Of a stretch of DNA of 64,000 nucleotides, positions 1 through 64,000 are shown one piece after another. The notes under the pieces were generated by a model. The model saw nothing but the letters and a program-made list of their open reading frames with translations. It searched no databases and was not told where the DNA came from. The DNA is taken from assembly GCA_030247885.1 (NCBI GenBank), contig JAPDRO010000005.1, positions 1,364,001 to 1,428,000 on the forward strand, given 5' to 3'. This stretch comes from Taxawa tesnikishii (nom. ined.). Its lineage: Eukaryota; Ascomycota; Dothideomycetes; Dothideales. Numbering within the stretch: position 1 is the stretch's first letter; each line of letters begins with the position of its first letter. A program made the translations under genes and the position numbers.

Positions 1-448
1 CATCGGGAAGACGTATGGTGGCACCTTGGCCATCCGATAACAGGCCATGACCACGGCAAGACTCAGAAGGTACAGTACGCCAAAGATGTACTGCGCAAAG
101 GCAATGTCGCGTCCTTTGTCGGTCCATCCGTACAGCAGACGGTATATATAAACATGAGCCGCTGGGTACACAAGGGGGCCAGTGTCTCCTTGGATTTTGA
201 TGTAGTCACGTTCACCCTTGATGTACTGAGAAACCTGTTGCATATATGCAATCCAGTCAATCTCCGTGTCTGTGTCACCAATCAATACTCAATTCTTGCA
301 GTTTCCTTTGAGGGATAGGATGCTCACATGGGATCCTCCAGATGACCAGCGCACACAGAGCCGCATCTGCAACGAGCAGCAATGGGCATATCCATCTTGT
401 ATGCCACGGGTCTTGTGCGATCTCGAGACACTGTCGTACAAGATTCAT
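1..448 (-). CDS. ALG3: ALG3, Dol-P-Man-dependent alpha-1,3-mannosyltransferase (5' part only)
   Basis: Adds the first lumenal mannose (alpha-1,3) to Man5GlcNAc2-PP-dolichol in the ER during N-glycan precursor assembly. The start is at 448 ([19 protein letters not shown]). Exon 1 (448-328) contains the first hydrophobic helix; a 58 bp GT..AG intron (327-270) splits the IPYTEIDW motif; exon 2 runs off the window start. Family signatures seen are [12 protein letters not shown], the invariant [10 protein letters not shown], and a second membrane segment near [14 protein letters not shown]. Only about the first 130 residues are present, so the C-terminal helices cannot be judged. It is divergent from the MFS gene, with about 1 kb between starts. 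The frame is intact. Confidence 0.93.
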
Positions 449-1460
449 TGTTTGGAAGGTAGGGTTTTAAAGAACCAGCCACGTATAAGCAAGGATGGTC
501 GAAGCAGTACCGGCACGTGATGGTTTGCCGAACGGGAGATGTCGTTCGTCTCCCACCACTCCGGATTTTCAGCTCCTCGCTGTCCAGCAACTCTGACTTG
601 ACTTCAAGCCCACAGCGCGTCTGAACGCTGCCTGTTTGTCCGCGCTACGTGGTACCGTTGTCTACAAGACGCTAACCGCTGCCCAGTCGCAGTCACGGAA
701 TCCATGCTTCTCAATCGTATGGCCTACCCAAAAATGGAAGTCACACCTGTCTGGAGCAGGGCTAGGATAGCCCTTTCCTCAGCCCTAATCCCAGCGAGGG
801 ACATACGGCCAACTGCGCAAGCCACGGCACCTCCATCAGACGCGCAAAACATGACGTTCTATCTGGAGGCAGGTTTCAGAACAGCGGCTCGTCGCTCGTT
901 ATGGTCGTTCTGTAGGTACCCGATACCACAAACGGCAATACACGGACGGATGAGGGTGCCACGAGGTCAAGTTTCACGAACCTTGCGTTGAACTGAAAAA
1001 ATGACACATCATCATCGTAACTAGCACTTGAAAACTAGTCTTGCGGATCCTAGGGGCTTGTATACAGCAGAGTTCATGTACGCGTACGTAGTGGGCTCGG
1101 CGGGCTGAACGAACAGCTGAAGGGTGTTTATCAAGGTTACATCGCTGTTGCTTGTACTTCTCGCTTCACACAATCTAAAAACCTCTCGCGCGTCGCCCAA
1201 ACTGCATAGCTCGTTTGCTTGCCGCTGCCGATACTGCACATCGCATGCCTTTGCGTTACTGGAATTGCAGTCTGCATATGCAATCTTTTTCTACCACCTC
1301 TACCATTCTGCTTACAAACCTCAAGAGCGCACGTGTCTTGCACTACCTCCTTCCATCTACGTGTTCTCCAAAAGAGGTATTGCATCTTCGCGCAACACAC
1401 CTCAAGGAAGGCACGGTACCTATGATCCGGTGATCCGATCTGCAATTGTCTGCTCTCGTC
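449..1460. other. Intergenic, divergent promoter region between ALG3 and the MFS gene
   Basis: About 1 kb between two divergent starts. Short open frames on both strands have no family resemblance and no convincing splice or codon pattern, so I do not call a gene. I see no repeat or RNA gene. Confidence 0.6.
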
Positions 1461-3337
1461 ATGGACGCAACAAATCTCCCATCGGTCCCGATCACTCCGC
1501 CCAGCAGCAGCAACGCCTCTTTGGTACATCCTCAAGTAGATGCGCAGCGACTTTCTGTGACTCGGATCCCGTTGTGGCGGCTTTCGAGCCTTGACAACAT
1601 CCTGGAGTACAGAGAGGCGCAAGCAGAACAGAGATCGCTGTCGGCTCGTTCATCTCGAGCACTGCCAACCGATGCTCAAATACAGTCTTCGGCGCCAGGG
1701 TTTGTGGATGACAACGCGAATGAGGACAGTGCCACTTATGCCGGCGAAAAAGGCGCTGGTCAAGAAAATCGCCGGAGATTCAGACACATCACGGTGGAGG
1801 TTGGATTTTGCTTCTCCATGGCTGTCACGCAGTTACTTGCTGTGTGTCACCCAACATCACCGTCTTAATCGCAGACTAACTTTTGTGCAGGAATACCTCA
1901 TCACAGGCTTCTCCGAAGTGTTAACAACTCTCACCTGGCAATACCGTACCTCCAACGTGCCACCGTTCTGGCCTGCAAGCATCCTCTCTATCATCTTAAG
2001 TTCTACAATCCTCGTCTTCGCCCGCTTGTCCGACTTGTGGGGCGGTTATCCCGTGTTCATGGCTGGCGTGGCATGGCTGGCAATCTGGACTCTTGTCGCA
2101 GGCTTTGCCAACAGCATTACTCTGCTATGTGTGTGTCGGGCCATGCAGGGCCTTGCAATCGCAGCATACACCCCTTCGAGCTTTACCCTCTTTGGCTCCA
2201 TCTATCCAAACGGTGCCCGCAAGAATCTGGCTTTGGGCATCTACGCCGCGAGTGCACCGCTTGGATTCTTCATAGGCATTCTGGTCTCGGCAACACTCCA
2301 GCCCACCCGAGTGGCATGGTACTTCTGGGGACCATCAGCACTGGCCGGTCTTACCCTGATCGTGTCCTACCTTAGCATTCCCTCCGATCGTCATGACAGG
2401 CCTTCCATGGATCTCAAAATGGACTGGGCTGGAGCGTTTACTATCACGGCAGGCTTGACAATGGTGGCTTATGCGCTCGCTGCAGGCGCAAACTCCTACA
2501 ACAGCAGAGAGTGGGCTACGCCGGCGATACTTGCACCCTTCTGCACTGGAATCTTATGCCTGCTGCTCGCTATCTACATAGAAGGTTGGTTCGCTAGTTG
2601 CCCCCTTCTGCCATTCGACTTCTTCCGTCCGAAAGCCGTCCGACCTTTCGCCGTTGCCTGCCTCTTCTTCTACGGCTGCTTTGGAACGTGGCTTTTTACT
2701 ACCACAAACTAGTAAGTTTTGCATCCAAATAGTTCATACAAAGGCCTACACTGACTACTCCAACCGTCTTCAATCCTTCTACGGCACCCACGGCCTGCGT
2801 CTCGCCGCTTGGTTCACCCCGATGGCGGCCGGCGGCCTCATCATCAGTGTTGTCGGTGGCACAATCCTGCACATTTTCCCCGTCACCATCCTTCTTCTCA
2901 TCTCCGGCCTTGCCTGGATCGCCGCGCCGCTGCTGCTCGCTCTCAGCAATGTAGATGCCGGCTACTGGCCGTTCCCATTTCCTGCCATGCTCTGTGGAAC
3001 CCTCGGCATCGACTTGACCTTCCTCATCTCCATCACCTTCCTCAGCGCCGTACAGCCGGTCCGCTACCAAGGCCTCGCTGGCGCCGTCTCCAGCGTCTTG
3101 GTCAACCTCGGAATCGCGTTCTCACAGGCTTTCTCGGCCATTGTGAGTCAGAAAGCCTTTGTACAAGTTTCTGGCGGTAACCACAACAGCGTCAGTGAGA
3201 GGCTGGCTCGAAGCACAAAGGCGCAGTTCTGGTTTGCCGTTGGCTCTGCGGGGGTGGGATTTATCGTCTGCGTCCTTTTCGTGAGAATCTCCAGAACGGT
3301 AGTTGACGAAGGCACGAGAGCAGAGGGAGAAGCGTGA
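1461..3337 (+). CDS. MFS transporter, 12-14 TM drug/siderophore-like exporter
   Basis: Membrane transporter of the major facilitator superfamily. Exons: 1461-1841, 1891-2711 and 2767-3337, giving 590 residues. A polar N-terminal tail of about 110 residues is followed by the first helix (FCFSMAVTQLLAEYLITGF) and many further hydrophobic segments; the motif-A-like loop reads ARLSDLWGG. Intron 1 (1842-1890, GT..AG) is clean. Intron 2 starts with a perfect GTAAGT at 2712 and has a CTGAC branch site, but no AG restores the frame. The only join giving a family-like sequence (TTNYLQSFYG) ends the 55 bp intron in CG at 2765-2766. The substrate cannot be told from sequence. Neighbours are not an obvious biosynthetic cluster. 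Confidence 0.85.
2712..2766 (+). other. Intron with apparent CG 3' splice site in the MFS gene
   Basis: Strong donor GTAAGT, branch-like CTGAC near 2751, then ..CCAACCG before the exon. The AGs at 2731-2732 and 2742-2743 both give the wrong frame. The 55 bp length is typical of introns in this window, and with the CG end the total coding length is a multiple of three. Confidence 0.55.
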
Positions 3338-4359
3338 TTACTGAGAAAGACGGGCATCATGATATGGTCAGATGAAAGACCAGTGGAGCTTTGTTGAGCA
3401 TTTTAGCGCGGCGTTCTGGGGCCAAAAGGGGATAAACGGCGCCGCTGCATAGCAGCCAAGCACTATTCACATATGAGAGGCTGTAAATCGCGGTTGGCAT
3501 TGGATGCGAAGCCACATTGGTTTCAGTCTTCGAAGCTGGAGTTGCAGTCCTTTGCCTAAACTTCCAAACGGGTATATTGCTTGTCAATTCGCTGGGGCCT
3601 GAAGATTCGTCGTCGGTTAACAGTGTTCGAGGCCGCTTGCGGGCGCATATAAGCAAAAATACATCCTCATTGAACCCAAACATTTACGGAATAAGCTCAG
3701 CTATACAAGCCCTATCCAGCATTCTCCCAAGTAAGTATCGGTTCACGTCTGAAAAAGCCACCCCACTTGTCAGCAAAGCGGCGGTAGGGGCGCTTACCCC
3801 ACAGAGTTAGCGTTAAGACTGCTCCTTCCAAACTTCAAGGGCGTACAGTGAGACCTTTCTTACAGTACACAACACCCATCACCCCAGCATCATCAATCGT
3901 GTCTAAGCACGGACTGGAATCTGCTTTGCCCTCCTAATCGAATACCAGACCATGGCATATGGCGTCCACACGGCTGTACCCGATCCGCCGCACGTAAGCT
4001 CAAGAAGCAGGGGTCGGAACAGGCGATGTGAGCAACTACGAGGCAACAGTGCAGCTGAGATGTAGAAGGTTAAAACTTAACTGGAGGGCCCGTGTATCCT
4101 TGTTCTGTGATCAGCTTCCAGCCTTCTTGGCAATCTTGCTATATCAGGTTGAAGCGGGTGGCCTGAGGATCATGGCGCAGTGCAGCCACTGTGACCATGC
4201 TGCTAAGAGGAGGCCTTCCAGCTTGTTGCCTGACGGCTGAGGTAGGCCTTTCACCGTTCTCTATATGTACTTCGCGTTTCCCAGAGCGCCCCAAGTGTTA
4301 TATACTCATTTTCAGATATTCTCGATCTTTTGCTTTCTCAGCAAACCCATCCCAACACC
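3338..4359. other. Intergenic between MFS and alpha-dioxygenase genes
   Basis: About 1 kb with only short unconvincing open frames. The last part should hold the alpha-dioxygenase promoter. I see no clear TATA box, repeat or RNA gene. Confidence 0.55.
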
Positions 4360-6321
4360 ATGGTATATACTATAGGCCAAAGTCTGTTGATTTGGTTCTT
4401 CAAGATCATCAATCTCATAGTACCATGGCATAAGCTACCCAAGTACATCGGAGCAATCAACCTCCTTGCTCTGCGCGACGAGCTCCGCGAAGAGAATCTC
4501 CACGACGTCTATCCGACAGCAGATTTCCAGGGTACCGTCAAGTCCGATCCTATGCCGGAAACCAAATTCCTGGCAGCCCGCAACTCCGACGGCAAGTTCA
4601 ACGATCCGGCCCGCCCCAAAATGGGCTGCGTGGGTATGCGATTTGGCCGAAACGTCCCACGCAAGTACACCAGTGCGCCGAGTGAACAGGAACTGCTGTA
4701 CCCGAGCCCGCGTCTGATCAGCGAACGTCTGTTAGCCAGAGATACGTTCAAGCCTGCCACCATCGTCAATCTGCTGGCTGCCGCATGGATCCAGTTTCAG
4801 GTGCACGACTGGGCGCAGCATTTCAACAGCACTACCGAGCAATGGGACGTTCCCCTGGCCCATAAAGATCCCTGGACCGAAGAGCACATGCGCATCTACA
4901 AAACGCAGAAGGACGAACCGCTCGATGAAGAAGATCAGAGATACCCTGCGTACAAGAATGAAAACACCCACTGGTGGGATGGGAGCCAGATCTACGGTTC
5001 GACGGAAGCTGCTACAAGAGAGCTGAGGGCGAAGAGTACGTAGAGTGTCCGCAAACTTACACGTACTCGACGTGACTGACAACCTGCAGCATCTGACGGT
5101 ACTCTTACCGTCGACGATATCAATGGCGTCACCTTCCTTCCCCGCGACTCATCCGGCATCCCCTGACGGGCTTCAACTCGAACTGGTGGCTTGGATTGGA
5201 ACTGTTGCACACGCTGTTCGCTCTCGAACACAACGCCATTTGCAGTCAGCTACGCGTGAAGAACCCCACCTGGACCGGAGACCAACTCTTCGATGTTGCG
5301 AGACTGATCAACTGTGCACTGATGGCCAAGATACACACGATCGAATGGACACCTGCCATACTGGCGCATCCTACGCTAGACATAGGAATGCACGCAAATT
5401 GGTCAGGACTTGTGGGACAGAAGCTGTGAGTGGGCTCGAGCAACGTTTGAAACCAGCCAACTGACGTCAAGTTCGTAGTGGTAGCATCCTCGGTCGTATC
5501 TCGAGCAGCGAAGCCATAAACGGTATTCCCGGATCCGGCGCCGACTCAGGCGTAGCACCGTACTGTCTAACCGAAGAATTCGTCTCAGTATACCGACTGC
5601 ATCCTCTGATCCCCGACGACGTTGCGTTTTTCGACGTGGAGGACGGCGCCCACAAATCGACGATCCCGATGGGTGAGCTTGCGTTCGAGAAGGCTCGAAC
5701 CCCTTCAATGACGGCCTTCGCTTTGCCGACCTCTTTTACTCCTTTGGCGTCAACTTCCCGGGTGCGATAACCATCCACAACACGCCGAATTTCATCCGCG
5801 ATCTTCATACACCGGACGGTCTCCACCTGGACATGGGCAGCGTGGACATACTGCGCGACAGAGAGCGCGGCGTTCCTCGCTACTGCGAGTTCCGGCGACT
5901 CTTCCACATGTCCCCGCCCCGCGATTTCCTCACCCTGACAGGCGGAAACAAGTCTCTGGCGGCGGAACTGGCGCAGATCTACGAAAACGACATAGAGAAG
6001 GTCGGTTTGCTCATCGGCTGCCTTTCCGAGCCTCTACCGAAGGGATTCGGATTCAGCGATACTGCTTTCCGCGTCTTTATCCTGATGGCGAGCCGCAGGT
6101 TGAAAAGTGATCGCTTCATTGCTACGGATTTCAAGGAGGAAGTGTACACGAAAGACGGTGTGGATTGGGTACAGAACAACACCATGAAGGACGTTCTTGT
6201 GAGACATTTTCCGGAGCTGAGGGCTAGCTTAAGGGACGTGAAAAATGCGTTTGCACCGTGGACGAAGGTAGGAAGGACGGCAGAGTATAAGGGGAAGGAG
6301 ACGAATGCGCCTCCTGCTTAG
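4360..6321 (+). CDS. Fatty-acid alpha-dioxygenase (heme peroxidase/cyclooxygenase superfamily)
   Basis: Plant-type alpha-DOX relative: a heme enzyme that oxygenates fatty acids at C-alpha to 2-hydroperoxides. Start at 4360 in a good context (CACCATGG). Exons: 4360-5035, 5090-5425, 5479-6321 (introns 54 and 53 bp). Key sites: distal His in QFQVHDWAQHF, NTHWWDGSQIYG, proximal His in AKIHTIEW, and the active-site Tyr region TEEFVSVYRLH. The C-terminal half (YRDRERGVPRYCEFRR-like, MASRRLKSDRF) is also collinear with the family. The frame slips twice by one missing base: at the C-run 5160-5163 and near 5697-5703. With both counted, length is about 618 residues, normal for the family. The slips are probably sequence errors, because conservation continues unbroken on each side. 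Confidence 0.85.
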
Positions 6322-6693
6322 GCTGGGCTGGGCTGGGAGAGCTATCTTTGTTTGAGCCGGGTGGTGAGTTGTGGTAATGCGTCTGCCTGTATGGTTGTCT
6401 TATATCTTTTCCTCTCACGCCGTGCTTATGAAATTGCCATTACCGTTTCCATCCCAGGTAGGCACATCTCGCGGAAGCGCAAAAGTTCGACTCCGACTCA
6501 GCCTTGTCCTTTCTGGCATACAGTAGAGGCTCTGTACGGACACTCATGGATGCCAAGACTTGTATTTATAAGCTGTGCAGGCCACTTTGTATGACGTGAT
6601 TGCCCAAACACATATCGCATCCACTTCAAGCACCTGTGGTACATTCGTAAAGAGACCAATCCAGACCTATAAAGACACACATCACTGTGCAAA
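6322..6693. other. Intergenic, alpha-dioxygenase 3' region and GST promoter
   Basis: About 370 bp. A short GGCTG tandem run lies just after the stop codon (6321-6338). Nothing else is supportable. Confidence 0.5.
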
Positions 6694-7677
6694 ATGGCAG
6701 ATACACGCCCAAACCTCCATCTATACACAACCCAAGTAACGTTTTCCAGACTTCGCGGATTAGCACATCGCTTTGACGCCTTGTAGACTCCCAATGGCAT
6801 TAAAGTCTCTATCACCCTTGAAGAACTCGGGTAAGCTAGACGCTATGGACATAGTAGTATTCGATGTGTCATCTGGGAACAAAGGTCACCTACCGAGCAT
6901 TTGCTGAGCCTGTTGAAGCCTGCCGTACGAGACTCATAAAATCGACATCTCGAAGAATGAACAGAAGACGCCGGAAGTAAGCGGATGACAACAATCGATT
7001 TAAAGACAATGCGCCATGGACTGACGGAATCAGTTTTTGGCCATCAACCCCAATGGCCGCATCCCAGCCCTCACAGACACCTTCTCCGATGGCAAGCAAA
7101 TCCGCGTCTTCGAATCCGGAAGCATCATGCTATACCTCGTCGCCCAATACGACAAGGACTACAAAATCAGCTTTCCCCAGGATCTCGCGACTTCATCGAG
7201 ATGAACAACTGGCTGTTCTTCATGAATGCCGGCGTAGGACCGATGCAGGGCCAAGCGAACCATTTCTTCCGTTACGCGCCGGAACAGATCCAGTACGGCA
7301 TTAACAGATATCAAGGCGAGACCAGGCGTCTCTATGGCGTGCTTGACAAGCACTTGAGCGACACCAAGCAGGATTATCTCGTCGCTAACAAGTGCACTAT
7401 CGCTGACATTGCTCACTGGGGTTGGGTTTCAGCGGCGGGCTGGGCCGGAGTCAATATTGAAGACTTCCCGGCGCTCAAGGCGTGGGAAGAGCGCATGTGG
7501 GCTCGTGAAGGCGTCAAGAAAGGCGCTAACGTTCCTACCCCGTACAAGATGAAGGAGCTGCTGGCGGACAAGGAAGCCGTGGAGAAGCAGGCGGCGGCCG
7601 GAAGAGCCTGGGTTCAGCAGGGAATGAAGGATGATGCTAAGGCTCATGAGGAGAGATCGAAGGCTTCGAAGGTCTAA
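6694..7677 (+). CDS. Ure2-type glutathione S-transferase
   Basis: Cytosolic GST of the fungal Ure2/GTT class, conjugating glutathione to electrophiles. Exons: 6694-6735, 6787-6830, 6919-6976, 7034-7677 (introns 51, 88 and 57 bp, all GT..AG). The thioredoxin-fold N-domain reads [20 protein letters not shown], then the glutathione-site segment [11 protein letters not shown] and ESGSIMLYL; the helical C-domain includes [16 protein letters not shown] and [13 protein letters not shown]. One base is missing in the C-run 7175-7178 (SFP to PGSRDF), after which the conserved sequence continues in another frame; I read it as a sequencing error. Expected length is about 262 residues. It follows the alpha-dioxygenase in tandem; co-function in lipid-peroxide handling is only a guess. 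Confidence 0.88.
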
Positions 7678-8480
7678 GATAACGTAGTGTGAACGCTTTG
7701 AGCTCTGCATTTGTAGCAGGCCAATGTTGTGCGACCAAACAACGTTACGAGAGCGACTTATTGCTAGCTACTGTTATTTTCATGTGCCTTTGAGTACCTC
7801 AAAACAGAACCAAGCAAACCGAAACAAGAGACAAGATACATTAGTATCCAAACACGATGCAAAGCAACCAGCAGTGCCATAAGTACGATAAAAAAGAGTT
7901 GGCCTTGCCAAATCTCCGCATCTTCTCTCCGCCATCAGACTGTGTAATCCAGCACCGCCACTCCATGGTCTAGGAATCTCTGCCCAATTGCTTGGCTGAA
8001 GGATTTCTTAGCAGCTTAGAGCCGCACCAGCGATCGCAGGTTACCCGTGCGAGTGGACGACCGCCACCGAGTTCGAACTGGGCACAGTCTTCTGGATTAG
8101 AAAGGGAGAAGCTGCGGCGAGCGAGACCTTCCCAAAGAGCCGTGACAGCTGACGTAAGCTCAAATCTTTAGATAATATATGCCACATCGTTTGATGCAAG
8201 CTGCGCGCGATGAACACCCGCATTCCATCCTCGCAGCCGCTTCTTGCGAAGGGGATTTTGGCTGTCAGTTACTGTGTTTGCGGACGGACTGGTGCATCAA
8301 TTGATCAGTGATGATATCTGCAGCAGGATAACGGATCGCATATGTACGCCACGAAACCCACGCCAATGGCAGCCATAGGCCGTATGATGAGGAGAATCAC
8401 CAAGCGCCAAGCCCGACGATAGGAGTCAAATAATCTTCCATCCACCTTTTGCTTTTCAACTGTTCCAAATCGCGTGTTGA
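7678..8480. other. Intergenic between GST and aminotransferase
   Basis: About 800 bp without a recognisable gene. If the aminotransferase has an upstream exon bearing its ATG, it must lie here; I could not find a convincing one. Confidence 0.45.
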
Positions 8481-10165
8481 GCGACACTCTCTCGGTTCAG
8501 AGACCGTGTCTCAGCCCCGGAAAAAAAACTTCTCAGCAATCTGTACCAGCACTTTATTGCTCGACATGGCTTCACCAAGCAGGCGGCGCTCCCTTACCTA
8601 TCGCAGCGGGCCACCGAGAACATCACGGAAGCCGACCACTGGAAACCCATCGTAGATGCGCTGAGCGACGGGTGGAGCGCTTCCAATCCGCACGGTGTCG
8701 TGGCCCTGGGCATAGCCGAGAACTCCATCCTGCACGACGAGATCGCGGCACACATGAAGGCTCATTTCGATATCGATCCTCATACCCAACTGACTTACGG
8801 CAGCGGACCACAGGGGTCTCTACGCCTCCGGACGGCTCTTGCTAGTTTCTTCAACGACAGGCTTCGGCCGCTCGTGCCGGTCGAGTCGGGAGAATTTGTG
8901 ATCACTTCTGGCGTTTCGGGCTTGATGGACTCGCTAACGTGGTGCTTGTGTGATGAGGGCGAGGGTTTGTTGTGCCCGAGACCTGTCTACACGGGATTTT
9001 CGAACGACATTCCTACAAGAAGTCGGGGGACGCTTGTAGGCGTGTCGTTTCAGGAGGAGGACGGATCGTACAACCTCGACGCCGTCTTTGACGCCGAAGC
9101 TAACGTAAGGGCGCTGGAACAGGCGTTACGCGAGAGTGAGGCGAAGGGCGTGAAGACACGAGCAGTTATCATTACGAAGTACGCTTCGCTCATGAAAGCT
9201 TGTTGATCAGATGCTAAACATGGAAGTCCACACAATCCACTGGGAAAGTGTTACGTTTGTAGTCCCTTTTACTATGGATTGAATGAGCTGCTGCTGATCA
9301 CATGTCCAGCCTGTAGAAACTATCAAGGCGATAGCAGCCTTCTGCAGCAGACACAATCTGCACTATCTCTCAGACGAGATCTACGCCAACTCGGTATTCG
9401 AAAACCCAAACGCACCAGATGCGACTCGATTCACATCGGTCCTAGCCGTCGACTTTGACGGCAGCATCGATACGAACCTGGTGCACGTCATGTACGGCGC
9501 CGCAAAAGACTTTTGCGCAAACGGTCTGCGGATAGGTGCACTGCACACAAGATCGCAAGACCTACTTCGTGCAGTTAACAGCATCACGTACAACCTCCTC
9601 CCTTGCACCACTGACCATGACCGCTGATCAAGAATCAGAACTTTCGGCTGGCAAGCATATATCGTGCAGGACATGTGGGCTCGAGTGCTTGAGGATAAAA
9701 CCTTCCTCGCCGGTTTCATGGATGAGAATCAGCGGCGATTGGCAAAGCACTACGGTATCCTTACGGACTTCCTCGACCAGCATGGTATACCATATTATCG
9801 TGGCGGGTAGGTGCATCCCACTTAGGGATTAACCGGTGGAAGAGCCGTTAACAGGATCTGATGATAGAAACGCCGGCATATTCCTCTGGGTCAACCTCAG
9901 CAGGTACATTGACGACAGTAACCACCCAGCAGACGGGATTCCCAGCACTGCCAAGGGGGTAGAGAAATACATTGTCAGAGAGGCAGAATTTGCCACGTTG
10001 TGCCAGAAGAACGGAGTTTGGGTAGGTCGCGGCTCGAACTTTCTCGCTGACAGAATCGGTTGGTTCCGGGTGACGTTTACGGCGAAGGAAGAGGCGCTCA
10101 AAGAAGGTTTGCGCCGCATTTGGGAGAGTTTGGAGCAGTTCAATGCTTCTTCGATACCCAGATAA
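8481..10165 (+). CDS. PLP aminotransferase, 1-aminocyclopropane-1-carboxylate synthase-like (5' end unresolved)
   Basis: Fold-type I PLP enzyme of the ACC-synthase-like class I/II aminotransferases. Exons: 8481-9178, 9227-9254, 9310-9587, 9633 (or 9639)-9806, 9868-10165. Seen in order: LYQHFIARHGF, GVVALGIAENSIL, LTYGSGPQGSLRLR, NPHNPLGKCY, LHYLSDEIYANSVF, the Schiff-base lysine in GAAKDFCANGLRIG, FGWQAYIVQDMWARVLED, and the C-terminal GVWVGRGSNF. About 490 residues. The frame is open only from 8481 (stop TGA at 8478-8480) and has no ATG before 8754, too late for the domain. The start may be in an upstream exon or lost through the A8 run at 8521-8528. Substrate is uncertain: fungal members often are not true ACC synthases. 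Confidence 0.82.
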
Positions 10166-10663
10166 TTGCCAACAGCAGCTCATGTTGCTATACGTATGCT
10201 TGGAGCAAGATTCCTCGCTCCTCCTCCCAAGCTTCATAGCGCTGTCATCTCGCTAGACGTAGACCTTTGTTGCAGTCTGCGCTTATGTTCTCTAGACCGA
10301 ACCGCGTACAAGCGACACAGGTCCCGAGTGCCCATATCCGGAATACAACCATCATGCTCTAGCTGCCTCTCCCATGTCTCTGTTTGCGATCAAGGCCGTG
10401 AGCTTTGCAATCCATCGCTTACAATGGAAAGAGCGCATCTGGAAGCGAGCGGGGTAATCCCACGAATTGTTGTCAGGTAAAAGCCGTGATATGTCTTGGA
10501 GAAGCCGCCGAGCCGTGGCCAGGTGATTGTGGTGGGGATTGTTTGGGTGCCCTGCATTTCGACGAAGCTTGCGTCGGCGTCTTTGATGGCTGGTGAGGCC
10601 GCAAGATTCAGAGTTCGGGTGCCTTTTGGCTGAGCGACCCTGGGCCGGGCTGAGCAGATATAC
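10166..10663. other. Convergent 3' intergenic region
   Basis: About 500 bp between the 3' ends of the aminotransferase and the queuosine-salvage gene. No gene or terminator structure is evident. Confidence 0.5.
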
Positions 10664-11934
10664 CTAGTACCAGATACTGCGAGTCCGATGGTGCGGTATG
10701 GCATCCTCGCCCGCTCGTTCTCTTTCCTTAGCCAGGTCGTAGAGGAAGAAGTCGATCAGTATGGCGTTGATTCTGGCTTCTGAATGCTTTTGGGTGATTA
10801 GCTTCCGGATGAGCTCAACGCAATATATGCTGCAGCCGCGAAGCTGCACCTCCCACGAATGGCCTGGCTCAAGGATCTTTTGATCGCGTATGGCATACTC
10901 CAAAGGAGGACTGTAGGAAAGACAGCCCAGTGAATGGAGCATTTGCGGTACACGGTAGTCTGGAGACATGATTAGCAGTAGAGCAGATATCCAGTAGAAT
11001 AATCGATGCTCACCGGCAAACATTGTGATGTTGTCAATATCGTCGAACTCGCCATAGCCTTCGCCATCGAAGGCGGCCCAAAGATCCGCCACAAAGATCT
11101 GGGCGCGCTTCAAGATCCGAACTTTGCGGCGATCAAATTTCGTCTCATCCCTGAAGCATGGAAAGCGCATCGCAAGGAGGTTAACGAGTTTCCCGGCGCT
11201 GCCTTCCGCAGACTTTATGAGCTCTACCACACTTCCTCCGAAGTGCTGCACGCTGAAATCAGTGGAATGTCAGTGAGTGAAAGACTTCTACTACCTACTT
11301 CCTCAAGGACGCCTCCGGCTTCTTCGAGACAGTCGACGCGCTCATCGAAAAGCGGAATCTCTTCATTGCTGGATGAACGGAAGACATGGCAGAGTTTGTC
11401 TCTGGTGAAGCTCTCATGATCGACCCAGAAAGAAGGACTGGTGATAGGTATGCCTGCGTCAGCAGGTCCGCAAATCAGTCATCACGCTCGACCCGTGGAT
11501 GATTGGACGATACCCTTACCTTCGTCGAGCGCCCTCTGTAGGCAGGCGACTAAGCTCCAGTAACCCGTCCATTTACGGTCTTTGTAGAGAACGGCAAACC
11601 GGTCTTCCTCGGACTGTTCACTCCAGAAACTGAAGTTGAGCAGATCCATGGTGAATATGAAGTTCACCGTTGCTTCATCTTTGGCCCTAGGGTGAAGCTC
11701 ATGTTCAGACCAGGCTTTCGTGCTGTAGCTACGTTGCTGCATCTGGTCCCAGATGGATGCAGCGGCAGATTGTGTGCCCCGCATATCGATTGCGACATCG
11801 ATGCTGTTGTCGTAGATATACCGAGCATCCCGCAGCACTCCCGTGTCTGCAGATATTGTGTCCGAGGGAGCGGATATGCCCAGCCTTTGGCGAAGAAGCT
11901 CAACGAGCTCGGGATCGACCTCGTCGTCGGACAT
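10664..11934 (-). CDS. QNG1: Queuosine 5'-phosphate N-glycosidase (queuosine salvage, DUF2419)
   Basis: Releases queuine base from queuosine-5'-phosphate so that the tRNA-guanine transglycosylase can reuse it. Exons: 11934-11520, 11453-11299, 11245-11014, 10959-10664; introns 66, 53 and 54 bp; 365 residues, all in frame. Family hallmarks: VNFIFTMDLLNFSFWSE, RKWTGYWSLVA, ITSPSFWVDHE, AQIFVADLWAAF, DIDNITMFADYRVPQML, SWEVQLRGCSIY, NAILIDFFLYDLAKERE and the C-terminal PHHRTRSIWY. The catalytic-site Asp of the DLWAAF region and the D-D of DDIDNITMFAD are present. It is divergent from UBA2, with 369 bp between starts. Confidence 0.93.
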
Positions 11935-12303
11935 TCTCCAGCCCAAGGCAAGTGAAATAGAACGGGACTAGTGTGACAGAATGTCCGGTGAGGTGAATGC
12001 AGGTCCGTCCAGATGAGGATTGGAAGGCGCGAAGACGCGGCTGAAGATGGGCCGCTAAACCGAACCTTATTCTCTTGGTCAGTGCTAGCGTCGAGTTTGT
12101 TTCTTCTCGGCCTCGCTCGTCGCTCGCTTCGCTTCGCTTCGCTTTGGATACCATCATCATTCATCTCCCTTGACTGCTGCTCTCTTCACCTTTGGTCGCG
12201 CACCACTTCCTGCTCTACCAACTGTCACTTCCATCACTTTGCTTCCGCTTCATGCAATAGTTCCTCCAAAGGGCATTGCTCGCAACCTTCAGCAATCGCG
12301 ACA
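11935..12303. promoter_or_regulatory. Divergent promoter between QNG1 and UBA2
   Basis: 369 bp between the two start codons. It holds pyrimidine-rich stretches and a CTTCG-type tandem run near 12120-12143. No TATA box is evident. Confidence 0.5.
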
Positions 12304-14303
12304 ATGCCGCGCGACAGGTTCCTCAAACAGTCGCTCGGCTCGCTCTACGGCCACATCAAGCAGGTACATCGCATACGCGCTGGCAAACAAGCTCTTACTG
12401 ACCCATCCACAGTCGCGCATCCTTGTGGTTGGCGCTGGTGGTATCGGATGTGAGCTTCTCAAAAACCTCGTCACTACTGGCTTCGGGGAGATCCACGTTG
12501 TCGACCTTGACACCATCGATCTATCGAACCTCAACCGGCAATTCCTTTTCAGACACTCGCACATCAAGAAATCAAAGGCACTGGTAGGTGTGGAAGAGTC
12601 GGCCTGAGGGTGACGGGATACTGACGGCCCTGGCTCAGGTAGCCAAAGAGACCGCTGGCAGGTTCAATCCCAACGTCAAGATCGAAGCGCATCATGCGAA
12701 CATCATGGATCCCGATTTCAACGTGGACTGGTTCAAGTCCTTCGTCATCGTCTTCAACGCGCTGGACAACCTTGCTGCGCGCCGCCATGTGAACAAGATG
12801 TGCCTTGCGGCGGACGTACCACTGATCGAGAGCGGTACAACTGGTTTCAACGGCCAGGTACAGCCCATCAAGAGAGGAGCAACAGAGTGCTACGACTGCT
12901 CGCACAAAGAGACGCCAAAGAGCTTCCCGGTCTGCACGATCAGAAGCACACCCAGCCAGCCCATTCACTGCATCGTCTGGGCTAAGAGCTATCTGTTCAG
13001 CGAGTTGTTCGGCATCAGCGAGGATGAGGCCCCGGATTTGGATCACTCGGAAGATTCGGACAACGCGGCTGAGATTGCGAGTCTGAGGGAGGAAGCTGCG
13101 GCGCTCAAGAAGATCCGCATGGCCATGGGTTCGGAGGAGTTTCCGCGTCGCGTATTCGAGAAGGTGTTCACGGACGACGTTGAGCGGTTGAAGAGCATGG
13201 AAGACATGTGGAAATCACGCAGGCCACCAGAGTCGCTCAAGTACGACGATTTGCTCCCAACCGTTGCGCAGGTCGAACCTTCGGTGTCCCTACAGGATCA
13301 GAGAACCTGGACCGTCGCGGAGAACGTCGCAGTTTTCTCGAGTAGTCTCACACGTCTCAGCAACCGCCTCGAGGAGTTGAAAGCCAATGCGCAGAGCGAC
13401 AACGCGCCTCCTGTTTTGACATTCGACAAGGATGATAAAGACGCTTTGGACTTCGTTACCGCGGCAGCAAACCTACGCTCTTCTGTTTTCGGCATCGAGA
13501 TGAAGTCCGAATTCGATATTAAGCAGATGGCCGGCAACATCATCCCAGCTATTGCTACGACCAATGCAACTACTGCTGCGCTCTGCGTACTTGAAGCGTT
13601 CAAAATCATGCAGGAAATCTTCAAAAGGCCAAGATGGTCTTCTTGACCAAATCTAATGACCGCACGATCAGCAAGGAGCCGCTGCGCGATCCGAGACCCG
13701 ACTGTGCGGTGTGCGGAAACGTGCAGGCCAGACTGATGGTTGACACATCCAACACCACTCTCGACCAGCTCGTCGAAGGCTTGCTGAAAGTCAAGCTTGG
13801 CTACACTGGTGAGCTCAGTATCAGCACCGATGCCGGCATAGTCTACGACCCGGATCTGGAGGAAAACTTATCAAAAACCTTGGTGGACTTGGGCATCAAG
13901 AAGGACACTTTCATTACCGTCCGAGATGAGGACGATGAGACCGCCAGAGTAAATTTGGTGCTGGCAATCTTTGATAGGTAAGTCGCTGTTACGACCTTTC
14001 GACAAGACGAAGCTGACCTTGCTTTCCAGCAACCGCTCCGAACAGACTGACCCACTCACTCTCGTGCCTGAAACTATCGAAATCCCTAAGAAGGCAATGC
14101 CTGCCAACGGCGTGGCCACCACCAACGGCGAGCTGGATCCGCCTGAACCTGTCGCGGCGGGTTCCAAACGCAAGCGGAACATGACCGAAGCAGAACTCGA
14201 GAGCGAGAATGTCCGGAAGCGTGGCAAGGTCCTTGAAGAGACGAACCCGAACGGCAGTGCGCCCATCCTCATCGAAGACGAAGGAGCCATCACTCTCGAC
14301 TGA
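12304..14303 (+). CDS. UBA2: UBA2, SUMO-activating enzyme E1 subunit 2
   Basis: Catalytic half of the SUMO E1 (with AOS1); adenylates SUMO and carries it as a thioester in the nucleus. Exons: 12304-12363, 12413-12583, 12639-13977, 14030-14303. The nucleotide-binding loop is [31 protein letters not shown] is intact; the thioester Cys is in [21 protein letters not shown] (about residue 176); zinc-knuckle pairs are ECYDC and DCAVC. The C-terminus has a KRKRN basic patch and ends with an [10 protein letters not shown] tail. One A is missing in the run 13623-13626, shifting the frame between EIFK and KMVFLTKS; everything beyond is well conserved. As UBA2 is generally essential or strongly required in fungi, a sequence error is more likely than a real mutation. 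Expected length 614 residues. Confidence 0.94.
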
Positions 14304-14510
14304 GGCGTACCAGTAAGCGTTCCAACATGTGGGGCATCCCGCGCTCGCAGGTGTCAGCCCCAACCCTCAATCACATTCAGACCATCATCCAAGTCGCAAG
14401 ACCGCCATTGTCTCGTCCCAGCAGAGCTGACGTTGACTTTGTTTACTGCATACCATTTGAGATTCGGTTCCACACACTGTACATTATGGCAGGTCAAGGG
14501 CACATACCAG

Positions 14511-15427
14511 TCAGACTGCACTCAACCCACCATCTAGGTTGATAGCGCAGTTATTTGCATAGGCGTTGGAAGCGAGGAATACGGCGGCATCGGCGATCTC
14601 ATCCACGGATCCAAACCGCCCAAGCGGGATTTTAGACAGTGCTTCTTCTCGGGCCTGCGTCGTCATGGCTGGGGAGAGATGTACATTAGCACGAGGTTCG
14701 GCCGAGGTATCTTTGGGAACAGATAACACGGAGGCGTAGCAGGTCCTTGAGATGAGTCCAGGAAGGCTCAGATAGGGCAAAGAGAATTTTCGCCTCATAA
14801 AACGATTCTAAATGAGGAAGATCATCTACCTTTAGTCATGTCTGTCTCAACATAGCCGGGCAAGACGCAGTTCACTCGAACACCAGCAGGCCCTAATTCT
14901 GCTGCCAGAGCGCGCGTGAGCCCGACTACGCCGGCTTTGGAGGCGGCGTAGGCGGCTGATCCGGCGCCGCCGTGGATTGCCAAGAGAGATGCGATGTTGA
15001 TGATGCAGCCTTTGCCGGTGTCAGAAGGCTTGTTGCGCAGCATCTTCTTTGCCATGATCTGACTCGCCCACATGGTGCCCATGAGATTCGTTTGGACAAT
15101 AGACTGAATGCTACTTGGGGTGGTGCGCAGAAGCAGGGATGCGTGTGTGATGCCTGCCGCATTTACCAAGACATCGACACCATCACCCGGCAACTTGAGC
15201 GTTTTCCAGAACTCGTGCTCGCTTACGTCCCCGCATGCTACATGGTGAGATGCTGCTGTAGATGCGTCCTGACAGGATGACATGGTTTCCTGTAGTGCAT
15301 CTTGGTTCCGTCCGATGAGCAGGCAAGACGCTTGGGCTTTTGCGAGGGAGATGGCGATGCTTTTGCCGATGCCCCTGGATGCTCCAGTGATGACGCATCG
15401 TACACCGCGGAGTGACCTGATTGCCAT
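14511..15427 (-). CDS. 3-oxoacyl-[acyl-carrier-protein] reductase, mitochondrial type (SDR, FabG/OAR1-like)
   Basis: Short-chain dehydrogenase/reductase that fits the NADPH-dependent ketoacyl-ACP reductase of mitochondrial type II fatty-acid synthesis. Exons: 15427-14830 and 14668-14511; intron 161 bp (longer than most here); 251 residues. The start is the ATG MAIRSLRGVRC. Motifs: TGASRGIG for cofactor, CGDVSEHE, LVNAAGITHASLL, the catalytic Ser in INIASLLAIHG, YAASKAG for Tyr/Lys, RVNCVLPGYVETDM and the C-terminal INLDGGLSAV. Some related SDRs act on other ketones, so the exact substrate is inferred. Divergent from elongin C, with 512 bp between starts. Confidence 0.85.
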
Positions 15428-15939
15428 GTCTGTTTGTGTTCTGTACGACTGGGGACAATGCAATGGGGCGGCTGGAGATGTAGGGGCCTGGTTGACAGAG
15501 ACAAGGACAGATGTGCCCGTACCAGAAAATGGCTATGCGTACCAGGATATGGCTACCCCAACATCGGGTTCGCAGCCGCTGCAGTTAGAGATCCAGTCAG
15601 AGCGGCGGCACTTCTGAGCGAACTCTGAAGGAGAAGATCGTTTGAACTGGTGAACAGTCAATGACCTGTACCATATGCGAGCGTATAGATGTAGTCGCTA
15701 GCGCCAAGAACGCTCGGGCCGGCGCGTGAGCGGTCCTCTTCTGGGGTGTTTTGCCCGTCTTTCGACTGGTCACTTTCATTCGAAATTTGAACAACTACAT
15801 ATCTGCCGTGTGGCCCTTCCTAACAGGCATCGTAACACATCGTCTCCCGCGGAACGTCGCAGTAACCTTTGCACTGCGCCAGCAAGCATCTTCGTGCGGC
15901 CGAGCTTGCCCGCAAGCCTAACACATAGCTGTTGCCATC
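15428..15939. promoter_or_regulatory. Divergent promoter between the ketoacyl reductase and elongin C
   Basis: 512 bp between start codons on opposite strands. No strong TATA box, repeat or RNA gene is visible. Confidence 0.5.
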
Positions 15940-16398
15940 ATGTCTGCACAAAAGGAATACGTTACCTTGATATCCAACGACGGGTTCGAATTCAGGATTC
16001 AGAGATCTTCTGCTATCCTATCAGGTGCCATTCAGCGGATGCTGAACCCTACCAGTGAGCAATCTCCGACACCATCACATACTGTTGGCTGACGTTTCCT
16101 CCAGATGGGTTCATTGAATCAACTACCAATATCTGTCGATTCGATAACATTAAGTGAGTGCAACAAATAAGCAGATGTTGTTGTGCAGATGATTAACAAC
16201 TCGTTGCAGTGGTATGGTACTTGAAAAGGTCTGCGAATACTTCTACTACAACGAGAAACACAAGGATTCAAAGGACGTTCCCGACATGGATATCCCCGCC
16301 GAGCTGTGTCTAGAGCTTCTGATGGCGGCGGATTACCTGAACGGTACGTACTTGCATATCACGTTCTTGTGATACCTAGCTGACCTGCCATAGTATGA
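15940..16398 (+). CDS. ELC1: Elongin C (Skp1-like adaptor)
   Basis: Adaptor of cullin-type ubiquitin ligases and of the Elongin complex that acts on stalled RNA polymerase II. Four exons (15940-16054, 16105-16153, 16210-16343, 16394-16398) with introns of 50, 56 and 50 bp give 100 residues, the usual size. Diagnostic sequence: EYVTLISNDGFEFRIQRSSA, SGAIQRMLNP, NICRFDNINGMVLEKV, CEYFYYNEKHKD, VPDMDIPAELCLELLMAADY. The last coding exon is only five bases (splitting a Val codon, then TGA), so an annotation without splicing would miss it. All splice sites are GT..AG and the frame is intact. Confidence 0.95.
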
Positions 16399-17353
16399 CA
16401 AGGCCGTCTCCAAACAAGCGGTGAACGATCTGCTGAACTTTAGCGCTGGTGTTGGGGAATATATTCTGCTCACAGACGGAATTGCCGTCGTTACCATCAC
16501 ATGAATCTCAGCTGATGCAGGTAACCCGAAAACGAGGTCTGAATCGGACGCATTAATCACACATCATCTTCCGTTTTTGTCGGGCCGTGGCGTCTTCCAT
16601 GTCTTACAAACATCAGCATCACGAGCATATACGTCCACGTCCTTACCCCATGACACGACGTCTATAGTTGATGCAAAATCAGTCCTTCCGCTCTATAAAG
16701 TCTTCCTCTCATTAAACGTGGAGGTAAGACTTTATTCCAGCCGGATACATACCTCCGTTCCTCAAGTCTCAGCTCAACCAGCGAGTGGCATCGGCATCAC
16801 GGGCTCGCAACCTTACAGAGGACAGCAGACTTCGGAACACATATGACCGGTTATCGTTGCTGCATCCGAGGCGTTTCACTCGCCATCATATATCCGCCCG
16901 CGTGAATTGGATACCATCTCGTTGCACGAAGCTCTGCAAACCATGGCGATTCCATTAGAGTCTTTCTTTCGTTCGTTCGCTGTTGCTCTCTTGCAAGAAA
17001 CAATCTCAGTATCTATCATCGAGCTACAACTGCATGCACGTCTTACACCTTATCTCAGATTTGGGGGTTCTCCAGTTCATGCGTAAGACATGCTTTCTGC
17101 AAATTTCCCAAAATGTTCGGTTGCATACAGGGATGCTACGGCACGCTGCAGCTAACACGATGGCCCGTCTTGATTGCTCTCCGTACTGGGTTGTACCATG
17201 GCAATCCCAGGTTATATAAATCATCGTCAAATCATCAGCATCTCCGGAGGCTCTCCACTTGACGGCTCACAGCCACCTTACCTTAACTTCCAACCCCCAT
17301 ACCATCAACCATCACCACAAACGTTGCTTTTCGTCCATCCATCTACACGAACT
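16399..17353. other. Intergenic between elongin C and the SET gene; contains a TATA-like box
   Basis: About 950 bp with no supportable gene. A TATA-like element (GGTTATATAAATC, about 17210-17222) lies about 135 bp before the chosen ATG of the SET gene and supports that start over in-frame ATGs further upstream. Confidence 0.5.
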
Positions 17354-18557
17354 ATGCCTTTGTTCGTGACCAGCACTGCACCTGCATCCATGTTCAATCG
17401 CTCGCCCGACCAGTCTCCAAAGATGGGGTTGATCAAGGATGCCAATAGTTCAACCCGCTCAACGTGCTCCGCGTTATGCTGGGAGATCAGGAGTACTCCG
17501 GATAAGGGCCTTGGTGTCTTCGCCACAGAGGAAATACCAAAAGGATCTCGGATCATCGCCGAACCGGCACTCTTGAAGATTGAGCCGAATGAAGACATAA
17601 GGTACTCGTGGGAAGCCTACAAACGCCTCGCGCCTGCACAGCAAGCCCGATACGACACCCTTCACTATCACATCGCAGCACATACATTGGAAGAGATGGC
17701 GCAAAGCAAAACTCTCGCCGGCGAGCCGTTTGCAGTAAGGGACTCCTACGGCGAGCTACTCCCACACGTACGGGTGATTGGCATCTTCTCCTGCAATGCT
17801 TTTGACATCTCCCAACGTATGGGCATTTTCCCGATCAGCAGCAGGATCAACCATTCTTGTGTCCCGAACGCTGCGTGGGCGTACAACGGTACCCTGGATT
17901 GCCTCACCATTCATGTCATCCGCGACGTTAAGCCTGGAGAGGAGATCTGTCATTCCTACATCCGAGATTACTATCGACACTCAAGGGAGCAACGCGATGC
18001 CGAGTTGAGTCGTTATGGCTTTCGGTGCCATTGCCCGGCCTGTCGATCCGATGAGGAAGGTGACTTGAGGGAGAGGAGGCGAGCCCGGATTAAGGAAGCT
18101 CATCAGCATGTTTTGTATCACGGAGCGGGAGAACAATCTAAACGCGGAATGAGTCCTGGAGGTGCAAATTCTCAGAGGCTGGGTCTGGATCGAGCTGAGG
18201 AATTGATACGACTACTTATTGAGGAGGGAGTCGGTACAATGGAGCTTTCCCTTGCGTATGTATCAGATCAACCCATTTGCGTATCACCTTTGGTTTTGCT
18301 GATTGTCGTCAAGGTACAAGGCCGCTGCTCGCATCAGTGCATCGTTAGGATTGTGGCAGAAGACACTGCAATTTACGGAGAGAGAGTGGGAGGTTGAGTG
18401 CGTATGCATGGGCACAGACGATGAGCGGCGATTCTCGCGTGGGTATGATGCAGAGCGGAGGCTGTCAATGTTGAAACAGCTTCTTGCTGAACAGCCTGCG
18501 CAGGAGCCGACGGCCTCAGATGATCCCGGGAGATGCCGTGTCGTGCCCGAAGATTAG
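17354..18557 (+). CDS. SET-domain protein (SMYD/SET5-like lysine methyltransferase)
   Basis: Likely protein-lysine methyltransferase using SAM. Exons: 17354-18255 and 18314-18557; intron 58 bp; 381 residues. The SET domain begins near residue 45 (IRSTPDKGLGVFATEEIPKG), with SSRINHSCVPNAAWAYN, HVIRDVKPGEEICHSYI and the active-site-like Tyr of that segment, followed by a post-SET cysteine cluster (YGFRCHCPACRSD). No MYND finger is inserted. The C-terminal region (EELIRLLIEEG..., YKAAARISASLGLWQ) is helical and tetratricopeptide-like, as in small fungal SET proteins. The target is unknown; histone or ribosomal substrates are both possible. Confidence 0.88.
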
Positions 18558-18795
18558 TTACTTATGAGCATAATGTATGTACAGTTTCTACAGAAACCCG
18601 AACCACCACTGCCCTACCACCTAATCTCGATTCATGCATCGCATCGTTGGCATTCCTGGTATACACCCTCACGCCCTCCGCAGACACTGCTCTGCAACTC
18701 GACGGACACAAGCCCCTTTCGCCATCCATCCCAGCACAGCCCGTCTCCGGAAGATATGGGTACCAGCGGTAGTAGCAAACCTGCGCTTGCCTGTG

Positions 18796-19501
18796 CTAAA
18801 CCCACCCAATCAGCAGGTGCTGCTGGATCGCTTCTCCCTCCCCAATCGGTTCAGAGTCTGTAGGATCCCATACTTGCTCCCCCACTTGCTCCCCCACTTC
18901 ATCATCACCATCCCACATCTCGAAGCGGGCGACGTTGTCCCGCAGTTCCATCTCCAGCGCCGCCCGCTGCTGGGCCGCAGCATCGTACTCCCTGACCAGG
19001 CCGTGCAGCCGCTCGACACTGATCTCCAATCGCTGGGCATTGCGCTTAAGAACGTTCGGGTAGGAGAGGGCATCGAGACCCCACTCGATGGAGCGGAGTC
19101 GCTGCTGATATCGCAGGCGTGTCCGTACGCGGGGGCCGGAATGCTCCGAGCTCGTGGCTGGCATCCAGATATCCCAGATGTCGCCGTGAACACCCCAGGG
19201 GCTGGTGTTCATGCCCCATGGGTAACGCCATGAGGAGGTTGACGAGAACGGTGGCGGGGGAGGGAGGCAGGCGGGCAGCGAGGTCGCAGCTGCGGGAGAC
19301 GCTCCCAGGGGAATAGGGGAGGGTTGGATGGGAAATTATCCCAATGCGGAGAGTTTTCTGCCTCTGAGAGAGCTGAGGCGAGGAGGGCGCTTGGGCGGCG
19401 GTCTTGTTCGGCCTCCCTTTCGACGGACCAGAGGTGGCAGAGGTGCGGGTGGTTGCGGGATTGGGTGCCGGCCATTGCTCTGGAATCTGGGACGTGGACA
19501 A
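18796..19501 (-). CDS. Hypothetical protein with WD/QR-rich C-terminal part (frame unresolved)
   Basis: I do not recognise the family. A clearly coding-like frame (GC-rich third positions) runs from 19212 or further upstream to 18796: MNTSPWGVHGDIWDIWMP, then RLRYQQRLRSIEWGLDALSY and a helical segment (RLEISVERLHGLVREYDAAA), ending in an acidic tail. The tail contains a perfect 12 bp direct repeat encoding GEQVGEQV. A Pro/Ser/Thr-rich stretch in another frame (from about 19501, SQIPEQWPAPNP...) would join it if one base were missing in the G-run 19256-19260, the slip type seen in other genes here. No upstream ATG was found, so the N-terminus is open. It could be a spliced gene instead. Confidence 0.5.
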
Positions 19502-19755
19502 AGCGCTATCGGGTGGGTGTAGTATGGCAATGAGAGTATGATCTCGAGGCGGGATTGCTTGTCCGGATTGGACTTGGAAGAGGAAGAAGAGGATTTGATG
19601 AGTGGGTAGAGAGCGATATATACCTACAAACTCATCATTTGACTTCGTATAGCCGTTCTCTGAGAAAGTTTGAAGTTTAGGTTGAAGGCTGCCTAGGGCG
19701 ATCCTATGGTAGACATGAATTAGACTTTTTCATTAGTAACTCTAAAGCTAGAATC

Positions 19756-21321
19756 TCAGATGGCCCACCCGGCGGCCTTTTTCTTGCTGTGAACCTTTTC
19801 AGAGACGATGCCTGGATCTTGCGGCAGTTCTAGTGGTTGCAAACCATAACCGTCCTTTCTCTTGTCCAGATTCTCTCGCATTGTGAGCCCGCCTAGCTCC
19901 TCCGCCAGCCTCGGGTCGTCAACTTCAGGGTCCGGTTGGATTTCTGTTTGCTCTTTTGCATCGGCCTCACCAGCCTCACCAACTTCGTCTGCATCGTAAC
20001 GATCTTCAACTTCATCCCCTTCGTCCTCCGCGGCGCTGGCGTCTTCCTGTTCGGTCTCGCCACCTACGGCTTCAATGTACTTTTCCAACTCCTTAGCCAT
20101 CTTTCTGCTAAAGCCGGTAGCCTCAACCTCGACATCCAGTCTCCTCTCCTTGTCCGAACCTTTGATGGCAGCTGCAAAGAATGGACCCGGCTCGTCCGAC
20201 TCGAAATTGAACCGCCGCGAAAAGAAGCGCTTTATGCATGCCACGTCGCGATCGAAGTAGAATTCGGCGTTTGGGTGTGTGATCGAAAGCATTTGAGGGA
20301 AGTCGATGATGATCGGAGTGAGCTTGACCGAGTGAGTTGTGCCCTCAGCGAATGATGGTTCTTCTGTGGATGCGAACGCAGACGTAGAACCTTCCTGCAT
20401 TTCTGACGGTTCGTCATCCTGCCCCTCACCCGCCTTGTCGTCCTGCCCAGTTTCTACGTCCTCCTCTTTGACCAGGATATTGAACTCGTTGAAGTCACCA
20501 TGGATCAAACCCACTCTTGCCAGCCGCACAATCAGCTCCATCAACTCGGCGTACAGCTTCGCAGGATCGGGTACGCTTCCGATTTGCCGCAAGGGGAAGG
20601 CGTCAATGAACTCCATGACCACAGTGTGCCTGCTCTGAGCAACCGGCTCCGGAACTGGGAAGCCTTCTCTTTTAAGAACCTTCATGAAGGCGAATTCCTT
20701 CATTGCGGCCAGACGACTGAGGTACATCCATGATCCGCTGGAACGGTTTCGCAGGTAGTCCCGGTTAGCCTTTACTGTTCGGAAGGAGATACGGCCTAGA
20801 CGGTGGATCTTGAGCACGAGGCGAGTGCCATCGGGTGAGGCGACGACGTAGATGTCGGATTCCTTGCCCACGCCTATCTGGTTGCCGAGACTGTAGACTG
20901 TGTCGGTCTTGCGGTGGGTGTTGAGTGCGAGGTAGTCGAGTCCGCCATATGTGAGCCGGTAGCCATCATCTATGCCCTGTCAACTTCCTGTCCATGCAGC
21001 CGTGCCATAAACGCCCGTGAGCATTGTCTGCATACATTTGGCGTTCTTGACCTTTGCGATGAGGCCGACTTTTGCGAGGGCGGAGATGCTCTTGTGGACG
21101 CCGGTTCCGACGCGCGACCCAGCGATTTGAGCGATCAAGGGTGTAGGCACGACTTCGTGATTCTTGCTGCCCATCTCAACCTGCGCAGGTCTTGAATCAG
21201 TGTCAGTCTTTTCTTTGACAGGCGCATGTGATGGAGGCCACCCATTCGGGAAACGTACTGCAGTGAGAACCCGCCAGTCCTCGGACGTGAGGTAGCGGAT
21301 CGCTCGCGTGTCGAGCTTCAT
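19756..21321 (-). CDS. RIO2: RIO2 serine kinase, 40S ribosome maturation factor
   Basis: Atypical kinase/ATPase required for cytoplasmic maturation of pre-40S particles. Exons: 21321-21259, 21180-21036, 20969-19756 (introns 78 and 66 bp); 473 residues. N-terminal winged helix: MKLDTRAIRYLTSEDWRVL, VEMGSKNHEVVPTPLIAQI. Kinase core: P-loop NQIGVGKESDIYVV, VLKIHRLGR, the catalytic loop LIHGDFNEFNILV, the metal-binding Asp in PIIIDFPQMLS, and ACIKRFFSRRFNF. A long acidic Glu/Asp tail follows, then basic KKKAAGWAI at the end. A Glu/Asp/Gln-rich insert sits between the catalytic loop and the DFPQ motif. Divergent from RPN1. The frame is intact. Confidence 0.95.
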
Positions 21322-21806
21322 TGTATCGTGTATGCGACTGCTGCAATCTCAATTTTGGCGGTGTATGGAACGTGTGTAGCGGGGATTTGCTTGGGCACCT
21401 CCAACCTATAACCTATAACCCATAACCCGTACAGAAAATAATCGTCACAAGCGTACGGGACGGGACGGGACATCTTCGGCAGGGCTTCCAGCAGCTTCTC
21501 CGGCCGTGAGTGGGCGGGCCATGGCGTCGGAGCTCTTGCCCTAGAGGTGCTTAGCAGCAGCAGCAGCAGCAGCAGCAGTTCATAAGTCCATCATACGCGC
21601 TACATCACCAATCCAACTCAACTTCGCCATACCATAAACCACATCGCCCCCATCCACAACTACTCTCCAACCTCACGCGCGCGCCTCCCTCTCCCTCACC
21701 CTCACACCCGTGAACCTCTCCTTTCATCTCCGGATACCGAGTGCCACCCGGACTTTCTTCCCCAATCCCTACTGTTCCCGGCACTCTCACGCGAGGCAGC
21801 TTCAAC
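21322..21806. promoter_or_regulatory. RIO2/RPN1 divergent promoter with short tandem repeats
   Basis: 485 bp between divergent starts. It contains a (CAG)8-type run at about 21553-21578, a CCTATAA/CCCATAA imperfect repeat near 21403-21427 and a GGGAC repeat near 21458-21471. Immediately before the RPN1 start it is very pyrimidine-rich. Confidence 0.6.
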
Positions 21807-24712
21807 ATGGCCAAAGACGAGAAGAAGCCCGACATCACAGACAAGTCCAAGGGCAAGGAGCCCGTCAGGAATGTTGATGGCTTCAACGGATTGAAACCCG
21901 CCGACAAGAAGGCGCAGGACGGTGAAAATGGCAAGAAGATCACAGATCTGCCTCCGGGTATGTTTGAGTGAATACAACCTCTGCTTGCCCGCAACGTGTG
22001 CTGACTTGGGCATTAGACGAGCTAAACGAGGAAGATCAGAAGCTCAAGGATGAGCTGGACATGCTAGTTGAGCGGTTACAGGTCGGTGCTGGATGTGTGT
22101 TTGTGCAAGGAAGGCGAGGCTGATGCGCTTGTCACACAGGAATCCGATTCGTCTCTATACAAGCCGGCCCTCGAAGCCATCAAGGATTCGATCAAAACCT
22201 CCACATCTTCTATGACCGCAGTACCCAAGCCTCTCAAGTTCCTGCGGCCACACTATGCGAAGCTGGTTCAGACTTACGAGGCTTGGCCTGCCGGTGATGA
22301 CAAAAACTCTCTGGCAGATATGCTGTCCGTGTTGGGTATGACAGCTTCCGAGGAAGATGCCCTGGATACCCTCAAATACCGTCTGTTGGCGCCAGCGCAA
22401 GATCTTGGGTCCTGGGGTCACGAATACATGCGGCATCTGGCGCTGGAGATTGGTCAGGACTACCAGAAGCGAGTCGATAACAACGAGGATACGGCCGAGC
22501 TGGAGAACCTGACCAGCACCCTCGTACCTTTCTTCCTCCGTCACAATGCGGAAGCCGATGCCGTGGACCTCCTTAGCGAGATGGAGCTCATTGAGCAGAT
22601 CGAGCAACACGTTGACGAGAACACTTACGCCAGAGTGTGCTTGTACATGGTCAGCATGGTCCCTCTCCTCACTTACCCAGACAACATTAGCTTCCTCAAG
22701 ACCGCGCACAACATTTACTTGAAGCACAACCAGCTCACGCAGGCCATCACTCTGGCCATCAGGTTGAACGACATGGACCTTATCAAGTCGGATTTCGCCT
22801 CAGCTAAAGACAAGTCGACACGGAGACAGTTGGGTTTCATCATCGGCAGGCAGAGGATACCGCTGGACTTGTCGGACGAGGAGAAGGATGATGATGAATT
22901 ATTGCAGGATTGCATCAACAATGTGAAGCTACCGGATCATTTCAAATCGCTTGGTAAGGAGCTCAACATTCTGGACCCAAAGGTGCCAGAGGACATCTAC
23001 AAATCGCATTTGGAATCCAGCAGGACGGCGGGCCTCACCAACACCGACTCTGCAAGGCACAACCTGGCAAGCGCATTCGTCAACGCCTTTGTCAACGCAG
23101 GTTTTGGTGATGACAAGCTCATGCTCGTTGAGGGTGGAATCAAATCGAGCTGGGTGTGGAAGACAAAGGAGGAGGGTCAGCTATCGACAACCGCGTCCCT
23201 GGGTGCTCTTACTTTGTGGGATGTCGAGGGAGGTCTGGACAAGATTGATACGTACACATACCCGACAGAAGATGCTATCAAGGCAGGCGCTGCGCTTGCA
23301 ACTGGTATCGTCAATTCCGGAGTCCGTCTGGATTCCGATCCAGCGATCGCTCTGCTCGGCGAGAACCTTGACGGCTCAAAGAGCAAGGCCATTCGCACCA
23401 CTTCGATGATGGGTCTTGGTCTTGCATATGCCGGCTCAAACCGCGAAGATCTCCTCGAGCTTCTCCTTCCTTTCGTCACGGACACATCTCTCGAGATGCA
23501 ACTTTCCGCCATGGCTGCTCTTTCACTCGGTATGATCTTTGTTGGTACGGCCAACTCGGACGTCAGCGAGGCAATCATCCAAACCTTCTTGGACGAGGAC
23601 CGGAATAAGCAGCTCAAGGACAAGTGGACTCGTTTCATGGCTCTGGGTCTTGCCCTCCTCTACTTCGGCCAGCAGGAAGAGGTTGACGTTATCCTCGAGA
23701 CTCTCAAGGCGATCGAACATCCAATGTCAAAGCCCACATCCGTTTTGGCTGAGGTGTGCGCTTGGGCCGGTACGGGTGCAGTGTTGAAGCTGCAGCAGCT
23801 GCTGCACATCTGCAATGAGCACATCGAGGAGTCCGACTCAGATGACAGGGCGGGTGACCAGCTTGTGCAGAGCTACGCCGTGCTGGGTCTTTCGCTGGTC
23901 GCCATGGGCGAAGATGTCGGCCAGGAGATGGTCCTCCGCCAATTCGGACACCTGATGCACTACGGCGAGTCCAACATCCGCAAGGCCGTCCCTCTCGCTA
24001 TGGGTCTCATCTCGCCCTCAAACCCTCAGATGAAGGTTTACGACACACTGTCACGCTACTCGCACGACAATGACAACGACGTTGCGATCAATGCTATCTT
24101 CGCCATGGGCATGTTGGGTGCAGGAACCAACAACGCGCGTCTGGCGCAGCTGCTCCGCCAACTCGCGAGCTACTACCACCGAGACCCCAACGCGTTGTTC
24201 ATGGTGCGCATCGCGCAGGGTCTGCTGCACATGGGTAAGGGCACACTCTCCATGTCGCCTTTCCACACCGAGCGCAGCGTCCTCTCGCGTGTTTCCGCCG
24301 CCGGTCTCCTCACCACCCTCATCTCGCTCATCGACGCGAAGCAGTTCATCCTCGGCCAGGACCACTACCTGCTCTACTTCCTCATCACTGCTATGCATCC
24401 CAGATTCCTGGTCACCCTGGACGAAGACCTAAAGCCCCTGCAGGTCAATGTTCGCGTCGGTCAGGCTGTCGATGTGGTCGGCCAGGCCGGTAAGCCGAAG
24501 ACGATCACGGGCTGGCAGACGCAGAACACGCCCGTCTTGCTGGCATATGGTGAGAGGGCTGAGCTCGAGGATGAGGAGTATATCTCCATGAGCAATGTGA
24601 TGGAGGGGCTCGTCATTTTGAGAAAGGTTCGTCTCCACAACGTCATCCCTGAACTATTCGAACCCGTGCTGACTGCTTGACACAGAATCCCGACTGGGAA
24701 GCTCAATCATAG
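21807..24712 (+). CDS. RPN1: RPN1, 26S proteasome non-ATPase regulatory subunit
   Basis: Large scaffold of the proteasome base (PSMD2 homologue), which binds ubiquitin-like domains and Ubp6. Exons: 21807-21957, 22017-22081, 22140-24626, 24686-24712; introns 59, 58 and 59 bp; 909 residues. Seen: a lysine/acidic N-tail, DELNEEDQKLKDELDMLVER, SSMTAVPKPLKFLRPHY, LADMLSVLGMT, then the PC repeats (for example GLGLAYAGSNREDLLELLLP, AALSLGMIFVG, AIFAMGMLGAGTNNARLAQL) and the end VMEGLVILRKNPDWEAQS. All exons stay in frame with no homopolymer slip. After the TAG a further 53 codons stay open in the same frame (see finding). Confidence 0.95.
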
Positions 24713-24874
24713 TATGACAAGCCTGCCCCACCCACGGATCCCTCCAGCAGACCGGATCCTTCCACGCATGTGAAGGAGTGGAACCAGGGCGCTTACGAAG
24801 GTGCCATACTTCGGCAACAGCTGCGGGAGGCTTTGAATAGGCACTACGCGAACCCTGACAGCGAGAGAAATTAA
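24713..24874 (+). other. In-frame open extension after the RPN1 stop, possible alternative last exon
   Basis: From 24713 the RPN1 frame continues for 53 codons to TAA (24872-24874). It is Pro-rich first (DKPAPPTDPSSRPDPS), then helical (QGAYEGAILRQQLREALNRH). The TAG itself reads CATAG, which could serve as a second acceptor for the last intron (24627-24712), keeping phase 0 and replacing the short tail. The normal RPN1 ending (KNPDWE) argues that the short form is the main product. Confidence 0.4.
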
Positions 24875-25132
24875 CGAAGGTTCTTCTCGCACTCTACAAC
24901 TATACTAGCACATCAGTATGCAGAGGATGCACGGATTTGACTGTGCTGCCCGCTGCTGGCTGCTGTCGATGGCGAGGGCAGCCTGGCGGTTGGCCGTTGG
25001 AGTCCGCTGGTATGCAGATAAGAAAGCATGAACTTAAACATTGTAATTTTAGATAGAGTAGCGTGTTGCAAAGGCGTCGCTTGATCGAACGGTATGTACA
25101 CACTGTTGCGAATGTGATCCCGCAGCCGGTCA

Positions 25133-26276
25133 TCAAGGGTATCCCTGCCTTTCACCACTCCTCTCATTCAACCCCCAAGCATGCACACTCGCATCATGCA
25201 CCGTAGCCCTACGCATATCCCTTGCAAACTTCCCCTCATACGTCCCTCCCGGGCTCGCGCGATGCATCACACACGTATTGTCCCACATCACCAAATCCCC
25301 ATCATTCTTCCACTCCACCGAAAACGTGTTCTCAGGCCTCGTCGCATGCCCATACAACCTATCGAACAAGTCCCGCGAGTCCTCGGGCGAGAGACCCTCG
25401 ATGTGATGCACGTGACTCGCAATGTACAAGTTCAACCTGCCACTAGGTTCGTGCTTCTGCACCAGCCTGTGTCTGCCCATCGGGTAGTCCGAGGGCTCTA
25501 CATCCGTCAAGAATTCCGGGAGGCGGTTTTGCGGGAGTGGAAGAGGGAGTGCGCGGCCACGTAGTCCTGTTCCAACAGCTCGCGTTGCAGTTCGGGAGGG
25601 AGGGAGGAGAAGGCGGCGCGGGTGTCGGCGAAGTCGGTGTTGCCCCCGTGCCTGCGGGTGGCAGACGAGCTGCGCGCAGGAGGGAGTAACTGCCTCTGCG
25701 CGGGTTGAAGGAGGAGTCGACGTGGAAGAGGCTGTTGCCCTGGGTTAGAGGCGATGTTAGTTGTTGCTTTGAGTGAGGCTGTATCAGAGAGACATGTAGC
25801 GAACAGAGAGGGCCGCGATCACATATGGTGACAGGAGACACGCACAGAGGAGGGGAATTTTGTAGTCGGCGGGAAGTTGAAGCTTTGGGGGAAAGGCGAC
25901 CGCCAACCTAAGACACGGATACTCTCCAACATACCTTGTTCATCGCAGCACGGTGACTAGTCAGCTCCGCAACGCTCCCGTCCTCGTTTAGGTTACTGAC
26001 GTCGAACAGCTGATCCGTACTCAATCTGTGTTTCTTCCCCTTGGCCGTGTAGGGCGCCACGTCGTCCAACTCTCCAAACAACGCGGCAAACTCGACATGG
26101 CTGGCATCATCTAAACCGGTCTTGCGGAAGACCAGGACACCATACTTGGTGATAGCGGCGTAAATCTCCCGAAAATCATCCTCTGAAATGGGAGAGGAGA
26201 AGTCCACACCTGACACCTCGGCTCCGAAGGTGGGGTGCAGTTCGGTGATTGAGATGGCGGATACGCTGTGAGGCAT
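25133..26276 (-). CDS. TauD/TfdA-family Fe(II)/2-oxoglutarate dioxygenase
   Basis: Non-heme iron dioxygenase of the taurine / 2,4-D dioxygenase type, probably acting on a sulfonate or phenoxy-type substrate. Exons: 26276-25935 and 25739-25133 (intron 195 bp). Motifs: HPTFGAEVSGVDFSSPI at the N-terminus, VLVFRKTGLDD, the iron ligand pair in LFHVDSSFNPRR, WKNDGDLVMWDNTCVMHRAS with the second His, and the oxoglutarate-binding Arg in RDMRRATV. Two single bases are missing, at the plus-strand C-run 25643-25647 and at 25516-25517. Conservation resumes right after each, so I treat them as sequence errors. Expected length 316 residues. Confidence 0.87.
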
Positions 26277-26735
26277 CGTGAGGTAAATCACATGTGTGTG
26301 AGACTCCTGGTTTGAGATGTAGAACAGGGCCAAAGGAAAGGAAACGCGATAGAGAGAGCATTACTTACTTACTGTGGTGGGTGGGTGGGGGGACCACGGA
26401 AGGCAGTGCACAGCTGATGTACATCGTCGAGACAAAAGGAGGGGTAAAGATATCTACCGACCGTAACAGGAAGTCCGACAGTGTAAGCCAATCAGCTGCT
26501 TCTATGCAGCTTGAGCCTCAAATCTTAGCACGGATCGTGTCTTGCCGCTTTAGATCCTCGAAACGCTTCTGTCGTGTAAGTACAAAGACAATCAGCTCGA
26601 CCTTCGTAGTTGTTGAAGACTCCGAGCCGTTGCGTCAAGCTTTCGTGGTGACTCCTAACCTTGCTGGCCCACCGGACTCTGCGGCCCTTTGACCTTGGCG
26701 AGCACGCGACCACCTCTGCGCTTCTGATCCTCCAC
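26277..26735. other. Intergenic between CLF1 3' end and the TauD gene
   Basis: About 460 bp holding the TauD promoter and the CLF1 3' region. No gene is supported. Confidence 0.5.
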
Positions 26736-28909
26736 TCACGCCGCACCGTTCTGCTCCTGCTTCCACTTCGCCGCCATAGCCGCCAACTTGGACAACTTGG
26801 CCGCGCTCTCGTCGTCGGCCGGGAAGACCCAGTCCATGTACTCTTCGAACTCGTTTTCGGCCAGCTTTCTCCGCTTCTTGACGCGCCGCGGCATCTGTTT
26901 CTCCACCTTGTCGAGGTCGGAGGCCGAGCCGTGGGTGGACTCGAAAGATTTCCAGGCGTTGAGGAGGGCGACGCGCTGAGAAACGCGGGTTAGTGAAAGG
27001 TGGGATGATAGGGTTGGGAGGGTCAGAAGGGTTAGGAGTGTGGGGTCGTGACAGATGTAAGGGTTAGACGATGGGGTGGTGGGCTGATGGCAAGGGTAAG
27101 AGGATGTGTAACCAGATGTGCTTACCTCTTCCTTCATATCCTTTTCCTTCATACTCTTGTATGCTCGTTCAAACACCTTGCGAGCGCGTCTCTTTGCCTC
27201 TTCGCTGACCGGCCTCTCCTCATCGCCCTCTTCCTCCTCTTCCTCGGCATCTGGCACGTTAATCTCAAAGTGCGCGTAGCTGATCCAGACTTTGACGTGA
27301 TCCGTCTTTTCGAGCAGGCGCTCGTAAAGCGATCGTGTCCTATCGTACTCGCCCTCTTCCTCCTCGAAATCTATGTACGCCTTCCACAACAGCTCCGGCA
27401 TATCGAGCTGCGGCTGGTCGACCGCGAGCTCGAAAATGGCCCGCGTGCGGTCTAGATCGTCCAGGCCTCGCTCCAGCTCCGCGAACTTGATCCATGCCTG
27501 GCAGTTGCTCGGGTTGTACTCGATGAACTTCTCGTACAGAGTGCGGCATCGCACGAACTCGAAGAGCTTCAGCTCGAGCTCGATATAGCCCCTGAACAGC
27601 TTGTTCTTGGGACACGTGCCGAGGGCGTGGCCGAGTGTTTTCCGTGCCGCCTGTAGCTGCATCTGCCGGATTTCGAACTGCGCCTTCGCGAGCCAAATTT
27701 TTGCGAATGTGAACTTTCTGTGCGGTACGATCTTCAGGCATTCCGTGTAGATCTGGCGGGCCCGATCCACATCCTTGGCCTCCATCTCCTCCCAGATGGC
27801 GTAGAAGATCCACAGGTAAATGTACCGTCTCCAATGCCGCTTCTCTTGTGACGGTGGCAGTTGTGCGATAGCCCGCTCGTAGACGTCGCGCGTGCGGTCC
27901 ACGTCCCCGAGGTCTCTTCTAACCGTGCGTAATCGAACCACGTGTCGTAGTTCTTAGGCTCTGCCTTGACCTGCTCTTCGTACTGCACCCGCCGCTTCGA
28001 GAGAATCACGTCCTCCACGCCTTCCCTGTCGCCATACTGTTTTTCGAACGTCGTGTAGCTCTTGTGCAGGATAGCCGATTTGGACCGTGGCATGCGATCC
28101 AGGGCGTATTTGTAGATTGCTCGCGCCCGCTCATACTCCTTGAGCTTTGCCTCGAATTTCGCGTACGCGATGAAGAGCTTCTCGTCCATAAAATCCTCAC
28201 CCAGGGTCTCGATTGCCATCCCGTACACTTCCCGCACCAGGTCACTCGTCCCGTACTCCTCCTCAAACCGGGCCCATTTGATCCAGTTCCTTGGCTCCGG
28301 ATGCACGATTGTGAAACGCTCAAAGATGGATCTCGCCCTCTCAATCTCTCCATAGCGCGTCTCGAGCTTGATGTAGGCGCCCCACGCGCCCTCGTCCGGC
28401 TCCCATGACATCCACCGCTCAAACACCTGCCGCGTTCCCTGGATATTCCCCAGCGTCTCCTCCATGTACACGTACTTGTACCAGAACTTGTCCACGCGGG
28501 GCAGGATGGTCACGGCGCGGTCCAACAGATTCCGCGCATGCGCTATATTCCTGTTCTTCATCTCGGCCTCGATGTACCTGATCCACAGCGGCACGTTGGT
28601 GCTATCGACGTCCAGCGCTCTCTCGAAGATACTCCGCGCCCTCCTGAACTCTTTCTGTTCCAGTTCCCAGGCGGCATACCGGAACCAGTTGCCCATGTTG
28701 AGCCGGTTGCGTCGCACATAGTTCTCGAATTCTGTGCGTTTTCGTCCTTGGTATTCGTGCAATTCCTCGAGGTCGGCGAAGCGCTGGGTAGGCGCTTGGA
28801 GGGCGGGTTCCTGACGGTCGACGGCCTCGCGCAAGAGCTGTTCGGCGCTGATCTGGATGGGCGCGGCGGCCTTGTTCTTGACCCTGGGAGGGCCGCGCGA
28901 GGAGTCCAT
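26736..28909 (-). CDS. CLF1: CLF1, crooked-neck-like HAT-repeat splicing factor
   Basis: Scaffold of the Prp19/NTC complex needed for spliceosome activation. Exons: 28909-27126 and 26975-26736; intron 150 bp with several TAACCC-like pieces. The protein is an array of HAT repeats: [84 protein letters not shown] and so on, with an acidic [10 protein letters not shown] stretch and a basic tail. One G is missing in the run 27905-27908 (plus-strand C4), between LEETSG and [15 protein letters not shown] repeats continue directly in the next frame. Expected length 674 residues, normal for the family. CLF1 is essential in yeasts, so the slip is very probably a sequence error. Confidence 0.93.
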
Positions 28910-29572
28910 GGCGGCACTGGGTGGTGGAGGTTTATCCGGCCGAGTGTGTAGCCTTCGTTAGCTGTATGGGCCAGGACGACAAACGGATTGACGCGTCTCG
29001 CGTGTCGGTAGGAGGAGTGAAGTGTTGGCGTTCAGAAGGTGATGGTCGAAAGTCTCGCGGCTCGCGCGTATATAAAGAGAAAGAGCCGCGCTGGATGCTC
29101 CCTCGCTCCTTCCACTTTTTGCGGAGAGCTCGGCTTGTGATTGCCAAGACTGGCGTTCTGGCGTCTGGCGTCTGGCGTCTGGCGTCTGGCGTCACTTGCC
29201 TACCCTGGTTTGGAAATCGCGTACGGAACAAGTACACTTTCTTCCGCCTTCTATGATACACCGGTAGTCCAACCCCTACCAACACACAGATTTTGCGGAG
29301 ACGGAGCTTTGCACCTATTCACCGTCACTCTCTCAAGGACAAACCCAAGCTCCACAATCACAGCGACCGACAGCGCAAGCGCGGACAACAACGACAACAA
29401 CAAGAACAACAGAGATATCTGGCAGACAGCACGGGTGAGCGAGTGCGTGCGCGTCACCTGCTCTGTCCTATCGCCCTCTGCACCCGCCTCTGCTCTGCTC
29501 CGCTCCCGACCACCGTACTGGAACCTGGAGGGAGAAACCTGAAGAAGACGATTGCGTGCAAGAACCGACGAG
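28910..29572. promoter_or_regulatory. CLF1/PRP31 divergent promoter with a CTGGCGT tandem repeat
   Basis: 663 bp between two spliceosome-factor genes on opposite strands. A 7-bp unit CTGGCGT is repeated about five to six times (about 29150-29194), and a TATATAAAG box lies near 29070. Confidence 0.6.
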
Positions 29573-31499
29573 ATGGCGACCATTGCGGACGAGCTGTTGA
29601 ACGATTTCGAGGACACTGGCTCCGAGGGCGAGGAGGAGAACGCAGGAGGGAGCGTGCAAGATGATGGAATCGTCGGCGGGCCATCTGCGAGGGGCCTTCG
29701 CAGACCCTCAGACCCCGCAGCGGAGGTCGGCGACATGGAGCTTGATGGAGACGAGGAGGAGGTAGAGGACGTGGATATGGACGGCGACGCAGCTGCTAAC
29801 GGCGCTGCGGAGCACGCAGAAGACGCAGAAGAGACGAAGGCGAGGGTGGAAAAATGCAGCTTGGCGCTGTCAGCGATGTGCGCTCAGTGGCGGGCTTGAT
29901 GAAGACGCTGGAACCAGTACTCGAGGTAAGCGAGCAACCCCATCACCATATGTGCAGCTTTGATTCACAACCAAGAATTAGACCTGACTTCGGCCTTGTG
30001 TTGCAGAAAATAGCACATTACCAGAACTTGCCGCCAGAGAAGCAGACCAGGAACGTTGGCTCGATCGAAGATAACCCAGAGTATCGTCTGTTGACCCAGT
30101 CGAACACGCTCTCCACCTCCATTGACGCCGAGATCATCCTCGTGCACAAATTCATCAGGGATCACTATTCTGTTCGCTTCCCGGAACTGGAAACATTTAT
30201 CGGCAACCCGCTCGACTACGCCAAGGCCGTAGCGATCATCGGAAATGGCCCGATGGAGAACATCAAGAGCATCTCGACATCCACAGACAACATGGTCGGT
30301 CAGTCGCTGAAGCAAGTCCTGGATGGACCGACGTTGATGGTCGTCACGGTCGAGGCCACCACCACGAGGGGACAGCCGCTCTCCGACGCGGAGCTTGCCA
30401 CTGTGAGAAAAGCTTGCGAGATGGTCTTGCGTCTTGACAAGGCCAAGATCACTCTGACTGAATACGTGCAATCGCGCATGAACATGTTCGCCCCCAACCT
30501 GACCACACTCATCGGATCCCTCACAGCAGCACAACTCATCAACTTCGCCGGCGGTATTACCGGCCTTGCCAAAACGCCGTCATGCAACATCCCACCCCTC
30601 GGATCGAAGAAGTCGACGCAAACCGGTTTCGCCACCAACGTGGGTGTCCGGCACCAAGGCTACCTCTACAACTCGCCTCTGATCAAGGAGATCCCCACAG
30701 ATCTGAAGAAGCAAGCCATGCGCATCGCCTCGGCCAAAATCGTCCTCGCCGCCCGCGTCGACCGCGTCCACGAATCTCCCGACGGTTCCACCGGCGAAAC
30801 ACTGAAACAGCAATGTTTGGACCGCCTCGACAAGCTCGTCGAGCCACCTCCAAACCGCGGTGCTCGCGCCCTCCCCGCCCCTGATGACAAGCCCGCACGC
30901 AAGCGCGGCGGTCGCCGCGCTCGCAAGGCCAAGGAAGCAACCGCCATGACCGATCTCCGCAAAGCACAGAACCGCATGGCCTTTGGCAAGGAAGAAGCAG
31001 AGGTCGGCTACGGCACAGGCGACGGCACGAAAGGCCTCGGCATGATCGGGCAAGCGGACGGCGGACGCGTGCGCGCGCAGCAGATCGACCAGCGCACGCG
31101 CGCTAAACTGTCCAAGAAGAATCCGGGCTGGGGCGGTGCCACCCCTCTAATCAATCCTCCGGTCTCGCGTCCACGTTCCGCGGTGGCTTCGGTGGATCGG
31201 CGGGCAATGCAACCGTGCTGCGGAATGCGGGACTCAGGACGACGGGTGTTGGGGGCGCAGGAACGAGCAGTGTGGCCTTCACGCCGGTGCAAGGGTTGGA
31301 GTTGGTGGATCCGAAGGTCAGGGAGGAGATGAATCGGAAAAGAAAGGCCGAAGAGGATCGTTGGTTCAGGGGCGGTACGTTTACCCAGGTGGGTAGTGCA
31401 GGAGGGGCCGGAGGTTCTGGCGGAGCGAATGGTGGGTTCAAAGTTCCTGCGTTGCCGGCTAAGAAGAAGGTTGATACGGGTGCGACGAGAGGTGCTTGA
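29573..31499 (+). CDS. PRP31: PRP31, U4/U6 snRNP splicing factor
   Basis: NOP-domain protein that binds the U4 5' stem-loop with Snu13 and bridges the tri-snRNP. Exons: 29573-29925 and 30007-31499 (intron 81 bp). Seen: an acidic N-tail (MATIADELLNDFED), the coiled region QSNTLSTSIDAEIILVHKFI, the Nop signature LTTLIGSLTAAQLINFAGGI, NIPPLGSKKSTQTGFA, HQGYLYNSPLIKEIP, a basic RKRGGRRARKAKE patch and the Prp31 C-terminal region ending GGFKVPALPAKKK. Two single bases are missing: one A in 29850-29854 and one C at 31156-31157. Expected length 615 residues. An essential gene in yeasts, so these look like sequence errors. Confidence 0.93.
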
Positions 31500-31942
31500 G
31501 CAATTGCAAGTGATCACGCTTATATGGCACTGGGCGAGGGGGAACGTGGAGAGCAGTGAGCTTCTCATCCTATAGTCCGGCGTCCTGGCGTTGTAAGATA
31601 GAATTGGAAGTCCTAACCTCAGAGAGGCCATGGCACTGCATCAGCATCACGGCGTGGAGTGCTCGGAAACCGAGAGTACAAGGGATGTGTAATTGGTATG
31701 CAGATGAATCTGCTGAACAGAGACAGAAAGCGTAGGCTAACCGTGAAGTATGCACCGCACCGTCTATTAGCTTATTACGGATCTGCATATCACTTATATA
31801 GAACATTATTACGAGAAATGAGATGGAGCTTCTGAAGTGGTGAGGTTGCTTCCATCTATAGCCACCTCTCGCACTACTTTTATCATGAGTTATCGAAACT
31901 TTGAAGGCATAGTTGAGCCGTACTCGCCAACGTCACTAGCTT
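31500..31942. other. Convergent 3' intergenic region
   Basis: About 440 bp between the 3' ends of PRP31 and the D-amino-acid oxidase gene. Nothing supportable. Confidence 0.5.
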
Positions 31943-32932
31943 TTATAGCTTTGACTGCGAAGGCCCACCCTGAGCAAGCTTGCATATCTTGTCAGCTATG
32001 CCGAAGGCGTATAAGTAACCTAGTCCACCGGCCCCGTAAGCATGGATGACATCCCCTCTCTCTCGACACGGATACCACCGTCACGGTATGGCCGAAATCC
32101 GACTATATCCCTGTCCACATCCGTTCTAGGATCAACCCAGTCGAATGCGTTATTCGTCAATCGATTGACCCGTCGTAGAATATCATGTTTTGTTTCCATG
32201 TCGATTTCGCTGTTGGTAGAATGTGGTTGACTGACACCTCCAAGAATGACACCCCGCTATGGGTCCGAGGAATAACATACGTATATGACGTGCCCTGAAA
32301 CAGTTTGACAGTATCCCAAGAACTCTTCACAAACATGGTTTGCCCGCGGACTGGATATGCTTCTGAATCTCCAGCAAGCTCCCGAGCACCAATCCCCGAT
32401 GCATTGACGAGGACATCAGCTCTTAGCAATTCTCGCGCCTCGTCCAATGTTTCCACAGTCTGGCGCACGAAACGCACACCTTTTCTTGTGAGCTCGGCGG
32501 AGATCCAGGGAGGAAATAAGTAGGATTGACGACTTGAGTAGTGTACGTGAAACCAATCCGAGCACCCATAGGAAGGTCTTCCTTGGGCAAGAATTCGAAA
32601 TCAGAAAAGTATCTTCGGTACCAGATTTTAGATTCGTCGCTTCTGTCGTCGTAATATTCTTCGATAGGTATGGACTGTATCCCGGCGTAAGGCTCGCGTT
32701 CCGCAAGAGCTTTGTAGTATTCCAACGACACCCGTTGCATTTCATGGTCACCATCCGGATGAGCAGCGAGTAGGGCGCCGGCCCAAGGGCTCGCCCAACC
32801 AGTTCCACCGTCACCAGGAAGGTCACGGGCCACGACCATGACCGTATGACCCCGGTCCGCGAGGAGGAGAGCGGCAGAAAGACCGACGATACCAGCGCCT
32901 ACGATTCCAATGGAGGGTAGCTGCTTAGCCAT
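31943..32932 (-). CDS. D-amino-acid oxidase, peroxisomal (C-terminal SKL)
   Basis: FAD enzyme that deaminates D-amino acids with release of hydrogen peroxide. The start is MAKQLPSIGIVGAG at 32932; a single coding exon is seen. Motifs: FAD loop GIVGAGIVGLSAALLL, DLPGDGGTGWASPWAGA, VLVNASGIGARELAGD, PVRGQTMFV, the substrate-site YVIPR and the C-terminal signature GGIRVE followed by HAYGAGGLGY. The protein ends QSKL, a canonical PTS1, consistent with peroxisomes. Three single bases are missing (32508-32510, 32240-32241 and 32053-32056 on the plus strand); the family sequence and the SKL end are recovered after each, so sequence error is likely. Expected length about 330 residues. No intron was needed. 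Confidence 0.88.
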
Positions 32933-33394
32933 GATGCGGGAACAAGAACTCAGCCCCACGTGCTCGAGCACAGGAAGACGTGCAAAGAAGTTGAGGATGA
33001 TTCCGAGCGGGCCTTTAGCTCCCTTCCACAAATCGATCACGAACCGTAAAGTGATGTCCAGCAGATCCAGACTTCCGTCCTTTATTGTTCTTGCCAACGC
33101 GAAGGTCTCGTACTACACCGATCGGCAACGAGCGACCATAGCTGTTTTCACCTCTTGCTCGCCCCAGTCGAATAACGGTGCGCTCAATGTCGGCTTTTGT
33201 CGGCTTAGACCCGCTGACACTGCGCTGAGCACAATCGGTGTTTCGAAGCCGAGAAGGAATTCGGCTCCGAGCGGTTCAGGCCCTCGAATACGATATACCC
33301 TGAAGAAGGGGTCGTCCAGCCCCATGACACACAATTTCTGATCGAACCCGTACTTGCGGCTGCTGTGACTGCTCTTCGATGAAGCTTCAAACAT
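32933..33394 (-). other. Open frame upstream of and in phase with the D-amino-acid oxidase
   Basis: From an ATG at 33394 (MFEASSKSSHSSRKYGFDQ) the oxidase frame is open for 93 codons to a single TAG (33113-33115), then open again through 33112-32933 (YETFALARTIKDGSLDLLD, ILNFFARLPVLEHVGLSS) into the oxidase ATG. I recognise no family. It may be a separate small gene, a chance open 5' leader, or an N-terminal extension broken by one stop. Not needed for oxidase function. Confidence 0.3.
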
Positions 33395-34032
33395 GAATGC
33401 TACCTCTTGAACTACTTTTCTTATACAAGACTCTTATCTACTGCATATCCAGTCTTCTCTAGGCCTGCTCGAATCCAGGGCCGAAAAGCCATTTGAAATC
33501 CTGCGGACAGCCCTCCGTTGCGCCCAGCGACATGCGGGCGACCTTGACCCACATAGGACCCTTCACTGGGCACGAATGTGCCAACCCACCGTTCTCATAT
33601 GGCTTTGCAGCCCTCTTCCGTCAAGACGCTCTCAATATTCCCCATCTTGGCAACTTCCGTGATATCAGCTGCTACCCGATGATGCACGTACTTCGTGCCG
33701 TCTTCTGATCCTTCAACAGAGTACAACGTATCTGAAACTCTTGTTATTGCCAGCTCATATGCAACTGTGCTTTGCTTTTATCACTATACATGTAGAGTGC
33801 TGACATAGCGGGATCGGGGTACTCGTGCTCTGACAACAGGTTAGATTAACTTATAGTCCGCCGAATTACCGGTCGCTAGGGGAACACACCGACCACCTGC
33901 TTCATCATCCCTCTCTCTGCTCTTTGCAAATGCAAGCGCCGACATACCAACCGTCCCGTCATCGTTCATTGCTTCTCCGTTTTGGACGACACCCAGTTAT
34001 CTCACCTCTGACACTTCCACTCAAGTCCGACA
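33395..34032. other. Intergenic before the lineage-specific gene
   Basis: About 640 bp. Short open frames exist but none is convincing. No repeat is seen. Confidence 0.5.
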
Positions 34033-34970
34033 ATGACTACAAAAAATTACAACGAACAAGATATCATCGCATTAGTGACAGAGTACTATCACCTCGTGAT
34101 TTTACTATGCTACATCCCTGCCGACACAATCGAGTTCCCTCCACCATTAGGTAGAGAGATCGACGAGGAGCTCTGCCATTCTCTACAACTCACACCCGAG
34201 GTTATCTCACTAATGCGCCACCTACCGTGTCCTCAATACGAAGGCATCATGCTGGGTTTTGAGTTGTTTGTTCCCGACAGCTACGCGAACAGCTTCATTA
34301 ATACGAGGTTGGTACGGGCTGGGAGAGATCCAGAGTATGGTACAAGGTTGGATTACCTTAAGCCTACTGACATTGCCCTGACGATTATGGGCGATGAAGG
34401 TTCATTTCTGGTACTTGATACCTCGAAAAGTAATATCTTCCTATTCCGGCCCACTTCTAAATCGCATGTTCCCCGCCTGACGCATCTTAGACACGCTCCG
34501 TATCTGCGAGTCCCACGGTTTACCTGATCCAGAGGATAGAGACCCGAACGCGCAGTACGATTATGATCCCGAGGCTGAATACACGTGTTTTCCGATACAT
34601 TCACCAGACGAGCTACTAAGACAATGCATCGAAAAGATTCGAAGTCTGGAATGGTGTCCAAGACAAGCGCGCGGCCGTGGTGAACTCTCTACGGACCTCT
34701 CTTCAATAAGTTTTGCCGCTAAAACCCAGGCAATGAGTCTGTCAGCTAATGTTCCTTTTTCTGAAGCACGAGTTCCTTAAGAAAACCTTGATGGATGACT
34801 ACGGTTGGCCCAACACTTTCCAACACGAGGCGTGGCAGCGCGACCATGAGAGAATCTTCAAAGAAGACTATCAGCTTCAGAAGCTGAAGCGCAACGGCAT
34901 TAATGCCCCTGATGAGCTAATTCCGCCTGCGGTTAAGCAGCAGGAGGAGAGCAGTTGTGTTATAACCTGA
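34033..34970 (+). CDS. Conserved-looking fungal hypothetical protein, multi-exon
   Basis: Function unknown. Exon 1 (34033-34429) starts MTTKNYNEQDIIALVTEYYH and ends VLDTSK. A GT..AG intron (34430-34490, 61 bp) leads to exon 2, NTLRICESHGLPDPEDRDP, then EYTCFPIHSPDELLRQCIE, KIRSLEWCPRQARGRGELST. A last frame (about 34749-34970) reads FLKHEFLKKTLMDDYGWPN and ends SSCVIT. The link between exon 2 and the last part (about 34700-34766) has no GT..AG pair in phase, so either a second intron plus a missing base or a lesion lies there. The layout recalls a family of fungal hypothetical proteins of plant-associated ascomycetes, but I cannot name it. Confidence 0.6.
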
Positions 34971-37900
34971 GCGGATTCCCCTGCATCTACGTACAAAAAA
35001 AGGAAAACTATCATCTTGTCCTATCGTACACTTTGCAAGACATGCACCTCCAAATCCATATAGCGACAAACGGCTCGAAGCTTTGAACTCATCAGTACCC
35101 CCGGTTGTGGCTTATCAGCATGTTTTCCATCTCTGCCCTCGTCGCGTTGTGGGCTATCGTTCGACCTAGCCAGGCTTCTACCCTCTACAATGGAGCACAA
35201 ACCACCGTCCTCTCAGCTGGCATGAGTCAATCTTGCAACGCCGCTTTGAACACTTCGCTGAATTGCCCCGCCAATGACATACAGATGGTCACTTATGGCA
35301 TGTACATGGTGGGCTGAAACACATCGCAGCTACAAGGTCTCTGCACACCGACTTGTAAGGCCTCACTTGGACAGCTTGCGAGCGCCGTCCAATCCGGTTG
35401 CACGACCGAGTCTTTCAACTTCAACAGCGACAACATGACATACACGGATCTGGTTGACCACATCTGGTACAAGGTCGGTCTCATCTGCCTTACGGATGCA
35501 AGCACCGGTAATTACTGCATGGATGTGGAGAATACGTGAGCATTACAGAGTGGATTGATGGTTTACGTATTGATGTGGGATGATTACGGATGGAACATCA
35601 GCACCATGGTCGCTCAAGGGAAGACGACCTGGCCTCACAACACTACCAAATGTTACTACGATTACTCTGACGGTGGCACAGATCCCGTAGTGGACATGAA
35701 TGGCGCTTGCTTCAACCCGTCGGACTACGAATCGATGGGGAAGTGTATGGGAGTAGGTATCTTGTCTATAGCAATCAGTGTCCCCGCCGGACTACTGATA
35801 AAAGATTAGCGAAATGGCCGAACAGGTCTGGGCGAACATAAAGGCGAATTGCAAGCTAAGCCAGCAAGTCCAGCCTGCAAACAACATTACGGGACGTTTG
35901 TAAGACAACCCTTGAGTCGACGTCCTACTGGTACACTGACCTAACAATTTCCACAGCGACAACCTCAATATCACTGCTCCTACTATTGTACCTGACTACG
36001 ACCAAATCATCAACATAACAGTACAACAAACCTGTGCGCAGATCTCTCTGGCTTACCAAATTCCTTTTGCAAGCCTACCGGGGATGAGTTCGGTGATTTG
36101 TGGTGCAGTTCCCGGAGGCACTTCTCTTTGCGCACCTAATTCGTGTGTGATCGCTGTTGTAAACCAGACACAGTCTTTGGCCATGTTCCTGCCAGCGTAC
36201 AGCAACTTCACTAAGGCCCAGTTCTTGTGATGGAACCCGTTCGTCGACACTGGCGTTCTCGGAAGAGGTCAGACTGTATGCGTCGGGTGAGTGCATCCAG
36301 CCCCTTGGAATCTCCAAAATTGAAGGACTGAAGCTGATTCTAGCCATCAAGTCCGCCTGGTGGAACATATGTTCCTTCTCTAGCTGCGCCCGCTAGCCCT
36401 AGCGTCTACGCCAGTACTGCGTAAGTTCTCATTCAGTATCTCCCTTGAGCGTTTCTTGCTATATCTGACGATACCTTACAGCAAAGCAGCCGCACCGACG
36501 GTGTCGGGGACCATCACCAACTGCGGAATGTATTACCTGGTACAACCGGGGACAGCTGCAACACCATATCGCTGAACTTCTCTATCCCATTTTCGCAATC
36601 CAGCAGTGCGGCACTTCACCATCGTTACTCGAACTTACTCCAAAACTTAGCTAACGTAAACCGCGGGGTAGTGAACCAGGTGGGGTAGTGAACCACTAAG
36701 ACGCGACTCTTCTAGCTTCAACTACTATTTGCGCACCGCAACCATAATATAGTCAGAATCTGAGTCGCTATATATGTCTTTAGGCACTTTATCTTCCTTA
36801 TTCTCTAGCGCTTCCTCGATTGGACGCTTACGTAGTCGTCCGCGTGGTTTTTAGTGGATAACTCCGCTTCGGCTACCTTAGCTATTTCGAGTACTTCTTG
36901 CGTACTAAACACAAACCTTCCCTTTAATGCGACTCGCTTTCCTTCTTTCGAGTCTTTCGTATGTTAAGAAGCTCCTACTACTCTTTTACTTACTTGCGCA
37001 ATGTAACGTTCTTGCTATACGTCGCTTTAAAAGTGCGAGTTATTTACTCTATATAGCGCTTTATTAGAGAAGAAACGTCCTACGTAGCTTTAATCGCTAA
37101 TTTGAGTATTATATTCGCTTTGCGTAGCTTAGTACTATTTAGTAGAGAGCTATCTAGTAGCGAAAAGTTTAGATTAGGTTATTATAGAAGTATACGAGGT
37201 TATATATTTACTATAGTTAACTTTGTAGGCAACTTATTAAGTACTATTATAGAGCTTAAAGGCTAGAGACTAGCGCCTTTTTACTTACTAAGGATACTAC
37301 TAGCCTTAAGGGCCTTCGCCCTTACGTAGATATATATCTCCGTTTATTTTATACGTAATATATAGCTAGAGTCGACTTATAAAGTAACGTTAGTCTTTAA
37401 AGTTAGCGCGTACTTAAGCGGTATAAATACGTTAATATTAAGTAGTTAAAATATATATAAATAGTATAGTAGTAAGATAAGTAAGTCAATTATATTCTCT
37501 ATATAAAAAGTAATTACCTTTATAATTATATAGCTACTATAACTATTTATAATTAGTATTCTTTATATTATAAAGTCCTTTAACTATATTAAAGGCTCGA
37601 AGATAATAGTTAGTTATTATAAACTATAACTATTAAACGTTTAGTTACTACTACTAGTCGAGAACTTCTAGTTTAAAGGTATATATATAAGTACTTATAT
37701 AGTATTAATATATTTAGCCTTAAAGATAATTAAGAGTAATATAACTTCCTTAATAATATTTATATACTCGATTATAATTATTTACTCTTATCTACTTTTA
37801 ATTTACTTTTAACTAACTACCTCGTATATATTAACTAATACTCTTAATATTTAACTCGCTTTAACTACGAAGTTAAACTCGTTTATATTATAAACGTACT

Positions 37901-38143
37901 TTAGAAAGTAATTATATTATATAAATAGCTTCGTTACTATATTAAACTATCTCTTTATAGCGTTATAACTTATTACGTTAAAGTATATATTCTTAATTTA
38001 ATAAGTCTAAATACTTACTATCTTAAGATAGTAGGTTTTAAAGTAGTCGAGCTACTTCTTATTAATTAGTCGAAGAAAAGGTTATAAAGTCTTCGATAGT
38101 TATACGTATTTACGTTAGATTTCTTCGGCTATTTATATAATTA

Positions 38144-39991
38144 ACGTAAACCGCGGGGTAGTGGAACAGGTGGGGTAAGGGAACACTCGAACGCGACCTC
38201 TCTACCTTGTAACGCAGTTACCGCCTACCATGAGTACTTCTACACCTAATAAACCCGTTTATACTGAAGCTGATGTCCAGAATGCCATCTCTGCCCTGAA
38301 AAGAAAGGAATATACGTCAGTTCGTAAGGCTAGTAAAGCGTTCAACATCCCAAGTACTACGCTTTGGAATCGCATGGCTGGACACACTTCGCGCTCTGTA
38401 GCGCATGAAACAGAGCAGATCCTATCAGTCGCGGAAGAGAAGACATTAGTCGGATGGATTACACGTCTTACACGTACCGGCTTTCCTGCTTCGCCTGCGT
38501 TAGTACTGCAAATGGCCGAAGAAATCCGTCGCGGACGCGTGCAGTTGTCGAAGACTTCGCGACCTCCTCCCCGACCGATTGGCGAGAAGTGGCTCGACCG
38601 CTTCAAGTCTCGCCATCCTGAGATCGCAGGCATATGGACTCGTCAGATCGAGAGTGCGCGCTTCAACGCGACAAGTCATGAGAGTGTAAAGAGGTGGTTT
38701 GACGCAGTGACGGAGCTGTTTGTGGAACACAACTATCCTCCGGAGCGCGTATACAACATGGACGAGTCCGGTTTTGCAGTCGGAGCAAGTCAGTCGTCAA
38801 GAGCATTAGTCAACATACGCGAGGCATCTAGCTGGAAGCAGGTCGGAAGCCGAGGGGAGTGGATAACGGCGATCGAGTGTGTGAGCGCTGCCGGGGAAGC
38901 TGTGCCTCCCTTGATCATCTTCAAGGCAAAACACACCAACACAGCGTGGGTACCCGCACACACGCCTCCGAACTGGAGGTTCTCGACTAGCAGTAGCGGC
39001 TGGACGTCCGATAGCCACGGTTACGAGTGGCTGACTACTGTTTTCGAGCCTTTGACGCGGCCAGAAGACCCTACGGCACGGCGACTACTGATTATGGACG
39101 GCCATAGCAGCCATATTACTGCGAACGTGATCGCCTTGTGCATGGGGAATGCGATTGACTTGCTCATCCTGCCACCTCATTGCTCGCATATACTCCAGCC
39201 GCTCGATGTTGGCGTCTTTGCTCCGCTGAAGCGCGCGCTAGCTTCGGAGACCGACGCCGCTTTACGAGTCGACTCTGGCCGCATATCGCGCGTGGAATGG
39301 ACGGAGATGTACATCGGCGCAAGAACTAGAGCCCTTACTACTCGCAACATCCTTGGTGGATGGAGAGGGGCCGGACTTATGCCTCTGAGCCCTATAACGG
39401 TGCTTGACAAGCTACCTACGGAGCCGACTACGGCGGATTCACGACCTCATACACCGCCACAACAACCCGATCTGGACTTATCGCTGCTCCACAGCTCACC
39501 ACCAGATGGCACCGAGCTACGCAAAGCAAACGCGCTGTTCAACTCCACGCTTCAGGCGATCCGAGAGGCTCCATCCCCGGCGAAGCGGTATGCGGAGCGG
39601 ATGACTCGCGCTTTTGAATCAACGCATAGCGAGCTCGTTACTTTGCGCAAACAGGTAGAAGAACAGGAGAAGCTTCTTAACATGCGAAAGACTCGAAAAA
39701 GGGCAAGCGGGTCGCATTGAAAGGGAAGTTCGTGTTTAGTACGGAAGAAGTGCTTGAGATAGCGAGGGCAGCAGAAGCGGAGTCATCGACTAAAAAGCCA
39801 CGTAGACGGCCACGCAAGCGCCCGATTGAGGAGACGCTCGAGAGTAGTGGAGAAGAAGAGGCGGAAGTTGTAGTGAGCGACTCAGATTCGGACTGTATTG
39901 TTGTTGCGGTGCGCAAATAGTAGTTGAAGCCAGAAGGGTCGCGTTTGAGCGTTCCATTACCCCACCTGTTCCACTACCCCGCGGTTTACGT
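38144..39991 (+). mobile_element. Young pogo/Fot-type DNA transposon, nearly intact
   Basis: 1848 bp between TA duplications (38142-38143 and 39992-39993), with perfect or near-perfect terminal inverted repeats (ACGTAAACCGCGGGGTAGTG at the left). Base composition is normal with abundant CA and TG, so it has escaped RIP although related copies nearby are heavily mutated. It carries one transposase gene. It sits inside an older, reverse-oriented copy. Confidence 0.95.
38230..39920 (+). CDS. Pogo/Fot-type transposase (HTH_psq, CENP-B HTH, DDE_1)
   Basis: Cut-and-paste transposase. An N-terminal psq-type helix-turn-helix (EADVQNAISALKRKEYTSVR, KAFNIPSTTLWNRM) is followed by a CENP-B/Tc5-type domain (ILSVAEEKTLVGWITRLTR, GEKWLDRFKSRHPEI). 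The catalytic domain has the three Asp of the family: YNMDESGF, RRLLIMDGHSSH and HILQPLDVGVFAPLK. The C-terminal tail is coiled (LRKQVEEQEKLLN) and then basic and acidic (KKPRRRPRKRP, ESSGEEEAEVV). The first frame ends at 39720, where one base appears missing in the A-run 39696-39700; the tail continues to 39920. The slip is after the catalytic core and has the same form as slips in host genes. Confidence 0.92.
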
Positions 39992-40362
39992 TAATATAAG
40001 TAAAGTAAGGAAGCTAGTACGTATAAGATATATAATCTATTAGACTAACGTTTTCTCTTCCGCGTTCGAAAGGATTTATTACGATTTACGCGCAATAGCG
40101 CGTAAAGTTCGTCTAGCTATATAATTACGTAGAGTATTATAAGGAATATTATATACGCTAGTAGCCTTACGAATAGAAGGGTATTACTTCTCTTTTAAGG
40201 CATGAAGTACATTCTGGATATTACCTTTAGTATAGACTAGTTTACTAGTTGTAGAAGCATTCATGACGGGTAGTAGTAGAGTTAAAAGATCGGAGGGTCG
40301 CGTTTTAGTAGTTTACTACCCTACCCGGTTCACTACCCCGCGGTTTACGTTAATTATCTCAG

Positions 40363-40482
40363 ATTATAACCCCCAGATTGATTCTGCTTGCTCCAATTTA
40401 TGGGCGGGTTATGACTATTGGTAAGTTTCGCTGCCTGCGCAACAAAAGAAGCCTTTATTGTTCCCTGCTGACAAATTGGGAG
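40363..40482 (+). other. LysM exon and intron right after the transposon insertion
   Basis: The 3' remnant of the interrupted intron ends CTCAG at 40362; exon 40363-40420 encodes NPQIDSACSNLWAGYDY; a normal intron (40421-40482, GTAAGT..GGGAG) follows. This shows the transposons sit in an intron, not in coding sequence. Confidence 0.7.
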
Positions 40483-41140
40483 TGTCGGCCCAGTTGATGG
40501 CACAAACGTGGCCGTCGTCACGAGTACTCTCGCTCCGTCGCAGGCTCCGACAACCTCTCCGGTGCAGTCCACTGGCTCGACCAGCCCCGTTGGGTCCAAA
40601 GCGACAACCAGTGCCATATCTAGCTCCAAGCCTAGCACCTCAGCAGAATCCAACACAACCAAGCCCACATCGAGTTCGTCCCCGGCGGCATACCCGAGTC
40701 CACCGTCGCCAACAGTGAGCGGAACCACCTCGCAGTGCAAGACATGGTACACGGTGATTTCGGGAGACACTTGCAGTGCAATTGACACAAAATACTCCAT
40801 CACACTCGCGCAGTTGCAAGCCTGGAACCAGGGTTTGAGTTCAGGCTGCACCAACCTGCAAGTGACCTACAGCTACTGTGTTTCTGGACCAGCTGTGGCC
40901 TCCACCGTCAGCTCTATAGCTTCCAAGACCTCTTCGACAGCGTTGTCTACACGCTCACCCACTCAAAGCGGAATGGTGGCCAATTGCAATAAGTTTTATC
41001 AGGCTGTTAGCGGAGATACTTGCAGTACCATCGCAACCAAGTATAGTATCACGGCCACGCAAATTGAATCTTGGAACCCGGCCGTGGGAACTTCCTGTAC
41101 CTCGATCTGGGTCGGATATTGGTATTGTGTATCTGTATAG

Positions 41141-41712
41141 AGCTTGCTCGGAAATATAGTATTAGTTGTGTTAACTTATAACAAGAAGTCATACAGGGGC
41201 AACGGATCTTAGATAGCAGATTGAATTGTAGGGTAGGGTTAAAGACTAGTATACGCGCTTCTAAAGTACAAAAATCGCATAATTTATTGTATATACGCAT
41301 ATCTATAAGCTATTTAAGTTGTAAAGCAATTAAGCAAGTAATGCATGCGTTACTTACTCTAGAAGTTGTGTAGTATAGACTATAGAATAGTGTTACGGAG
41401 CAATCCGCCAAGACTTTTGTCCTCCGGCTGTAGATTCCTCCGGTCCTCCGTTCCTCCGTTCCTCCGTTCCTCCACTGTCCAGCCGACTACGCCTTTAGTT
41501 AGCCCTAACTTCTTATGTCGTATAGCACATGTTGCGCTTCTGTCATTTGTCGCGTCATTGAGCTCTGATGCCGTCGAAATGGCTTGTCCTCTCGAGACAT
41601 GTATATATTGCGAGGAGACGACGCGCCGGACTAGCATCGACACATTGCACACACCGCAACCTCTTTCGCTCTCTCACCCTAGTTACAGAATCAAAGTATC
41701 AGGTCCGTGGAA
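41141..41712. other. Intergenic with a CCTCCGTT tandem repeat
   Basis: About 570 bp between the LysM gene and the oxidoreductase. An 8-bp unit (CCTCCGTT) is repeated about four times near 41436-41476. The first part is AT-rich. No gene is supported. Confidence 0.55.
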
Positions 41713-42758
41713 ATGGGCAAGGATTCAATTCCGTCGACGATGCGCATCTGGAAATACGCCTCAGCCAAGGGTGGACTAGAGAAGCACCTCCAACTGAAGA
41801 CATCGGAGCCGCTACCCCGACCCAACACCACCCAACATCTCGTCCAGGTCCTCGCCGTCGGCCTCAACCCTGTCGACTTCAAGCCCGCCGAAGCTCCTCT
41901 TGTGGGCCGCTTGATGGTTAAGAAACCGGCGACGCCTGGCTTCGACATTGCCGGCCGCATCGTTACCCCAGCCGACGGCTCGACCCTCGAGCCCGGCCAG
42001 CTCGTGTACGGCGCCGTCAGCACCAGCCCTCTTGCCGGCGGCGCCCTGGCCGAATACATCGCTGCGCCCGCCGAGACGATCTGCCCGATCCCCTCTGGTA
42101 TCCCGCCACTCCTCGCTGCTGGCGCCCCCGTCGCGGCTGTTACTGCTTACGGGTCACTCGTTCCCTATATCCGCTCAAGCTCGCGCGTCTTCCTCAACGG
42201 TGGCAGCGGCGGCGTCGGCACTTACGGCATCCAGATAGCTAAGGCCGTAGGCGCGCATGTTACGGTTTCCTGCTCCGCCCACAACGCCGACTTGTGCCGC
42301 TCGCTTGGCGCTGACGACGTGCTTGACTACACCGCACGCCCGCTGCTGGACCAGCTGCGCGATGCCACCGCCGCCGTCGGCCGCCCCTTCGACCACGTCG
42401 TCGACAACGTCTTTAGCGATCCCGCCCTCTACTTCCAGGCCCATACTTACACAGCTCCTAGCGCGAAGTTCATTGAGGTCGCCAGCGGCCGACCCTGGCC
42501 TTCCTGCGCTTCGCCCTCAGCGCCCAGATCTGGCCCAGCTTCCTCGGCGGTGGGCACCGCAAGTTCGTCGTTTTCGTGGCCGACATCAGGCGCGACCATC
42601 TCGAGCAGATTGGAAGCTGGATCGCAGACGGCAGGATTAAGCCCGTCACCGACCGGGTCTTTTCGATGGATGACGCGGTCAAGGCGTTCGAGCGACTAAA
42701 GACGGGCAGGGCGAAGGGGAAGGTGATTGTCGACGTGGCCGGAGAGGGGCAATTATAG
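41713..42758 (+). CDS. Zinc-free MDR / quinone oxidoreductase-like dehydrogenase
   Basis: Medium-chain dehydrogenase/reductase of the NADPH:quinone oxidoreductase / enoyl-reductase type. Start MGKDSIPSTMRIWKYASAKG (a second ATG lies 27 bp downstream). GroES-like N-domain: LAVGLNPVDFKPAEAPLVG, TPGFDIAGRIV; Rossmann motif: VFLNGGSGGVGTYGIQIAKA, GADDVLDYT, FDHVVDNV. No structural-zinc cysteine cluster is present. One C is missing at 42489-42490, after FIEVASG; the rest (LEQIGSWIADGRIKPVTDRV, KAFERLKTGRAKGKVIVDV) continues in the next frame. Expected length 348 residues. No introns. Confidence 0.87.
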
Positions 42759-43988
42759 TATAGTAAGAATACGGCGGAATTCCGAGACTTTTGGTAAGGT
42801 GCTATAGTATAACGACTTTGAGTAAAATAGAATCACTATAAGCTAGCGCTTAAATAACTCTCTTTCCATCTATCGTTGTCGCGACCCGCCGTTGTGGTCT
42901 GTCGGAGCCCCCGAGTAATGTCCGTTTTCTTACGGTTTGCGTTACTCCGTTGTTCATCTAGGCGAGGGATCCCAGACGTACCTGAGCCCTGAGACAGAGT
43001 CAAGAGCGTCAGGCCTGCAACTCGTACCACGAGAGCCCCATCCGACTACGGCGCAATTCTTGTACAAACGACCATCTCTTCGTGTGAAGGGTACTTCGGT
43101 GACTCCTAGCTTGCATAAAGGCGTCCCCGCACGGAGCTGAACACCAGTCAGCATAAGCGAATCGAGGGTATGGGCAGGCGTTCAAGACGGCCGTTTCCGC
43201 CCTTAGCTTGTGCTGCACGAACCGCGATCGGCAAGCTAGGCAAGATGGGGCTTGCAGATGAATCTGGCTGCGGCTAACCAGACTACACATCATGACTCAT
43301 GATGGGCGGTCGAAGCCTGGAATGCATGATTAACCATCATTATAGTCTGGCTTGGGGTTGAAACACAATGCACGGCGTGGCTTGGCGCGGTTGAGGAGAA
43401 AGGTCTACCTTCATCCCGTTCCGTGGGCTTGGGAAGGCTTGTCGAGCCATCCATAACGGGAGCCCGGAGCAGAGCCCTGGCACACCCTACCGTAAGTCCT
43501 CAACCCTGTTGTCGGGACCTCTAGCACACAAAGTATTACCCCTCGCCCTAGTCGGACATGTCTCACTCCTGGCATGCCAATCCGGAACCAAAAAGTAGGA
43601 CGTCTCCACATGCACGCTAGTCTTGTGGCTGGCTGATGGTATTCGGAGATCCGATGTTTGACGACCTCTACAGAACCTGCATAACAGGCTTGTTGCGGCA
43701 GGTTTGCATCGGGAATGCACCGTACAACAAATGCATGGTGGCCTGGGCATGTTGAGCTCCACTAGTTGATGCCAAAACGCTAATACCAGCGTGTCGACTC
43801 TGCAAGAGGGAGCGCCGGCAATCATGTACCCGCAGGGTGAGTCTGCCTCCACGTATAAAGTGATGCTCGAGGCCCAAACACACTAGGAACATACAACAGT
43901 CTTATAGACCTGTACTTGCTCTATCCTCTGTTCTCGTTGTTTGCCACCCGTTCGTTGTTTTACCTCCATCCCGACGTTTCTCTCGAAC
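42759..43988. other. Intergenic, 1.2 kb, with TATA-like box before the membrane-protein gene
   Basis: No supportable gene, tRNA or repeat. TATAAA lies at 43854-43859, about 130 bp before the next ATG and a likely core promoter element. Confidence 0.5.
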
Positions 43989-45829
43989 ATGGCCGAGAAA
44001 AAGTCAGCTACCGAGCAAGTCCGGCCCGTTAGCGATGCTTCCACTGACATTGAGGGGTCTTCTCTGACCCTAATTGGACACCCGGCTACATCTCCAGATT
44101 TCCTTGGCTAGGGCTCAGCGCCCTTTCTACAGTCCTCCTTTGCGCTGCCGCATCTGTTGTCACGCTCGAGATATCCGACGGAAAGTCACAGTCGAACTGG
44201 CCCGAGAAATTGGCACCCAACGTCATTCTTGGAGGTCTCAACAGCTTGGCGAACATCATGTTTGGAATCGCTATCGGAAACGGCATCGCTATTGCTTGGT
44301 GGAGACGAACTTTAAAAGGTGCCACAATCGAAGAGTTGCACCGCTCATGGGCCTTCAGCTCGAGCTTGAAGGAAATAGCGTTGTCCGGCAAATATTTCAA
44401 CTTCATCGCACTGGCCGCTCTCACTACTAAGCTGACCATCGTCGACAATATGCTCCTGCAGCGAGCCACTACTACCACTATCGCCCCGGACGAACCCAAA
44501 ACAATCCCGAGTGTATATGGTTACGCGAACGATACTATTCCGGTCACAGGTCGGATGAATCAACGGGGCGAACCTGCACTTCTGAACTATTGGACCTCTA
44601 GCCTTTTGGGCCAATGGTCAAACAGTGGAGGCTTGCTCCCTACGGACTGGTTTGGCTTTTGATGCAACGACGCGTGTTTTCTCAACGTCACTGCAGCAGG
44701 GTTTGAATTCGACTGCGAAGATGCTGTTCCCAAAGACATCAACTACGGCCAAGTTCTCATGAACTCCGCCCTGACTACAAGTGCATACAACATGAGTGCA
44801 CTGTACCCTAACGCTACTAGTGACGTGCCCCTTTTCAACATCACGTTCGACGTCGACTTCCGCGTCCCAGAGGAGGCCGCCATGTACGGTGACGGCGTCG
44901 CTTACTCCCGGATTATCATGGACATCCTCTATACGGATGCAATCGACACAAACAGTCCGGACGACGGATACAGTAACAGGACCATCGCAAAAACCGACAA
45001 ATCATATGACTGCCCTGGTACGCTCGTACAACAACGCTGCTACCTACGACCCGCTGTAATCACGTATCCTGTCACCTACCGGCAGAGTCATGATGTCAAC
45101 GCCGTGTCGGGCATGAGTTTGGGTGTTAACACCTCATCGTACAATAATTTCGACGGCAACAATTGGGCAGGGCTTTACAACTACACGCAGAAACAGCAAG
45201 ATGGGTTCAAGATTCTGCGACACAACGACGTCTACGAAGAGCATAACACCGTGGCATCCCCTACGGACACTCGGCTCGGCGGCATTCTGCTCGGTCTAGA
45301 AACGTATCTCACAGGCACAGCGGAGATGTGGTTTGACGACATCGCCGGGTTCTCCGTGAGACAGAGCGGGCAAGCAGCTTCTATGCTCCAAACCATGCCT
45401 GAGGCAGTACAGTGCGGCTATTCATACAGCGACCCCTTGACCTATCTAGTGCAGAGCATCAACCAGATCATGTTGCTCATCAGTATCAATCCGACCTACT
45501 ACGTAGACGTTGACGACGACACCGACTCGCATGAAGCTTTTCAGCCCATCTTGACAAACTATACCGCCATAGTGTACCGGAACAACACACACTACGTTAC
45601 TAAGCGTCCCTTTATGTGGGGCGCTTTCGCCTCTATGCTCGCTTGCGTATTGTGCGTGCTACCTACATACTACGGCTATTGGCAGCTTGGGCGCAAGGTA
45701 ACACTAGGGCCCTTCGAGATCGCCAATGCGTTTCGGGCACCCGTGCTCGAACATTCACGAGGCTCGAACGCTGAAGTCGGGAACTTGCTCAAAGAAGTCG
45801 GTGGTAAAAGGTCAAGTATGGAGAGGTAG
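43989..45829 (+). CDS. Fungal multi-pass membrane protein, DUF3176-like
   Basis: Function unknown; architecture fits fungal DUF3176-type proteins. A polar N-tail (MAEKKSATEQVRPVSDASTD) precedes membrane helices LGLSALSTVLLCAAASVVTL, NSLANIMFGIAIGNGIAIAW and NFIALAALTTKLTIVDNML. A long extracytoplasmic loop with many N-x-S/T sites and paired Cys follows (CEDAVPKDINYG, SYDCPGTLVQQRC), and a last helix near FMWGAFASMLACVLCVL. One G is missing at 44084-44085, early in the gene. There is also an in-frame TGA at 44660-44662 (after TDWFGF), in otherwise continuous sequence. With a true stop the gene would be dead. Expected length about 613 residues. No introns. Confidence 0.7.
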
Positions 45830-46176
45830 TAACGCGTGAGGGAGCGACGGGCATCTTAGCGATAGCCGAACTAGAGAGCGTAAGAAGAGTATAGTACTAG
45901 ATAACAAGTTTCCGTACCTCAACCCTAAGTATAAAATTACTCTTCTCTCTTTAGATGACATGTTATTCCCTAATAGCGCGAACCAGTCCTTGCAGACCCC
46001 TAAATCATTGCTATTAGTTAATTACTACGCTATGCGATAAAGGTCAGCGAAGCCTCTCTATATATATATCTCCTAGGAGAGATAGCGTTTGGCTTCCCTC
46101 GTTCAAGGTAGCTAGCTATAGACCGAGCATAGTATCGATAAGTACCCGGAAGATGTTCCATAATGCTGAAGGCTTA
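45830..46176. other. AT-leaning intergenic stretch before the MITE
   Basis: About 350 bp without coding signal or repeat that I can define. Confidence 0.45.
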
Positions 46177-46324
46177 GGCCCAGGTTGTTTCGCTTTCCAG
46201 TAACTAGTTACTGACCTGTTACTGGCCTGTTACTGAGTTTCTGACCAATCGGAGAGCTTAAAACTCAGTAACAGGCCAGTAACAGGTCAGTAACTAGTTA
46301 CTGGAAAGCGAAACAACCTGGGCC
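46177..46324. mobile_element. MITE-like palindromic element, 148 bp, TTA target duplication
   Basis: Two 64-base arms (46177-46240 and 46261-46324) are perfect inverted repeats around a 20-base spacer. Ends are GGCCCAGGTTGTTTCGC and its complement. TTA flanks each side (46174-46176 and 46325-46327), the target type of PIF/Harbinger elements. Each arm contains internal direct repeats of a CTGTTACTG-like unit. It could fold into a long hairpin if transcribed. Confidence 0.88.
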
Positions 46325-46327
46325 TTA

Positions 46328-46698
46328 GTCTGCTTATTGCTACCTCATTCTACATTTTGTCTTTCTCCTGGGAGATCCCTATCAGCTTGAGTGCTACTTG
46401 AGTTGCGCTTTCATCACATAAGATCAAGGTATCTGGGTTTATGGAGGTTGCAGGACGGTACCCCCACCGAATGTGGGGAATTTACCCCGCACGAACCCGC
46501 CCCAGCTATGGTCGCATCTCTACTCCAACAGACCCTGCACGTACATAGAGAACCGCTTGTCTACGAGTGTCCTTCTTTATTTCCTGTTTGGCGTACGATC
46601 AGGTTCTCTGACACAATCAGATTCGCAACTTGGACTTGTTGGAGAACCCTCTCGAGTGTCGTTGTCATTGCATACAGCTTAGCTTCCGCTACTCAACC
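46328..46698. other. Intergenic, promoter side of the SDR gene
   Basis: About 370 bp between the MITE and the SDR start. The MITE thus lies about 375 bp upstream of the start and may sit in its regulatory region. Confidence 0.45.
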
Positions 46699-47867
46699 AT
46701 GGACCCAGCCGAGTTTGGAGTCTCCACGATTCCGTTGAACCACAAGCCTTATGGGCCAATCCGGTCAGATGAACTGAAAGGGGCGAACAAAGGCAAGACA
46801 GCGGTAGTGACGGGTGCCGCACGAGGTATGTAACGTCGCGTTGCTGTCAAGGTCCACGGGGCCGTAACACTGTTGAGCTATGGAACTAACATGATCGACC
46901 TTAATCAGGTATCGGTAGAGCGATCGCAGAAGCGATGGCAAATTCTGGAGCGAATCTGGCGATTCTTGACGTACTCGAGGACAACCTAGCAGAAACTCGG
47001 AAGATTTGCGAGGGATATGAAGTGAAGGTGCAGACTTACAGTTGTGATGTGACCGACGTGAGCCGTGTCCGGGCTGTCTTTAAAGACATCAACAGCACAC
47101 TGGGTCCTGTCGAGTAAATGCTTAAACGTATGTGTACTATGAGCTCGGACGCTAAGTCGTTTGTGGCAGCATCATGGTCAATTGCGCTGGTGTTGCTACG
47201 GGTAACTGGCAACATGAGGAGACATTCGAGCAATTCTGGCGCGCAATCGAGATTAACTTCAAAGGAGTAAGTTTGGGCCCCACCCCGAGCCTTATAGTCC
47301 GGACATTGACAGAACTTCCATTAGACGATGCTCTGCATTTACGAGGTCCTGAAAGGCATGCGCGAGCGGCAATCCGGGTGCATCATCAATCTGGCTTCCC
47401 GTGCGGCAACTATCGATTATCCAACCGGTGCAAGCTACAACTCGTCAAAGGCTGCTGTGGCTCGTGCAGTGGGTACTATACAAGCAGAGCTTGATGAAAA
47501 GGGCCTTGGCGAGAAAGTGCACATGTACTCTCTCCATCCTGGTGGCGTTCTGACGGCAATGGCACGAGGTAGGGTTTTCCTTCTTTCGATTACGTACTAT
47601 CCTCGCACTCATACTAAACGCTTCACTACAGGTGAAAACGAAGAAGTGTTCAAGATGCTAGAGTCATTGTTCATTGATTCCCCTCAGCTGTGCGGAAACA
47701 CTTGCGCATACTTGGCGACGGGTAGAGCGAAGGAGATCCGAGGCCTCTACTTCGATTGCAGACAAGACATCGAGCGCGTTTGCGGTCTAGGCAGGGAAAC
47801 ATTAAAGAAATCCGGACTTTATACGCTCAAGGTAGAGTTCCACCATGGCTACTGCAACGAGCCATAA
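46699..47867 (+). CDS. Short-chain dehydrogenase/reductase
   Basis: NAD(P)-dependent classical SDR; substrate unknown. Five exons: 46699-46825, 46909-47113, 47170-47266, 47325-47568, 47632-47867; introns 83, 56, 58 and 63 bp, all GT..AG; 302 residues, frame intact. Cofactor motif TAVVTGAARGIGRAIAEAMA (split by intron 1), CDVTDVSRV, MVNCAGVATGNW, the catalytic Ser in IINLASRAATIDY, ASYNSSKAAVARAV for Tyr/Lys, and MYSLHPGGVLTAMAR. The C-terminal part (GNTCAYLATGRAKEIRGLYF) fits fungal SDRs that follow a loose 3-oxoacyl-reductase pattern. It is the last intact gene before the repeat block. Confidence 0.88.
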
Positions 47868-47949
47868 GGTGGGAGCCCTTAGATACTTCCTTAGTCAGCT
47901 AGACCTTCTATAGGACATATATTTCGCTATTACACTACGACCAGGGCAT

Positions 47950-48640
47950 GGGCTTGATGACTGTGGCCGGCGCATTGGGCCCATAGGCTTGGGATCACAG
48001 ATGAGGTGCGCCGTTAATATACACGACGCCGAGCTCGGCGTTAGCTTCCTGACACAAGAACACGGTGACGCCGGCCTCCTCGCCCGCGCGCGAAGGTGAG
48101 AATTCCATATCGACGCTGTACGTAAACAGTGTGTCGGTCTAGCGGCGACCGACTCAAGGTCTGACCCGCGAGAGGGTCAAAGTCTGGGAAGGCAGTCAGG
48201 TTGGCGTTCGAAGGGATGAGGCGGAGGCGGGTCGAGGGGCCGCTGGGTGAGATGGCGTAGCTTTCGCGCTGCGGGGAGCGCCAGAAGGTGGAAAGGAGCA
48301 GGAGCGAGGATCCAGGCGGGAATGTATAGTAGTTGGGTTTTCGACAAAGGGCCCGCAGCTGGGCACGGCGAGGTTCTTGGGCGGCAGCAGGCCCAACATC
48401 TTACCCTAGCCGCGGTCGGTCACTAGATATTGGCCCTCGGGCCACGACACCGAGTATAGGAGCGTTTCGTGGTTCATGGACTCGTGCACGTATTCGCGCC
48501 CGGCGCGCGTGGCCAAAGCGACGCCTCATTAGTTTCCTACTGCATCCGGGAACGAATCCGCGTGGCCGACGGTCTGGGAGAGCGAGGTCGTGTTAACAAT
48601 GGTTTGGATTGGGTTCGCCGGGTCGAGCTCCCACGGGCCT
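47950..48640 (-). pseudogene. Relic of a GH43-like glycoside hydrolase
   Basis: Read on the minus strand, pieces of a family-43-type enzyme appear in order: GPWELDPANPIQT, LSQTVGHADSFPDAVGN, GVALATRAGREYVHESMNHE, LLPPKNLAVPSCGPF, then LRLIPSNANLTAFPDFDPL and YSVDMEFSP. The frame is broken by stops, among them adjacent TAA TGA (48526-48531) where the family has Trp-Trp, and a TAG near 48403, plus shifts. The N-terminal half, including the catalytic core, is missing; it ends at the AT-rich block. A decayed beta-xylosidase or arabinanase-type gene. Confidence 0.7.
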
Positions 48641-49192
48641 TAAGGTTAGGGGTTTACTATTATAGACTATCTTAGCTACCTACCGCCGTATACTTAACTA
48701 TTCGCTAACGTGGGGAATATTAGAGTCCTATATATTACAAAATTATAAGTAGTATAACTTAAACGTCTTAAACCCTTAGTATATAGTCTAAGAATTTTAA
48801 AGCTACTTTATTAAGTTATTTAATATAGTCCGCGAGGTAATAAATTAAGTAAAGTTATAAATTACTTAAACTTCTTTAGGTAACTAAAAGCCCTTAAAAG
48901 TAGAAAATTAGTCTAAGTAAAGTAGAGCTAAGCTATACTTAAGTTAGTAATTTATATTTTTACTTAATTTACTACTTTATAGTTTATATTACTATATATA
49001 TAAGTTTCCTTACTTACTCTTATATATTTATTTTTCTTTCTACGTACTATTCTCTTATAATATGTTAGTAAAAGTCTATATATAATTACTTATTATTACT
49101 AAAACTAGTTACTTTTAAGCGTATATAGCTTAATAATAAAATATTTATAAACTTAACTTTATTATAAAAGTTATAAATAGTTAGTTATACTA
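48641..49192. other. AT-rich RIP-mutated stretch, origin not identified
   Basis: About 550 bp of AT-rich DNA, nearly without CA and TG. It marks the start of the repeat block. I could not assign it to an element. Confidence 0.6.
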
Positions 49193-51041
49193 ACGTAAAC
49201 CGCGAGGAAGTAAGTTAAGTAAGGAAGTAAACTACTAAAACGTAACTCTCTTATATTCTACTATTATTACTACTTACTATAAATATTCCTATATTTAATA
49301 AACTCGTTTATATTAAAGCTAATATATAGGACGCTATCTTTACGCTTAAAAGAAAGGAACTTAAGTTAATTTATAAGGCTATAGGCGCGTTTAATATCTC
49401 TTACTTAACTCTACGCGCGCGTATAATTAAATAGACTTCGCGCGCTATAGCGTATAAATCGAATTAAATTCTCTTAAATATAGAAGAAAAGATATTAGTC
49501 TAATAAATTATACGTCTTATACGTACTAGCTTTTTTACTTCGCTTACGTTAGTTATATAAATAGTCGAAGAGATTTAATGCGAACGTATATAATTATCGA
49601 GGACTTTATAATTATCTCCTCGACTAATTAGTAAGAAGTAACTCGACTACTTTAAGACTTACTATCTTAAGATTACTAGTATTTAGACTTATTAAATAAA
49701 TAGCGCGCGCTTTAATATAATAAGTTACGATGCTATAAAGAGGTAGTTTAACGCGATAATAAAGCTATTTATATAATATAACTATCCTCTAAAGTACGTC
49801 TATAATATAGACGAGTTTAACTTTATAGTTAAAGTAAGTTAATTATTAAGAGCTTTAGTTAATATACGCGAGATATTTAGTTAGAAGTAAGTTAAAAGCT
49901 AAGGGAAGTAAATAATAGTAATTAAGTATATAAGCGCTACTAAAGTCGCTATATTACCCTTAATTATCTTTAAGGCAAAATATACTAATACTACGTAAGT
50001 ACCTATATATACGCCTTTAAACTAGAAGTTCTTAACTAGTAGTAATAACTAAATATCTAATAGTTATAGTTTATAGTAGCTAACTATTATTTTCGAGCTC
50101 TTAACGTAATCTAACGACTCTATAATACGAAGAATACTAATTATAAATAGCTATAGTAGCTATATAATAGCGAAAGTAATAGCCTTTTATATAGGAAATA
50201 TAATCGACTTACTTATCTTATTACCTTACTATTTATATATACTCTAACTACTTAATATTAGAGTATTTATATTATTAAAGCGCGCGCTAGCCTCGGAAAC
50301 TAACGCTACTTTACGAGTTAATTTTAGTTATATATTACGCGTAGAGTAGACGGAAATATATATTCGCGTAAGGGCGAGGGCGCTTATAATTAATAATATC
50401 CTTAGTAGATAAAAAGGAGTAAGTCTTATACCTTTAAGCTTTATAATAGTACTTAATAAGTTACTTACGAAGCTAACTATAGTAAATATATAACCTTATA
50501 TACCTTTATAATAACTTAATTTAGACCTCTTACTACTTAATAACTTACTACTAGATAGTACTAAGTTACGCGAAGTAAACGTAGCGCTTAATATAGTAAT
50601 TAAAGCTACGTAAAACTTACCTTCTTTAGTAAAGTAATATATAGAGTATATAACTCGCGCTTTTAAAGCGACGTATAGTAAGCTTATTACTTTACGTAAG
50701 TAAGTAAAAGAATAAGAGAAGCTTCTTAATATATAAAAGGCTTAAACTAAGGGTAAGTAAGTTATATTAAAGGGAAGATTCTTATTTAATATAAAAGAAG
50801 TACTTAAGATAGTAAAGGTAGCTAAAGCGAAGTTATCGAGTAAAAAGGTACGTAGACGACTACGTAAGCGCGTAATTAAAGAAGTACTCGAGGATAATAG
50901 TAATAAAGTACTTAAAAATATATATAGTAACTTAGATTCTAACTATATTATTATTACGATACGTAAATAGCGATAGAATCCGTATAGTTAGTAATTTAAT
51001 AGTTTACTTCCTTACTTAGTTTACTTCCTCGTAGTTTACGT
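49193..51041 (+). mobile_element. RIP-dead copy A of the pogo/Fot element
   Basis: 1849 bp between TA dinucleotides (49191-49192, 51042-51043), with degraded inverted ends starting ACGTAAACCGCGAGG. It aligns by eye along its whole length with the young element at 38144, in the same orientation. CA and TG are almost absent, and the transposase frame has very many stops. It is flanked on both sides by AT-rich DNA of unclear origin. Confidence 0.88.
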
Positions 51042-51322
51042 TATAACTTTTATATATAAATTTTTTATATAAAAGAATTATTAACTTATTATTTTAAGTT
51101 AATATTATAAATTCTCTTTAAAACTAGTTATATTTAAAATGCTTATAACTTTTTAATAAAGCCTTTATAAACTTACTTTATATACGAAAGCTATAGATAA
51201 TTAAATATACTATAACTTTTATTTATATAGTTTTTATTTAAATTAACTATTTATCGAAAAATTAAAGATTTTTAAAAGATATTTATAATCCGAAATTTCT
51301 AATACTTATAACTTAATATATA
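51042..51322. other. AT-rich spacer
   Basis: About 280 bp of RIP-type sequence between copy A and the next element. Not assigned. Confidence 0.5.
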
Positions 51323-52067
51323 ATGTATTTTATTACTAAGTAGTTTACTATTACTAAGTAGTTTACTCTTACTAATATCGCGACTATTATAAACTATTAC
51401 TTTTATACTATAATACTATATAAAAATATACTTTAATTTATAGTACTATTTAGAAGTATCGCTATTATTTAAATCTACTATTTTTATAGTATAAGTACGC
51501 GTATTATAATTAGTCTTACTATAATATTTATAGTACTTTTATATACGTACTTTCTTTATAAGCTATTTAGTACCCTCGTTATTACTATTGTCCTTATTAG
51601 TTATTAAATCTTATATATTACTTACTATAAGACTTTTTCTATTTAAATATACTTTCTTTTATAACTACGCTACTTTATTAACGCCTTAATCGACTTCTAA
51701 AGACTTACGATTTCTTTTATTTATAACTCTAATTTATAACTTATAATAACTATACCTTTAATAAGCGAATTTATAGCTTATAAAAGAAGCGAAATAAGTA
51801 AATCCTTATATAGTTATATACGCTCGTAAACTAGCATTATTTATACTTTTATCTCCTTTAAATTAGCTAGTATTTTAGACTCTTATAAGGTAACTTTTAA
51901 TAGTATAAGTATCGGCGTATAAAGTACTATATTAAGCTTCGATAGTATTTACTTTAAGTTATAAGAAACTAAACTAATACCTTTAAAATTTACTTAGATA
52001 TTATCCTTTATAATTACCTTATTAAAAGTAATATAAAAGGCTAGTAAAAGGCTTCTTTCTTAACTTA

Positions 52068-53915
52068 ACGTATTTTATTACCGAGCGGTTTACTATTACT
52101 AAGTAGTTCGCCCTTACTAATATCGCGACTATTATAAACTATTACCTCCGTATTATAATACTATATAAAAATATACTCTAGTCTATAGTACTATTTAGAA
52201 GTATTACTATTATTTAAATCTACTATTTCTATAGTATAAGTACGCGTATTATAGCTAGTCTTATCGCAATATCTATAGTACCTTTACGTACGTACCTTCT
52301 TTATAAGCTATTTAGTACTCTCGTTATTACTATCGTCCTTATTAGCTATTAAATCCTATACGTTACTTACTATAAGACTTTCCTCTATTTAAATATACTT
52401 TCTTTTGCGACTACGCTACTTTATTAACGCCTTAATCGACTTCTAAAGACTTATAATTTCCCTTGTTTATAACTCTAATTTATAACTTATAATAGCTATA
52501 CCTTTAGTAAGCGAATTTATAGCCTATAGAAGAGGCGAAATAGGCGAATTTTTATGTAGTTATATACGCTCGCAAACTAGCGTTATTTGCGCCTTTATTT
52601 CCTTTAGATTAGCTAGTATTTTAGACTCCTATAAGGTAACTTCTAATAGTATAAGTATTAGCGTACGAAGTACTACGTTAAGCTTTAATAGTACTTACTC
52701 TAAGTTATAAGGAACTAATCTAGCGCTTTTAAAGCTTACTTAGATATTATCCTTTATAATTGCCTTATTAAAAGTAATATAAAAGGCTAGTAGGAAGGCT
52801 TCTTTCTTAACTTACATAGTAGAGTACTATAACTAGTTATTAATCTCCGCGTTATATACTTGCTTTAAGGGGCAAAATAGCCTACGTTAAGTAGCTATAA
52901 TAAGTATAATAAGTATAAAGGTATATAAAGAATAATAATCTTCTATTCTTTATAATAGTTATAGAAGTTATAACTATTATAGCTCTCGTAGTCGTCTATA
53001 ATTAGTAGGTAGTATATACCTACTTAACGCGCCTTTATATGCGCGTTAAAGTACTTTAACTACTTTAGAGTAAGCTTATTTATCGTCTAGCTATTAGCGC
53101 TAGTCTTAAGTACTTAGTCGCGAGGTAAGTCTACGTACTAGCTTAATATAAGGACCTTACTACTAAAGATAATAAAGAGTAAGATAGCTTACTTAGTAGC
53201 GTAAATACCTTAGATAATTATAACTTACTCCTAGTTACTTAGCTATACCTTTTTAGAATTACTTCGTTTCTTAGAGCCTATAAAGACTATTTAAGCGTTA
53301 ATTATACTTATTATAAAGCCTATCTTATTAAAGTTATATATATCTTCGTCTAAGATACTATACTTTTCCTTTGTCTTTCTAACTAGCTTAAACTAGAGCG
53401 TTATAACGTATACGTCTTCGTTTAAGGCTTACTAATAATCGTATAGACGATTACGTTAAAGTTTAACTTTCTTAGTACGCGTCTTAAACCTATTTACCTA
53501 GTACTTACTAATAGGCCCTTTACTACGCGTAGCTAGTAGATTATTAGCTATTTCTTCTACTATAGTCCTTATAGCGCCTATTCCTCGCGAGTTTAACTCG
53601 AGTATACGTACTACTATTACCTTTTCCTTTATCTTTTATAGCTTCTTTAAGTTAAGCTTATAGTTACGTTATACGAGCTTTTCGTCGCGTCGTTATTTTA
53701 GAGTTATTTAGAGGACGTCGAATACCTTAAACGCGTATCTTTAGCTATTAGGAAGGGTTACTTAGGTAGCCTTAATAGCAAGGTATAGTATGCCTTTATT
53801 ATAAGTTAATTGCGCGTTACGTTATAAAGGTATTATTATAATAGTCTATAATAGTCGCGATATTAGTAAGGGCGAACTACTTAGTAATAGTAAACTACTT
53901 AGTAATAAAATATGT
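52068..53915 (-). mobile_element. Second pogo-like family, copy R2-b, inserted in R2-a
   Basis: 1848 bp, starting ACGTATTTTATTACCGAGCGG and ending with the complementary arm, flanked by TA (52066-52067, 53916-53917). The host sequence on each side belongs to R2-a and is continuous when the copy is taken out. It is somewhat less RIP-mutated than R2-a, with more G and C at matching positions, so it is younger. Confidence 0.85.
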
Positions 53916-54739
53916 TATATAGTAAAATACTATAACTAGTTATTAATCTCTATATTATATACTTACTTTAAGGAAGTAAAATAGCTTATATTAAGTAGCT
54001 ATAATAAGTATAATAAGTATAAAGGTATATAAAGAATAATAATCTTTTATTCTTTATAATAGTTATAAAAGTCGTAACTATTATAACTTTCGTAACTATT
54101 TATAATTAGTAGGTAATATATACTTACTTAACGTACCTTTATATACGTATTAAAGTACTTTAACTACTTTAAAGTAAGCTTATTTATTATCTAGCTATTA
54201 GCGCTAGTCTTAAGTACCTAGTTGCGAGGTAAGTCTACGTACTAGCTTAATATAAGAACCTTACTACTAAAGATAATAAAGAGTAAGATAGCTTAATTAA
54301 TAGTATAAATACCTTAAATAATTATAACTTATTCCTAGTTACTTAGTTATACCTTTTTAAGATTACTTTATTTCTTAGAGCTTATAAAGACTATTTAAGT
54401 ATTAATTATACTTATTATAAAGCCTATCTTATTAAAGTTATATATATCTTTATTTAGGATATTATACTTTTCCTTTATCTTTTTAACTAGCTTAAACTAG
54501 GGCGTTATAATACGTATATCTTCGTTTAAGGCTTACTAATAATCGTATAAATAACTACGTTAAAGCTTAACTTCCTTAGTATATATCTTAAACTTATTTA
54601 CTTAGTACTTATTAATAGGCTCTTTACTACGCGTAACTAGTAAATTATTAGTTATTTCTTTTACTATAACGTAAACTATAAGAAAGTCGATTAAGTAAGG
54701 TAGTTAATTACTTAAACGCAACCTCTTAATATTTTACTA

Positions 54740-56588
54740 ACGTAAACTATAAGGAAGTTAACTAGGTAAAGTATTTAGTTATTAAAATACGAACTCTTTA
54801 GCTTTAATCGCTATCTACATATAGTAATAATAATATAGTTAAAATCTAAGTTACTATATATACTTTTAAGTACTTTATCTTCCTTATTCTTAAGTACTTC
54901 TTTAATTATACGCTTACGTAGTCGTCTACGTAGCTTTTTAGTAGCTAAATTCGCTTTTATTACCTTTATTATCTTAAATACTTTATAAGTACTAAATATA
55001 AACTTTCTCTTTAATATAACTTACTTTCCTTTCTTTTAAGCCTTTTATATATTAAAAAGCTCTTATTACTCTTTTAGTTACTTCCGTAATATAACGTTCT
55101 TACTATACGTTATTTTAGTAAAGTAACTTATTTACTTTATATATTACTTTATTAGAAAAGGTAAGTCCTACGTAGCTTTAATAGCTAAGTTAAGCGCTAC
55201 GTTTACTTTATATAGTTTAATACTATCTAAAGGAAAGCTATCTAGTAATAAGAGATTTAAATCGAGTTATTATAAAAGTATATAAGGTTATATATTTATA
55301 ATAGTTAACTTTATAAGTAACTTATTAAGTACTATTATAAAGCTTAGAGGCTTAAGGCTAGCGCCTCTCTATTTACTAAGGATATTATATATAGTAAGCG
55401 CCTTATCTCTTACTCGGATATATATCTCCGTTTATTTTATACGTAATATATAGTTTAAGTCGAGTTATAAAGTAATATTAGTCTCCGAAGTTAGTACGCG
55501 CTTTAGTAAAGTAAAGACGCTAATATTAAGTAACTAGAATATATACGAGTAATAAGGTAATAAGATAAGTAAGTCGATTATATTTTCTATATAAAAGGCG
55601 ATTACCTTTATAGTAATATAACTATTATAGTCGTCTATAATTAGTAGTCGCTATATCGTAAGGTTATTAGGCTACGTTAATAACTTAAAAATAGTAGTTA
55701 ATTACTCGTAACTATAACTATTAAACGTCTAGCTATTACTACTAGTTAAGAACTTTTAGTCTCGTAATATATTAGTAAGTATCTACGCTATATTAGTATA
55801 TTTAGCCTTAAAGATAATTAAGGGTAATATAGCTTCTCTAGTAGCGCTTATATACTTAACTATAATTATCTACTCTTATTAGCCTTCGATTTACTTTTAG
55901 CTAGATACCTTATAAATATTAACTAAAGTTCTTAATAACTAACTTACTTTAACTATAAAGTTAGACTCGTCTATATTATAAACGTACTCTAGAGGATACT
56001 AGTACTATAAAAATAGCTTTATTATTACGTTAAATTACTTCTTTATAGCGTTATAACTTATTACGTTAAAGCGCGCGCTCTCGATTTAATAAGTCTAAAT
56101 ACTTATAATATTAAGATAGTAAGTCTTAAAGTAGTTAAGCTACTTCTTACTAATTAGTCGAGGTAATAATTATAAAGTCTTTAATAACTAAACGTAACTA
56201 CGTCGAATTTCCTTAACTATTTATATTACTAACGTAAGCGAAGTAAGGAAACTAGTACGTATAAGACGCGTAATCTATTATATTAATATACTTTCTTTAG
56301 TATTTAAGAGAATCTACTTTATTTTATACGCTCTTACGCGCGAATTATATCTAGTTATATAATCGCGTAGAGTTTAGTAAAGTATATTATATATATAAGT
56401 AACTTATCGAATTAAAGTATAGTCCTTTTTTCGTAAGGTAAAGAGTATACTCTAAATATTAGATTTAATATAAGTTAGCTTACTAGGTATAGAAGTACTT
56501 ATAGTTAATAGTAGTAATATATAAAGATAAGAAGGTTACGTTTAAGTAACTAGTTACTTTACTTAGTTAACTTCCTCGTAGTTTACGT
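54740..56588 (-). mobile_element. RIP-dead copy E of the pogo/Fot element, inserted in copy D
   Basis: 1849 bp in reverse orientation, starting ACGTAAACTATAAGGAAG after TA (54738-54739) and ending GTTTACGT before TA (56589-56590). It inserted about 70 bp from the left end of copy D. Strong CA/TG depletion; no open frame. Confidence 0.85.
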
Positions 56589-57031
56589 TACTATTATTAC
56601 TAACTATAAGTACTCTTATATTTAGTAAATAAGCCTATATTAAAGCTAATATTTAAAGTACTTTCTTTACCTTAAAAAATAGAAAATATAAGTTAGTTTA
56701 TAAGGCTATAACTATATATAGTATTTCCTTTACTACTTTATAAAATTATATAACTAAACGAACTTTATATATAATTACGTATAAAATAAAGTAAATCCTT
56801 TTAAATACTAAAGAGAAGACCTTAGTCTAATAGATTATATATCTTATACGTATTAGCTTTCTTACTTCGCTTATATTAATTATATAAATAACTAAGGAAA
56901 TCTAACGTAAACGCGTATAATTATTAAAGACTTTATAATTACTTTCTCGACTAATTAGTAAGAAGTAGCTTAATTACTTTAAGAATTATTATTTAGAGAT
57001 TATAAGTATTTAAATACGTTAAATTAATAGT

Positions 57032-57410
57032 ACGTTTTAACTTATAATAAAAGTAACGTTACGTAAGTATTTACTCTTATATACCTTAAGTAAGGTTATA
57101 TATATTAATACTCTCTCTAATCTTAGTAAGGAGTATAAGTATATAATATTATTAATAAATTCGAGGCTTATAACCTTTCGAGCTTATTAGCTAACTTTAT
57201 AACTTACTAAGGCTTTACTTTTATTTAGGATTTTACGCGCTTATATTATAACTTAAGTAAGAATTAAACTTGTAACCTTTTATTATATATTAAGATTATA
57301 ATTTAACTAACGCGCTAACTCGAGCTTATAACCTTTTAACTTATAATAAAAGTAATATTATATAAGTATTTACTCTTATATACCTTAAGTAAAGTTATAT
57401 ATATTAATAG
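57032..57410 (-). mobile_element. Short element 1 with terminal direct repeats and tRNA-like core, in copy D
   Basis: About 375 bp: an ~75 bp sequence (starting TTTTAACTTATAATAAAAG on this strand) occurs at both ends in the same orientation, around a ~220 bp core. The core read on the minus strand holds a tRNA-like A-box (TTAGCGCGTTAG) and B-box (GTTTAATTC-type) region. GTACG flanks both ends, a likely 5-bp target duplication. Looks like a miniature terminal-repeat retroelement (TRIM) or a SINE-like unit. RIP-mutated fossil. Confidence 0.6.
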
Positions 57411-57465
57411 TACGCGCTTTAACGTAATAAGTTATAATAGTATAAAAAGTAATTTAATATAGTAA

Positions 57466-57841
57466 TTTTTAACTTATAATAAAAGTAACGTTACGTAAGT
57501 ATTAACTCTTATATACCTTAAGTAAGGTTATATATATTAATACTCCCCTAACTTTAGTAAGGAGTATAAGCGTATAACGTCGCTAATAGATTCGAGGCTT
57601 ATAACCTTCTAGGCTTATTAGCCGACTCTATAACTTACTAAGGCTTTACTCTCATTTAAGATTTTACGCGCTTTTATTATAACTTAAGTAAAAATCGAAC
57701 TTGTAACCTTTTATTATATATCGAGATTACGATTTAATTAACGCGCTAACCCGGGCTTATAACCTTTTAACTTATAATAAAAGTAACGTTACGTAAGTAT
57801 TAACTCTTATATACCTTAGGTAAGGTTATAAATATTAATAG
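57466..57841 (-). mobile_element. Short element 2 with terminal direct repeats and tRNA-like core, in copy D
   Basis: Same structure and orientation as element 1, about 375 bp. Its core keeps the best tRNA-like match: GGGTTAGCGCGTTAATTAAA and AAGTTCGATTTT on the minus strand. GTAAT is found at both borders as a likely 5-bp target duplication. RIP-mutated fossil. Confidence 0.6.
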
Positions 57842-58283
57842 TAATAAAACTTTTCGTATAATATAACTATCTTCTAAAGTACGTTTATAATATAAATAAG
57901 TTTAGCTTTACTATTAAAGTAAGCTAAATATTAAGAGCCTTAATTAATATACGTAAAGTAGCTAGTTAAAAGTAAATTAAAAGTAAATAAGAATAAATAA
58001 TAGTAATCGAGTATATAAGTACTATTAAGGAAGTTATACTTCCCTTAATTATCTTTAAGGCTAAATATACTAATACTACGTAGGTACTTGTATATATACC
58101 TTTAGATTAAAAGTTCTCGACTAGTAGTAATAGCTAGACGTTTAATAGTTATAGTTTTTAGTAGTTAACTACTATTTTTAAGTCTTTAACGTAACTAGAA
58201 AATTTTATAGTATAGTAACTTTTAATTATAGATAGTTATAGTAACTATATAACTACAAAAGTAATAGCCTTTTATATAGGGAA

Positions 58284-58664
58284 TATTAATATATATAACT
58301 CTACTTAAGGTATATAAGAGTAAATACTTATATAATATTACTTTTATTATAAGTTAAAAGGTTATAAGTCCGAGTTAGCGCGTTAGTTAAATTATAATCT
58401 TAATATACGATAAAAGGTTACGAGTTTAATTCCTACTTAAGTTATAGTATAAGTACGTAAAATCCTAAATAGGAGTAAAGCCTTAGTAAGCTATAAAGTT
58501 AGCTAATAAGCCCGGAAAATTACGAGCCTTAAATTTATTAGTAACGTTATACGCTTATACTCCTTACTAGGATTAGAGGGAGTATTAATATATATAACCT
58601 TACTTAAGGTATATAAGAGTAAATACTTACGTAACGTTACTTTTATTATAAGTTAAAAGGAATA
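58284..58664 (+). mobile_element. Short element 3 with terminal direct repeats and tRNA-like core, in copy D
   Basis: Same family in forward orientation, about 380 bp. The ~75 bp end sequence (TTAATATATATAAC...TAAGTTAAAA) appears at both ends; the core starts AAGTCCGAGTTAGCGCGTTA and has GGTTACGAGTTTAATTCC. Borders share GGAAT/GAATA, a likely 5-bp duplication. RIP-mutated fossil. Confidence 0.6.
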
Positions 58665-59857
58665 TAATTAACTTACTTATCTTATTACCTTATTATTTGT
58701 ACGTACTTTAGTCGCTTAATATTAGGGTATTTATATTACTAAAGCGCGCGCTAACTTTAAAGACTAACGTTACTTTATAAGTTAATTCTAATTATATATT
58801 ACGCGTAAAGTAAATAGAGATATATATATACGTAAGAGTAAAGGTACTTATTACTTATAATATCCTTAGAGGATAAAAGAGCGTAAGCCTTATATTACTA
58901 AGTCTTATAATAGTACTTAATAAGTTACTTATAGAATCGACTATAATAGATTTATAACCTTATATACTACTATAATAACTCGATTTAAACCTTTCGCTAT
59001 TATATAACTCTCCGCTAAATAGTACTAAGTTACGCGAAGTTAATATATTATTTAACTCTATAATTAAGGCGATTTAGGAGGCTCTATTTCTAGCGAAGTA
59101 ATATACGAAGTAAATAACTTATACTTTTAAGTTAATATATAGTAAGCTTATATTATTACGTAAATAGTTAATAAAGTAAAAAAGCTTCTTAATATATAAA
59201 AGGCTCGAAAGAAAAGTAAGTAAGTTATATTAAAGGAAAGGTTTATATTTAGTATAAAAGAAGTACTCGAGATAGTAAAGGTAATAAAAGTAAATTTAGT
59301 AGTAAAAAGTCGCGCGAACGGCTACGTAAGCGTCTAATTAAAGAAGTACTTAAGAAAGAAGAAGACGAAGTACTTAGAAATATATATAGTAACTTAGATT
59401 CTAATTATATTATTATTATAATACGTAAATAATAATCGAAGTTAAAAGGTCTATAGTTTAGTAATCAATTACTTTACTTAATTAACTTTCCTATAGTTTA
59501 TATTAGTCCTTATAGCGCCTATTTCTCGTAAGTCTAACTCAGTATATATATTACTATTACTTTTTCCTTTATCTTTTATAACTTCTTTAAGTTAAGTTTA
59601 TAGTCGCGTTATATAAGCTTTTTATTACGTCGTTATTTTAAAGTTATTTAAGGGACGTTAAATACCTTAAATATATATCTTTAACTATTAAGAAGAGTTA
59701 CTTAAGTAGCCTTAATAGTAAGGTATAATATACCTTTATTATAAGTTAATTACGTATTACGTTATAAAGGTATTATTATAATAGTTTATAATAGTCGCAA
59801 TATTAGTAAGGGCAAACCGCTTAGTAATAGTAGACTACTTAGTAATAAAATACGTTA

Positions 59858-60362
59858 TACTATTATTTAAATAATAGTATTATAATACTAATATAAGTAT
59901 ACCCCTTATATTAAAGACTAGGATTTAAGAGCGCTTTTAAGTTATTAAAGTATATTACTACTTATATTACTACTTAAAAACTAAAGAATACTTTATAAGC
60001 TAAAGTATATATATAGCTTATAAAGATAGTAAATATATTAGAACTAATATATAATAAGTCGTATATTTCCTTTCATATTAAATACCTTATATACTAATAT
60101 AATGTCTTAAGACTCTAATAAACTAAGTAAACGTAATATTAACGTTATAATATACGAGGATACTATATATAACTTAATAAGTAACGAATTACTTTATAAA
60201 AGTATAAGAAAAGGTAATAGTAAATAAATAGAGGAAGACGAGAAGGTTAAAAAAGAATCTAATAATAATAAAAAATATAACTTAACTAAGGACTTTATAA
60301 ACTAAACGTAAATATTAAAGGCCCTCGACTTATAGTCTAGTAATAGTAGTAATAATAACATA
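59858..60362. other. AT-rich spacer, not assigned
   Basis: About 500 bp of AT-rich DNA between R2-a and the next element. It contains ATG...-like pieces with acidic codons (GAGGAAGACGAGAAG near 60230) that could be the end of a decayed frame, but no family is recognisable. Confidence 0.45.
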
Positions 60363-62200
60363 GTCTATAGGGATATAAGTTACGCGAGGTAGTAAGTTAC
60401 TATAATATAAACTTCTAATCTTTTACTATTACTACTAACTACTATAAGTACTTTTATACTTAGTAAATAAGCTTATATAAAGAGGATATTTAAAAGGCTA
60501 TTTTTACTATTAAAAACAACGAATACTTATTAGTTTATAAGGCTACCTTTATATTTAAGGTTCTAAATATAACGCTATAATATTATATATTTAAATAAAC
60601 TTTACGCGCTATAGTATACTAAGATAAGTAGTTCCTTTTTATACTAAAAGAAAAGACGTTAGTATAATAAATTATACGTCTTACGCGTATTAAATTCTTT
60701 ACTTCGCTTACGTTAGCTTTATAAATAACTAAGGAGATACGATATAAACGCGTCTAGCTTTCTAAGACTTTTACTTTAACTCTTCGACTAATTAGTAAGT
60801 ATTAACTTAATTACTTTAAGGCTTATTATCTTAAGATTATAAGTATTTAGACGCGTTAAATTAATAGCGTATAATTTAGAGTAATAAGTTATAAGAATAT
60901 AAAGAAGTAATTTAACGTAGTAATAGAAATATAAATATAAAACTAATATATATTAGAGTATATTTATAATATAAATAAGTTCGACTTTATAGTTAAAGTA
61001 AGTTAGTTATTAAGAGTATTAGTTAATATATATAAGGATAGTAGTTAAAAGTAGATTATTAGTAAGTAAGAATAAATAATTATAATCGAGTATATAAGCG
61101 CTACTAGCCTAGCTATTTTACTCTTATTAATCTATAAGGTAAAGTATATAAATACTATATAGATACTTATATATACGCCTTTAAAGTAAAGGTTCTTAAC
61201 TAGTAATAATAGCTAAACGTTTAATAGTTATAGTTATAAGTAACTAACTACTATATTCGAGCCTTTAATATAACTAAAGGACTTTATAACTTAGAAATTA
61301 CTAATTATAAATAGTTATAGTAGCTATATTACTAGTAAGGTAATTGCCTTTTATATATAAAATAAGATTAACTTAATAATTCTATTACCTTATTATTTAT
61401 ATATCCTTTAACTATTTAATATTAATATATTTATATTACTTAAACGTATATTAACTTTAGAGACTAATACTACTTTACGAGTCGATTTTAGCTATATATT
61501 ACGCGTAAAATAAACTAAGATATATATCCGCGTAAGGGATAGAGCGCTTACTACTTATAATATTCTCGCTAAATAGCGCGGTACTAGTTTAGTATTACTA
61601 AACCTAATATTTATACTTAAAAAGTTACCTTCTAGGACGACTCTAGTTACTTTACTATTATATATACTATCTTAGTAACTCGATCTAAATTTATTATTAC
61701 TTTATAGCTTACTACTAAATAGTACTAAACTACGTAAAGTAAACGCGCTACTTAATTTTATAATAAAGGCTATTTAGGACGTTTTATCTTTAGCGAAGTA
61801 GTATATAAAGTAAATAACTTACGCTTTTAAATCGACGTATAGTAAGCTTATTACTTTATATAAGTAAGTAAAAGAATAAGAGAAGCTTCTTAATACTTAA
61901 AAGGCTTAAATAAAAGGTAAGTAAGTTATATTAAAAGGGAAGTTTATATTTAGTACGTAAGAAGTACTCGAGATAATAAAGGTAATAAAAGCAAAGATAA
62001 TAAAGAAAAAGACTCGTAAATAGCTACGTAAATATAAGGCGAAAGAAATAACTAAGGAGGAGGAAGACGAGCTATTTAAGAACTTACTTAGTAACTCTAA
62101 TTCTAATTATATTATAGTTATAATACGTAGATAATTAATAGAGTTAAAAGGGTAGAAATTTATTAACTTACTACCTTACGTAACTTATATCTTTATAGAC
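60363..62200 (+). mobile_element. Third pogo-like family, copy C, RIP-dead
   Basis: 1838 bp between TA dinucleotides (60361-60362, 62201-62202). The ends differ from the other families: GTCTATAGGGATATAAGTTA at the left and its degraded complement at the right. The interior aligns with the same type of transposase as copy A, with YNMDES-like remnants near 60965. No intact frame; CA/TG depleted. Confidence 0.8.
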
Positions 62201-62288
62201 TATATTAATAATAATATAACTTCTATTAATAAGTAAGAGAAAATAACTAGTAAGGAAGTAAAAGACGTATATAATACTATATATAGTA

Positions 62289-64000
62289 ACGTATTTTATA
62301 AGTAAGTTAGCTACCTAAGTAAGTCGGCTACCTTACGAAACTAGAACGCCTACGTAGTAACATTACGTAATACTACAATACTTTATAGTAGTCTATAGAA
62401 TAGTATATAATTATTTAAAAACGTCGCTATCTTCTATATCTTCTATTTCTACTTTATAAGTACGGGAGTTATACTTAGTCTCGTCGTAATAATTATAACG
62501 CTACTTTACGCGTACTCTCTTCGTAGCCTTCTCGCCGTTATTACTACTATTACCCTCCTTAGTAGCGACTAAATTAGCTACCTTACCTACTATTAGAGTC
62601 TCTTCTATCTATATATATTACCTTTTATAGCTCTTACGCTTTATAGTCGCCTTAATTACGTCTCGTAGACGCGCTATTTCTTCGCGTATTAATACTATCT
62701 TATGCGCTATCTACTAAGCGCCCTTAGTTAGCTACTTAACTTACTTATTTAAAGAGCTTACTAGAGACCCCTAATGTTTTTATATACGATTTCGAATTAG
62801 CGTTAACTACGCCTTTATTTCGCTAGCGTTACGTAGTATTTTCGCTTCCTATTTAACTATACCTAGTGTAAGTAGCGTTAGCGTACGTAGCCTTATATTT
62901 AGCTTCGATAATATAACTTCTAAGTTATATAAGACTAGCCTAGCGCCTCGAAACTCTACGTAGATATTCTCCTATATAAACGCCTTCTTAAAAGCTACTT
63001 TAAAGATAGTTAGGAAGGTTTCTTTCGTAATATAGTAAACGCGACTATATACTAAAGCTAAGATCTTATTACTATATAGGTACTTTAGTAGTAAGTAGTA
63101 AACGACGTTAAGTAGCTATAGTAAGTATAAGGAGTATAAAAGTATATAGAGAGCTATAATATTATTTTCCTTATAGTAATCCTAGAATTCGACTAAGTAG
63201 TAGCTCTCGTAGTTATTAATAATAAGTAGCTTATATACTCTAATAGTATAAGTCTTCGTATACGTATTAAAGTACTTAAGCTACGTAAGCGTAAGCTTAT
63301 TATTAGTCTAGCTAGTAAAGGAGACCTTAATAATCTAGTTATAAGGTAAATCGTTAAACTAAGTTAAGATAAGGACCTTACTTACGAAGATAATAAAGAG
63401 TAAGATAACGCGCCCTATAGCCCCGACGCTTTATATTAAGGTAACTTACTTACGATTACTAGGCTATAGTTTCTTCTATTTACTAGGTTTCTCTAAGCCT
63501 ATAATAACTAGCTAAGACAATATCTTACCTATTAAAAAGCTAGATTTATTAAAATTATAAGTGTCCTTATCTAAGATACTATACTTTACCTTTATTAACT
63601 AAATAAGCGCGAACTAGAGCTAGATAATTACCGAATCCTTATAGGTAACTTACTAGCAATTATACGGACGACTCTATTACGTTCGTAACTTAAGTATACG
63701 CTTAATAAAGTTATTAACTTAGTTCTTACTAATAGGCTTCCTATTACGCTCTCCTAGTAGTTTATCTACTATATTTCGTACGTTTCCCTTCGAGGGCGAT
63801 ACGCTACGTAGACTCTCGTCTAGTATACGCTATATTATTACCTCTTCTTTTAGTTTTATAAGGCGCTTTAATTTCGGCTCGTAGTCGCGTCGAGAGCGCC
63901 GTCTAGTACGTTAGTCTTATAGCGTTAATTAGGGTATAGTATATACTACTATAGCGCGTCTCTTACTTTAAATTTACTTAGATATAATATTAGAGATAGT
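62289..64000 (-). mobile_element. Pogo-like element R3, related to R2, cut by the window end
   Basis: The left end ACGTATTTTATAAGTAAG after TA (62287-62288) resembles the R2 terminus. The interior follows the order of R2 (for example the stretch at 63190-63420 parallels 52980-53190) but with clearly different sequence and higher GC, so it is a related but distinct and probably younger family. Reverse orientation; RIP-type damage present. The right end is outside the window. Confidence 0.7.

What the first reader, a model, noticed from the sequence alone, without database searches (positions are those of the whole stretch)
5160..44085. At least sixteen single-base losses at homopolymers, never a gain, in a dozen reading frames
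Frames that align continuously with known families slip by exactly one missing base at 5160-5163, about 5697-5703, 7175-7178, 13623-13626, 25516-25517, 25643-25647, 27905-27908, 29850-29854, 31156-31157, 32053-32056, 32240-32241, 32508-32510, 36285-36287, 36548-36551, 39696-39700, 42489-42490 and 44084-44085 (19256-19260 also possible). UBA2, CLF1 and PRP31 are normally essential. The uniform sign points to homopolymer under-calling in the assembly, so automatic annotation of this genome will split or truncate many genes.
Basis: partly seen in the sequence, partly recalled or inferred. Interest (0 to 1): 0.75.

Follow-up and report, generated by a model that had tools for sequence, protein, structure and literature searches.

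The report
Assembly drops bases, breaking fungal genes
Many genes in this stretch of a fungal genome look broken, but the breaks are almost certainly letters dropped by the sequencing method, mostly in runs of identical bases, and not real mutations, so gene lists made from this assembly should be treated with care.

Summary
The window lies in an intron-bearing fungal genome (29.4 Mb, 34 contigs). I tested 18 positions (17 listed, 1 'possible'). At 12 of 18, profiles or solved homologues continue from one frame into the next, and at all 12 the shift is that of one missing base; at 8 of these 12 the pieces overlap or lie within 17 bases, too close for an intron (some matches are weak). The other six: one has coding statistics only, three rest on reading frames, one could not be judged, one (19256) was not supported. 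Outside the window, 8 of 40 junctions between conserved-protein pieces are too tight for an intron, and all 8 have the same sign. 'Never a gain' does not hold strictly genome-wide: three domain-supported frame changes elsewhere go the other way (one gained or two lost), and a homology-free caller gives 29 losses to 12 gains. Independently, runs of six or more identical bases are depleted in coding and noncoding DNA, dropping sharply after length five, but not significantly in E. coli control DNA. Some nanopore base-callers are documented to cap runs at about 5. Best explanation: uncorrected long-read, probably nanopore, consensus error. Useful for annotation, otherwise ordinary.

The parts
5160..5163 (+). 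frame slip in haem peroxidase (Ppo-like, name recalled) gene
   Evidence: An_peroxidase profile 2-191 in one frame, 216-298 in the next, with a 54-base candidate intron just upstream; caller gain 7.2 nats for a missing base, 0.8 for an extra
5697..5703 (+). second frame slip in the same gene
   Evidence: An_peroxidase profile 295-350 (E 0.059) then 354-523 in another frame, 17 bases apart; 5.8 nats vs 0
7175..7178 (+). frame slip in glutathione S-transferase
   Evidence: GST_N (below cut-off) and GST_C in different frames; 6.2 nats vs 0; frames
13623..13626 (+). frame slip in UBA2 (SUMO-activating enzyme subunit 2)
   Evidence: 9dqb_B and 3kyd_B (4.8 bits) alignments overlap at the junction with an offset of one base; UAE_UbL downstream in the second frame; 6.5 nats vs 0
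25516..25517 (-). frame slip in TauD-family dioxygenase
   Evidence: TauD profile 122-169 then 164-267 in the next frame, pieces overlapping
25643..25647 (-). frame slip in TauD-family dioxygenase
   Evidence: TauD profile 2-90 then 122-169 in the next frame, with a 156-base candidate intron between
27905..27908 (-). frame slip in CLF1 (Crooked neck)
   Evidence: 9l5r_J residues 1-339 in one frame and 339-600 in the next; both codons for residue 339 lie in this run
29850..29854 (+). possible frame slip near the N-terminus of PRP31
   Evidence: coding statistics only, 4.3 nats; no convincing homology
31156..31157 (+). frame slip in PRP31
   Evidence: 3jcr_J residues 60-422 in one frame, 445-471 in the next, weak E 0.14
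32053..32056 (-). frame slip in D-amino-acid oxidase
   Evidence: 7ct4_A residues 270-342 (E 0.7) then 1c0i_A 328-354 in the next frame (4.8 bits)
32240..32241 (-). frame slip in D-amino-acid oxidase
   Evidence: 1c0i_A 144-231 then 7ct4_A 270-342 (E 0.7); DAO profile 255-322, E 0.02
32508..32510 (-). frame slip in D-amino-acid oxidase
   Evidence: 1c0i_A 8-140 then 144-231 in the next frame, 8 bases apart
36548..36551 (+). possible frame slip in LysM-like text
   Evidence: motif by eye only; not pursued
39696..39700 (+). possible frame slip near the end of a Tc5/pogo-like transposase
   Evidence: frames; domains; no profile across the junction
42489..42490 (+). frame slip in zinc-type alcohol dehydrogenase
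   Evidence: ADH_zinc_N_2 profile 1-58 then 64-134 in the next frame, 14 bases between the pieces; 3.5 nats vs 0
44084..44085 (+). possible frame slip upstream of DUF3176 domain
   Evidence: frames; DUF3176 from 44156 in the downstream frame

Best explanation
The slips are consensus errors in a long-read assembly, most likely nanopore and not corrected with short reads. A base-caller that models short words cannot see how long a run of identical bases is, so it loses bases in runs, and at a lower rate elsewhere. Each loss shifts the reading frame. Shown: the frame shifts, their sign, and the shortage of long runs in the samples read. Inferred: the platform, the base-caller and the lack of correction.
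For: 12 of 12 homology-tested slips in the window and 8 of 8 tight junctions outside have the same sign. They fall in genes such as UBA2, CLF1 and PRP31, and outside in CCT-family, HSP70-family, glutamate synthase, glycine decarboxylase and alanyl-tRNA synthetase relatives. In 20 ten-kilobase samples A/T runs fall from 151 of length 5 to 10 of length 6, and G/C runs from 108 to 5. Runs of 6 or more against an order-2 Markov expectation, in those samples plus the window: coding A/T 2 vs 15.6, G/C 1 vs 18.1; noncoding A/T 27 vs 52.9, G/C 5 vs 21.8; E. coli control A/T 74 vs 80.5, G/C 5 vs 8.0. Passages of PMC5889714 report base-callers capping runs at 5 bp and a deletion excess (28,791 to 3,900 insertions) among variants of a nanopore human assembly against the reference.
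Against: No reads or platform record were seen. Five of 12 sites are at runs of 2 or 3. Three frame changes elsewhere (L022 8803, L024 8229, L026 5835) have the other sign modulo 3. Some long genes are intact (PurL relative in a 1449-aa frame; RPN1 in an 870-aa frame), so density is uneven. No clean assembly of a related fungus was available as a control for run lengths, and in E. coli G/C runs also drop from 14 of length 5 to 1 of length 6 in 50 kb.
Confidence: 0.95

Rival explanations
1. The slips are unrecognised introns: a short intron removes the apparent frame change.
For: The genes have many candidate introns of 50-70 bases; 31 of 40 junctions outside the window are of intron size; one opposite-sign call elsewhere (L010 7657) is best read as an intron. 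At 5160, 7175, 25643 and 31156 spacing alone does not exclude one.
Against: At CLF1 the same homologue residue ends one frame and starts the next, and at 8 of 12 sites the pieces overlap or lie within 17 bases. The caller weighed introns and still chose a missing base at 5160, 7175 and 31156. Introns would give either sign.
Confidence: 0.02
2. Real frameshift mutations: the genes are pseudogenes in this strain.
For: A transposase gene and AT-rich DNA are present in the window.
Against: Genes essential in yeast (recalled) are hit, the sign is uniform in the window, the protein sequence on both sides stays conserved, and noncoding DNA shows the same shortage of long runs.
Confidence: 0.02
3. The cell reads through: ribosomes slip or RNA is edited at these positions.
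For: A uniform sign and C or G as the longest run in 11 of 12 quoted intervals are what one such mechanism could give.
Against: No XXXYYYZ slippery heptamer within 12 bases of any of the 12 sites; does not explain the missing long runs in noncoding DNA.
Confidence: 0.01

Closest known systems
Homopolymer capping by k-mer nanopore base-callers (PMC5889714, passages seen)
   Same: Run lengths drop sharply after 5; losses dominate.
   Different: Platform of this assembly not known; 5 of 12 window sites are at runs of 2-3; a few runs longer than 5 survive (longest 14).
Long-read-only Drechmeria coniospora assemblies (PMC7500977, passages seen)
   Same: Filamentous fungus; homopolymer indels alter the frames of conserved genes.
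   Different: There polishing gave more insertions than deletions; here losses dominate.

Membership tests
Homopolymer under-calling in a long-read assembly | Uniform or dominant loss sign in conserved genes | tested here: met
   12 of 12 in the window by homology; 8 of 8 tight junctions outside; homology-free caller in 35 other loci 29 losses, 12 gains
Homopolymer under-calling in a long-read assembly | Shortage of long runs, also in noncoding DNA | tested here: met
   E. coli control not significant (P 0.26 and 0.19)
Homopolymer under-calling in a long-read assembly | Slips sit on homopolymer runs | tested here: inconclusive
Homopolymer under-calling in a long-read assembly | Accurate reads show longer runs | not testable with these tools
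   no reads available
Spliceosomal introns | Gap of about 45 bases or more between homologous pieces | tested here: not met
   pieces overlap or lie within 17 bases at 8 of 12 junctions; at the other 4 spacing does not decide
Programmed -1 ribosomal frameshifting | XXXYYYZ slippery heptamer at the site | tested here: not met
   0 of 12 sites; downstream RNA structure not tested

The most novel reading that the evidence does not exclude
The genome truly lacks these bases and the fungus restores the frame in many nuclear genes, by single-nucleotide insertional RNA editing or by tolerated ribosomal slippage at short G/C runs.
Probability: 0.01. Interest if true: 0.95.

Novelty: not a real feature. 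Interest (0 to 1): 0.15.

Why it matters
Gene models, pseudogene counts and gene-loss claims made from this assembly will be wrong in a directional way. The window has 12 homology-supported slips in its first 48 kb, so many genes will be split or truncated. The run-length spectrum is a cheap test that needs no reads or reference and could be applied to any assembly.

Tried and rejected
Intron reading: examined for each homology-tested junction; excluded by spacing at 8 of 12. Position 19256: not supported; it lies in the low-complexity tail of a RIO2 gene. The first caller version gave 18 gain calls elsewhere; widening the acceptor, donor and length rules left 12. Of five with the largest gains, Pfam frames or printed frames showed three real opposite-sign changes (L022, L024, L026), one intron (L010), and one that could not be judged (L013 1880; also L013 1554); the other gain calls were not examined one by one. 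The caller is weak on short exons: in the per-site test it was silent at 25516, 25643 and the three oxidase sites, though an earlier model trained with the window included placed losses at 25539 and 25645. One HSP70-family junction with an implied insert of 38 bases was left undecided. Ribosomal RNA as a yardstick could not be run (searches failed). The organism and the assembly's source were not identified; paper searches gave no match that I could tie to it.

Full report
What the window is. It is bases 1364001-1428000 of a 1,437,769-base contig in a 29.4-Mb, 34-contig assembly. The genes carry many candidate introns of about 50-70 bases, a fungal SRP RNA is present, and the CLF1 gene matches best a chain (9l5r_J) that I recall as from Chaetomium. 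The species was not identified.

Check of the slips by homology. I searched each frame apart, with stops as X. CLF1: homologue residues 1-339 match one frame and 339-600 the next, and the two codons for residue 339 overlap inside 27905-27908. UBA2: the upstream alignment is strong, the downstream one to a solved chain has only 4.8 bits, but the UAE_UbL domain lies in that frame at E 1.2e-16; the two overlap with an offset of one base. ADH: profile position 58 ends in one frame and 64 starts in the next, one base short of expectation. TauD: pieces in three successive frames. D-amino-acid oxidase: four pieces in order, in frames that advance the same way three times; the third piece is weak (E 0.7 in PDB, 0.02 in Pfam) and the last sub-threshold. 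Haem peroxidase: two slips. GST: one. PRP31: one at 31156, downstream side weak. That is 12 of 18 positions tested, all of one sign. At 8 of the 12 the pieces overlap or lie within 17 bases; at 5160, 7175, 25643 and 31156 spacing alone leaves room for an intron. The remaining six are 29850 (coding statistics only), 39696, 44084 and 36548 (by reading the frames), 36285 (undecided) and 19256 (not supported).

Homology-free check. I wrote a frame caller with a three-periodic Markov model, introns and equal costs for a missing and an extra base. On synthetic genes it made no slip calls in 120 genes without slips, and placed 96 of 120 planted losses and 95 of 120 planted gains within 45 bases with the right sign; these genes are idealised. 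In the window, with training that left the window out, losing a base was favoured at 8 of the 18 positions, one of them by only 0.4 nats, gaining one at 1 of 18, and 9 of 18 were silent. In the final version the window gave 10 loss and 2 gain calls, and 35 other loci (28 of them used in training, 15 picked for conserved genes) gave 29 and 12; at a gain of at least 3 nats, 6 to 0 and 13 to 5; at 5 nats, 3 to 0 and 4 to 3.

Outside the window by homology. From ten searches of the whole genome I computed the implied insert at 40 junctions between neighbouring pieces. 31 are of intron size (45 bases or more; some are in-frame insertions), one is 38 bases and undecided, and 8 are below 30. All 8 shift as for one missing base: one each in a CCT-family gene, an HSP70-family gene, the glutamate synthase relative and the alanyl-tRNA synthetase relative, and four in the glycine decarboxylase relative. 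Five of the 8 are exactly one base short; the other three agree modulo 3. Runs of 4 or 5 identical bases lie at five of the 8. Relatives of CarB (two genes) and PurL showed no slip.

Against the strict form of the claim. Pfam domains and printed frames put three frame changes outside the window in the other direction: L022 8803 (GH3 glycosidase), L024 8229 (RPAP1) and L026 5835 (MUN/C2 protein). Modulo 3 this is one gained or two lost. The last two lie at C runs of 5 and 4, where a two-base loss is possible, but that is inference.

Run lengths. In 200 kb sampled from eight contigs, A/T runs of length 4, 5, 6, 7 number 650, 151, 10, 4 and G/C runs 715, 108, 5, 0. With the window added and split by the caller, runs of 6 or more are below an order-2 Markov expectation in coding DNA (A/T 2 vs 15.6; G/C 1 vs 18.1) and in noncoding DNA (27 vs 52.9; 5 vs 21.8), but not significantly in 86 kb of E. 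coli (74 vs 80.5; 5 vs 8.0). Selection on protein frames cannot explain the noncoding part. An accurate fungal control was not available.

Known behaviour. [quoted passage not shown] A passage of the abstract of PMC8486125 says homopolymer errors are mainly deletions. Passages of PMC7500977 and PMC9453082 describe frame-breaking homopolymer indels in long-read fungal assemblies; in the first, polishing gave more insertions than deletions, so the sign depends on the pipeline.

Verdict. It is most likely an assembly artefact, uneven along the genome. Rival readings (introns, pseudogenes, recoding or editing) are each contradicted above, introns by spacing at 8 of 12 sites only; no slippery heptamer lies within 12 bases of any of the 12 sites.

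Noticed in passing
window 48001-64000: AT-rich block (GC 24-30%) with no ORF of 100 aa or more and a 431-base tandem repeat of 1.9 copies at 57027-57843; it looks RIP-like (not tested); the window ends about 10 kb from the contig end.
   Followed up: no
window 7891-8150 (-): Fungal signal recognition particle RNA, full-length Rfam RF01502 match, 121.3 bits.
   Followed up: no
window 38230-39720 (+): Tc5/pogo-like transposase ORF with DDE_1, HTH_Tnp_Tc5 and HTH_psq domains.
   Followed up: no
window 40748-40843 (+): LysM domain piece, and LysM-like text at about 36.5 kb.
   Followed up: no
L010 about 7657-7712: Candidate intron in a sugar transporter that appears to end in AAG, not the usual YAG.
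   Followed up: partly
G000:C10:269152-272075: Glycine decarboxylase relative with four same-sign frame slips in under 3 kb, while a 4.1-kb PurL relative has none: error density is very uneven.
   Followed up: partly
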